DNA of 42,731 nucleotides. It comes from a virus. The position numbers and the translations under genes were made by a program. Where the stretch lies: the IMG/VR virus record IMGVR_UViG_3300031658_000024, positions 1-42,731 of that record; one strand, given 5' to 3'. Position 1 is the first letter of the stretch. Each line of letters opens with the position of its first letter. Below the pieces are notes generated by a model. The model worked only from the letters and a program-made list of their open reading frames with translations. It did not search any database and was not told the DNA's origin. Shown here one piece after another: positions 1 through 42,731 of this stretch.

Positions 1-1
1 C

Positions 2-811
2 AGAAATTGGAGTAATGGCAACATGGTGTTGCCATTAAGCCGAGACTTTGTAAGGAAATTTAATAAAGAAGATGAAGAAGAAATCTTATATAGAACCCTG
101 CAGATCATGCTCTATGCGTCCAATGTGCACAGCCTTGGGTTTTTTCAAAGCAATCTGTTTAAATTTGGCTTCTTCATATTTCAGATAATTACAGCATTTA
201 TACCTATGGTAGGATTTGCGAATGCATATTTAAGTGCTGTTGCCACTGAAGGATTTAAAGCAGCAACATGGGCGGCACTTGTAAAAGGGTTTGAGAAATT
301 AGGGGAACTACTTGTTCTGACTATTAAAGTTGGTGTAGTCTCATTTATGGCAATAGAGATATTTGGTATGGATGTTGGTCTTGTAATGTATGCAGCTATA
401 ACAGTAATAGCTGGATATGCATTAATAAGTGAAACAGCTGTTCTAGGGTTAACTGCAGTAGAACTAGCAACTGCTGCCCATGCAGTAGATCTAGCAGTTA
501 ATCTTCATATTACTAAAAATTATATGGAACTTTCAGATGATATCAAAGATTACGATAAGTCTTTAAAAGAAAAACAAGACGCAATGAAGGATGAAGTAGA
601 TGGGTTAGGTGTTGATTATACTCTAAGTAGTATATCAATTATCCGGGCGCCTCAAAAGAACGAAGCTAACGAAACAGTAGCAGGATTCTACAATAGGACT
701 ATACTTACTAAGAATGTAGGTGTATTGTCTCTGTTAGCTGTACAAACAGCGGTATCAGGTAAACTTGAATTACCTTTACCAGATTATAATCTAGGAACGA
801 GGTACGCATAA
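2..811 (+). CDS. Membrane-rich internal virion protein, 5' partial (N4 gp54-position)
   Basis: The frame is open to the left edge, so the gene probably begins upstream; the first in-frame ATG is at base 23. After a charged start, the protein has several hydrophobic stretches (about residues 45-65, 95-145 and 150-160 counted from base 23), then a polar tail with a lysine-rich segment. It lies directly before a T7 gp14-like gene and the giant polymerase gene. In N4 this position is held by gp54, a virion protein thought to help carry the polymerase into the cell. No catalytic motif is visible. A role as an ejected, membrane-active virion protein is inferred from position and hydrophobicity. Confidence 0.7.
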   Translation, partial: RNWSNGNMVLPLSRDFVRKFNKEDEEEILYRTLQIMLYASNVHSLGFFQSNLFKFGFFIFQIITAFIPMVGFANAYLSAVATEGFKAATWAALVKGFEKLGELLVLTIKVGVVSFMAIEIFGMDVGLVMYAAITVIAGYALISETAVLGLTAVELATAAHAVDLAVNLHITKNYMELSDDIKDYDKSLKEKQDAMKDEVDGLGVDYTLSSISIIRAPQKNEANETVAGFYNRTILTKNVGVLSLLAVQTAVSGKLELPLPDYNLGTRYA

Positions 812-1404
812 TGGCATTCGGTGATAATACGAGCATTGCATCAGACTTTGCAGGGGGCACGGACACAAAGGGACTATTTAAGAGATACGCTGAAATTAAT
901 AAAAATCCCGGAGACAGGTCATTTGCGTCTAGAATTATTAATCCTGATGGAATTCCAGGTAATGGTGATATATTCAGTACAAACCCTTTTGGGAAGTCTG
1001 GTTTATTTGGAGAAGAGGGGTTTTTCTCAGCAGGGAACCTAGGGAAATATGGTGATTTAGCAAAAGGCGCTGCAGGATTGTTTAATGCTTATAATGCAAA
1101 TAGACAATTTGGGTTGGATAAACAAAAGCAAGCTTTTTTCCAAGAAGCTACTACTAACCAACTTAATAATAATGTACTGCAAGCTAATAAAGATGACGGC
1201 AACAAGCTTGCCTTTAATCTCAATAGAGAGGCTGCTAATATAGCTGACGGCTATGTACCGCCACCGAATCAGTATCAAGGGGCGTATAATGCTACAGGAT
1301 TCCAAACGCTTGGAAATACGCCTAAAGATGAAAGTCTTTACGGCCCTTCCTCTGGACTAGGAAGTGTAACGCAAAAAGAGTACCCACGAAGAGCTCTTAC
1401 ATAA
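811..1404 (+). CDS. Internal virion protein, T7 gp14-like (N4 gp52-position)
   Basis: The start ATG overlaps the previous stop by one base (TAATG), so translation is probably coupled. The 197-residue product matches T7 gp14 in length (196) and style: a glycine/phenylalanine-rich first half, then a helical segment at about residues 88-145 rich in N, Q, A and K (contains NAYNANRQFGLDKQKQ), then a proline-rich end. Such proteins are ejected from podovirus heads and help build the channel through the envelope. It precedes a 990-residue and a 3,853-residue gene, as T7 gp14 precedes gp15 and gp16. Function is inferred from composition and order. Confidence 0.7.
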   Translation: MAFGDNTSIASDFAGGTDTKGLFKRYAEINKNPGDRSFASRIINPDGIPGNGDIFSTNPFGKSGLFGEEGFFSAGNLGKYGDLAKGAAGLFNAYNANRQFGLDKQKQAFFQEATTNQLNNNVLQANKDDGNKLAFNLNREAANIADGYVPPPNQYQGAYNATGFQTLGNTPKDESLYGPSSGLGSVTQKEYPRRALT

Positions 1405-1448
1405 TTTAATAGACAATAAAACTACTAACTAATATCTAGGAACATATC

Positions 1449-4421
1449 ATGGCATTTAAACCTATCTCGATTGCACAGCCTGCTAATAGCTTGCGTAGCT
1501 CTAATGCTTTAAGCGAAGCAGTGACGGCTGCAGGACAAACTTTTAGTGAGCTGGGGAATAAATACCAAGGCTTTAGAGATACTGATAATCTATCAAACTT
1601 CAAGCAGGAGTTTCAGGGCTTAACTCCAGAAGAAGTAGACGCAAAACTAGCTAACGGTACTGATTATCAAGATAAATTTAATTTACGTGATAGTGTGTAT
1701 AACACCGCTGCTAATGCATTGCCTGAAGAAGCTGTTACATACCAGGCTTTGCAGGAAAAAAATCAAAGCAACAATGTAATGAAAGACATTAATGGCCTAT
1801 TGCAAAAAGGCGAAAATAATGAGGCTATGGAGCTATGGGGCAATTTTGGTGGTAATGTACAGGCTAACGCCGCAAATGAAGGTTTCATTGATAAGCTAAC
1901 AGGGATGAGAACCGCTGCACAGACAGAGGATATCAAAGGGAAGCTTGGATACGTCAATCTTAAAGACTATCAGGCAAACATAGAAGCCAGTAACTCTGTT
2001 AATGCCGTGACAGCTCTTGACGCAAATATAGCAGAGAGCCCTGATTTAGCCGGCCTTGTAGAACTCAATGAAAATAATCGAGCTGTCCTAACATCAGAGG
2101 GTAAAAAATTACCTAAAGATCAACAGGAGATGTTACAGGGTGTACTAAAGAATATTGATAATGATATAACCGAAGCTGGGCAAGTTAATCCTCATTCACA
2201 AGTAGCAATGAGAAAACATTTAAAAGAGCAAGTAGAGGCAGCCAATCCACAGCTGACCCCCAGTGAAGTCGAGACTCAAGTAAATGGCTTATTAGAAATT
2301 AATACGGCAGCTACTACCAACAGCACTAATGAACTCACAAAGATAGAAGATGATTTAAAAGTCTATGACAGGCTTCAATCAACAGATATTGCAGCTAAAA
2401 GAGCTAGTCTAGCTCTAGAGGTAAGTCTTAATCCTTCTGTATTGCCTGATTCTGCTGCAGCTAAACTAGCCAACGAAACTGCACTTGTAGAGTACATTGG
2501 GGGAGTAAGTTCCACTGATGGGCAGGCGGCAGCACAAGAGAAAACAGACGCGATGCTTTTAGCTGGTTGGACTGAGGGCGAAGTGATGCTTTTTCTAAAG
2601 AAAGCCTCAGACAAAGGAGATGATTCTTCGTTTGCGTGGAGACAAGACAAAGAAATAATATCAGGTAGAATGGATGATATTGCTGCTGAGTTTTTAAAAA
2701 GAAAAGTAAAGGAAAATGATCCTGCTGGCTTAAACCAAATAAAACAGTTTAATGAAGAAAACACTCGGAGTATCTCTGCAAAGCAACAAGCTCTGTCACT
2801 TCAAGAGGCCGCATCTGGACAAAAAAGAGATGACGAAGAATTTAGGTTACAGCAAAAATACATAACAGAGCGTGGTGGAGATGGTTTGGGTAGGGGCGCT
2901 TCGCCGTTTGCTAAACGCCAACGCAATGCTCGGTTTAAAGGAAAACCTAATCCAACGGAAGACGCAAAGTTTATAAAAGGGTCAGTACCACCTAAAGACA
3001 CACAGGTGGATGTTAGTGGCCCTTCTCTTGAAGAGATAGCGAAAAAGGAAGAAGCTAAGGCAGCTGCAACCATAGCCAAAGCCACCGCTGCAGCCTCTAA
3101 AGCAGCGAATTCTAACGACCCGGTGGTAGTAAAAGCTGCTGCTGATAGGACAACAGCTATAGAGCGTCAGTTAAAAAGTGAGGGGTACGCCCCAAGACAG
3201 ATGAGTGAAGAAGACGTAAAAGCTCTTCCTCGATATCAAGAGATAAATGCTGAGATGGAAGAGGCAGACACTGCTAAAAAAGCAGCGGCCTTAAAGAAAA
3301 CTACAGAAGCGGACGCCCCAGTTATTGCAAAAGAGCAAAATGTTGCAACTCAGATAGCTGCTTTTGTAAAAAAGAACCCAGCTGCAATGTTCAGTCCAAG
3401 ATATTCTAAAGAGGTAATGAAACCTTTAAGAGCTATGGTCGAAGACATAGGCCCAGGCTACATTAAAAGAAAGGTCAGAGAGCTATTGACTGGGAATCAG
3501 TCAATGGGTGTTATTGATATGCTGACTAGAGGCTCTGCCGCAGAAGACATGCTTTCTGCAGAAGACAGTCCATTCAAAGAAATTGCTAAAGACAAGGGAA
3601 CCATTAGTGCTATCAAATCATTTCTCAACACGGAAAGAAAAGCTGCTAAAAAGGCTCTAATACTGGCTGCTCCTCCTTTACTCAAAATTGGGAACGATGT
3701 ACCTACACGTTTACGTAGTCGGACAAATATCTTTGGTGGTGCTAATCTTGTGCCAGAGAATGAGCGCCTTACTAAAACAGCTCGTGCGGAATTAATAAAG
3801 AATAGAAAATTCCATAGAGAAAATCCTGTACCGACAACAAACGATACAGGGAGTAATACATTAGAGGCGGCGAGTAGCGCTGTCAAAGTGGCACAAGCCA
3901 CTGATATTACAATAGACAGCGCGGCTGCCCGATATCAAAGTGAGTATCATGGCAAAAAATATGCCAATGCTCTTGAGAAGGAGGCTGCAACACAGAAAAT
4001 ACGTGTCAATATGGCTGCCATCGATAGAAATGATGGGTCGATGAAGAACCAAGCTGAGATTACAAAGCTGGCTGTAGCGGCGGCTGATGCATTTCCCGGT
4101 GTTGACGCTAAACAAGTAGTAAGAACAGCTATGGCAGAGAGTGGTGGTAAAACGGGAGTTGTTGATCATGGAAATGATCAAACAATAGGGACTTTCGGAC
4201 TACAAATAGCCACTATTAAAGATCTTATTAATAATGACAACGGAGGTAAAATCTTTGGTGACAAATCTAAAAAGATTCTAGAGAGTGTTCCTATTAAGCT
4301 TGCGGACATCTTAAGTATGCCCCGTGATAAAATGACTGAATTTTTCATTGGCAATTTACAAATAGCTGCACTATTCTCAGCCGCAGTCTACGGAAGAAAA
4401 GTAACCAACCAGAAGGTATAA
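1449..4421 (+). CDS. Large internal virion protein with C-terminal lytic transglycosylase-like domain (N4 gp51-position)
   Basis: The 990-residue protein is mostly predicted helix, rich in A, K, E and N, without signal peptide or long membrane segments. Residues about 870-970 resemble an SLT/lysozyme-like fold: a helix leading to AMAESGG, with candidate catalytic Glu897, then GTFGLQIAT, equivalent to the GLMQ-type motif of lytic transglycosylases. Such a domain would cut peptidoglycan during DNA entry. In T7 the comparable enzyme is at the N-terminus of gp16; here it closes the protein just before the giant polymerase. The gene follows a 44-base gap and ends 7 bases before the next start. The domain call rests on motif spacing and is moderate. 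Confidence 0.75.
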   Translation: MAFKPISIAQPANSLRSSNALSEAVTAAGQTFSELGNKYQGFRDTDNLSNFKQEFQGLTPEEVDAKLANGTDYQDKFNLRDSVYNTAANALPEEAVTYQALQEKNQSNNVMKDINGLLQKGENNEAMELWGNFGGNVQANAANEGFIDKLTGMRTAAQTEDIKGKLGYVNLKDYQANIEASNSVNAVTALDANIAESPDLAGLVELNENNRAVLTSEGKKLPKDQQEMLQGVLKNIDNDITEAGQVNPHSQVAMRKHLKEQVEAANPQLTPSEVETQVNGLLEINTAATTNSTNELTKIEDDLKVYDRLQSTDIAAKRASLALEVSLNPSVLPDSAAAKLANETALVEYIGGVSSTDGQAAAQEKTDAMLLAGWTEGEVMLFLKKASDKGDDSSFAWRQDKEIISGRMDDIAAEFLKRKVKENDPAGLNQIKQFNEENTRSISAKQQALSLQEAASGQKRDDEEFRLQQKYITERGGDGLGRGASPFAKRQRNARFKGKPNPTEDAKFIKGSVPPKDTQVDVSGPSLEEIAKKEEAKAAATIAKATAAASKAANSNDPVVVKAAADRTTAIERQLKSEGYAPRQMSEEDVKALPRYQEINAEMEEADTAKKAAALKKTTEADAPVIAKEQNVATQIAAFVKKNPAAMFSPRYSKEVMKPLRAMVEDIGPGYIKRKVRELLTGNQSMGVIDMLTRGSAAEDMLSAEDSPFKEIAKDKGTISAIKSFLNTERKAAKKALILAAPPLLKIGNDVPTRLRSRTNIFGGANLVPENERLTKTARAELIKNRKFHRENPVPTTNDTGSNTLEAASSAVKVAQATDITIDSAAARYQSEYHGKKYANALEKEAATQKIRVNMAAIDRNDGSMKNQAEITKLAVAAADAFPGVDAKQVVRTAMAESGGKTGVVDHGNDQTIGTFGLQIATIKDLINNDNGGKIFGDKSKKILESVPIKLADILSMPRDKMTEFFIGNLQIAALFSAAVYGRKVTNQKV

Positions 4422-4428
4422 TCCACTG

Positions 4429-7400
4429 ATGCAAGATTTCAGCTCACAAGCTCGATTAAATGACGCTATACAACGTAATCAGCCAGAGGTGGGAAACGCT
4501 ACTTCTAAGCTGAATAGTGGTATTGCTCGCAATCAATCCAGCCTTAATGCAGCTATGGCTAAGATAACTGATGGCATAGCTAGAAACGCTCCTGACATTA
4601 ATCAAGCTACAGCCAAACTAAATAATGGCATAGCACGAAATCAGGCAGCAATAGGCGGCTTAATCCCTGCAACAAAGTCAGAAGAAAAAGCAGCACGACT
4701 GCCAGAACAGCGCCAAGTTAAAGCTGCAAGTCTAGGTGAACGTAGTGTGAGCAAGCAAGCAATGCTTACCAATAAGCAAGCAGCGCGGCCATTTCAGGCG
4801 CTGGCTCCAAGAGCCCTTGATTCAGACTCTCTTACAGGTAATAGCACAGTGGATCAGTTTGCCGATGTTCCATTAGGGCTTGCTAAGAATGCTGTAATGG
4901 GTGTTCGTATGATTACTGATGCTTTCGGCGCTAGTAATGAAACCTCTGATATGCTCCAAGGGTATGAAGAGGAAATTGGGAAATTAATGAGTGCGCAATA
5001 TAATAAAGATGCGCAAGAAATGGAACGTATACGCACAGAGGCTATAGGCAAAGGATCATGGGAAGGTGTTAAGGCGGGTATACATGCACTAAGTGTAGCT
5101 CCTATAGACACAATAATTGGTGCATTAGGTACTGCCGCTCCAGCGATTATTGCAGGTGCGGCTGTCACATTAGGCGCCCCAGTGGTAGGCCTTGGGGTTG
5201 CAGCAACTGCTACAGTGGGCTCTGCTGTAGCATTAGGCACAGGCGCCTTAATGGGGGCTGGTGTTACTAAAAGCGCAATATATGAAGCAACTGCAGACGC
5301 TTTTAAAGAACAAGGGGTTCCTAAAGAAGAAGCAGAAGCAATAGCTACAGAGGCCCAAGAATATGGAGGCGAAAATACTGACTCTATTCTTACAGGTGCA
5401 GCATTAGGTTATATTGCTACTAGATTTGGTATTGACCCAAAGCTTGTGAGTGGTGCTTCGAAACTTGTTGCTTCGAAACTTGCTGCTAAAGAGGCAGCAG
5501 AAAAAATAGCTAAAAAGATTGCTGAAGAAGGCACCAAAAAAGGTGCTTTAAAAAAACTAGCTAAAGATGCAGTAGAGGAGGGTATCCCAGAAGCATTTCA
5601 GGGAGGCCATGAAGTATTTGCAGGTAATCTGGCCAAGCAAAGAGAAGGCATTGATACGGACTTATCAGAAGGTGTGGCTTTTGGCGCAACTCTTGAAGGA
5701 TTTGCAGGGGGTGGTGTAGGTGTTGGCGGAGGAGGTATTGGGCTTACTGCAAGAACTGCTGTTGATGGAGTTAAAGGCACTATCAATGCAGGCAAGAAAA
5801 CAGTAAAGGGTGTTAAGAAAGCTAAAGCACAGATATTTGGGGAAGATAAATCTGGTAAAAAAGGCACATTCCAACAAATCAAAGAAGGTGTTATTGATAT
5901 TGCAAATACTGCTGCTGATTTTGTTGCAGAAGGCAAAGCCGCAGTTAAAGATGCTGTTAAAGTAGAAGCAGAAGTTAAGAGTGATAGATCTGTTGAAGAG
6001 GCTATTCAAGAAGATAATAAAGATCTCACAGCAAGAGAGAAGGTGGATGTCGCAACCCATAAGTCTGTAAGACCGGGCAAGGATGCTTCACCAGCAGAAG
6101 TACTAACCTTTAGAGACAATGCGATGAATGCATTGCTGCAGTATTATACAGAGTTAAAAGACAGCCGTGATGCACTGATCTCTGATCCTGATGCAGCAAC
6201 AGTGGATCCTGATCAAAAGAAGGCTTACAAGTTCCAAGAGGGAATGAATGTTATACTGGCTCGTATGAATGAGCTAGGCGCTGTTATTCAAGAAGAAGGG
6301 ACTGAGGCCACACAGTTTAATACAATTTTGGATTCGATTAAAGAGCACAAAGAAGTGCCAAGTGAAATTGCTTTAATGCTAGGTACTACAGGTGGGCAAG
6401 GACTTACTACTGAGGAATTAAAGAAAGCACAGTTAGAATTGCCTTTTGATGCTGACCAAACAGCTACAGTTGAGAATCAAATTGCTATAAATGACACAGT
6501 TTCAAAAGCATATAAGACTAACGCAGAAACCAATAAAGATAATAAAAGAGCAGAAGAAGTAAGCTTGGAGATTATTGATGGTTCAAGTAAGAATGCTGGC
6601 TTTAAAACATACCACCAAAGAATTGTAATTGGCGTAAAGACTGGTTCTCTGGTTGTAGCTAATAAAGCGTATGAAGGATTACAGTCCTTTGTAAAACTAC
6701 AGCAAACTAAGTTGGCTGCTTTTCAAGAAGTTAGTAATTTAGGTGATAAATTAGCAAATGACATCGGTAACAAAGCTGTAAGAAAACAGTATAATGCAGC
6801 TAAGGCAGCATTAAAAAAGAATCACAAATTTACTTTCTTGCACAAAGGAGGCCTTGTGAAAACTATGGCCTTGATCCAAGCAGAGGTTACTGCAGGGCAG
6901 GCTATAGCTAAACAAGCCAAACATATCCTAAAGACCGGAGCGAAGGTTGGCAGTACATCACAAAGCGGCGGAGCCGCTGTAGTGAATGATACAGTCCCAG
7001 CAGAGCTTCGGGAGTTAGTTGACGGACAAAAGAAAACTTTTGCTGCTCTAGGCAGCACAAAAGCCAAATTAAAGAAACTTCTTGCAAAAGCTGAAAAAGC
7101 GTTTGAAAAAGATAAGGAGTCTTTGGATAATAAAGTAAATGTTCTAGCCTTAAAAGAAATGCTGGGCATAATTAAAGTATCTGAAAAGTCTACAGATAAC
7201 GACACTGTTCCTCCAACAGCAAACCTAGAAACACAGTATAGTGATGCTGTGACAGTCTTACTTGCTCTCACTGCTGAGCAGAAGAAGCATATAGTAGATA
7301 AAGATGGATCTCGTATCCTAAAAGGGACTTGGGAAGGCATCTATGAATTTATAGAAGCACAAAGCAAGACTGACGTAAAACAAGAAGACAGTATGCAAAG

Positions 7401-10400
7401 CATTGTTGACTTTGTTAAAGATGACCTTCCTGGTTTACTAAAAAGCTTCCAGAAGTCCAAGGGTGACGAAGCAACAGTTATAAAAGAGGCTGATGCAGTC
7501 AACCCGCCGGTTGAACCGGGCGGGGAGACAAGCCCAGCCGTAGCTTTGAGAACTATGGTGAAGCTTAGAAGAGATATAACGAAGCTAGTACAAATAAAGA
7601 AAAAAACCCCAGAGCAACAAAGTGCGTTAAACGCAAACTTCGTAGAACACAGAGCTCGTTACAAGAGAGCAGAAAAGTATTTAAAGACTATTAAGATTAC
7701 TCCAATAATCCAAGGGCTAATGGACAAAATAACGGAGGCCTCAGACGCAAAGAAATCTGACTTTGCTTCGAAAAGTAATTTGATGGCTAGAATAGAGGGC
7801 GACACGCTATATCAAAAATGGCTTAAAGGTAATCCTACGCCCACTGTAAATAGCAAGAAAACTAACACCGAGAATAAATTTAAAAAGAAATATAAAGGCA
7901 AGCCTAAAAAAGAGCTAACATTGCTTGAAACACTAAAGAAGAAGTTCCAAGTAAAATCAGGGGTAGCTAAAAGAAAGCTTGCAGTAGCGAGCTTTAAATT
8001 ATCTGCTGCGAATATATATGTTGGTCGCGCACAAAACTCTATTCTTATGAAAATTATAGAAGGAGAGCTTGACTCAGGCAACAATGGGGTAGCATACGAT
8101 TCTGATGATGTAGTTTTTGTAGGCACAGATACAGGTAAGGGGGCCAACAGTCCTATTAGTAATGAGAAGTTTACTGGTGTATATAAAGAACTAGACCTAG
8201 CTATGGAAGCAGGCGCTAGTATCATAACTGATTGGAATGGTATCACTCCCGCAGAGATAGCGGTGGCAGCGATACTTACAAAGAATGGTTATACTGCAGA
8301 GCAAGTTGTAGACCCAACAACTGTTAAAGATAACCTTACTCCTATTAGCTACAGCAAGTGGACTAAGACAGAGGAGATTATTACTAACAAGCAAGAGTCT
8401 CTTAAAAATGAGAGTTTTAACTTAACTGAATCTATCTTGGAAGAGGGCGGTAAGGATTTTGACGTACCTGCTGATTCTCCTGTTAAAAGTAGAGGTACTG
8501 CTCTAGGCAATCTATTTAATAAGCGACCTAAGTCTGATACAAAGCTATTTTCAAATGTACTCCATACAGTTAGGAACTGGGCTACAAGAGTAGAAGGTAA
8601 TGTAGAGAAGCTTAATCCTCAGCTAAATAAAAAAGAGCTGAAAATGGTTGAGAACTTTTTAGAATTTAATAAAAAGATGACCGACATTTACACAATTGAA
8701 ACAGTGCAGGATGGTAAAACTGTACTTCCTTTGCTTGAGCCTTTTAAAGATGAGCAACAAAGAGAGTTCAAAAGAGGCAATGTAATACAATTGTTTTACA
8801 CAGAAAAGGCCGATAGCCTGATAGGAAAAGATAAGCCAAGTATTGATTTGATGGATCCAAATGTAATTACCCAATTAAATGCAGTGTTATACAGATGGAT
8901 GGGTACTTTTGGTAAGGGCACGCTCCGCAGTACTAAATCAGATGTACAACAAATATTCGGAATTAGAAAATCTAAACTCACTCCAACAGATGAAATGTAT
9001 GATTTAGTTGGTGAAGAGGGTACATCCTTTATTACGACAGCAGAAAATCTAGGTATGGATGCATTAGCATCTTTGGGTTTAAGCCCTAAAGAGAGTACAG
9101 GAGAAACCTTTGAAAGTAAAACTGCTCAAGCACTCGGAGCATTAATGTTAAACGCCGGGTTACAAAGTAACTTGTTAGAAATGAATAGTGTTGCTAGAAA
9201 GGATATCTCTGACCTAACAGCTAGGTTTAACAAGGCCATTGGTATTGATACTAATGATGAAACTTCGGATCTCACTCTTGCAGCTGTGCCTGACCCAAAA
9301 TTCGCAGGAATAGGGATAAGAAGATTTATACGTGTAGCCAGTCAATTTAAGAAAATAGGTGAGACAGAGGCGGACAGTGATACAGAAGTCGTAAGTAGTG
9401 CCGTGCAAGGGTATATTGACAACTATAAGCTTGGGTCGGACGCCTTTTCTAATCTGTTTGGGTTATCTAAATCCGCTAAAGCACCCTCACTTAAGCCACC
9501 ATTCATGCAGAATATCGCTCGAACATTAGGCAACAGCGGGTTGCCTGTTCCTAATTATATAAGAGAAATTCTTTATAAACACAGCCAACAAAAGCATCAG
9601 CTTAATGATACACATAGAGCCTTTATGAAGTTTCCCTTGAATATGCAATTTAGAATGCTTGGTGGTATAGAAAATCTAAGCAACTTACATGTTTCCCGTA
9701 GAATGGCTGTTAGAGCGCAAAATGAAGAGATTCGTAGATTCCTAGATGGAATGAATACATTTGTTACCACACTTGAGGAAAACCCAAATAAGCTCAATAC
9801 TGAGTTCTTTTTTACACACGATGTGTGGGTTAATGCTCGTGTGGGAATCAAAGAAACCATTATGAATCCTCAAGCTAACAAAGCTGCTAGAGCAATGGTG
9901 TCTGTGAGTGATGCAGAAACCGAAATGGATTTAACAAGCACAGCCGCCAAAGACGTTAGCAATGTACAAGTGTTTTTGTTAGGTATTGCAGAAGTGTTAG
10001 GGGTTAACACTAAGCAGAGCAATGATGCGGATGTGATTCAAGAGTTGCATGATGTAACTAAGAGTAAAGAGTTAAAAACAGCATTGGCTATATTAAAGGA
10101 TAACTACAGGAATCCAAATAGAGCAATGTCTATTAAGCAATTAGATGCTGTGTCAACCTCGATTACCAAACTAGGTAAAGGTGCTGCAGGGCTATCTGGA
10201 TTAGTTGCATATGCACAATATGAAGCAACCCAAGAAGATATAGCAGCTAAAGTGGCTAATGCGGGTAAATTTATAACCTCTCTTAGTATAGAGATAGATG
10301 GTAGAAATAATGGTGTTGCACATGCTAATATTCAATTAGGATATAATGAATCTGGCGAGACAGAAGGTGGGACACGCACTAAGGTAATGAATCAAACTGG

Positions 10401-13400
10401 TTTGTATGAGCCTGGGAGTGACTTTAAAAGTGCCAATGATTTCCTTTCCTCACCTGCAAATTTGGATGTATATGAGGACGTTGCTACAAAAGTACAAAAG
10501 GAAGTTACTAACACACTAAGTGTGGCGCTTGCAAAATCCAATACTGAGGCGATCTCTGGAGGAGAGAGCACAACAGAACAAAGAAAGTACGCCGAACTAC
10601 TAGCAGTAAGTGGCCTTGTCGAAAGTTTTGTTAAAGATTCATTGAGCAAAGAGAGCGAAGAAGAAGTAGGCACTGTTAGCAAAGGAGATAGGGAAGACAC
10701 CAAAGACACTGTAATTCAGTTCGTTTATGGAGCAGGGGTAAAATCAAGAACAGCATCATTTCTAAATAAAGCAATAAATGCAGTCTATAAAAAAATAGAA
10801 GACACGAGCATTATTAAAAATGGCAAGGTGACAGGAGCTAAGAACAGCGAACTGGGTGTCATCATTAATCATTTACGGGCTCTGTCTGGAGACCCAGATT
10901 TAACTATCCCAACGGATGGTGCAAAGCACTTAGATTTTATGTTTTCAACGAAGTTAGAGTTAGTGTTTTTACAGAGGGTCAAAGAGCTTTATGGTAAAAA
11001 TATAAATACAGCACTAACTAGCAACTTTAATCAAATCATTAAGGAAAGAAAAAAAGTCACCCAGCTTCACGAAGCAATTGGGGAAATGTTTTTGGCTGCC
11101 TATCAAACAGAGTTAATGGAACTAAGAATTAAGAAAGGCACAAATGTAACTAAGGGCGACATTAAAGGCATTATAGACAAGTTAGATAAAGCGGGCTTAC
11201 TTCCTAAAATGACCACAGCAATTAGTGGTAGAAGGGATTCAGTTAAAGATAGAACTGGTGCCATGCTTTGGAGCCTACAAAAAGCTGCTTATAGAGATTC
11301 TAATGATCTGTATAAAAAAGAGGTTGCAAGTCTAAGAGCCCAAAATACAACGCAAAGCTTAATAGATGCGAGTATCTTAGAGGATGTTGCAAAAAAGCTT
11401 ATAAGAAGCAAAGATAACGTACAGTTTTATCGTAATGGTGCGGGCTCAATTAATAATACCTCCTCTATAAATGACGGTACAATTAAACAAGGTGAAAATG
11501 TCAAACAATTTTCCTTAAACCCAAAGCATACTTCATATGAAGCACGATCTCATAAAGCACTGGTGTTTTTAATTCATAGTATAGATTCTTTTAATATGTA
11601 TGAGATGTATGACACACCTGTACCTATGATTGGTGTACATGATGCTATTATGCTTGGAGTTAAAGACGTCCATGCTGGGACGAAGGTAGCTAATGACTCT
11701 TTCTGGCGATCCAATAAAAACTTTAATATTAAGAAGGCTGCTCTAGAAGATTATAATCTAACTCTAGAAAGCTTTAAAGAGTACCAAGAAAGTAAAGGAA
11801 CTAGCACACCAATACTGAATGACCCAGAGTTGATAGATAGGGTTGATACAAAAGTGGCCAATATGCTAAATAAAACTAAATATAAGTGGGCTATGAATAA
11901 CTCAATAGATAATCTAGCCCATGAAATAGAGCTTTTTGAAGAGAATGGGGGGATTAGCAATCAATTCGGAAATGGCAAGGTAGAGGTAGACGAATCGGAA
12001 GACCTTGGCTCACCAACTAGTGCAAGCATTGATAATGCTGACTCAGAAGAGATAGCCACAATAGCTCGTGAAAGTGAAGAAGAGGCCATAAAACTAAGTG
12101 CGGATATTCATTGGCAAGCAGCGCTAAGTCACGGGATTATTGCTGGGTTTGACGCAAACAATGAATTAAGTATTCTTCAAGAGCCTGACAATGAAGTAGG
12201 CAAAACATGGTTAGCTAGTGGAGAAAATAAGCAACTGCTTTTTGATGCGGTGGAGCTTGTTGATATGAACGACCAAATGAAGTTGATGTTTAAAACAGTT
12301 CTTGGATCAGCCCCTAATACTACAATCGACCCTAATAAATTCTTGGCTACGGAGTCTTGGACTATAACCGGCGAAGATACACTCAGTTTGTTTGACACAC
12401 TTGGTGATGTTAACTATGGAAATAAGTCTGAAAACTCAGCGCATCAAACATACATGAGAAAGCTGCTTATTGACTTAGGTGTCAGTAAGGCTATTGATGG
12501 TATGAAAGTGCGGCTAAAGAAAGCTGGAGATGAGACTGAGGGTAAATACATCATTCGTAAAGATGGTTCACAAGAGATACTAATCCAATCAGCTTCTGCA
12601 GCCTCTGTGAATGGCATAAGAATGTCTACACAGGAAACGTATACACATGAGATACTTCATGCTATCTCCCAGGCTGCTATCAACGGCAGCAGCGATGCTG
12701 CAAGATTCTTACAAGGGTTATTTGATGAAGTAAGAGGGAACTCTGAATTAGATTTCAGAATGTTCCTTAATGACTACAACGATACAACTAATCTTCAGGA
12801 AGTTAATGAGGCTAAAAGAAGATACAATTATATCTTTAATAATACTGCTTCACGCATTGTAAGCCATAGGGATGTCTATACTACTGAGCCACACACGCAC
12901 AAAAGAAATGACCACCTGCACGAGTTCTTCGCTCTTGGCTTGTCTAACGAAAACTTTATGACGGCGCTGTCTAAAGTAAAAAGCAAGAAGAAAGTTAAAG
13001 GGAAAGATAGAACTTTCTTTGATAAATTTATTGATTTACTTACCGTCTTTGTAGGGCTCTTTAATAAGCAGTTCGTTGATGCTAAAAATCTTGACATGAG
13101 CCAACAATTACGTTTTGTTGCTCAAAAGTTTGCTGAAATAGAGGGTGGTGCTAAAAACAAAATAAGCTTAGCTAATAAAGCATTCACATTTGCTAATGAT
13201 GAAGTTATTGCTAGATCTGTTAATTTTATTACGAAAGGTGTTAAAGGCGCTGCTGATAGTAAGTTTATAGTTGAGAATAAATATAAAACTGTAAGAACAG
13301 TAGGCGGCATTGTATCTAAGTTTAAGTTTTCTAACTGGGATAGGTACACTGAAGTTATAGCAGGTGTTCGTAGAAGAATGGGTGTTAGTGCCGAAGGTTT

Positions 13401-15990
13401 GCTTTCTAGCTTATACAGAGAGATCCGGGGAGTAACCCCTGACGCTAGATTCTGGCATCAACTATTATCATACTCTAATAAGAAATTGGATCAGCAACAT
13501 AAAGCAATTGATAACTTCACTCGTGAAGATGTATTGACAGCATACAAAACAAAGTTCAGTGATTCTGTTAGTGAGTCATTAACTAAGACATTGGTACGCA
13601 CAGACATATCTGTATTGGATGCTGATTATTCCATGAAAGAGATGGAAGGCTTTATGGAAGAAGACAGTAAGAAGCTTTTTGCTGAGGTAGATAGTATTGA
13701 AGACTTTATTAAAGCTAATTATGACCCAGAGGTAAGTAATTGGTATTTAGCACACTCGGAAAGCTTGGCTAATCTTATGGTAAAAGGAAGAATGACCCAA
13801 GTAGATACACTAGGTAATGCGCATAATATTGCAATGATGTACGAGAGTGGTTTTAACCGTAAGGTTAAGCATCCTGAAGGCGGATTTGATAAAACGTCTG
13901 CTCTACTAGATAATCTTATTACTTTGCGTGCATTGATCAAAACACCGAAGTCCCATAAGAAAGCAACGCTTGATGTAATGAAAACTGAAAACTACAGGGA
14001 TGAGACAGCAGGTGGCATCTTCTTTACAATACAGTTGCTCAAAGAAAATAAAAAACAATCCTTAGACCAACTTTTTGAAGGTAAAAAAGAAATGGTACGA
14101 AAAGGGTTTTCTAAAGAGATATATAATGAAAATATTTCTATGCAATTTGGCTCTATAGCAGACGAAGAAGAGATGATGAAAGATGGCTTTTTGAAAGTAT
14201 CTGATTCTAATCTAAAACTAGACGCTGCTCATAAGGGCATGGATGGCTTAGTGATGTATGTAAATAAAAATTCTCAAAACACAGCGTACCAAAGATCTAT
14301 CATTGCTATTAACCAAGAGAGATTTATAGGTAACGATTTGACCGGCATTAGCCAACAACGTGGTGTGGGTGATCCTGCTAAAGCAGCCCAAATACAGTTT
14401 AATCAACTTAGGGCTATCAAACGTAGACAAAGACAAGCCATATTAGATGGTACTTCTGTACCTATAGATACAGCGGAGAATAACTTAGTTGTTCCTATTA
14501 ATAGAGAAGACGGAACTATATCTGGATACAGATATGTAATGGAAGAATCCACTAAGGATGCTATTCTTGAAAGAGATAATTCTCTTGAAAAGGTGTTGGG
14601 CAAGATGGAAGCCGGGATTAGTGATAAAGTAGCGGCTAGATCTATTAACAACACTGTTGTAAAGACTTTGTATACTGAGTTTAAAGAGACTTTCTCTACT
14701 GCAGATAAAGGCCACTTTGTTAAGATTGGGCCTAACTCCACTAACAAGCACCACAGAGAAATATATAGAATGCTTCCTCAACCTATGAGAAGACAAATAA
14801 AAGATGTGTTCGGAACAGATCATCTTTATGTTAGGGGTGAGATTGTGGATCTTGTGTTTGGTAGACGTAAGTTCTCTATAACAGATATTGGCAAAACAAA
14901 TGATACTTCTGTTGAAAGAGGTATATTTGGTAATACAGCACAGTTACTTCTTAATCGACCAATGATGCGATCACTTGAGAACTTTGTGCAAGATGTGTAC
15001 AAAATTGTAAAAGATATTATTGTTATCAAGTCCTTTGTAGTGCTTAGAGATAATATTCTTAGTAACACTGCAATGCTGATGATGAGAGGTGTGTCTTTCA
15101 GACAGATATTAGCTGACTATAAGGAGGCTTCTTTAGCGCTCAAAGACTACAAAAAGTATACAAGAGAGCGTCTAAAGCTTGAAAAAAAGATTAAGACATT
15201 AGGCCAAAGTAAAAGCTCTAATCGCATTCTAGCCCTCCCTACCCAGAGAGCTAAAGATGCTGCTATTGCGGTAATTGATCGCTCTATTGCTTCAATTGAA
15301 GGAGATTTAACTATTGTAGAAGAAAGGTTGGCTACAAATGCAGTAACTGAACTGTCTGAAGCAGGAGTACAACAAACCATTGTGGAGGATGTTGTGCTTG
15401 AGGATAGTAAATCTAATCTTAAAAGTAATTTAGAGAAGAGGTTGGCTCCTGCTGCTGCTTATGTACCAGATGTTTTTAAAACCATTGGTAAAAATATATT
15501 TGTGACGCAGGATACAGGTCTATACAAAGCATTAAGAGATGTTACTCAAATAAGTGATTTTGTTGCCAGATACTCATTGCATCAGCATAATTTAAAGAAT
15601 GGTGTGAGCTCAAAAGACTCTATTGGGGATGTGGTGGAGTCGTTCATTAACTATGATCCGCTAACACATAAGTATATTCAATGGATGAATGATATGGGTT
15701 TCTGGATGTTTACTAAGTTCTTTATCAGAATACAATCCATTCTTGTAAAACTCATGGTTGGCAGACAAGACAGTAAAGGGCGCTCTATTAAAGGAAATCC
15801 TGCGGGCATTCTAGCATTCTTAGCAGTTAATATGCTAACAATAGATGTACCTACTGTTTATGACGCTTCTCTTATTGGAGAAGACTCTATTGAAAATAGA
15901 TTTCATTGGAATATCGCTGGAAATGCTTGGGATCAGGCCTTTGGAGGCGTGGTGACCTCAAGCATTCCAGAGTTTATATCTAGTCAGTAG
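4429..15990 (+). CDS. Giant virion RNA polymerase (N4 gp50-like) with embedded HExxH motif
   Basis: At 3,853 residues this is the length class of N4 virion RNA polymerase (about 3,500). Single-subunit polymerase motifs are visible: motif A IEIDGRNNG (Asp1957), motif B REDTKDTVIQFVYG (Arg2088, Lys2092, Tyr2100, spacing as in T7), motif C GVHDAIM (His2404-Asp2405). A segment at 1735-1750 (FPLNMQFRML) may replace the TxxGR motif. N-terminal to this are four 18-residue repeats (about 8-80) and a Gly/Ala-rich hydrophobic stretch (about 224-290). C-terminal are an HEILH zinc-protease-like motif (His2740, Glu2741, His2744; possible third ligand Glu2832) and a coiled coil near 3570-3640. In N4 the enzyme is injected and transcribes early genes. 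AGAAGG lies 12 bases before the chosen ATG. Confidence 0.93.
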   Translation: MQDFSSQARLNDAIQRNQPEVGNATSKLNSGIARNQSSLNAAMAKITDGIARNAPDINQATAKLNNGIARNQAAIGGLIPATKSEEKAARLPEQRQVKAASLGERSVSKQAMLTNKQAARPFQALAPRALDSDSLTGNSTVDQFADVPLGLAKNAVMGVRMITDAFGASNETSDMLQGYEEEIGKLMSAQYNKDAQEMERIRTEAIGKGSWEGVKAGIHALSVAPIDTIIGALGTAAPAIIAGAAVTLGAPVVGLGVAATATVGSAVALGTGALMGAGVTKSAIYEATADAFKEQGVPKEEAEAIATEAQEYGGENTDSILTGAALGYIATRFGIDPKLVSGASKLVASKLAAKEAAEKIAKKIAEEGTKKGALKKLAKDAVEEGIPEAFQGGHEVFAGNLAKQREGIDTDLSEGVAFGATLEGFAGGGVGVGGGGIGLTARTAVDGVKGTINAGKKTVKGVKKAKAQIFGEDKSGKKGTFQQIKEGVIDIANTAADFVAEGKAAVKDAVKVEAEVKSDRSVEEAIQEDNKDLTAREKVDVATHKSVRPGKDASPAEVLTFRDNAMNALLQYYTELKDSRDALISDPDAATVDPDQKKAYKFQEGMNVILARMNELGAVIQEEGTEATQFNTILDSIKEHKEVPSEIALMLGTTGGQGLTTEELKKAQLELPFDADQTATVENQIAINDTVSKAYKTNAETNKDNKRAEEVSLEIIDGSSKNAGFKTYHQRIVIGVKTGSLVVANKAYEGLQSFVKLQQTKLAAFQEVSNLGDKLANDIGNKAVRKQYNAAKAALKKNHKFTFLHKGGLVKTMALIQAEVTAGQAIAKQAKHILKTGAKVGSTSQSGGAAVVNDTVPAELRELVDGQKKTFAALGSTKAKLKKLLAKAEKAFEKDKESLDNKVNVLALKEMLGIIKVSEKSTDNDTVPPTANLETQYSDAVTVLLALTAEQKKHIVDKDGSRILKGTWEGIYEFIEAQSKTDVKQEDSMQSIVDFVKDDLPGLLKSFQKSKGDEATVIKEADAVNPPVEPGGETSPAVALRTMVKLRRDITKLVQIKKKTPEQQSALNANFVEHRARYKRAEKYLKTIKITPIIQGLMDKITEASDAKKSDFASKSNLMARIEGDTLYQKWLKGNPTPTVNSKKTNTENKFKKKYKGKPKKELTLLETLKKKFQVKSGVAKRKLAVASFKLSAANIYVGRAQNSILMKIIEGELDSGNNGVAYDSDDVVFVGTDTGKGANSPISNEKFTGVYKELDLAMEAGASIITDWNGITPAEIAVAAILTKNGYTAEQVVDPTTVKDNLTPISYSKWTKTEEIITNKQESLKNESFNLTESILEEGGKDFDVPADSPVKSRGTALGNLFNKRPKSDTKLFSNVLHTVRNWATRVEGNVEKLNPQLNKKELKMVENFLEFNKKMTDIYTIETVQDGKTVLPLLEPFKDEQQREFKRGNVIQLFYTEKADSLIGKDKPSIDLMDPNVITQLNAVLYRWMGTFGKGTLRSTKSDVQQIFGIRKSKLTPTDEMYDLVGEEGTSFITTAENLGMDALASLGLSPKESTGETFESKTAQALGALMLNAGLQSNLLEMNSVARKDISDLTARFNKAIGIDTNDETSDLTLAAVPDPKFAGIGIRRFIRVASQFKKIGETEADSDTEVVSSAVQGYIDNYKLGSDAFSNLFGLSKSAKAPSLKPPFMQNIARTLGNSGLPVPNYIREILYKHSQQKHQLNDTHRAFMKFPLNMQFRMLGGIENLSNLHVSRRMAVRAQNEEIRRFLDGMNTFVTTLEENPNKLNTEFFFTHDVWVNARVGIKETIMNPQANKAARAMVSVSDAETEMDLTSTAAKDVSNVQVFLLGIAEVLGVNTKQSNDADVIQELHDVTKSKELKTALAILKDNYRNPNRAMSIKQLDAVSTSITKLGKGAAGLSGLVAYAQYEATQEDIAAKVANAGKFITSLSIEIDGRNNGVAHANIQLGYNESGETEGGTRTKVMNQTGLYEPGSDFKSANDFLSSPANLDVYEDVATKVQKEVTNTLSVALAKSNTEAISGGESTTEQRKYAELLAVSGLVESFVKDSLSKESEEEVGTVSKGDREDTKDTVIQFVYGAGVKSRTASFLNKAINAVYKKIEDTSIIKNGKVTGAKNSELGVIINHLRALSGDPDLTIPTDGAKHLDFMFSTKLELVFLQRVKELYGKNINTALTSNFNQIIKERKKVTQLHEAIGEMFLAAYQTELMELRIKKGTNVTKGDIKGIIDKLDKAGLLPKMTTAISGRRDSVKDRTGAMLWSLQKAAYRDSNDLYKKEVASLRAQNTTQSLIDASILEDVAKKLIRSKDNVQFYRNGAGSINNTSSINDGTIKQGENVKQFSLNPKHTSYEARSHKALVFLIHSIDSFNMYEMYDTPVPMIGVHDAIMLGVKDVHAGTKVANDSFWRSNKNFNIKKAALEDYNLTLESFKEYQESKGTSTPILNDPELIDRVDTKVANMLNKTKYKWAMNNSIDNLAHEIELFEENGGISNQFGNGKVEVDESEDLGSPTSASIDNADSEEIATIARESEEEAIKLSADIHWQAALSHGIIAGFDANNELSILQEPDNEVGKTWLASGENKQLLFDAVELVDMNDQMKLMFKTVLGSAPNTTIDPNKFLATESWTITGEDTLSLFDTLGDVNYGNKSENSAHQTYMRKLLIDLGVSKAIDGMKVRLKKAGDETEGKYIIRKDGSQEILIQSASAASVNGIRMSTQETYTHEILHAISQAAINGSSDAARFLQGLFDEVRGNSELDFRMFLNDYNDTTNLQEVNEAKRRYNYIFNNTASRIVSHRDVYTTEPHTHKRNDHLHEFFALGLSNENFMTALSKVKSKKKVKGKDRTFFDKFIDLLTVFVGLFNKQFVDAKNLDMSQQLRFVAQKFAEIEGGAKNKISLANKAFTFANDEVIARSVNFITKGVKGAADSKFIVENKYKTVRTVGGIVSKFKFSNWDRYTEVIAGVRRRMGVSAEGLLSSLYREIRGVTPDARFWHQLLSYSNKKLDQQHKAIDNFTREDVLTAYKTKFSDSVSESLTKTLVRTDISVLDADYSMKEMEGFMEEDSKKLFAEVDSIEDFIKANYDPEVSNWYLAHSESLANLMVKGRMTQVDTLGNAHNIAMMYESGFNRKVKHPEGGFDKTSALLDNLITLRALIKTPKSHKKATLDVMKTENYRDETAGGIFFTIQLLKENKKQSLDQLFEGKKEMVRKGFSKEIYNENISMQFGSIADEEEMMKDGFLKVSDSNLKLDAAHKGMDGLVMYVNKNSQNTAYQRSIIAINQERFIGNDLTGISQQRGVGDPAKAAQIQFNQLRAIKRRQRQAILDGTSVPIDTAENNLVVPINREDGTISGYRYVMEESTKDAILERDNSLEKVLGKMEAGISDKVAARSINNTVVKTLYTEFKETFSTADKGHFVKIGPNSTNKHHREIYRMLPQPMRRQIKDVFGTDHLYVRGEIVDLVFGRRKFSITDIGKTNDTSVERGIFGNTAQLLLNRPMMRSLENFVQDVYKIVKDIIVIKSFVVLRDNILSNTAMLMMRGVSFRQILADYKEASLALKDYKKYTRERLKLEKKIKTLGQSKSSNRILALPTQRAKDAAIAVIDRSIASIEGDLTIVEERLATNAVTELSEAGVQQTIVEDVVLEDSKSNLKSNLEKRLAPAAAYVPDVFKTIGKNIFVTQDTGLYKALRDVTQISDFVARYSLHQHNLKNGVSSKDSIGDVVESFINYDPLTHKYIQWMNDMGFWMFTKFFIRIQSILVKLMVGRQDSKGRSIKGNPAGILAFLAVNMLTIDVPTVYDASLIGEDSIENRFHWNIAGNAWDQAFGGVVTSSIPEFISSQ

Positions 15991-16171
15991 TCTTGTTTTT
16001 CCTTGTCTTTTTTTCGGCAGGGAAAACAAGTACTGTTATGGCCAAAAAGCCTACAATAACTGTAGTGGCTAAGGCAAGCATTGGGCCAATGATAAATATT
16101 GCAAATAAAATTGATCCAATTGTTATAATTATTCCAATTACACTTAGGCTCTCAAATATTTTTTTAAACAT
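15980..16171 (-). CDS. Small membrane protein with two hydrophobic helices
   Basis: The product has about 63 residues: a short N-terminus, two hydrophobic helices (about 10-30 and 32-52), and a basic tail ending KKTRKNKTTD. I prefer the ATG at 16171 to the GTG at 16174 because the upstream stop lies at 16174 and TTGGAG is nearby. It is the last gene of the leftward block and overlaps the 3' end of the convergent polymerase gene by 11 bases. Function unknown. Confidence 0.65.
   Translation of the reverse strand: MFKKIFESLSVIGIIITIGSILFAIFIIGPMLALATTVIVGFLAITVLVFPAEKKTRKNKTTD
15992..16030. repeat. Inverted repeat between convergent transcription units
   Basis: CTTGTTTTTCC (15992-16002) and GGGAAAACAAG (16020-16030) pair over 11 bases with one wobble, two bases after the polymerase stop codon and inside the end of the 63-residue convergent gene. 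It could end or process transcripts arriving from both sides. No clean U-run follows in either direction. Confidence 0.4.
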
Positions 16172-16173
16172 CA

Positions 16174-16470
16174 CTAGGCTCCAAATAGACTAGAGTCGTC
16201 TGTTGGTTCTTCGGCAGTTTCTTTTGTAGCTTTTGTTTTTACAAAAGGTAAGTCGAATTGATCCACATTCTTTAGATTTATGGATTCAACAGGCGTTGCT
16301 GTTAAAGTGACATCTGGGCTCATAATGCTTACAACAGCTGTATTGCCATTAGCACCTCGGCCTGCGGTGAAAGCTACTTCCACATGTTTTCCATCAAGGT
16401 TGATTCCTTGGTGAGATACGTATTTTTCTAGAGCATGATTTATCTCTGTATTATTTAGTGTGATATCCAT
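16174..16470 (-). CDS. Hypothetical replication-block protein with SSB-like tail
   Basis: A 98-residue protein with a compact N-terminal region (GKHVEVAFTAGRGANG at about 28-43) and an acidic tail ending DDSSLFGA. An AAGGA site precedes the ATG. It lies after the resolvase and SSB genes. Its last residues resemble the SSB end (SSLFANA), suggesting a shared binding partner. I do not recognise the family; a role in replication or recombination is inferred only from position and tail. Confidence 0.75.
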   Translation of the reverse strand: MDITLNNTEINHALEKYVSHQGINLDGKHVEVAFTAGRGANGNTAVVSIMSPDVTLTATPVESINLKNVDQFDLPFVKTKATKETAEEPTDDSSLFGA

Positions 16471-16482
16471 CGTGTTTCCTTG

Positions 16483-16959
16483 TTAAGATTTAAATGTTTG
16501 GCTTGCATAGTGTGCAACCATTAAGGCATCGCTTTTACCGTCTTGTAAGCCTCCCTTTGAGCCTCTAATAGAGGCATCAGGATAGAGGCGGTCACATATA
16601 CTAGCCACTTCGTTCTTAATAGCTTTGCCCTTGGTTTTTACACCTACAAACTTTTGCCATACTTTAGGAGTTACTAAGCCTACTGATAATCCCACCACTT
16701 GTGGTATTACATTTACTCTTTCGACATTACGTCCAAAGCTAAAGTTAGACTTGGCTGACATTCCAAATAAAGTATGCACATCTTCTATCATAACTACGGG
16801 AATATCAAAGCGATTTTTAGCGGAAGTGAGCCATTCAGCGATATCTTTTGGCTTTTCTACATTTGAGTAAAATTGCACATCTTTTGTGCTGGGAACTAAA
16901 AGGCAATAATACCCTTTAGCTCCCGGATCACATGCAATATATGCTATAGGCTTATTCAT
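16483..16959 (-). CDS. RuvC-like Holliday junction resolvase
   Basis: The protein begins with an RNase H-like strand carrying the first acidic residue (ACDPGAKG, Asp11), then VVMIEDVH (Glu59, Asp60), and near the end GGLQDGKSDALMVAHYA with Asp140 and Asp144. This order of acidic residues is typical of RuvC-type endonucleases, and 158 residues is the usual length. It would cut branched DNA left by replication and recombination before packaging. The start ATG overlaps the SSB stop (TAATG), tying it to SSB. Substrate preference cannot be read from the sequence. Confidence 0.85.
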   Translation of the reverse strand: MNKPIAYIACDPGAKGYYCLLVPSTKDVQFYSNVEKPKDIAEWLTSAKNRFDIPVVMIEDVHTLFGMSAKSNFSFGRNVERVNVIPQVVGLSVGLVTPKVWQKFVGVKTKGKAIKNEVASICDRLYPDASIRGSKGGLQDGKSDALMVAHYASQTFKS

Positions 16960-17702
16960 TAAGCGTTAGCAAATAAGCTTGAGGTTGCTGCGGGCGTAGC
17001 TGCTGTCGGTGTGCCGACAGAAGGTGCGGCTGCGTTACCACGGCCTGTTTTTGATTTGTCAGGATATGCTCCTTCAAATTTCTTCGCCCATTTGGTAGTG
17101 AAAACACCTTCGTTAGCACCTGCTTTAACTTCGGTTGCTGTTAAGCCAGCAGCGTTCCAGAATTTGTCAATGACGTTTTCGTCTTTAACTTCACCATTTG
17201 GAACCCATTTACCAGAGCCATTGTCAGTCACTTTATCAACTGTTTGTTTAATGATACCTGCTAGGATTTCTTTACCTAGAAGGTCACTAATCACTGCTGT
17301 TTTTTGTGGAATTTCTGCTTTAGCATCAAAGTCCCAACGGTTCACAACTTTTTCTACTGTTTCTACAGCATTCATTTTTGTTTTAAGAACAGCTTCAGTG
17401 AGTGATTCAGCTAATTTGTACCCTGGAAGATACTGTTTCTTGCCTTTAGCATCAATGTAAGTGCTTTTGTTACCTTTGGCATCTCCGCTTGAGATCCAAA
17501 TTACTTGACGTACGTTTGAGCCACTATCAACACCTGTTAAATGCAGGTTTAATGAAAGAGCGCCTCTTGCTGATTGATCAATGTAAGCTAGTTCGATATT
17601 CATGCGATGAAGACCTGAGTCAACTAGAAATGATCCGCCTCCAACTGAGTCTTTGTCACTTTGGATGTCGTCATTTGATTCAAGATTACTTAGTAAAGAC
17701 AT
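16959..17702 (-). CDS. Single-stranded DNA-binding protein, N4 gp45-like
   Basis: A 247-residue protein in the N4 gp45 position, between the P-loop ATPase and the resolvase. It has a beta-rich body with NIELAYIDQSARGALSLN (about 34-51) and KKQYLPGYKLAESL (about 88-101), then an Ala/Thr/Pro-rich flexible linker and a short tail SSLFANA. The layout of fold, linker and terminal peptide is SSB-like. In N4 this protein also activates the host RNA polymerase at late promoters through its C-terminus; whether that holds here is unknown, as no terminal lysines are seen. AAAGGAGA precedes the ATG. A perfect 7-bp hairpin (17003-17020) lies in the linker-coding part. Confidence 0.8.
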   Translation of the reverse strand: MSLLSNLESNDDIQSDKDSVGGGSFLVDSGLHRMNIELAYIDQSARGALSLNLHLTGVDSGSNVRQVIWISSGDAKGNKSTYIDAKGKKQYLPGYKLAESLTEAVLKTKMNAVETVEKVVNRWDFDAKAEIPQKTAVISDLLGKEILAGIIKQTVDKVTDNGSGKWVPNGEVKDENVIDKFWNAAGLTATEVKAGANEGVFTTKWAKKFEGAYPDKSKTGRGNAAAPSVGTPTAATPAATSSLFANA

Positions 17703-17729
17703 AATGTCTCCTTTATATTTAGGTTAATA

Positions 17730-18446
17730 TTATTTGTAATAACTGTGCAAGCGGTCAATGACCAATTGTACATCGTTATCAATGTAGGTTTCATCTATAG
17801 TCCACATGCCCATAGAGCTTCTTATGGCTTCGTCCACTGTCTCTTTAGTGAGCTGTGTTTGGAACACATACTTAAAGCCTAACGCCTCCTCTTGAGGTGT
17901 TATGTTCAGAAGATCTGACTTGTATTCTTCTAGAACTTTTGTTGGCACTTTTTTTGTGCTTATTACGGTTGAAAAGAAACTTTCAATACCGTTATTCATG
18001 AGAGAGCCTTTTACTTTTACTTTGGTCTCTCTATCCAAAGTTTTCTCATCCATCACTGTAAGTGTATGACCGATGAAGATAATATTTTTAGTTGACTTTG
18101 CTACATACTGACTCATCAATACTTTGAAGAATTGGGCGTATTCGCCCCATGCTTTCATTGTATTTGCTGATGTTAATACGTGAACAGATTCAAACATATC
18201 CATAGCGAATGTAAGACTATCAATAACGATAGTATGGATATTTTTATGTTTCTCTGCTGTCTCTAAAATGTCGTATATTTGTTTAGGGTCGATAATAATT
18301 TCTTCCCTAAACGCTCCCTTAAAAGGCAGTTTCTTATTGTTTTCACAATTAAGATAAATGACTCCTTTTGGATCACCAATATTTCGTAGAGATGCAGATT
18401 TACCAGTAGCAGTTTTGCCACTAATTAGTACAAGATTATCGTTCAT
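17730..18446 (-). CDS. P-loop ATPase, Sak4/RecA-like (N4 gp44-position)
   Basis: A 238-residue protein with a Walker A loop at residues 10-17 (GKTATGKS) and a Walker B strand HTIVIDSLTF with Asp76. A single RecA-like core of this size, beginning with the P-loop strand, is typical of the Sak4-type ATPases of phage recombination systems. It lies between primase and SSB, as N4 gp44 does, so a role in recombination or strand loading with SSB is likely. A GNA-triloop hairpin (18478-18492) sits about 30 bases before the start, in the gap after the primase gene. Confidence 0.82.
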   Translation of the reverse strand: MNDNLVLISGKTATGKSASLRNIGDPKGVIYLNCENNKKLPFKGAFREEIIIDPKQIYDILETAEKHKNIHTIVIDSLTFAMDMFESVHVLTSANTMKAWGEYAQFFKVLMSQYVAKSTKNIIFIGHTLTVMDEKTLDRETKVKVKGSLMNNGIESFFSTVISTKKVPTKVLEEYKSDLLNITPQEEALGFKYVFQTQLTKETVDEAIRSSMGMWTIDETYIDNDVQLVIDRLHSYYK

Positions 18447-18477
18447 GTTTATTCCATATATTTAAAAAGTTAAAGTA

Positions 18478-18492
18478 ATCGCCGGAGGCGAT
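18478..18492 (-). promoter_or_regulatory. GNA-triloop hairpin before the P-loop ATPase gene
   Basis: ATCGCC-GGA-GGCGAT on the plus strand: a perfect 6-bp stem with GGA loop, in the intergenic gap 18447-18493. The loop equals that of the N4 P2 virion-polymerase promoter hairpin, and the plus strand would be the template for the leftward gene. Promoter function is inferred. Confidence 0.45.
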
Positions 18493-18493
18493 A

Positions 18494-20644
18494 CTACAAT
18501 GAGTCTCGTTTGTGTATTGCTTTAGATGCAGTTACCAAAATAGTAGATAAGATTTCTGCTTCGCTCATTTTATCTGATAATTTATTGTTAAGACCAATAA
18601 GATTATTTTGTACGGCATTAATATCCATACCAGAGTCTACAAGCATTAGTGCGTATCTGATATATTGATTGCTACGGTTGCCTGTAGCAGTGTTATCGAT
18701 AAACCATCTCTCAACATTATTAAGAGATTGTTGATCATTGATAACTTTCTTTCTTTCTTCATTTTTAGATGTTTTCGGTATGAAGAGAAGTGAGTCTAAT
18801 AGCTTGCCTGAGTTATACTCATGCTTACCATTAAATGTCTGCCATTTTCTAGATCGTTGATTAGTTTGCTTATCAACATCAAATGGAAGCCATTCAAAAA
18901 TGTTATTCATAAATTCTTTGAACTCATTAGCATCTAACTTAAGTGTATGAGACATTGGAAGCAGCACTCTAAATCGATTAGCTGCATCTGTATGCCTCTT
19001 TGTAGTATATATTAATGAAGTATAATCTCTTAACAGTAGCTGTACTGTGTCCATACTTACACCATCATCAATGTCTAATACTACCATATTAAAGCCAGAA
19101 ATAACATGATCTTCTTTACGATAATTCTCATATAAATGATGAGAAACCCAATGGTAATTAGGCAGTTGAGTTAGCGTGTGAAGCTTGTCAAATGGGACAT
19201 ATTCACATTTGTAATTCTCTGCTAACTGTGTACCGTAAGAGATAACCATCTTGGTTGTATCGGTTTCTTTAAGGGCTTCGCCAATAAGGAATTCAATACC
19301 GTCTGTGATACTTTTCTTAATGATGATATTATTTTTGTAACCATAGGCAATAGCTAGAGTCATCATCTCTCGTTTTTGGTTCTCGCTGCCTTTATAGAAT
19401 GGCAGATCCTCGACCATATCAACGTGAGTAACTTCTCTGCCAATATGTGCAATATAGTTTGCAAGTTTGGTGTAGTTACGCTCTCTCGTTAGTAGTGACT
19501 CAAACGCTTTGCCTGAGTCTTCCACGATCTTGATAGCGTTATATAAGTGATCTTCAGTAAGATCTGGACTGTTATCAATGAATGCATATGTGCCTGCTAA
19601 TTTCAATGTTTTGAAATATCTGTGGGCTACCTCTGCTTTACGAATCTCTTCATGATCAGACAAGCCATTGGCTGCCCTCTCACAAGCGATCTTGTATTCA
19701 ATGAGCAATAAGCTAACACTCTTATCAATATCTATTGTTGTACCGAAGTAAGATGGGTGGGCCAATTTACCTAAGTCATTAGACAGTGTCTGCAAGAAAG
19801 TATTTGCGCTATTATCTGTAAGCATGTCATAGATTTCTTCAGGAGTAAGTGAAGTGTTCCTTGTGGATGATTTAACATATCCAAAGAGACATCTACGTGC
19901 ATAGCCGGTTTCCAACATAGCATAGAATTCTTCTTCTACTCTGCCGCCGTTAAGTAACTTGGCAGGAGTACCGAAGAGCATCATGTTTGTTGGCGTTTTG
20001 CCGTCAATTTCCTCGCCTCGAAGATTCTCTGCAGTGTTTTTGGTTAGTTTTTGTTTAACTTTACCTACGTCAAATAATTCTAAGAATGTGTTAAGTACGT
20101 CAATATTGCCTAAAAGATTTGAGCCAATTTCGTCTATCTCCATATTCATGGATCCACAGTCTGACATCAAAAGCTTTTGACGCATTTGTTTTACAGCTGC
20201 GGTTGTACCACTATCAAACGAGAATGCGAAATTACCTAGGAGTTCAAATTCCTTGGTTGTCCTAAGTAATTCCTCACCTTCATCAACATTCTTTTTGATG
20301 GCTCGCTTAATAGCTAATTTGCCAAGGCTAGCTTCACTCATTTTTGGGAAAGTTTCTTCTAAGAATCTTTCTTTAAATGTGTTAATAACTTGTTCCTCAA
20401 CAATATTGGTTGAATGCCCTTTGCCTTCACCTGAGTAGGCTAGGTTGAGGGCGTAACAGTTTACAGGTATTTTGCCTCTGTCATGAGTATTTACAGATGC
20501 ACGCATCATAGATGCTACTTTAGTAAGGTAGTAAGACACCATTACATGAAAGAATAGTCTGTTAGTGCTTTGTGTTTTTTGGCACAGTACATCCACTAGC
20601 TTGTCAGCTATTGGGTGATAGTCCATTGCGTCATATGATTTCAT
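18494..20644 (-). CDS. DNA primase-helicase-like protein, N4 gp43-type
   Basis: I choose ATG 20644 (MKSYD), with GGAA 8 bases upstream and right after the previous stop, giving 716 residues. The N-terminal half carries a variant P-loop (AYSGEGKGHST, about 69-79) and a Walker B-like MNMEIDEIG, resembling DUF3987-type helicase domains. The C-terminal half holds VVLDIDDG with Asp524 and Asp526, then IYTTKRH and RFRVLLPM, the pattern of archaeo-eukaryotic primase-polymerase proteins. It should prime DNA synthesis for the phage polymerase. The neighbours (ATPase, SSB, resolvase downstream; nuclease upstream) form the N4 replication block. A helicase activity is less certain than the primase call. 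Confidence 0.82.
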   Translation of the reverse strand: MKSYDAMDYHPIADKLVDVLCQKTQSTNRLFFHVMVSYYLTKVASMMRASVNTHDRGKIPVNCYALNLAYSGEGKGHSTNIVEEQVINTFKERFLEETFPKMSEASLGKLAIKRAIKKNVDEGEELLRTTKEFELLGNFAFSFDSGTTAAVKQMRQKLLMSDCGSMNMEIDEIGSNLLGNIDVLNTFLELFDVGKVKQKLTKNTAENLRGEEIDGKTPTNMMLFGTPAKLLNGGRVEEEFYAMLETGYARRCLFGYVKSSTRNTSLTPEEIYDMLTDNSANTFLQTLSNDLGKLAHPSYFGTTIDIDKSVSLLLIEYKIACERAANGLSDHEEIRKAEVAHRYFKTLKLAGTYAFIDNSPDLTEDHLYNAIKIVEDSGKAFESLLTRERNYTKLANYIAHIGREVTHVDMVEDLPFYKGSENQKREMMTLAIAYGYKNNIIIKKSITDGIEFLIGEALKETDTTKMVISYGTQLAENYKCEYVPFDKLHTLTQLPNYHWVSHHLYENYRKEDHVISGFNMVVLDIDDGVSMDTVQLLLRDYTSLIYTTKRHTDAANRFRVLLPMSHTLKLDANEFKEFMNNIFEWLPFDVDKQTNQRSRKWQTFNGKHEYNSGKLLDSLLFIPKTSKNEERKKVINDQQSLNNVERWFIDNTATGNRSNQYIRYALMLVDSGMDINAVQNNLIGLNNKLSDKMSEAEILSTILVTASKAIHKRDSL

Positions 20645-20645
20645 C

Positions 20646-21002
20646 TTATTTCCATTCAAAGTATGCGTGGCCTGTTGCTAAAGAATCTCTATCAATACTA
20701 CCCTGCCATACTCGTGCAATGGCTGATCTAGATTTATTAGTTCCCATTTGACTGTTAACCTCTGCTACGAGTTCATGGGTAGTCACTATTGGCTGTCCAT
20801 TCAGTCTTGCAGTAACATTATACCTTTTTCTTTCAGTGTGCATATGCGTAATGAAATCAAAAGTATACTGAGTAAACGGGGTTGTATCGTGTAATTTACG
20901 AGGGTAAAGCGAAGCTTTACGGGTTAGTTTCGGGTTTAGGAATAGAGAATATCCTAGTAGAGCCGCTGTACTAGACAGCAGGTTGTTGAAATACATTTTC
21001 AT
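20646..21002 (-). CDS. Hypothetical protein between primase and nuclease genes
   Basis: A 118-residue protein starting MKMYFNN behind AAGGAT. The first 25 residues are moderately hydrophobic and could be a signal anchor; the rest is basic and polar (THMHTERKRYNVTARLNG). I do not recognise the family. It sits 16 bases after the nuclease stop and just before primase, so it is probably co-transcribed with them. A 7-bp GAA-triloop hairpin (20904-20920) is embedded in its coding sequence. Confidence 0.7.
   Translation of the reverse strand: MKMYFNNLLSSTAALLGYSLFLNPKLTRKASLYPRKLHDTTPFTQYTFDFITHMHTERKRYNVTARLNGQPIVTTHELVAEVNSQMGTNKSRSAIARVWQGSIDRDSLATGHAYFEWK
20904..20920 (-). promoter_or_regulatory. 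GNA-triloop hairpin with GCGAAGC core
   Basis: GTAAAGC-GAA-GCTTTAC on the plus strand, a perfect 7-bp stem. Its core GCGAAGC is the exceptionally stable DNA mini-hairpin that N4 promoters resemble. It lies inside the 118-residue gene, 260 bases before primase. A promoter role is inferred. Confidence 0.4.
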
Positions 21003-21017
21003 AGTATTATCCTTAAG

Positions 21018-21995
21018 TTACATTTTTAATGAGCCGTCAGCGATATAGTTGTCTTTTTGTTTACAGACATCAAATGCGTCACAATATAGGCATCTTTTTA
21101 CTTCGCCGGGGACTGTCACTACTTCGCCAACGCCGCCGTCTGCGGCTAGTCTACTAATGGCATCCCCATGCACGGCAAAGTTCTTGGTGCTTCGGGCTTT
21201 TTTAGCAGGATTCTTATAATATTTGTGCATTGGAGCAGATCTCCAAAGCTCTTCCTCCGTACAAGGGGGAATGTCTTCTTCTGAGCTGTTCCAATACTGT
21301 TCCATAGCATTAAGCTTATCCACAATATATCTTTGTGTATCTGCTATAGATAATAGCGGCAGTTCCACCGCCATGACTTTGCATGGTGGGTAACTTTGAT
21401 CTGTTTTAGCTTGCATGGCTTTCCAATCTGTAAATACATACTGGATCAGCATATTATTATCAGTAATGATATCTGGACTAAGCCATCTATATATACTTCC
21501 TTGCATCGCAAATTTGTCATTGTTAGTTTTATTTACATAGGTATAGGTGCTTGTAGATTTTACATCTTCAAGCTTTCCATTAAAAACAATGTCATATTTG
21601 CCTGAAATAGTGTAATTACCTACTTTTTTATGAGCACGTTGCTCTAGATACACAGGGATTGGGTCAGAGAGCTCTTTTAAGCGCTCTGGAGTGGCGTTAA
21701 CAACAATTCTGTTAGCGATACTCTCTGGAAGACCTACCTTGCGTAAAAGAGGGACTACATCCCCTGTCCAAGCGTTTTCTACGCTGTCATGAATTGCTGT
21801 TCCAATTCTACTAGCAGCTAGGACATTTACATTTGCTAATCCCGGTTCAGTTTTAACTCTACCTGTCAATATAATTTGCTTGATAGAGTTTAATAAACCA
21901 GTAGCACTTATTGTAAGAGGATCAGTATTATGATCGTAAGTATCATTGGCTAACCATACCTGCATAGACAGGGATATATTAGATGGTAAATTCAT
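21018..21995 (-). CDS. PD-(D/E)XK nuclease (Cas4/RecB-like), N4 gp42-position
   Basis: I choose ATG 21995 (MNLPSN), behind AAAAGGAAAACA; the longer frame runs into the previous gene. The 325-residue protein shows RecB-like nuclease features: GTAIHDSVE (His69), EQR at 119-121, then KYDIVFNG (Asp135) and LEDVKST (Asp144, Lys146), the PD-(D/E)XK core. Near the end is a CLYCDAFDVC cluster (about 298-307) that, with another cysteine, could bind a metal or iron-sulfur cluster. Such enzymes process DNA ends in recombination or degrade host DNA. It is next to the primase block. The nuclease fold is well supported; the exact role is not. Confidence 0.8.
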   Translation of the reverse strand: MNLPSNISLSMQVWLANDTYDHNTDPLTISATGLLNSIKQIILTGRVKTEPGLANVNVLAASRIGTAIHDSVENAWTGDVVPLLRKVGLPESIANRIVVNATPERLKELSDPIPVYLEQRAHKKVGNYTISGKYDIVFNGKLEDVKSTSTYTYVNKTNNDKFAMQGSIYRWLSPDIITDNNMLIQYVFTDWKAMQAKTDQSYPPCKVMAVELPLLSIADTQRYIVDKLNAMEQYWNSSEEDIPPCTEEELWRSAPMHKYYKNPAKKARSTKNFAVHGDAISRLAADGGVGEVVTVPGEVKRCLYCDAFDVCKQKDNYIADGSLKM

Positions 21996-22053
21996 TTGTT
22001 TTCCTTTTTGATCTATATTTTTTCTTTGCTTACTGGTTGAACGTCTTGCAACA

Positions 22054-22341
22054 TCACTCACCGCCTTTTAGGGGAACGTGTATTAATTTCATTATTTCGT
22101 CTAAAGTTATTTCTGCTTCATCTGGCCCCGCACGATTATGAAAAATTAAACTCTCCAAACTTGGTTCCGTCCAAGAACTAGTGCCTTTTTCTATGGCTCT
22201 TTCAATTCGCTCGTCAACACCGTAAAACAATTTATGGTGTTCCCGCATTTCTGCTTCGGTCATTCCATAAGTTACAGGTGCATCAACAACCGTTGACCAT
22301 TCAAAAAATACCCCGTCTTTATGGCAAATATACCTACCCAT
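22054..22341 (-). CDS. Hypothetical protein, 95 residues
   Basis: A short soluble protein starting MGRYICHKDGVFFEW, with an acidic helical middle and end. It overlaps the upstream gene by 8 bases. No motif or family recognised. It belongs to a group of four small overlapping genes between the nuclease and the MGCDIH-family gene. Confidence 0.7.
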   Translation of the reverse strand: MGRYICHKDGVFFEWSTVVDAPVTYGMTEAEMREHHKLFYGVDERIERAIEKGTSSWTEPSLESLIFHNRAGPDEAEITLDEIMKLIHVPLKGGE

Positions 22342-22519
22342 TTTTATCGCTCCCTTGAACTTTAAGTTGAGATTTCAAATTGTTCCATGCAATTATATAA
22401 TTAGAGTATGCATCCTCAACAACACTTATTGGTGATCCCGTATTGATGTAATCCTCAAGAGCGTCAAAAACTTGTGACTTTGTTCTGCAAATATCTTTTA
22501 ATGCTTCATCTTTGTTCAT
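22334..22519 (-). CDS. Hypothetical protein, 61 residues
   Basis: A small, mostly helical polar protein (MNKDEALKDICRTKSQVF) overlapping the next gene by 8 bases. Its start follows a repeated 15-base junction that also occurs 300 bases upstream. Function unknown. Confidence 0.6.
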   Translation of the reverse strand: MNKDEALKDICRTKSQVFDALEDYINTGSPISVVEDAYSNYIIAWNNLKSQLKVQGSDKNG

Positions 22520-22534
22520 TGGCTTGTCCCTCCA

Positions 22535-22837
22535 TCATCCATCTCCCTTTAGTGCTTTTTTAATCCTACCTTTAGGTGTGAACCATTTGACTTTCCAATC
22601 ATTCCATTTATCCATTGCTAACTTGTTTTCGAAATGTAGATTGCATGTAGGCATGGTATTTAACGCCTCACGCAGTCGCTTGTTCTCTGCGAGTGAGAAC
22701 TCCTTGCCCTTATTGTATCCATAAAGGTACGCGATTGTTAAATCATCGTCTGGCTCTTTATCACGCAGTTTCTTATTCTCTGCTTGGAGAGACTTGATCA
22801 AATCTGCTCGTTCTTTTGATATTGGTTCACCCATCAT
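22535..22837 (-). CDS. Hypothetical helical protein, about 100 residues
   Basis: I choose the ATG pair at 22837/22834 (MMGEPIS), which has GGAG just upstream; the longer frame overlaps another gene. The protein starts with a probable coiled coil (ADLIKSLQAENKKLRDKE) and ends with a basic segment (TPKGRIKKALKGDG). The 5' end overlaps the upstream 50-residue gene by 11 bases. Function unknown. Confidence 0.6.
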   Translation of the reverse strand: MMGEPISKERADLIKSLQAENKKLRDKEPDDDLTIAYLYGYNKGKEFSLAENKRLREALNTMPTCNLHFENKLAMDKWNDWKVKWFTPKGRIKKALKGDG

Positions 22838-22979
22838 CCATCTCCTTTTTGCCTTGCTGTCTAATACGTTTGTTAGCACGCTTTTTAATTTTCTTGGCTA
22901 CACCAGGCCGCCAACTCAGTATACGTCTTGATCTAAGTGAAAACCAATCCCACATATCTCCATCACATTTCTGTTTCAT
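22827..22979 (-). CDS. Small basic protein, 50 residues
   Basis: Found by reading the gap: ATG at 22979 behind AAAAGGAGTTGAATA, ending in TGA at 22827. The product begins MKQKCDGDMWDWFSLRS and is strongly basic in the middle (KKIKKRANKRIRQQGKK), which could bind nucleic acid. It overlaps the next gene by 11 bases. The good ribosome site and neat overlap support a real gene; function unknown. Confidence 0.5.
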   Translation of the reverse strand: MKQKCDGDMWDWFSLRSRRILSWRPGVAKKIKKRANKRIRQQGKKEMDDG

Positions 22980-22992
22980 TATTCAACTCCTT

Positions 22993-23415
22993 TTAGTTAT
23001 CAAACCAGAAAACCATACGTGAATTCCTTGGTGAGTGCTTTCCTTCATTTGATTGGGAAAATAAAGTATGTATTTCAATTAACCCACTCAATACACGCCC
23101 ACCTTCTCTTTCTGGGATAAGTGTGAACTCTAGTATATGCTTTTTTAACTTGTTTAGATAAATAAATGACTCTGAATGAGCATCTTCATCCCATTCTTTT
23201 TGGTAATACTCATGGAGCCCTTCTGATATATCATCAGGAAGTCCTAGTGCGGGTAAACTATCTAATCTTTCGTTTCTAACCCCTGCTAGAAATCCGAATA
23301 AATCGTAATTTCTGCCAATTATAGAATAATATGTCCTATGATCTAATGGGTCTTCCGCAGGAATCCAAACGTCATTGACTTTATGCTCAATATAGCAGTG
23401 TATATCACATCCCAT
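22993..23415 (-). CDS. MGCDIH-family phage protein
   Basis: The N-terminus MGCDIHCYIEHK and the motif YDLFGFLAGVR (about 37-47) are marks of a common phage protein family of unknown function, usually 130-180 residues; this one has 140. The start ATG overlaps the DNA polymerase stop (TAATG), so the two are probably translated together. The conserved Cys-Asp-His may bind a metal, but no activity is known to me. Confidence 0.8.
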   Translation of the reverse strand: MGCDIHCYIEHKVNDVWIPAEDPLDHRTYYSIIGRNYDLFGFLAGVRNERLDSLPALGLPDDISEGLHEYYQKEWDEDAHSESFIYLNKLKKHILEFTLIPEREGGRVLSGLIEIHTLFSQSNEGKHSPRNSRMVFWFDN

Positions 23416-25964
23416 TATGGATTCTCCTGAATGATTTGTTTAATAGTGGTCTTTGTAACTTTGTTAGGCAAAGTGTAGTTCTGATTCCAACTTGGATAGA
23501 ATATATCAACTTCACCACCTAATTTTACTGTAGGGTGTGCGAGCTCTGGTAAATCTTGCCACTCCATACATTCAATCAGGTTGTCGTTAAACCATTTAAC
23601 GGCACCGTAGGTGTCTTTCACTATAAAATATAGTGCATCATGTATCTGTGCTATAGGCATAATATCTAACGCATATTTAGAGGCTAGTGTTCTTTTCTGA
23701 AACTCTACGCCTGCCCTATTAGTTAATAGGCCATAGCTCTGTCCTAAAGAGTTGCCTGCAGTTCTACTCTCTGCTCTGGCTTCTTTAGGTGTAGACTTTT
23801 TATTTAAATATGTCTGGGATAGTATAGGTGTACGCACTCTAAGACCAAAAGCTACAGTGACGTGACCGTCTATTGTTGCTTGGTCTAGTTTAGAGGCTAC
23901 CCATGCATCAGATACTTTATAAAGTTCATGGTAGTTAGCGTCTATTCTAAAGGCTTCTTTAGCTGACAATCCTACATTATCCATTAGACCGAAGGTCGTT
24001 CCTCCATAGGTCAAAAGGAATGTAGGAGCTTTAGAATCTTGCCTAAGTTTAGGATATTTCTTGGCTATGCTGTTGATACTGGTGACTGTATCTACGATAC
24101 CTGTCATCTGATCACCAAAGTAGCTATAAGCTCTGAGACAATGACCATCATAACCATCAGTATACACTTTAAGTTTATTAGGATCTTTAGTTGTTAGGGC
24201 TGATATTCTGTCTTCTAAAGAAGCAAAGTCAGCCCCCATCATTAACCATCCAGGTGGTGCTTTAAAGCACCCCTTGATATATTTAGCATAAATAGTCCCA
24301 GTACTTGGGATGTTTTGTAGATTTGGATCTGAGCTAGAGAGCCTACCACTGACTACAACACCTAGGTTAAAGTTTCCATACATATAGTAGAAACCATCTG
24401 TTTTCTGAGCGCTCTTGGCGTAGAAATTCTTAATAAAATTATTAAGGATAATGGAGACTTCTTGTAATCCAACCAAGGCTGTAAGAATTGTAGTGTGCTC
24501 GGCATCTTTAGATTTGAGCAGTAACTTTTTGATAGTCTTAGCTCCAACACCTGCTTCGCCGGTTTTGGTAAGATCAAGCTTATCGTAACCCATTACATTA
24601 TACAGCAAGTTCCTTGTCTGTAGGTTACTTGCTGGGTTGTAAGTAATATTGTCAAAGTCCTCAAGAGGTTTAACCTTAACTTTAAGGAGTAAGTTTTTCT
24701 TGAAACACTCCTCTTTACGCAATTGGATAATGTAATTTTTAATTAGATCTGTTTGGAATAGGGATTGAGTGAATGTTCTATGGATGTTGGTCAGGTCATG
24801 TTGACTAACACTAACCTCCCCAATATCTATAGGCATCCCTACCAATTCCATTTGAAGAAGGTTTTTAATACTAGGTATTAAGACATTGTTATACACACCT
24901 TCTTGTTGATCTTGGATTAGAGTAGGCCAGTATTTATTTTTGACATACCATGTAGATAAGCAATCAATTAAATTGTATTGAAGCAAAGCGTCATTATCAA
25001 TCAAAGTGATATCTTTAATATCTTCCTGAGCATAGTTACCAGCGAACTCTTGAGCCAAGTCTTTTAGACTACGGCTCAGACGAGTTGTGCTGTTTGTAGC
25101 GCAGTAGGCTATGATTTTAGTGTCATGAATGGATCGTGTCATTACTTCCAGGCCTTGGAGCATAGCGGGATAGTTAATGCCCTCAGCTCTCATCCATAGC
25201 TCATAGATAAGCACTTTGATATCATAACTGCCGTTATGGAATATAAGTGTGCCTTTATAATCTGTGAAGAAATCTTTGAGCTTGTCATATATCTCATCCT
25301 TTTGTGGAGTATCTATACGAAAGGCTAATCCATTATTTTCATTCCACGCAAAGGCAATAGTGCCTAGTTTTGCTTCTGGAAGGAATAAGGAGAAGGTTTC
25401 AATATCACAAGCCAATTCTTTGTATTGGTGTAGCTCATTGAGCGCTAATGTAATATCTTCAAGAGTTGATGGATAATGTGCTGAGTGAATTATTGACGCT
25501 CCTGGAGATAAGTATAATCCAGATAGCTGTTGTTGCACTGTAGATAGAGAGGCGTCAAGTTTTTCCTGCAATGATGGGTTATAAAATAGGGCTTTGTAAT
25601 TGATACCAAGTACCACTTTCATATGCTCAAAGCCTTCAATAGCGCAATCCATTACATATCCATAATGTGGCTCTGCTTTGCGTTGCTTTGTGAGAGTCTT
25701 AAAGTATGCTGAATCACATACATAAAGAATCTTTACGTCTAAGCCATCAGCTGCTTTCAGTACATTTTGTAAATGCTTTTTAATTAGTTTGACTGGGGCT
25801 TTATCATTGATATCGTATTTTAAGCTTAAAGCTATAAAGTCTTCCGGAGGAATTGAGGATTTGTTGATATACTCTTTTCTTAATTCTTTTTCTTTAAAGG
25901 CGATTTCTTTTATAAGAATAGCTACTTTAAATGAAGTATTTGTTTCGAATATTATGTGCCGCAT
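23415..25964 (-). CDS. Family A DNA polymerase with 3'-5' exonuclease domain (N4 gp39-like)
   Basis: The 849-residue replicative polymerase has a proofreading domain (ACDIETF with Asp187/Glu189, LIFHNGSYDIKVL, YNLIDCLSTWYV) and the family A core: motif A MGADFASLEDR (Asp579), motif B RQDSKAPTFLLTYGG, motif C IHDALY (Asp776). It has about 150 extra N-terminal residues compared with T7 gp5. The start has only a weak ribosome site and lies 5 bases after the previous stop, so coupling to the MGYRSDV gene is likely. A 16-base perfect palindrome (24256-24271) and two 4-bp GNA-type hairpins lie in the coding sequence. Confidence 0.96.
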   Translation of the reverse strand: MRHIIFETNTSFKVAILIKEIAFKEKELRKEYINKSSIPPEDFIALSLKYDINDKAPVKLIKKHLQNVLKAADGLDVKILYVCDSAYFKTLTKQRKAEPHYGYVMDCAIEGFEHMKVVLGINYKALFYNPSLQEKLDASLSTVQQQLSGLYLSPGASIIHSAHYPSTLEDITLALNELHQYKELACDIETFSLFLPEAKLGTIAFAWNENNGLAFRIDTPQKDEIYDKLKDFFTDYKGTLIFHNGSYDIKVLIYELWMRAEGINYPAMLQGLEVMTRSIHDTKIIAYCATNSTTRLSRSLKDLAQEFAGNYAQEDIKDITLIDNDALLQYNLIDCLSTWYVKNKYWPTLIQDQQEGVYNNVLIPSIKNLLQMELVGMPIDIGEVSVSQHDLTNIHRTFTQSLFQTDLIKNYIIQLRKEECFKKNLLLKVKVKPLEDFDNITYNPASNLQTRNLLYNVMGYDKLDLTKTGEAGVGAKTIKKLLLKSKDAEHTTILTALVGLQEVSIILNNFIKNFYAKSAQKTDGFYYMYGNFNLGVVVSGRLSSSDPNLQNIPSTGTIYAKYIKGCFKAPPGWLMMGADFASLEDRISALTTKDPNKLKVYTDGYDGHCLRAYSYFGDQMTGIVDTVTSINSIAKKYPKLRQDSKAPTFLLTYGGTTFGLMDNVGLSAKEAFRIDANYHELYKVSDAWVASKLDQATIDGHVTVAFGLRVRTPILSQTYLNKKSTPKEARAESRTAGNSLGQSYGLLTNRAGVEFQKRTLASKYALDIMPIAQIHDALYFIVKDTYGAVKWFNDNLIECMEWQDLPELAHPTVKLGGEVDIFYPSWNQNYTLPNKVTKTTIKQIIQENP

Positions 25965-25968
25965 TTTA

Positions 25969-26322
25969 CTAAAAATCCTTGTTTACTTCAAAAGGCATAT
26001 CCAAAAATCTGGATACAGAAAGTTCGAAGTTGTATGGGTCTCCGTGTTTATCAATATCATCATCATGTTCTCCAAGTCTAATAAACCCATAGGCAATATT
26101 TTGATCATCTAAGTGGCTCATGAATCTCTCTATTTCTGCTATGCTGACATAGCTCTCATACCATTTGATATGAGAGGCAGTAAGGTAAACTGTATTGCCA
26201 ATGTCTGTTTTTTTAAACACCTCGGAATTGTTAAGTAAAGGGGGAAATGTATTTTCCAACAAAATTGCTGTAAAATGGTCTTCCTTATACATAGCAAAAA
26301 CAACATCTGATCTATACCCCAT
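25969..26322 (-). CDS. MGYRSDV-family phage protein
   Basis: The N-terminus MGYRSDVVFAMYKE is the signature of a widespread small phage protein family of unknown function; 117 residues is usual. The rest is acidic, with a mixed alpha/beta look (IAYGFIRLGEHDDDID). It overlaps the upstream gene by 11 bases and ends 5 bases before DNA polymerase, so the three are probably one unit. Confidence 0.78.
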   Translation of the reverse strand: MGYRSDVVFAMYKEDHFTAILLENTFPPLLNNSEVFKKTDIGNTVYLTASHIKWYESYVSIAEIERFMSHLDDQNIAYGFIRLGEHDDDIDKHGDPYNFELSVSRFLDMPFEVNKDF

Positions 26323-26854
26323 CTGTTAATAACTTTCCCATCAAATATTGTTTAAACAAATCTATCATTGCACGATGCTTAATGAGAAAGTTATTTCTAA
26401 TACTTTTCTCTAATCGAGTGTCCTCGCTAACATAGATGTATTTAGTTTCATCACGTAAACTGGTGTGATACGCCGGAGGCGTAAGTGCTAATACATCACC
26501 GAAGGTTTCCGCTATCACAAAGACGTCTCTAAGATAACATATTATGTTCTTTTTATCTTTTTGTAGTTCTTTTTTGTTAGCAATTAATTCATCCATAGCA
26601 GGATGGTATTCTTTGGGAAGCTCTACACGTTTCTCCCAACTCTTGTAAAGGCCGTTGACTCTATCAAAGACTTTCCCTTGGTGGAAAAATCCACAAACAG
26701 TATTAGATTCAAATCCGCTAGTATTTTCACATAGTATTTTGTGTACTAATCTTTCCATACTTTTTTGATTAAGTACAAAATCCTCTAGGAGGACTTTTTC
26801 AGATAAAGATAGATGGATCTCGTATCCTATCTGTTGGTCTAATCTAATTGCCAT
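26312..26854 (-). CDS. Hypothetical protein, 180 residues
   Basis: A soluble, mostly helical protein between the Dda-like helicase and the MGYRSDV gene, overlapping both by 11 bases. No recognised domain. A perfect 6-bp GGA-triloop hairpin (26469-26483) lies in the part coding LTPPAY. Co-translation with the helicase suggests a replication accessory role, but this is context only. Confidence 0.7.
   Translation of the reverse strand: MAIRLDQQIGYEIHLSLSEKVLLEDFVLNQKSMERLVHKILCENTSGFESNTVCGFFHQGKVFDRVNGLYKSWEKRVELPKEYHPAMDELIANKKELQKDKKNIICYLRDVFVIAETFGDVLALTPPAYHTSLRDETKYIYVSEDTRLEKSIRNNFLIKHRAMIDLFKQYLMGKLLTDGV
26469..26483 (-). promoter_or_regulatory. GNA-triloop hairpin inside the 180-residue gene
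   Basis: TACGCC-GGA-GGCGTA on the plus strand, perfect 6-bp stem, upstream of the MGYRSDV and DNA polymerase genes in the leftward direction. Same core (GCCGGAGGC) as the intergenic copies. Function inferred. Confidence 0.4.
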
Positions 26855-28130
26855 GATTTATACTTCCGTATTTAGGGGGTAAGTTTCCATAAAGGATAAC
26901 TTCCTTTGAAGCTCTTGAGACAGCTACATGAAGCAGTCTAGCTACAACATTAGGTTTATGACACCGACTGATGTCATCTAAGTCTATAAAGACTTTATCA
27001 TATGTGGAGCCCTGAGCTTTATGTATTGTTGATGCATGTACAGCTCTAAGATCGCCAAAGAAATCTTGAATAGAAAAGTACTTCGACCAGTCCTTAGTTT
27101 CCTTGGCTTTTATTGCTGCTTGTCTTACAAGTAATTTAATCATTTGTGGATCTTTAGGTTGAAACACATGTGTACTGTTGCCTAGGGTAATCCACCAACC
27201 TGGAATATCATGTTCTGCACCTGCAGTTATTGATGTTACTATAGCTGCTTGTTCAGTATGATATGCAGTACGGCCAGTCTTTCCTACGATGGGCTTGTTA
27301 GTTATAACCCTTTCTCCGACTTCAAACTCCTCAAAGGAGGTATGTAGCCCTCGAACATAAGAATTATAGGCCCGCACCTTAATATTACTCCAAGCCATTA
27401 TTTTGGCGTGGTTTGCGTGGCTGTTACGAGCATGTAAAAACTCATTGTTTATTTCATCTCTAAAAGCGTCACCATTACAATGTTTAATGTGTTTACCATC
27501 GATGTTTATTACAGGGAATTCTCCTGTATCAATAGCGTGTCTATACCCTGTTGCTAGGGCGTCTATCGGCCCACCAACAGTAAATCTTTGTGAGTTAGTC
27601 AGAGTTCCTTGTAATTTTATATCTGTAAATACAGGACACATAGTTTCATGTACTGAAGTAAGTTGATATGGATCCCCAATATGAACCACTTTACAATTCA
27701 TTGTTGAGTTTCTAATTGTATGTAGCAGATGGGTGTCTTCTTGACTTGCTTCATCAATAAAAACGACACTGTCTTCAACAACAGCGTAATTACTTGTTTT
27801 CTTTAAAGAGGTTTTACCTGTGGATAGATTGTTAGTAACTTTTAATCCAAGCAGGGCATGGATAGTTTGAGCAGGCTCACCTGTAAAGTCAGCTAGAACT
27901 CTAGCTGCTTTGTTAGTAGTGGCTGTGCAATGAATCTTTACACCTGCGTTGCCCGGAGATAACAAATTAGTAAGAGTATTAGAGTTACGTAGTAAATCTA
28001 TCAAGTGTTTAGTTAGGTAACTTTTACCGCATCCAGGGGATCCTAGGACAACCATTTCTTTTTCGTTTGGATTAGACACAAACTGCATGAACATGTCAGC
28101 AACTGCTTGTTGGTCTGTCGATAGTGGCAT
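26844..28130 (-). CDS. Dda/RecD-type SF1 DNA helicase
   Basis: The 428-residue protein has the SF1 helicase motifs: Walker A VLGSPGCGKS (30-37), Walker B VVFIDEAS (Asp126-Glu127), motif III HIGDPYQL (150-157), motif V/VI HKAQGSTYDKVF and LLHVAVSRAS near the end. Order and length match Dda-like 5'-3' helicases that restart forks or remodel protein-DNA complexes. AAAGGATC precedes the ATG. It heads the helicase-to-polymerase group and is followed by overlapping genes leading into DNA polymerase. Confidence 0.92.
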   Translation of the reverse strand: MPLSTDQQAVADMFMQFVSNPNEKEMVVLGSPGCGKSYLTKHLIDLLRNSNTLTNLLSPGNAGVKIHCTATTNKAARVLADFTGEPAQTIHALLGLKVTNNLSTGKTSLKKTSNYAVVEDSVVFIDEASQEDTHLLHTIRNSTMNCKVVHIGDPYQLTSVHETMCPVFTDIKLQGTLTNSQRFTVGGPIDALATGYRHAIDTGEFPVINIDGKHIKHCNGDAFRDEINNEFLHARNSHANHAKIMAWSNIKVRAYNSYVRGLHTSFEEFEVGERVITNKPIVGKTGRTAYHTEQAAIVTSITAGAEHDIPGWWITLGNSTHVFQPKDPQMIKLLVRQAAIKAKETKDWSKYFSIQDFFGDLRAVHASTIHKAQGSTYDKVFIDLDDISRCHKPNVVARLLHVAVSRASKEVILYGNLPPKYGSINHGN

Positions 28131-28140
28131 TATTGATCCT

Positions 28141-28461
28141 TTAAGTGGTGCTTGCTTTCCAAGCCCGCATATATTTATTTGCTTTTTTTCGAGAGATGTA
28201 TGCGCGTCTTGCTAAATAAGAAGCAGCATTATGCTCACTTGCATAGTCGCTACTTACTAGCTCAGAGATAATAAAAAAGATGTCTTCTTTCGAATACGTT
28301 ATATCTAACATTGCTCTTCTACGGACTATTTGTCTTACTCTTTCGGCAGAAATGTTATGTGGTATACCTACTTTTCGTAAAGTAGTGCCACCTGCGTTAT
28401 ACTCTGCAGCTATAGCTATATCACGTTTAAGAGTACGTGCAACGCTTTCACTTCTTGTCAT
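28141..28461 (-). CDS. Small helix-turn-helix protein
   Basis: A 106-residue basic protein. Residues about 20-48 (EYNAGGTTLRKVG ... SAERVRQIVRR) look like a sigma-region-4-type helix-turn-helix; the C-terminal half is helical and basic (RRAYISRKKANKYMRAWK). It could be a DNA-binding regulator. Its ATG lies within the last codons of the VWA gene (4-base overlap) without a clear ribosome site, so translation is probably coupled. Confidence 0.7.
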   Translation of the reverse strand: MTRSESVARTLKRDIAIAAEYNAGGTTLRKVGIPHNISAERVRQIVRRRAMLDITYSKEDIFFIISELVSSDYASEHNAASYLARRAYISRKKANKYMRAWKASTT

Positions 28462-29579
28462 AGTTTTAACTCATAATGAATTAGAGTACCGAAATTTACT
28501 TGAGCACTTGGATTATTTACTGAGATCCATACTACAGGATATCCTGGATCTTCTATAATCTTTGTGCAATATAAATCACTAAATATAATTAGTACTGTTG
28601 GCTTATTTTTTTCAAAGTGATCAAATACAGGCTGTAAGTTAGTGCCCCCACCCCCAGTGAAGTTAACATCATCCATGTTGTCTTCTTTTTTAAGACTATA
28701 TACATTATTTATTGTTGTATCAAATTCTAAGATAGTTGTTAATTCAGGGCGCACCAATTCCCGCATATACTTGGTTTCACCAAAATAAGCTGAGAATTCT
28801 TGTTGTGTCACTGATGCACTGGCATCAAATGCTAAAGCAAGCTCGCCCATACTCTCTCCGTGGAGTCCTGGTAAGAAGAACTCTGGAAAGAATCTACGAT
28901 TAGGTGTACGAAAACTATAGTCAGCTTTATCGAAAGAGGTCATGTAATTCATAAGGATGGTGAACCAGTCTAATTTTGGATTAGTTAGTTCGTCTATCAT
29001 CCTTTGGATATCACCAGGAATTGTTCCTGCTTGATCCCCTCTTATTTTAGATTGCTGTGCTGCCTTCATAATTATTTGTTTGATGTTTAGCTCTTTTTGA
29101 GCAATATCCATCTCACTTGCTTCACCGTTACCCATAGGCATAATATCACAATCATAATCTTCAGGAGGGTCTGGAAGTAAATCGTAGACCTCCTCTGTAG
29201 ACATATGTCTGTATTGAGAATCTACGTAAGCCCCTTCAGGTAGGGTAAACCCAGCATCAATTAACATTATATTTATAACGTAATCAGCTGCTATGTTATA
29301 TTTTTGCTTATTAAAGGTTGTGCCTCTGGCTACATGACTAAAGCCCACATGCCATGCTTCATGGGCTAGTAAACCTATTTGTTCATCAGAGGTAAGAGAT
29401 GAAAAGAAATCTGGATTGAGGATAATTCTCTCACCATCTGTACCTGCAGTAGGAAGGCCTGTGTCCCAGCTTTGTTTTAAGGAGAATAAGATAGTACATA
29501 TAAACGCACTACTTTGCTTAGTCATAATACCTATTTTGGCCTTATTAAGCAGCTGATCTAATTCTTTTTGGTTACCCAT
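28458..29579 (-). CDS. VWA-like protein with metallopeptidase-like N-terminus (N4 gp25-like)
   Basis: The N-terminal half carries a zinc-protease motif LLAHEAWHVGFSH (His73, Glu74, His77) as in DUF2201 proteins; the C-terminal third is a VWA-like domain with a modified metal site (ALAFDASASVT near 245, GGGGTNLQP near 320). With the MoxR-type ATPase immediately upstream (stop/start overlap TAATG) it forms the gp24/gp25 pair conserved in N4-like phages. MoxR-VWA pairs generally remodel or activate protein complexes; the target in these phages is not known to me. The family and pairing are well supported. Confidence 0.88.
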   Translation of the reverse strand: MGNQKELDQLLNKAKIGIMTKQSSAFICTILFSLKQSWDTGLPTAGTDGERIILNPDFFSSLTSDEQIGLLAHEAWHVGFSHVARGTTFNKQKYNIAADYVINIMLIDAGFTLPEGAYVDSQYRHMSTEEVYDLLPDPPEDYDCDIMPMGNGEASEMDIAQKELNIKQIIMKAAQQSKIRGDQAGTIPGDIQRMIDELTNPKLDWFTILMNYMTSFDKADYSFRTPNRRFFPEFFLPGLHGESMGELALAFDASASVTQQEFSAYFGETKYMRELVRPELTTILEFDTTINNVYSLKKEDNMDDVNFTGGGGTNLQPVFDHFEKNKPTVLIIFSDLYCTKIIEDPGYPVVWISVNNPSAQVNFGTLIHYELKL

Positions 29580-30604
29580 TATAGAAGGGCTTTTGAGTTT
29601 TTAGCAATCCATCCAGCTATACCGGGAACTTTCATAAATGATCTGTCTTTCATGATAGCTTCACGTAAGCTGTTAATCTGAAATTCAATAGGAAGCCTTA
29701 TTATCATAGCCATTAAGAGGTCTATGTTAGTCTTAGTAATATGGGCACCTACCATACCAGATGTTGCATAAAGAATGCTTGGCTCTGTGGGCACTTCTAT
29801 TCCCGAAGGGTTTTTGATAATCTGTTCTATAGTGGGAAGTCTATCAAATATAGAGCAATAGGAAGTAAACTCCATTGCTGGGCCTTCACCAATTGTACCA
29901 GCAATTATTGCTGCTTTAGTTGGTAGTATGGACTTCCAGCCTTTAATTATTTTAGATAAGAACTCCCATGTACGAGGACATGGAAATGTTTTATCTGAGT
30001 GATCAGGATCAAAGTTATGTAGCAGCTCAGGTCTAAAGTTGATAAAAGATGTAATTCTATAATCTATTCCCTCTTTAGCTGCCCAATTTGACCAGTCTTT
30101 AAGATTAGCTTCCATTTCAAAATGAATCATTCTTGATTGCATAGCTGTAGACAGCTTTGTAACGATAGCTTTATCTGTAATAAGGTTACCTGCGCAAATA
30201 ATAGCGACCTTGTCGTGTAATTTATGCAGGCCTACCTCTTTATCCAATACTATCTTATAGGCGGCGGCCTGTACTGATTGAGGGGCTGAGTTAAACTCAT
30301 CCATTAACAGTAACCAGCCGTTGTATCCTGTAGGGATTGGGTCTCCTGCAATTGGAAATGTGTTCATAGGAACATAGCTTGCTTTAGTCTTATCTTCATT
30401 AATCATAGGGAATCCACCTAAGTCAGTTGGATCACACTGTGATAATCGAAGATCAATTACTTTTAAGTGCTGTTCTTTAGCAATTTGTTTTGCGAGAGAT
30501 GATTTACCTAATCCTGGGGATGAGGTGAGCATAGGGACTAGCCCTGCTTTAAGGACATCCATCATTAATTCAATGGATTGGGAAGGTGTTATTGTGATAG
30601 TCAT
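29579..30604 (-). CDS. MoxR-type AAA+ ATPase (N4 gp24-like)
   Basis: I choose ATG 30604 (MTITITPSQ), behind AAAAGGAAAGA; the longer frame reads through a tRNA-like sequence. The 341-residue protein has Walker A TSSPGLGKSS (27-36), Walker B LLLMDEFNSAP and sensor-like AIICAGN, typical of the MoxR branch of AAA+ ATPases. It should form a ring and act on substrates with the VWA partner encoded next, overlapping by one base. The leader between 30605 and 30784 holds the tRNA-like fold and a GNA-triloop hairpin. Confidence 0.9.
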   Translation of the reverse strand: MTITITPSQSIELMMDVLKAGLVPMLTSSPGLGKSSLAKQIAKEQHLKVIDLRLSQCDPTDLGGFPMINEDKTKASYVPMNTFPIAGDPIPTGYNGWLLLMDEFNSAPQSVQAAAYKIVLDKEVGLHKLHDKVAIICAGNLITDKAIVTKLSTAMQSRMIHFEMEANLKDWSNWAAKEGIDYRITSFINFRPELLHNFDPDHSDKTFPCPRTWEFLSKIIKGWKSILPTKAAIIAGTIGEGPAMEFTSYCSIFDRLPTIEQIIKNPSGIEVPTEPSILYATSGMVGAHITKTNIDLLMAMIIRLPIEFQINSLREAIMKDRSFMKVPGIAGWIAKNSKALL

Positions 30605-30641
30605 AATCTTTCCTTTTGTGAAAATAATATTAACAAAACAT

Positions 30642-30734
30642 GATACAGCAGAGGGATCGAACCTCTCACCCCGCACATGACTACGGTTGGCAGATGACAT
30701 GATTTATTGCCAGCGCCCCCACAGGAACTGTACC
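30642..30734 (-). ncRNA. tRNA-like structure in the leader of the MoxR gene
   Basis: On the minus strand a T-arm is clear: stem AGAGG/CCTCT enclosing loop TTCGATC. It is followed by GCTGTAT(C), which pairs with (G)GTACAGT 76 bases upstream, giving a 7-8 bp acceptor stem with two G-U pairs. Between them are 60 bases with two other stems (TGGCA/TGCCA with a 15-base loop; CCGTA/TGCGG with a 6-base loop) but no normal D-arm or 7-base anticodon loop. The total of about 93 is the size of a long-variable-arm tRNA. It may be a decayed tRNA or a tRNA mimic; I cannot assign an amino acid. Confidence 0.35.
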
Positions 30735-30766
30735 AAGTTTTATTAATATTAAGTTATTTGCAAAAA

Positions 30767-30779
30767 CAGCCGGAGGCTG
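30767..30779 (-). promoter_or_regulatory. GNA-triloop hairpin before the tRNA-like leader
   Basis: CAGCC-GGA-GGCTG on the plus strand, 5-bp stem, preceded on the template side by CAAAAA. The order CC/GC, A-run, stem, GGA loop is close to N4 P2 (ATCC, AAAA, GAAGC, GGA, GCTTC). It lies between two genes, about 160 bases before the MoxR start. Confidence 0.45.
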
Positions 30780-30784
30780 GTTGC

Positions 30785-31135
30785 TTATGTAAGGTGTTTT
30801 CTTTGGTATGCTTCCATTTCGTCAGCAATTTCAAGAGAGCGTTCAGTTTGTTTACTAACGCCTTCAGTTTGGATGCGGTTAGCCGCCCAATAACGAATTG
30901 TATCAGGAGCCTCGCGATCATGACCTAAGAGGAAGAACATAGGCTCATCTTCCCTTACTCGTGCAGCATATTTATTCATCATAATAGATGAAGCAATTTG
31001 TACGCCGGGTATTTCATACCCATTATAGGTTAGCTGTTTAATAAGGCGGTCAGCCTCAACGTCACTTTGATACATATCTACGTCTAACTCATATAAAAAG
31101 TTTGATATGATGCTTTTAACTGTTTTCTGTGTCAT
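30785..31135 (-). CDS. Hypothetical protein, 116 residues
   Basis: A soluble protein with AAGGA before its ATG. The central part (MFFLLGHDREAPDTIRYWAAN, shortened) resembles a small domain seen in other phage hypothetical proteins, but I cannot name it. It begins 2 bases after the upstream gene ends, so it is in the same unit as the phosphoesterase. Function unknown. Confidence 0.7.
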   Translation of the reverse strand: MTQKTVKSIISNFLYELDVDMYQSDVEADRLIKQLTYNGYEIPGVQIASSIMMNKYAARVREDEPMFFLLGHDREAPDTIRYWAANRIQTEGVSKQTERSLEIADEMEAYQRKHLT

Positions 31136-31137
31136 AA

Positions 31138-31407
31138 TTAGTTCCTTGTTAATAAATCCTCTAGTCTTAGTTTTTCAATTTCTAACTCTACGCCTGTAAT
31201 TGCGTATTCAATCATAGTCATTTGGTTTCGGGTTGCTAACCTACGCCCATTGATAACTGTATGGGTCATGCCTGAATCAACGGAATTTTTGTATTCAAGA
31301 AGACTAGATTTATAGCTCCTTAATAATGAATTAAGTGTGTTATCTAAGGAAACACGCTCCTCTTCTTCCTCTTGTTGAGCCATCCATAAAGCTTTAACTT
31401 TACCCAT
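31138..31407 (-). CDS. Hypothetical helical protein, 89 residues
   Basis: An acidic then basic helical protein (QQEEEEERVSLDNTLNSLL near the start; VELEIEKLRLEDLL near the end) that probably forms a coiled coil. The start overlaps the phosphoesterase stop by one base (TAATG). No family recognised. Confidence 0.65.
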   Translation of the reverse strand: MGKVKALWMAQQEEEEERVSLDNTLNSLLRSYKSSLLEYKNSVDSGMTHTVINGRRLATRNQMTMIEYAITGVELEIEKLRLEDLLTRN

Positions 31408-32549
31408 TATTTCAGCATATTAGGTGTAACCATATTACGGCCCACCTCTCCATATTCTTTGTGTAACACAATAGATTTCATTGATTGTTTAGCCCGCCAG
31501 CCGCCGGAGGCTGCGTATTCATCTTTAGGAGCCAGTATACCATGTGACTCTGTAGTGATCCCTGGGTGCTCTTTAATATGATCATGATGCACATGCCCAG
31601 TATGAACAGTTCGGTGCTCTGTGTCCCCCCACAGCTTAGGCCAGTCGGTAGCGATAATAAGAGGGAGCTTGTCCATCTTAATTTTATCACCATGATGGGT
31701 TGCCACTAGGTTTTTACCAAATTTGAATATATGAATATTCCTTGGCGTTCTATCGGGTATCACACGAGGTTCGTTTTCATAGTACATGTAAAACATTTCC
31801 ATGAATGCGGCCATTGGCCCACGATCATGATTACCTGTCTCTAATATTAGGCGCACCTCTTGGTGTTTTTCTAAAGCGGCCCTTACAATATATTTAATAG
31901 ATCTTAAGCCAGCACGGACAACTGCTTGATAGCGACTGTCAGCGTCTAGTATATTCCCACTATGACTTGTAACGGGTTTATGCCCTTCAAAATGAAGGAA
32001 GTCACCTAATACAAGAATAGCTGCTTGTTCTGAACAAGGGGCAGTATCTACTAAGTAATCCATAGCGCTACATAATAGGGCTTCAGATATTTTAGTATCG
32101 TAATTGTCTCCGCCTGTTTCTTCTCCCCAAGCTAACATACCCATATGGTGATCTCCAACTGGATAAAGAGTTAGTAGGTCACTGTTTGATTCTGTAGGAG
32201 AGATAATAGGATCAACTCTAGGAATGTCATCTGACATTGCCAGAATAGCTGCTTGCATAGCAAGCTCACGTTGCTCTCTATCACGGGTAGTTTTTACCCA
32301 TTGGATCTTGGCTTCGCCTGTGGATTTATCATATAAAGTAGAAGTGCCAATAACTGAAAAGCCTTCAGCAGTGATGTTATCCATACCATGTTTAGGCGAA
32401 TAACCGCGTTCTATGGCTTTTTTTACTCTTGCTTGTAGAGTAACCTGTTGTATACTCAAAGCGGCGGATGCTTCACGATATGTACCATATTTGGCATATG
32501 CCTCAACAGCTTCAATTAATAAATCTTCTGATAATGACGGACGTCCCAT
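31407..32549 (-). CDS. Calcineurin-like metallophosphoesterase with N-terminal helix-turn-helix
   Basis: The 380-residue protein starts with a helix-turn-helix-like region (about 1-50, YGTYREASAALSIQQVTLQA). The phosphoesterase core has metal-binding motifs in order: VGDHHMG (Asp133, His135), LGDFLHFEGH (Asp183), ETGNHDRG (Asn240-His241-Asp242), ATHHGD and HTGHVHHDH. It should hydrolyse phosphodiesters with two metal ions; substrate unknown. HTH-fused phosphoesterases of this kind occur in many podoviruses. It overlaps both neighbours by one base. The coding sequence near 31503 holds a GCCGGAGGC element. Confidence 0.85.
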   Translation of the reverse strand: MGRPSLSEDLLIEAVEAYAKYGTYREASAALSIQQVTLQARVKKAIERGYSPKHGMDNITAEGFSVIGTSTLYDKSTGEAKIQWVKTTRDREQRELAMQAAILAMSDDIPRVDPIISPTESNSDLLTLYPVGDHHMGMLAWGEETGGDNYDTKISEALLCSAMDYLVDTAPCSEQAAILVLGDFLHFEGHKPVTSHSGNILDADSRYQAVVRAGLRSIKYIVRAALEKHQEVRLILETGNHDRGPMAAFMEMFYMYYENEPRVIPDRTPRNIHIFKFGKNLVATHHGDKIKMDKLPLIIATDWPKLWGDTEHRTVHTGHVHHDHIKEHPGITTESHGILAPKDEYAASGGWRAKQSMKSIVLHKEYGEVGRNMVTPNMLK

Positions 32550-32827
32550 TATTTATCTCCATACTCTATTTGAATAAGCAACTCAATATTATGAATTGCT
32601 TTGCGTAGATCTTCCACGCCATTCTTATTTGCATGTCGGCAGATATATTTTATAGCGTTGCTTTCGCAATAATTTAGCTTGTTCTTCTGCGCGAACTCGA
32701 TTGGCTGAATTGCCATGCCTTTGTAATGACCACCACCAACTTGTCTATCAAGGGGTTGATCTTTAATCTGTGTGTCTGTAAGGGAGCGTTCCCTTACTAT
32801 TTTGCCGTTCTGGTATAAATCGCTCAT
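32549..32827 (-). CDS. DUF3310 protein
   Basis: The 92-residue protein carries the DUF3310 pattern: QVGGGHYKGMAIQPIEF (about 29-45), then ESNAIKYICRHANKNGVEDL (about 55-74). These small proteins are common in phages, sometimes called nucleotide-kinase-like, but no activity is established that I know of. GGAG precedes the ATG. The gap before it (32828-32922) holds two inverted repeats. Confidence 0.85.
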   Translation of the reverse strand: MSDLYQNGKIVRERSLTDTQIKDQPLDRQVGGGHYKGMAIQPIEFAQKNKLNYCESNAIKYICRHANKNGVEDLRKAIHNIELLIQIEYGDK

Positions 32828-32857
32828 AATCGCTCCGTTACTTAATCTGTATAATAA

Positions 32858-32927
32858 GAGGAAGTACCTACCACAATACTTCCTCCCATCATCTTCGTAG
32901 GGTGAAAGGAATTAAAAAACCCCTACG
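32858..32927 (-). other. Two-hairpin intergenic module A
   Basis: In transcription order: CGTAGGG/CCCTACG inverted repeat (32896-32927, T-rich loop), then GAGGAAGTA/TACTTCCTC (32858-32885), both perfect. They fill the gap between two genes; the first covers the stop codon of the upstream gene. The same two-hairpin layout recurs at 33269-33338 and 34358-34427. It may be an attenuator or an RNA processing site. Confidence 0.45.
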
Positions 32928-33243
32928 GTTGACCTTTTACCCAACCTTGATCGAGATAGATTTGCTTTATATGTTTGGCCCTTATAAGAGCCATTATAAG
33001 ATTCTGTTTAATGCTTTTTTCGTTATTATTTTCTCTAATGTAAAGAGTATCGACACAGTGGGCAGAGAGATCAGTTGTTCTCCCAGGCCTGAATCTAATT
33101 TCAGCAGAATTGGGGCTACTATAGCCCCCGAGTTCTACTTCTCCTAATTTGTGTGCTTCTTCTATGATCTCTTCAAGAGATCTGGCAGAGATAGGATCTA
33201 ATATCTCTTCTAGTTGTTGGGATGCTTTTTTTGATGTGGTCAT
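32923..33243 (-). CDS. Hypothetical protein, 106 residues
   Basis: A soluble protein with an acidic helical first third (SLEEIIEEAHKLGEVE) and a beta-like middle (SAEIRFRPGRTTDLS). It stands alone between two intergenic two-hairpin modules, so its mRNA could be separately controlled. No family recognised. Confidence 0.7.
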   Translation of the reverse strand: MTTSKKASQQLEEILDPISARSLEEIIEEAHKLGEVELGGYSSPNSAEIRFRPGRTTDLSAHCVDTLYIRENNNEKSIKQNLIMALIRAKHIKQIYLDQGWVKGQP

Positions 33244-33268
33244 ATTATTCTTTTTTCTAATTAGGGGT

Positions 33269-33338
33269 GAGGATCAGGATATGGGGGTAACCTGATCCTC
33301 TAAATCTTTGGGATAAATTTTGGAAAAAACCCAAAGAT
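33269..33338 (-). other. Two-hairpin intergenic module B
   Basis: In transcription order: ATCTTTGGG/CCCAAAGAT (33304-33338), then GAGGATCAGG/CCTGATCCTC (33269-33300), both perfect. They lie between the lipoprotein gene and the next start. The layout matches module A, including a T-run in the loop of the first repeat. Confidence 0.45.
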
Positions 33339-33345
33339 AATTATG

Positions 33346-33705
33346 TTAGCATGATTTTGTTACTGCTGCTGTTTGTAGCGCTTCAAACTGGCCTTTTAAA
33401 CGAGAGTATTCTGCAGCTTCCGCTCCATCACCACCCTCAACAAAAATCAAAGCAGGCCAGAAAACCAGTAACCCTAAACCTACCTGCCAATTATCTGTAT
33501 CAGATTCTTTTTTAAGGGTATTGTACAAGACCTGAATTCGTCTGCTAGTGTTCTCTGACTCCATACCTATTTGTTTGCAAGTGAAGTCTGTATATTTCAT
33601 AGGAGAAACATAAGAGCTTTGCATTTTATCTGGTGATGACGCACACGCAGATAAAATAACTACTGCTGTAAAAGCAGCTATTGTTGATTTAATTGTATTA
33701 AACAT
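33346..33705 (-). CDS. Lipoprotein, probable accessory (moron-type) gene
   Basis: The 119-residue product has a lipoprotein signal: a hydrophobic segment (about 8-20) ending in lipobox LSAC with Cys21, followed by Ala-Ser-Ser (no Asp at +2, so outer-membrane sorting is expected). The mature part has conserved-looking Cys at YTDFTCKQIG and at the C-terminus (KSC), plus a hydrophobic LGLLVFWPALIFVEGGDG. Similar small lipoproteins are chromosomally encoded in Gram-negative bacteria. In a phage it could alter the host surface, for example excluding other phages; that is inference. It has its own leader and a GNA hairpin 35 bases upstream. Confidence 0.78.
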   Translation of the reverse strand: MFNTIKSTIAAFTAVVILSACASSPDKMQSSYVSPMKYTDFTCKQIGMESENTSRRIQVLYNTLKKESDTDNWQVGLGLLVFWPALIFVEGGDGAEAAEYSRLKGQFEALQTAAVTKSC

Positions 33706-33724
33706 TGGATATTCCTTTTATTTG

Positions 33725-33886
33725 TTAATGAATTGCATCACTTGCCGGAGGCAAGTTACCTAACTCCATTTCATCTATAAAATATTGCACTCTGCAGGCC
33801 TCACTACAGAAGTGTTCTGAAAACATACGATATAATGTATCGGATTCTGGTGAGTATTCTTTGTCGCATTGTGCGCAATAATTCAA
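33725..33886 (-). CDS. Small zinc-finger protein, TTG start
   Basis: Found by hand: the frame opens with TTG at 33886, overlapping the upstream stop by 4 bases, and ends at TAA 33725. The 53 residues hold CAQC (Cys4, Cys7) and CSEAC (Cys27, Cys31), a likely four-cysteine zinc site like those of FYVE/MYM-type small fingers. Coupled translation could explain the TTG start. The GGA-triloop hairpin 33740-33756 is inside its 3' part (coding NLPPAS). Confidence is moderate because of the rare start. Confidence 0.55.
   Translation of the reverse strand: MNYCAQCDKEYSPESDTLYRMFSEHFCSEACRVQYFIDEMELGNLPPASDAIH
33740..33756 (-). promoter_or_regulatory. GNA-triloop hairpin before the lipoprotein gene
   Basis: ACTTGCC-GGA-GGCAAGT on the plus strand: the longest stem with the GGA loop (7 bp, perfect). 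It ends 35 bases before the lipoprotein start, within the end of the zinc-finger gene. Possible virion-polymerase promoter for a separately expressed lipoprotein; inferred. Confidence 0.45.
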
Positions 33887-34329
33887 AAATCTAACCTCTT
33901 TTTAATTATGGCTTTTACAGATGTAACAGTTCTGCCTAGCATTTTAGCTATTACAGGATATGGTGCTCCGCTGTGCTTCAGTAATGCCACTAATTCAAGC
34001 TCTTCCTTTGTCCAGTGTTTCCCTGGAATATGTGGAGTGATAGAGCGTGTAAGCTTATTTATTTGTTTTTTGTCTACTTTTTTAAAAACAGTAGGCTGAA
34101 CCATTGATGATATTGGGTCATACCCTTCTGGGATGTGGTTCTTTATGCCTAGAAGGAAAGCCACTAAATTAGCTATAGAGCCAGATGCCCCGTTAATAAT
34201 TACATTCTGTACATATGCTTCACTGACATTAATATAACGCATGATCTCATGTCTTAAGGATTGATGAGTCATTTCTGACATGCCCATTGCAAGGATTATC
34301 TTATTGGAGGGCAGAATTGTATCTCTCAT
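33883..34329 (-). CDS. DNA-binding protein with Myb/SANT-like C-terminus
   Basis: I choose ATG 34329 (MRDTIL) with AAAGGTG upstream; a GTG at 34338 would add three residues. The 148-residue protein ends in a helix-turn-helix repeat WTKEELELVALLKHSGAPYP ... AKMLGRTVTSVKAIIKKRL, a pattern of Myb/SANT-like or GcrA-like domains. The N-terminal part is hydrophobic-helical. It may be a phage transcription regulator. Expression may start at the hairpin 34490-34504, and the leader holds two further hairpins. Confidence 0.7.
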   Translation of the reverse strand: MRDTILPSNKIILAMGMSEMTHQSLRHEIMRYINVSEAYVQNVIINGASGSIANLVAFLLGIKNHIPEGYDPISSMVQPTVFKKVDKKQINKLTRSITPHIPGKHWTKEELELVALLKHSGAPYPVIAKMLGRTVTSVKAIIKKRLDF

Positions 34330-34357
34330 GTTATTCACCTTTTAAATAATTAGTAGA

Positions 34358-34427
34358 GGGAAGGCAGTGCGAAACCTGACCTTCCCCCTGTCCGAAGTCC
34401 TTGTAATAAGGGGAGAAATACCTCGGA
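34358..34427 (-). other. Two-hairpin intergenic module C
   Basis: In transcription order: TCCGA/TCGGA outer stem with inner CCTT/AAGG (34391-34427), then GGGAAGG/CCTTCCC with inner CAG/CTG (34358-34386). It precedes the SANT-like gene by about 30 bases and resembles modules A and B in order and in its G-rich then C-rich arms. Confidence 0.4.
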
Positions 34428-34489
34428 TGTTGATTAATGACTTAATTATCAGAATAATCAAGCTTATTCTGCATAAATCGTCCAAAAAA

Positions 34490-34504
34490 GCAGCCGTAGG
34501 CTGC
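34490..34504 (-). promoter_or_regulatory. GNA-triloop hairpin with TCC-A-run context (best N4-like promoter candidate)
   Basis: GCAGCC-GTA-GGCTGC on the plus strand, perfect 6-bp stem, preceded by GTCCAAAAAA. N4 P2 on its template strand reads ATCC, AAAA, stem, GGA loop, stem. The site lies in a 295-base gene-free stretch, downstream of a strong terminator, which is where a new promoter would be needed. Confidence 0.5.
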
Positions 34505-34580
34505 TAATCATAGGGCATAGGTAGTGTATAGTAGAAGAGGCACGGTTTTGAAAAGTTAGTATATCGGTTTAGATGTTTTT

Positions 34581-34621
34581 AAAAAAATACCCTGAAGAGA
34601 TGCAAAAGCATCTCAACAGGG
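34581..34621 (-). terminator. Rho-independent terminator after RNA polymerase subunit 2
   Basis: On the minus strand: CCCTG, TT, GAGATGC, TTTT, GCATCTC, TT, CAGGG, followed by TATTTTTTT. A 12-bp stem with a 2x2 internal mismatch and a U-run, ending 13 bases after the polymerase stop codon. A clear intrinsic terminator. Confidence 0.88.
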
Positions 34622-34633
34622 CTAGTTTATGTA

Positions 34634-35632
34634 TTAACTTAGTGCATAATCAGCACTAGTCATACAAGTATGTAAATTGTTTGACAACTTAATATGTTGT
34701 AAATCATTGTCATCTGTAATTTCCCGTAGAATATCCCCAAGAAGGTCACTTAGAGTTATTTCTATAAGAATGTCTAGATAGTTCTGCCTCACTTCATTCA
34801 TATGATTTGGCGAAGCCCAGAAACTATCATGTATTGTGGGCAAAGCAAATCCCATTAGGTCAGCTCTTCTGACCATCTCTCTTACAATGTAGCCATCTAT
34901 ACTATGTATTATGTTGGCCGCAAGAGATAGTCCTTTAGCCGCAGGCTTATTTTCATAAGCTCTGAAGGTATAAGTGGCATGATTTAGCTCATCTATTTCA
35001 ACCTTTTTATCAATGGCTTGCATAACTGGCACTCTTGCCACATGCCCGTCTGGTAACGTCCATTGGTGAGTTAACGCAAAAGGGTTCCAGCAATCTTGCA
35101 TGTCTTTCATACATTCCATAGCTCCTGGGAGTTGCTCTGTAATTATATTATGAAATTGCTTTAATTCATCAGTGCCTTTTCCGAATAACTCTTCAGGCTG
35201 TTTCTTTGACCCGTAAAATGTAGTCATTACAGGTTTCTTGACATCTGCTTTAGAATAGCTCAGGCCAGTAACTTTATTGACTCGGTCTGCAACTTTACTA
35301 TAAATGTCTTCTCGTTTACCAGTATCGGCTAAATTCACATTGGCCGCAGTGGTATGGCAACCAATTAAGCAGGCCATGATTTGTAGCCCAGATGCTGTAG
35401 CGTCTAGACCCATGATAAATCCTGTAGCCTTGCCCTTCTCAGCGTCTCTGAGAGCTCTAACGGCCTTGGCGTATAGAATAGGCTCTTTTGCTATTAACTC
35501 TAAATCCTCAAGGACTTTTATATTAGTATTAGTCCAGTGGATTCTTTCTTTCCAAGTCTTTTTATCAAACTCATAGCCATATTGATTAGCAATGTCTATT
35601 TTGATGTATTCTATTCCAGTAAATTTCTTCAT
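34634..35632 (-). CDS. Phage RNA polymerase II, catalytic C-terminal subunit (N4 gp16-like)
   Basis: The 332-residue protein contains the catalytic motifs of T7-type polymerases: motif A GLDATASGLQ (Asp77), motif B DVKKPVMTTFYGSK (Lys132, Tyr140), motif C PTIHDSFWA (His268, Asp269). It lacks the N-terminal part, which is a separate gene two genes upstream. In N4, gp15 and gp16 make the heterodimer that transcribes middle genes. It is somewhat shorter than N4 gp16 (about 400). TTGGAGAG precedes the ATG, and a strong terminator follows the stop. Confidence 0.93.
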   Translation of the reverse strand: MKKFTGIEYIKIDIANQYGYEFDKKTWKERIHWTNTNIKVLEDLELIAKEPILYAKAVRALRDAEKGKATGFIMGLDATASGLQIMACLIGCHTTAANVNLADTGKREDIYSKVADRVNKVTGLSYSKADVKKPVMTTFYGSKKQPEELFGKGTDELKQFHNIITEQLPGAMECMKDMQDCWNPFALTHQWTLPDGHVARVPVMQAIDKKVEIDELNHATYTFRAYENKPAAKGLSLAANIIHSIDGYIVREMVRRADLMGFALPTIHDSFWASPNHMNEVRQNYLDILIEITLSDLLGDILREITDDNDLQHIKLSNNLHTCMTSADYALS

Positions 35633-35657
35633 TATAACTCTCCAATTATGTTTATAT

Positions 35658-35822
35658 TTATTTTGTTAGTAGCTCTATTAACATGTCTTCATTTACCTTT
35701 AGTAGGCATGTTTCGCAGGTAACCTTGCCTGTATCAGCGTGGATATCTTCATTGATACCCCACACTTTACAACGAGGCTGGTTCCACTGGAACTTATGTA
35801 TTGTCTTTGATTGGGTTTTCAT
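35658..35822 (-). CDS. Small cysteine-containing protein between the polymerase subunit genes
   Basis: Found by hand: ATG at 35822 overlapping the upstream stop (ATGA), TAA at 35658. The 54 residues carry Cys18 and CETC (Cys36, Cys39), with histidines at 9 and 28, a possible zinc site. It ends 25 bases before the second polymerase subunit starts. Similar in size and style to other small cysteine proteins in the early region. Function unknown. Confidence 0.6.
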   Translation of the reverse strand: MKTQSKTIHKFQWNQPRCKVWGINEDIHADTGKVTCETCLLKVNEDMLIELLTK

Positions 35823-36088
35823 TTGCTTAGTACCCATTCCATTTGTTTGAGTCTCATATCATTACGAAGAGCTATCAACCCATTAACTAATGCGTTGAAG
35901 TCTGCGTAATCCATGCCTATTGCGGCAATTAACCCATTATCCTCTATGTCTGTCTCAAAACATACAGTTGGTACTGCGTTTGGGTATCCTGTACCTAATG
36001 AGACATTCATGAAGTCCTCTTTATTATCGGAATCTATGACATGAATGTCAGCACCATAGATAAGCTTCTTTCCTAAGTGAACTGTCAT
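35819..36088 (-). CDS. Hypothetical protein between the polymerase subunit genes
   Basis: An 89-residue acidic protein (DADIHVIDSDNK-like start, VCFETDIEDNG middle), with AGAAGGA before its ATG. It lies 16 bases after RNA polymerase subunit 1 and overlaps the next gene by 4 bases. No family recognised. Its place within the polymerase unit suggests the same timing. Confidence 0.7.
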   Translation of the reverse strand: MTVHLGKKLIYGADIHVIDSDNKEDFMNVSLGTGYPNAVPTVCFETDIEDNGLIAAIGMDYADFNALVNGLIALRNDMRLKQMEWVLSK

Positions 36089-36104
36089 TTGATTAGAATC
36101 CTTC

Positions 36105-36998
36105 TCATTTTATTACCTCTCTCTTAGTGAGATTAATTAAGGCTTTCTTATAGCTTGTTGATTGAATGTTTACTTCGTGACCTTGTGAATATACTCTGCC
36201 ACGTTTATCAAACCTCCAGTTTAGATAGAAACAATTACCATAATTAATAAGATCACGATACACACGCCTAGAGCTGACTATCATTCTTAAGAAGTTGGTC
36301 ATCTTTTCTGGTGTATCAATATCTTTCTTAGGCTTTTCCTCTAATTCTAGAGTAGCTCTATCAAGACTCAAGGGTATCTTTGCCAAGATGTTTAACACAT
36401 CTATGGCTTGGTATTCTTCATGGTGGTTATTTGCACCAAGAATGACACTTTCATCATATGTAAGATAACCCCCTTGAGAGTTATTATTAATAACTTCTGG
36501 TTCACAGAGCATAGGTGGAAGAAACTTCATAGAGGCTATCTTTTGAAGAGTTTCATCATCCACCTGTAAACAAGGCTCAATAAGTATGCTCCCTGTTTTA
36601 CTATTCTTGGCTAAGATAATATTGTATAAGCCAGCGTCTTTAGACACTGCTAGTATCTCACTAGCTGTCTTAACATTATCCATGACATCAGGGAACTCAA
36701 ATAGTGTTCCTATGCTCGCCGCTATTGATTGAATAGGTCTTTGCCCAGTCTCACTCAGTATGTTTAATAACAACTCGTTGACTATCTCTTGTACTGGCAC
36801 AGTACTTCTTAAGTGAGCTACTCTCTTATTCTTACTGGCGTAGTATGGCTTAGTTAGATAAGTAATAATAGCTTTACTAATAGATCTGCTTACATCTTTA
36901 AGATCAGAAGCTTCTACCACTTCTCTTACTAACTTGCGTTTGTTCTTTCTTGAATACGTGTCTTCTATACCTTTTTGTCTATTTCTTGTTACTAACAC
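36105..36998 (-). CDS. Phage RNA polymerase II, N-terminal subunit (N4 gp15-like), GTG start
   Basis: The 297-residue protein matches the N-terminal part of T7-type polymerases: PPMLCEPE (161-168, like the PPML segment of T7 polymerase) and WRFDKRGRVYSQG (261-273) with the TxxGR-type arginine Arg268 near the end. The split falls between this motif and motif A, as in N4. The start is GTG 36998, with AAGGAG 8 bases upstream. It should pair with the catalytic subunit encoded at 34634-35632. A GAA-triloop hairpin lies 47 bases before the start. Confidence 0.9.
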   Translation of the reverse strand: MLVTRNRQKGIEDTYSRKNKRKLVREVVEASDLKDVSRSISKAIITYLTKPYYASKNKRVAHLRSTVPVQEIVNELLLNILSETGQRPIQSIAASIGTLFEFPDVMDNVKTASEILAVSKDAGLYNIILAKNSKTGSILIEPCLQVDDETLQKIASMKFLPPMLCEPEVINNNSQGGYLTYDESVILGANNHHEEYQAIDVLNILAKIPLSLDRATLELEEKPKKDIDTPEKMTNFLRMIVSSRRVYRDLINYGNCFYLNWRFDKRGRVYSQGHEVNIQSTSYKKALINLTKREVIK

Positions 36999-37044
36999 AG
37001 TGTTTCTCCTTGTATGCTAATGTTATGGATATAAGCCAAAAGAC

Positions 37045-37059
37045 CTTGCCGAAGGCAAG
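37045..37059 (-). promoter_or_regulatory. GNA-triloop hairpin before the split RNA polymerase genes
   Basis: CTTGCC-GAA-GGCAAG on the plus strand, perfect 6-bp stem, with GCCAAAAGAC on the downstream template side. It lies between a terminator (37147-37176) and the polymerase start at 36998, a fitting place for an early promoter driving RNA polymerase II. Confidence 0.5.
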
Positions 37060-37146
37060 CTTTATAAGCTCTCTTGTATTGTTTTTTATACCTTAAAAAA
37101 CTTAGGTTTTAGAGTTTTAATCACGCTTATGATTAAACCCATACTT

Positions 37147-37176
37147 AAAAAAGGGAAACCCATTTGGGCTTCCCTT
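37147..37176 (-). terminator. Rho-independent terminator
   Basis: On the minus strand AAGGGAA-G-CCC, AAAT, GGG-T-TTCCCTT, then a T-run. Ten pairs with one internal mismatch. It lies 20 bases after the stop of the 93-residue early gene. Confidence 0.85.
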
Positions 37177-37196
37177 CTTAAATTGCTTTTGGTAAT

Positions 37197-37478
37197 TTAT
37201 GCTACCAAGCGGGCACGTTTCTTGCCTGCTTTGAAATCATTGAATACACCTTTCAATGTGATTTCTAGATTTGGATTGATGCGAAGTGCATCAATTAAAT
37301 CATTGAGATCGCTAAACTCTTCTCCTTTAGCGAGCTCTTCATACGCAAGAGGGATTCCCCCGATGCGTATAGACCGGCCGTCTAGGTCGGTGAAATTAAT
37401 ATTGTAGAAACCTTGAGTTTCTGCATATTCTTTTCCAGTTGTAGTTTCTACAACTGACACACTTTTATTTGTTCCCAT
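37197..37478 (-). CDS. Early hypothetical protein, 93 residues
   Basis: A soluble protein (MGTNKSVSVVETTTGKEY) with a beta-rich N-terminal half and a basic end (FKAGKKRARLVA). GAAAGGAT precedes the ATG. It forms its own transcript unit: a heavily folded leader upstream (37510-37793) and a strong terminator downstream. Such isolation suggests high or tightly controlled early expression. Family not recognised. Confidence 0.72.
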   Translation of the reverse strand: MGTNKSVSVVETTTGKEYAETQGFYNINFTDLDGRSIRIGGIPLAYEELAKGEEFSDLNDLIDALRINPNLEITLKGVFNDFKAGKKRARLVA

Positions 37479-37509
37479 AATTATATCCTTTCAGGATTTG
37501 TTGGGGATA

Positions 37510-37793
37510 AATACCACACCTCTTGGTGTGGGTGCTGGCGAATGCCATGCGCTAATAGCCAACCTCGTTGGCTGGGCGAACAGTAGTGAGCTCTCTTACT
37601 TGTGTAGAAGCAGAGCAATAGGCTCTGCGTCCACTTAAACAAACAAAACTTACTATGTGTTGTTTTGCTTCTTTTACAAAAGAAGCGCACAAGAGATTTG
37701 CTTGAGTACCTATCCAGTGGCCTATCGCCGGGTATTCGGCGAGAGGACACAAGGCAGGTACGATATGCTTATAGGTCAACACTTATGACCTAT
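37510..37793 (-). ncRNA. Multi-hairpin structured RNA candidate / leader
   Basis: About 280 bases with at least six perfect hairpins: 37514-37531 (CCACACC stem), 37557-37573 (AGCCAA), 37610-37628 (GCAGAGC), 37667-37686 (GCTTCTTTT), 37725-37742 (TCGCCG, inside an outer GTACCT/AGGTAC pair 37706-37761), and 37771-37793 (ATAGGTCA). Reading frames here give unlikely proteins. It precedes the 93-residue gene on the minus strand; the last hairpin overlaps the end of the 24-residue peptide gene. It may be a regulatory leader or a separate small RNA. Confidence 0.5.
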
Positions 37794-37857
37794 GTCTGTA
37801 AACAAGCAATATACTTAAGACAAGTATAACAACTATTACTATTAGTGGCTCAGCCAT
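37783..37857 (-). CDS. 24-residue single-helix membrane peptide
   Basis: Found by hand: GAAAGGAACTATT precedes ATG 37857. The product is MAEPLIVIVVILVLSILLVY followed by RHRS: one membrane helix and a basic end. The stop lies within a strong hairpin (37771-37793). The good ribosome site, coding style and position after another one-helix peptide support it. It may act on the host membrane or another membrane protein. Confidence 0.55.
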   Translation of the reverse strand: MAEPLIVIVVILVLSILLVYRHRS

Positions 37858-37878
37858 AATAGTTCCTTTCATATATGT

Positions 37879-37992
37879 TTATATGTCAAAGTGAATGGCA
37901 AGCCATACACCGACTATGATTACGAGAGCGATAGATACTGCGACAGCACACATGATGTAGTCGCCGATTGACATTGGATCTAGTTCGATCAT
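37879..37992 (-). CDS. 37-residue single-helix membrane peptide
   Basis: Found by hand: ATG 37992 overlaps the upstream stop (ATGA), with AAGGA nearby; stop at 37879. After an acidic N-terminus (MIELDPMSIGDY) comes a helix CAVAVSIALVIIVGVWLAI. Probably an inner-membrane peptide made in a coupled group of early genes. Function unknown. Confidence 0.58.
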   Translation of the reverse strand: MIELDPMSIGDYIMCAVAVSIALVIIVGVWLAIHFDI

Positions 37993-38354
37993 GTTATTTT
38001 CCTTAGTTGTAGAACACTCCAGATGAAGGCTTCAAGCTGAGCTACTTCAGCTTTGCTCATCTTCCTAGGAGTGCACTCTTGGTTACCATTATTATTAGGA
38101 ATCATATATGTATCTCCGTCATGCTCGAATAGGGCTTCGAACATAGCATCTATAGACATATGCATGGCCTTGAGTAAATCAGGGCTAGTGGTTGGTGCTA
38201 TACGATGATCTACTGCTATTAGATACATGAAGATTGTTTCCAGATTACTCTGGGAACACCACTTGTATCTGAGCATTATTAAGCTCCACATTAGATTAGG
38301 GAACCACCAAAGGCGTTGAAGCCAATTGGCGTCTATCATTTTATTGATTACCAT
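37989..38354 (-). CDS. Early hypothetical protein, 121 residues
   Basis: I choose ATG 38354 (MVINKMI), which has a perfect AGGAGG site and overlaps the upstream stop; the longer frame covers the 40-residue gene. The N-terminal third is rich in Trp and hydrophobics (ANWLQRLWWFPNLMWSLIML), which could touch the membrane; the rest is acidic, then basic. No family recognised. It overlaps the downstream membrane peptide by 4 bases. Confidence 0.7.
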   Translation of the reverse strand: MVINKMIDANWLQRLWWFPNLMWSLIMLRYKWCSQSNLETIFMYLIAVDHRIAPTTSPDLLKAMHMSIDAMFEALFEHDGDTYMIPNNNGNQECTPRKMSKAEVAQLEAFIWSVLQLRKIT

Positions 38355-38470
38355 AAGTAACCTCCTGTTGTTAGTAAATGTACTCCAATGAATACATTTG
38401 TTAATGTTGCAATTACGACAGCGAGTATGTAGCACCGAGTGGCTACATACTCTATTTGTTTATCAGTCAT
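38348..38470 (-). CDS. 40-residue single-helix membrane peptide
   Basis: Found by hand: ATG 38470 behind AGGGGATAACTC; stop TAA 38348 lies within the start of the next gene. The product MTDKQIEYVATR is followed by a helix CYILAVVIATLTNVFIGVHLL and a short end. It is the third such tiny membrane peptide in 700 bases. Confidence 0.57.
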   Translation of the reverse strand: MTDKQIEYVATRCYILAVVIATLTNVFIGVHLLTTGGYLW

Positions 38471-38473
38471 GAG

Positions 38474-38719
38474 TTATCCCCTAAATGACATGGGAGCAGG
38501 ATCGAATACTAATGTATCCTCAACCATTTCCCTATGTTCCTCATGCCTTAGTAAGGTTTTAAGCTCGTTGACACTACACTTATTGTCTGGGCAAGCCCAG
38601 CCATTTCGACTAGTGGATTGAATGACCCCAGACACAAACTCTGAGATACATTCACAATAACCGCAGAGCTCACACATAGATGTATGCTCCCTGCAGTGGC
38701 TACATTTAATTTGAGCCAT
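38474..38719 (-). CDS. Cysteine-rich zinc-binding protein, 81 residues
   Basis: The N-terminal half holds eight cysteines in pairs: CSHC (6, 9), CELC (16, 19), CEC (22, 24) and CPDNKC (43, 48), plus a histidine, suggesting one or two zinc sites. The rest is acidic. AGAGGAGA precedes the ATG, which lies inside the preceding zinc-ribbon gene. Probably a host-interacting early protein, by analogy with other small phage zinc proteins. Confidence 0.7.
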   Translation of the reverse strand: MAQIKCSHCREHTSMCELCGYCECISEFVSGVIQSTSRNGWACPDNKCSVNELKTLLRHEEHREMVEDTLVFDPAPMSFRG

Positions 38720-38867
38720 TATAGTTCTCCTCTTTGAGGTTACATAATACTACGTCAGCATCACATTCAGTATCATTTGATACTTCTGCATACTCACAAT
38801 GAAGTGGTTGAGTATACCCGTCACCGAGTAATGAACCACCACAACTTTCACATATATATTCAATCAT
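38706..38867 (-). CDS. Small cysteine protein, 53 residues
   Basis: Found by hand: ATG 38867 with GGAGAATCC upstream, stop TAA 38706, overlapping the genes on both sides. It has CESC (6, 9), then Cys24, Cys35 and Cys42: a zinc-ribbon-like start with an acidic remainder. One of three consecutive overlapping cysteine-pair genes. Confidence 0.6.
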   Translation of the reverse strand: MIEYICESCGGSLLGDGYTQPLHCEYAEVSNDTECDADVVLCNLKEENYNGSN

Positions 38868-39012
38868 GATGGATTCTCCCATTAACGAACTCTTCTTGTT
38901 CTTTATAATAAAGTTCCATATCAGCTTGACGCTCGGTATGGCATTCTAAGCAAACAACCTCTTCTTCAATAAGAAGCTCATTGTTGCAATCATCACATTT
39001 ACGTATTGTCAT
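38860..39012 (-). CDS. Small zinc-ribbon protein, 50 residues
   Basis: Found by hand: ATG 39012 behind AGGAGAATTAAT; stop TGA overlaps the next start. CDDC (6, 9) and CLEC (21, 24) form a compact four-cysteine zinc ribbon followed by an acidic helix (ERQADMELYYKEQEEF). It has a hairpin with an ATAA loop 20 bases before its ribosome site. Likely an early host-takeover or nucleic-acid-binding protein; function unknown. Confidence 0.65.
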   Translation of the reverse strand: MTIRKCDDCNNELLIEEEVVCLECHTERQADMELYYKEQEEFVNGRIHHD

Positions 39013-39044
39013 ATTAATTCTCCTATTATGACAGTTGTACTGTA

Positions 39045-39062
39045 GGCGACATTATTGCCGCC
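39045..39062 (-). promoter_or_regulatory. Leader hairpin with ATAA loop (1)
   Basis: Minus strand GGCGGCA, ATAA, TGTCGCC: 7 pairs with one mismatch, 20 bases before AGGAGA of the zinc-ribbon gene. First of three equal leaders in the early region; may protect the mRNA 5' end. Confidence 0.45.
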
Positions 39063-39074
39063 CACTAGTTATAC

Positions 39075-39614
39075 TTATCTTATGTTTGGACGATACACAT
39101 TAGGCATAATCCAACCAGCACTGCCTGCACATTCTCTTTGTGAACGTGGAGATTTTGTAGCTTTATACTGATAAGGAGTAGCAAGCTCCTCGTGCTCGAT
39201 TTCAGTAAGCTCCTCAGAAGAGATAACGACACCTTCCCAAAGGTCTTCGCTAGATATAGTATCACGAAGTGATACCTCTTCCTGATGCTCCTCACAGGCG
39301 TGCATATCATTGAGCAACGCAATACGTTGCGGACAATCATGCGCCCACACTACATTGCGTGATGCCATAGACACGATAGTGCCTTTGGCTGTCACGAAGT
39401 ACTTCTGGTTATCATAGCTACCAATAAAGCATTTACGTAATGCAGTTTGTTGAAGATGACCAGTACTAACAAGTTTATTCTTGTTAGAACCTTTCAAAGT
39501 AGGATTGATAAGACAAGTCTTCTCTTTGCTTACATCTACAGCTAAGTAAAGAGCTGATGGTGAATTCTTAGTACCAAAGCGAACCCAGTCGCCACTAACG
39601 ATAGTATTTGTCAT
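39075..39614 (-). CDS. Early hypothetical protein, 179 residues
   Basis: A soluble protein: a beta-rich N-terminal part (SGDWVRFGTKNS; YFVTAKGTIVSM), then an acidic segment (ACEEHQEEVSLRDTISSEDL) and a basic end. AGGAGA precedes the ATG, with an ATAA-loop hairpin and a GGA-triloop hairpin in the leader. Not recognised; early timing is inferred from position. Confidence 0.72.
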   Translation of the reverse strand: MTNTIVSGDWVRFGTKNSPSALYLAVDVSKEKTCLINPTLKGSNKNKLVSTGHLQQTALRKCFIGSYDNQKYFVTAKGTIVSMASRNVVWAHDCPQRIALLNDMHACEEHQEEVSLRDTISSEDLWEGVVISSEELTEIEHEELATPYQYKATKSPRSQRECAGSAGWIMPNVYRPNIR

Positions 39615-39641
39615 AATTTATCTCCTATATATGACATTGAT

Positions 39642-39667
39642 GTTGAGTATCATTATTGATATTCAAC
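39642..39667 (-). promoter_or_regulatory. Leader hairpin with ATAA loop (2)
   Basis: Minus strand GTTGAATATCA, ATAA, TGATACTCAAC: 11 pairs with one wobble, 15 bases before AGGAGA of the 179-residue gene. Same layout as at 39045 and 40115. Confidence 0.5.
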
Positions 39668-39671
39668 AGAC

Positions 39672-39686
39672 GGCACAGGATGTGCC
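39672..39686 (-). promoter_or_regulatory. GNA-triloop hairpin in early gene leader
   Basis: GGCACA-GGA-TGTGCC on the plus strand, perfect 6-bp stem, GGA loop closed by A-T. It lies in the gap before the 179-residue gene, just upstream of its leader hairpin. A good early-promoter position. Confidence 0.5.
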
Positions 39687-39692
39687 TTGGTA

Positions 39693-40088
39693 TTAATTAC
39701 TTAACATAACCTCTAGGTCAGTCTGAACAGACGTACCTAGGTCTGTAAACATAATACCATGTTTATAGACGAAGTGTTCCGCTGTAGGTTGTTCAGCATT
39801 GTCTTGGACAAATGCATCGAACATCCAGCGAAGAGCCGTAGAGTAGTCACCAGCGCCCGATTGGGTCACTTGTGATATGAGACTCATGAAACGAGCATCA
39901 AGCACTTTCAGTGCCTCTTCCTCTTGCGCTCTGAGTACTTCTCCTTCTGCTTGAAGGATAAGCATATCATCAAGAAACTGTTCTTCAGTTTCTGGCACAC
40001 AATGCCTTGGTTTAAAGCCATGTATATCTTTATATACATTTATGAAACACTCTTGCGAAGCAACGGATATTGGTGTTTGATTAGTCAT
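39693..40088 (-). CDS. Early hypothetical protein, 131 residues
   Basis: A soluble protein. The segment CFINVYKDIHGFKPRHC (about 14-30) recalls a motif in other phage hypothetical proteins (YKDxxGxxPRH). An acidic coiled-coil-like stretch follows (EEQFLDDMLILQAEGEVLRA). AGGAGA precedes the ATG, with an ATAA-loop hairpin 15 bases further upstream. Function unknown. Confidence 0.72.
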   Translation of the reverse strand: MTNQTPISVASQECFINVYKDIHGFKPRHCVPETEEQFLDDMLILQAEGEVLRAQEEEALKVLDARFMSLISQVTQSGAGDYSTALRWMFDAFVQDNAEQPTAEHFVYKHGIMFTDLGTSVQTDLEVMLSN

Positions 40089-40100
40089 GATATTCTCCTA

Positions 40101-40260
40101 TGAATGACTATTACTTTCTTGGATTATTCCAAGAAAAGAAATGAAGAGTAAAGCTAAAGCTTTACACTTACCTCTACCCCCAACTCGTTGGGCCCTTAGT
40201 ATAAGATAGAGCGTGTGTAGTGGGTGCTTACCCACTATATACGTGCTCTCTTATAATGTG
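40101..40260 (-). ncRNA. Multi-hairpin leader of early gene
   Basis: Four hairpins in 150 bases: 40115-40136 (TTTCTTGGA stem, ATAA loop on the minus strand, third copy of the leader hairpin), 40148-40165 (GTAAAGCT stem), 40179-40192 (CCCAAC/GTTGGG), and 40201-40254 (ATAAGA + GAGC + 13-bp stem with G-U pairs, loop AAGC on the minus strand). It lies between a terminator and the 131-residue gene; no credible reading frame inside. Probably a structured 5' leader. Confidence 0.45.
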
Positions 40261-40271
40261 TGTGAGTGTGT

Positions 40272-40317
40272 AAAAAAAAAGGTACACTATATGCATCTTA
40301 GCATATAGGGTACCTTT
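40272..40317 (-). terminator. Strong rho-independent terminator
   Basis: On the minus strand AAAGGTAC, C, CTATATGC, TAAGAT, GCATATAG, T, GTACCTTT continued by a run of T (AAA AAA AAA at 40272-40280 on the plus strand). A 16-bp stem with one mismatch, right after the first early gene. Confidence 0.88.
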
Positions 40318-40323
40318 AGGGTT

Positions 40324-40587
40324 CTATTCCTCTTTGGGAATAGGTTCCTTTGGAGCTTCAATTGCATCCACTTGATGCATATTGTTTAGCTCCGCCAGAG
40401 AGACCTGGCTCCACTTGGAGACATGTTGATCTGTCGTATCAACGACATTGTAGACGAGATCGCACATCTTCTGTGCGATGTTGGCTACAGACTTGTCGTT
40501 GGTAATGAGGATACCGCAGACGGCCTCTATGCCTTCTGTGGTAGCCGAGGAGATCGAGCTGATTGGAGCGAAGAGCTTATTAGTCAT
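40324..40587 (-). CDS. First early gene, hypothetical protein of 87 residues
   Basis: I choose ATG 40587 (MTNKLFAP) behind AAAGGAATTCAAC. The protein has a helical middle and an acidic proline-rich end (EAPKEPIPKEE). It is the gene nearest the presumed genome end and is followed by a strong terminator, so it is probably the first made. Family not recognised. GC content is higher than its neighbours. Confidence 0.68.
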   Translation of the reverse strand: MTNKLFAPISSISSATTEGIEAVCGILITNDKSVANIAQKMCDLVYNVVDTTDQHVSKWSQVSLAELNNMHQVDAIEAPKEPIPKEE

Positions 40588-41082
40588 GTTGAATTCCTTT
40601 ATGAGACATGGCGTGAGCACGGAGTGATCACTTGCCTAGGCAGCCAACTCGTTGGCTAGCTGTGTAGACGAACAGATAAATCCCCTCTTAGGGGGGGTTA
40701 GCTGTGAGTACTAGTCATGTATATACTGTACTGACTTCGTATCTAAATTTTATTTTTCTGGAAAATGCTGATTTGTAAAAAAATTCTCATAAAAAAAAAT
40801 ATTGTGAATTTGTATAGAGCCACTAACCATGCCACTATTTGTTGTTGTGAAGGGCGGGGTTAGTAAGTCTTGATGGATTTCTTATGCCACTATTAATAGA
40901 CGCTCCTATATAGAGTTACTCTTGCCCCGCTGCGCGGCGCACCGTAATCTAATAGTCGCTACTTATAATAGGGGGTGTGGTTTGGGGTTGTTGTTGTAAG
41001 CGATCGCCGTTGTACGATGAACGAGTGCCCGCAGCGAAGCGAAGGTGCCGAGTGAGGGAAGTGCACAAGGTGAGAGCGTTTA

Positions 41083-41112
41083 TTTGTATTGGTTTGTATT
41101 GTTTTGTATGGG
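41083..41112. repeat. 10-bp tandem repeat, three units
   Basis: TTTGTATTGG, TTTGTATTGT, TTTGTATGGG in a row. Purpose unknown; could be a protein-binding array or slippage product. Confidence 0.6.
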
Positions 41113-41267
41113 TCTCTATAAAACGCCCCTCCGGTGGTGAACTGCGCGAGTTACCAGCAGAGGGGGTTCCAGATCTTTAGGAGCACGATCGGAGGGAAGT
41201 ATAGCAGAATATATAGGTTTGTCAAAAAGAGGGAGTTATTCAGGAGTATGCAGTAGGGAAGTCGCCA

Positions 41268-41298
41268 TGTTATTGAGCGGCGGAGCCGGGAAATAACA
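41268..41298 (-). promoter_or_regulatory. Composite hairpin with inner CGGC-GGA-GCCG
   Basis: Outer stem TGTTATT/AATAACA (7 bp) around inner stem CGGC-GGA-GCCG on the plus strand, separated by 3-base internal loops. The GGA loop and strand match the other candidate virion-polymerase promoters; location is in the presumed early promoter region. Confidence 0.4.
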
Positions 41299-41370
41299 CT
41301 GGATACTTTTCTACAAGCAACGAGTGTTTAGGAGGAGAAAACCATAGATCGAGAATGGTCGAATGCTAGA

Positions 41371-41381
41371 CGCCGAAGGCG
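41371..41381 (-). promoter_or_regulatory. Short GNA-triloop hairpin
   Basis: CGCC-GAA-GGCG on the plus strand, 4-bp stem, in the region before the early genes. Weak alone; counted because of loop type and strand. Confidence 0.3.
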
Positions 41382-41417
41382 GATAGCGGTCTCTTATATT
41401 ACTTAGTCTTATATAGG

Positions 41418-41486
41418 GTGCACCCACGTGCACCCATGTGGGGTGCATTATACTGCACCTCTATAGACGTGCACTCACGTGCACCT
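41418..41486. repeat. Clustered GTGCAC repeats
   Basis: Two similar blocks, GTGCACCCACGTGCACCC (41418-41435) and GTGCACTCACGTGCACCT (41469-41486), each preceded by a TATAG sequence, with further TGCA(C/T) sites between. The palindromic GTGCAC occurs four times in 69 bases. Likely a binding site array for a protein acting at the divergent promoters, origin or ends. Confidence 0.6.
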
Positions 41487-41573
41487 CACTTATATCATAA
41501 GTAATGTAGATAGGGGGTTGCTTTATACATATATGTGTAGTATGTTGGTCACATAACAAAGAAAGAACCCCTC

Positions 41574-41738
41574 ATGCTTATGATTAAAAACTACGTTACA
41601 TTGGTTAGCGCAATATGCGCAACCGTGAGTCTTTATAGAACTGCCCGAAAAGCGAAGCAAGAATATGAATATGACGAGCTGACCCGCACCAAAACAATTG
41701 AAGAGAAATTTAGAATAAACACGGAGGAATTCAAATGA
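41574..41738 (+). CDS. Small protein with short N-terminal hydrophobic segment
   Basis: Found by hand: ATG 41574 (or 41580), stop TGA overlapping the next start (ATGA). The 54 residues begin with a hydrophobic stretch (KNYVTLVSAICATVSLY) and continue as a charged helix (RKAKQEYEYDELTRTK). No strong ribosome site. First gene of the rightward block. Confidence 0.5.
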   Translation: MLMIKNYVTLVSAICATVSLYRTARKAKQEYEYDELTRTKTIEEKFRINTEEFK

Positions 41739-42070
41739 TCATTCGCCACAATCTACCAAACAATAAGTTTACTAAGTTGGATCGAAGAGTATTTTCTAAT
41801 AGTAAGATAAGTGATGGGGCCGTGAGGTTGTATGGTTACATGTGTAGTTTGCGGAATGGTGCTAACTTTAGTGACAAATACCTACTTACTGCGCTGAATA
41901 TAAGTAAGAGAGCGCTGTATAACCGGAAGAAGGAGCTTAAAGAGGCAGACTTGATCTTAATAGACCAGATTAGCGCACGAGTTTATGTGGCTTATATTGG
42001 ATACACTGATTTTACAGCTCGGCAGGTAAAGAATTTGTGGAAATCAGAGGAAGATCATGACACAAACTAA
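41735..42070 (+). CDS. Winged helix-turn-helix protein, HTH_36-like
   Basis: A 111-residue protein with GGAGGA 8 bases before the ATG. Residues about 15-75 (DRRVFSNSKISDGAVRLYGY ... YLLTALNISKRALYNRKKEL) match the replication-initiator-type winged helix: two helices, then a recognition helix after NISKRAL and a wing. It could regulate transcription from the adjacent divergent region or bind there for replication. It overlaps the genes on both sides, so the group is one unit. Confidence 0.75.
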   Translation: MIIRHNLPNNKFTKLDRRVFSNSKISDGAVRLYGYMCSLRNGANFSDKYLLTALNISKRALYNRKKELKEADLILIDQISARVYVAYIGYTDFTARQVKNLWKSEEDHDTN

Positions 42071-42281
42071 AAAAGGGAGTATGTTAGAAACAGTAACTAA
42101 CACTTTTTCAGGAACTGTGGTAAGCTATGTTCTGACATTAACGGTGATGCCCTTATTTGATATGCACCCCTCGTACAGTGATGCATTTGGGTTGTCTATT
42201 ATATACACGATAGCTTCATTAATTCGAGGCTATATAATAAGAAGAGTGTTTAATAAGAGCAAAAATTCGTCAACCAAATAA
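42057..42281 (+). CDS. Small two-helix membrane protein, DUF7220-like
   Basis: A 74-residue protein with an N-terminal KKGSMLETVTNTFSG, two membrane helices (about 20-35 and 43-58), and a basic end (IRRVFNKSKNSS). Pattern and length match a common phage membrane protein family that I remember as DUF7220 (start GS-x-E-x-x-x-N, middle MPLF, end RxxxxRR). Function unknown. It overlaps the upstream gene by 14 bases. Confidence 0.72.
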   Translation: MTQTKKGSMLETVTNTFSGTVVSYVLTLTVMPLFDMHPSYSDAFGLSIIYTIASLIRGYIIRRVFNKSKNSSTK

Positions 42282-42400
42282 TATTTAGCTTGCGTTAAGT
42301 GTAAAAACATAGATAAATAGGAACACACATTTATTTATAGGAACAATTGTGGCTAGAAAATACAACAATCCCATACCCCCTAAGAAAGAAGAGATTTATC

Positions 42401-42586
42401 ATGGCTAAAAAACCAACAGTACAAAAGATCACTCCTAAAGAGGTGGTAATGTCTGCCCCAATTCCGACACCTGAAGCACAGCCTATGACAGATAAAGAGC
42501 GTAGAGTTGCTAAAGTAATGGCAAAACGCGCTGCAGCACAAGAACATAGAGCTGCTGCTGATGGTGATAGACACACTAGAAAATAA
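42401..42586 (+). CDS. Small basic hypothetical protein, 61 residues
   Basis: I choose ATG 42401 (MAKKPTVQ), with AAGAAGAG upstream, not the TTG at 42347. The protein is rich in K, P and A, disordered at the start and helical at the end (DKERRVAKVMAKRAAAQEHR). The 119-base gap before it contains only an ATAAATA/TATTTAT inverted repeat. Precedes a probable virion gene; function unknown. Confidence 0.65.
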   Translation: MAKKPTVQKITPKEVVMSAPIPTPEAQPMTDKERRVAKVMAKRAAAQEHRAAADGDRHTRK

Positions 42587-42607
42587 ACCTCAAAAGGACT
42601 AAATAAG

Positions 42608-42731
42608 ATGGCACAAGGCGACTTAACAATTTTCAACGAAGCAAAGCTGGCGGTACTTAACGCTGTGCATGACTTCGACTCAGACACGTTTAAAGTGGCG
42701 TTTATTACTTCAACCCCGGTTGTAGCTCAAG
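42608..42731 (+). CDS. Probable virion-associated protein, 3' partial
   Basis: ATG 42608 with AAAAGGA 9 bases upstream; the frame stays open to the right edge. The visible 41 residues (MAQGDLTIFNEAKLAVLNAV, then HDFDSDTFKVAFITS) match a widespread phage family with N-terminus MAxGxxxxFNExKxxxxxxVHDxxSDTxKxAFIT, often annotated as a structural or decoration protein. It would be among the first genes of the late block. Confidence 0.75.
   Translation, partial: MAQGDLTIFNEAKLAVLNAVHDFDSDTFKVAFITSTPVVAQ

Follow-up and report, generated by a model that had tools for sequence, protein, structure and literature searches.

Gene content of the window and hairpins of its leftward block

The stretch of DNA analysed here (the window) is a 42.7 kb virus contig, a fragment of a schitovirus that is a distant cousin of phage N4. 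It encodes the giant virion RNA polymerase (vRNAP), the heterodimeric RNAPII and the N4-type replication module by which Schitoviridae are recognized. The vRNAP gene (4429-15990, plus strand) specifies a 3853-residue homologue of N4 gp50, and N4 gp50 structures were matched at E 9e-25. Residues aligned with R424, D559, R666, K670, Y678 and D951 of N4 mini-vRNAP are retained; R424, K670 and Y678 are catalytic in N4. Promoter specificity could not be read from this comparison, as the specificity-loop region with the N4 contacts D901 and R904 is unalignable. The leftward block carries the N4 replication gene set and, on the minus strand, the two subunits of a T7-like RNAPII, RNAP1 (36105-36998; PHROG 2166, E 2e-62) and RNAP2 (34634-35632; PHROG 2051, E 9e-110). 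Relatives of RNAP2 were found in 850 phage records, the nearest in the phage collection belonging to Alteromonas phage A5 (44% identity). A DNA-level search of the phage collection returned no relative of the window. For related loci, an RNAP2 query yielded two loci only and a primase query succeeded.

The original prediction listed 13 hairpins with a GNA triloop on the plus strand, which is the template strand of the leftward genes. All were found with the loops described, the one correction being that the stem given at 34490 has 7 bp (34489-34505) rather than 6. Three further GNA stems were absent from that list, at 24286 (TATTTA-GCA), 36797 (GTACTG-GCA) and 39266 (GTATCAC-GAA, 7 bp). The claim that the block has no reverse-loop stem of 6 bp or more needs a small correction, as one exists at 31013 (GGGTAT-TTC-ATACCC). 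The proposed strand bias itself is pronounced. Between 16000 and 41500, GNA triloops with stems of at least 6 bp number 10 on the plus strand versus 1 on the minus strand, C-closed GNA triloops with stems of at least 5 bp 8 versus 1, and the core GCCGNAGGC (GCC-GNA-GGC) 9 versus 0. These counts are far above those of 200 dinucleotide-preserving shuffles of the block, which gave means of 0.5, 0.21 and 0.095, respectively, and maxima of 3, 2 and 2. When folded with DNA parameters, the two strands came out equal in energy and could not be separated, because the energy model includes no GNA bonus.

Intergenic DNA makes up about 15% of the block, yet it contains five (18484, 30772, 33747, 34496 and 37051) of the eight stems of at least 5 bp with a C(GNA)G tip. 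Six GC-rich perfect triloop stems of at least 6 bp occur between genes up to 40 kb, and every one has a GNA loop on the template strand. The five intergenic hairpins all lie on the plus strand. One (CTTGCC-GAA-GGCAAG, 37045-37059) is located 54 nt before the start of RNAP1 and has a sense-strand GG 15 nt beyond its loop centre. The next (AGCAGCC-GTA-GGCTGCT, 34489-34505) stands 159 nt before gene 33883-34338; its GG is at 14 nt, and a T6 tail makes it terminator-like too. The gene that follows it is regulator-like. A third (ACTTGCC-GGA-GGCAAGT, 33740-33756) precedes gene 33346-33705 by 43 nt, and a fourth (CAGCC-GGA-GGCTG, 30767-30779), with a T5 tail, precedes the ATPase-HNH operon by 73 nt. 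The last (ATCGCC-GGA-GGCGAT, 18478-18492) occupies the junction between the primase gene and a Sak4-like gene.

Other plus-strand members are less clear. An A-T closed hairpin (GGCACA-GGA-TGTGCC, 39672-39686), 65 nt before gene 39075-39614, is a weaker candidate; its region is absent from the sister contig described below and thus falls outside the conservation comparison. Two intragenic hairpins, TACGCC-GGA-GGCGTA (26469-26483, within gene 26312-26854) and GTAAAGC-GAA-GCTTTAC (20904-20920, within gene 20646-21002), are of uncertain status and have no counterpart in the sister contig. Two 4-bp hairpins (CGGC-GGA-GCCG and CGCC-GAA-GGCG, 41278-41381) lie in non-coding DNA before the early block; like the other listed 4-bp hairpins, each is weak taken singly. 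The listed family is retained as about five or six strict, conserved sites, and the rest of the 13 are not in that set.

Conservation of position and pairing

A sister contig is collinear with the window from 16.3 to 37 kb, with 71-89% DNA identity. The five intergenic hairpins keep both position and core in this relative, with compensatory stem changes at some of them. The 18484 hairpin is identical. At 33747 the inner stem, loop and downstream flank are identical, and at 34496 a loop base and the outer stem are altered (CAGCC-GAA-GGCTG). The 30772 stem changes from CAGCC/GGCTG to TAGCC/GGCTA, within a full sister hairpin AATAGCC-GTA-GGCTATT. At 37051, CTTGCC/GGCAAG becomes CTCGCC/GGCGAG with a GGA loop, which is again compensatory. 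A second relative, a 73.7 kb contig with a primase 79% identical to that of the window, retains the Sak4 site with its stem mostly replaced (CCTGCC-GAA-GGCAGG). It also has CAGCC-GGA-GGCTG before the same ATPase gene and a GCC hairpin, AATGCC-GGA-GGCATT, upstream of RNAP1.

The primase-Sak4 junction carries a triloop hairpin in at least 10 distinct viruses, LUZ7 and VBP47 included. In the alignment, 6 of 6 pairs vary on both sides without a single broken pair, the 100% pairing being partly due to selection because the sequences were picked for having a hairpin. Two features that were not selected for are a T-Y-C loop (9 of 10; TTT in the locus L021) and a C-G closing pair (also 9 of 10). At the Sak4 site of distant schitoviruses, other stems are found and the C(GNA)G tip is kept. 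The conserved sites before Sak4 and before the ATPase-HNH operon support the suggestion that such hairpins may also drive replication genes. A mobile hairpin, also suggested originally, was rejected: the sites do not share one stem, as copies of a mobile repeat would, and their positions are conserved.

Hairpin classes across the family

In N4, the same scan recovered P1, P2 and P3, along with a single match within coding sequence, that of the vRNAP gene. In 18 schitovirus genomes, stems of at least 5 bp closing C(TNC)G in the mRNA sense (C(GNA)G on the template) number 163 on the early/middle sense strand versus 19 on the opposite strand; the surveyed relatives are not statistically independent. 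Among all closed triloops with stems of at least 6 bp in these genomes, the top three places are taken by C(TCC)G, C(TTC)G and C(TAC)G. Counts were near zero in T7 (2/0), lambda (0/0) and part of T4 (0/1). Per-genome counts are 15 in VBP47, 11 in A5, 18 in ImVa1, 14 in VCO139, 13 in PG11 and 20 in KpCHEMY26. The abundance in the window had been thought odd on the grounds that N4 has few such hairpins; it is rather N4 that stands at the low end, many schitoviruses carrying 8-20. A literature search with little coverage of subscription papers and bioRxiv preprints found no account of middle-region hairpins; the publications it located describe only early ones, three in each genome.

In N4, the loop centre is at -11 and the sense-strand GG at +1. 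Outside the window clade, GG is enriched 11-15 nt after the loop centre (50 observed versus about 14 expected). In KpCHEMY26, it is mostly found at 11 in early sites and at 14 in middle intergenic sites. We compared early and middle sites, defined by splitting all sites at RNAP2. In the discovery genomes, GG lies at 13 nt or less in 29 early sites and at 14 in 2, versus 11 and 15 middle sites (Fisher 2.9e-5). The GG search in these genomes started one base earlier than in the other scans, and the few early sites that scored 8 were dropped, which did not create the difference. The base adjoining the closing C is itself C at 19 of 62 early sites, compared with 51 of the 87 middle ones. Six fresh genomes gave 18:0 for early and 2:12 for middle sites (Fisher 4e-7, a value that overstates independence because Pylas, SP-058 and Pollock form one subfamily sharing many sites). 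A GG at 14 nt is found independently at some sites of VBP47, VCO139 and ImVa1.

These sequence comparisons support two classes of hairpin: a putative early one, in which GG is at the N4 distance of 11, and a putative middle one, which combines the core CC(GNA)GG with GG at 14. In the window, the sites are similar to this middle class. They have the middle-type core, but GG is present only at 34496 (14 nt) and 37051 (15 nt). The precise N4 start motif was not found at most window sites, 18484 having no GG within 15 nt. In the window clade, no clear set of early-class hairpins is seen in the early region, which counts against a promoter function, as do the missing GG and the C found in place of the G that N4 requires at -8.

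Probable promoter function, alternatives and comparison with known systems

We consider it probable that the hairpins are template-strand promoters for phage-encoded single-subunit RNA polymerases, extending beyond the three known in N4. The plus strand would serve as template for the leftward genes, and the 5-7 bp stem with its C-closed GNA triloop would be extruded or exposed as single-stranded DNA. In N4, extrusion involves gyrase supercoiling and SSB, and a similar extrusion may occur in this phage. The polymerase would bind stem and loop, and RNA synthesis would begin at a predicted start site about 11-15 nt downstream from the centre of the loop. Several lines of evidence argue for this assignment: the strand bias, the intergenic placement before operons, the conserved position and core, the compensatory changes in pairing, the C(GNA)G rule that runs through the family, the GG that many relatives have at the distance where N4 starts, the early/middle difference in this distance and its recurrence in fresh genomes, the recovery of N4 P1-P3 by the scan and the presence of an N4-type vRNAP with conserved catalytic residues. 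The originally proposed likeness to N4 vRNAP promoters holds in these respects. It does not extend to position -8, where C replaces G, to the one GTA loop, or to the GG, which is at 14-15 or absent.

Read as RNA, the same hairpins could be intrinsic terminators: where genes end, the leftward mRNA has GC-rich stems whose loop is UNC, and some are followed by U-rich tails. T5-T6 tails are present at 30767 and 34489, these two sites and 37045 pass a (loose) terminator scan, terminator annotations exist for two middle hairpins of Pollock and an early one of Pylas, and the middle sites are located between genes. However, only 17 of the 163 family members have five T in eight positions, and a terminator needs neither a GNA loop, nor a C-G tip, nor a GG at fixed distance. 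Hairpins also precede first genes with nothing upstream (N4 and VCO139, and near the record start in Pylas, SP-058 and Pollock), none of the four convergent block ends that were checked has one, and the same genomes carry, next to the hairpins, separate terminators that have tetraloops and long U tracts. Termination, the main rival of the promoter reading, is thus an unlikely explanation of the family, and a double role as promoter and terminator is possible at two sites. Processing or stability stems acting in the mRNA are very unlikely. All the sites are in likely transcribed leaders, and intrinsic pairing would be conserved under either reading, but the invariant letters are the G and A of the template strand. 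In the N4 DNA loop, these form a sheared G-A pair, and we know of no RNA-level reason for a UNC loop. Moreover, if GG marks the start, the stem lies outside the RNA.

A role of single-stranded DNA in replication, with hairpins priming one strand or loading a polymerase, would produce the same strand bias if it were a lagging-strand signal. Several sites are close to replication genes, and N4 vRNAP is reportedly required for N4 replication. The fixed positions before gene starts, the GG in relatives that resembles a transcription start, and a late half without proportionate hairpins on this strand make this role highly improbable. Finally, chance, codon bias or a mobile repeat could account for the 4-bp members and for the two intragenic hairpins, given that the intragenic pair is not seen in the sister. 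As an origin of the family it has almost no credibility in view of the shuffles, the intergenic location, the compensatory conservation and the recurrence across the family, and for the five conserved sites it is refuted.

Under the preferred promoter assignment, vRNAP would most likely act at the site before RNAP1, because no RNAPII exists yet at that stage. For the four middle sites, which precede Sak4, ATPase-HNH, 33705 and 34338, vRNAP and the T7-like RNAPII appear about equally plausible as readers. Between sister and window, vRNAP is only 26.5% identical, whereas primase and Sak4 are 98% and RNAP2 80% identical. That vRNAP diverged while the hairpin core was kept leans towards RNAPII or another conserved factor at these sites. 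In N4, vRNAP promoters are confined to the left end, and four vRNAP copies would be too few for many promoters; N4 RNAPII binds single-stranded DNA only, together with gp2, which binds ssDNA, and an AT-rich element spanning -7 to +2 (PMC4496689). Against RNAPII, the core is no different at the site preceding RNAP1, which has to be active before any RNAPII is produced, unless it serves only for amplification. We tentatively propose, as an idea with rather less than even chances, that in many schitoviruses early hairpins (start at 11 nt) are used by vRNAP and CC(GNA)GG hairpins (start at 14 nt) direct RNAPII to middle and replication genes. If true, two different single-subunit polymerases would share structure-based promoter recognition, N4 with its hairpin-less middle promoters would be the exception, and an answer would be suggested to how an N4-type RNAPII that binds only single-stranded DNA locates its promoters. 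More generally, if relatives carry 8-20 hairpins in two classes, many before replication genes, the model of the early-to-middle transcription switch changes. A simple promoter search rule would also become available for many uncharacterised schitoviruses, in which some such hairpins are now annotated as terminators. Early hairpin promoters of N4 were already known, and what we propose as new are the middle-region CC(GNA)GG hairpins.

Like N4 P1-P3 (PMC4496689), the window has template-strand hairpins with 5-7 bp stems and C-closed GNA triloops, placed ahead of genes for which this strand is the template, and a cognate giant vRNAP. The five intergenic sites share the 3-nt loop, with a central purine at -11 in four of them (GGA or GAA); the exception is GTA at 34489, where the sister has GAA. 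Unlike N4 P1-P3, the window's core is GCC-GNA-GGC, all five sites have C instead of G at -8 (the R904 contact), and GG, taken as a sequence proxy, is at 14 and 15 nt at two sites rather than 11 and absent elsewhere. The three N4 promoters are all early (PMC4496689), whereas most window sites are in the middle/replication region, only 37045 preceding the RNAPII genes and the other four lying downstream. Promoters predicted by inspection in LUZ7/LIT1 (PMC3715699) and Pectobacterium CB1 (PMC6027278) are similar early-strand hairpins with 3-nt loops, three per genome and early only; middle hairpins are not reported there, and our scan finds further C(GNA)G hairpins in LUZ7. The middle promoters of N4 RNAPII (PMC4496689) serve the same temporal region and genes, and the window's spacer between stem and GG is T-rich. 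In N4, the minimal element of these promoters is AT-rich and extends from -7 to +2, no hairpin having been described for it, and our scan of the N4 RNAP2-SSB interval found no C(GNA)G hairpin. The Humphriesvirinae (Pylas, KpCHEMY26, SP-058 and Pollock) differ from the window clade by a separate early class (GG at 11), of which that clade has no clear equivalent, and in that most of their intergenic middle sites have GG exactly at 14. Their middle hairpins have 6-7 bp stems and, like those of the window, a CC(GNA)GG core and a position between middle genes.

Apparent exchange of the vRNAP side between the window and the sister contig

The replication genes of G018 (L060/L061), the sister contig of the window, encode proteins 85-98% identical to those of the window, whereas its giant N4-type virion RNA polymerase (vRNAP) shares only 26.5% identity with that of the window (region compared, window 4429-16320). 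DNA similarity between the two contigs starts at window position 16320. Because of this disparity and of the position of the DNA boundary, the vRNAP side appears from the sequences to be swapped against the replication module between the window and G018.

Early region and adjacent non-coding stretch

In the early region of the window clade (window 37.2-41.7 kb and the early region of G004, a 73.7 kb relative contig), C(GNA)G hairpins are almost absent upstream of RNAP1, a subunit of the T7-like RNAPII. In their place, the G004 early region carries ACC-loop stems, CTATGCGC-ACC-GCGCATAG. A cluster of palindromes, GTGCACCC/GGGTGCAC, is located at window 41415-41480, within the long non-coding stretch separating the leftward block from the rightward genes. 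This cluster is perhaps near a genome end.

Hairpins and polymerase genes in related phages

Several middle hairpins of Vibrio phage PG11, ImVa1 and VCO139 are followed, about 11-14 nt downstream, by GTGA or TGAA in place of GG, possibly a lineage-specific start motif. PG11 also has an additional gene (22303-24288, ca 660 residues) annotated as DNA-directed RNA polymerase, besides vRNAP and both RNAPII subunits. C(TNC)G hairpins belonging to the proposed promoter classes are annotated as terminators in the GenBank records of Pollock (9209-9221 and 18161-18173) and Pylas (2545-2577).
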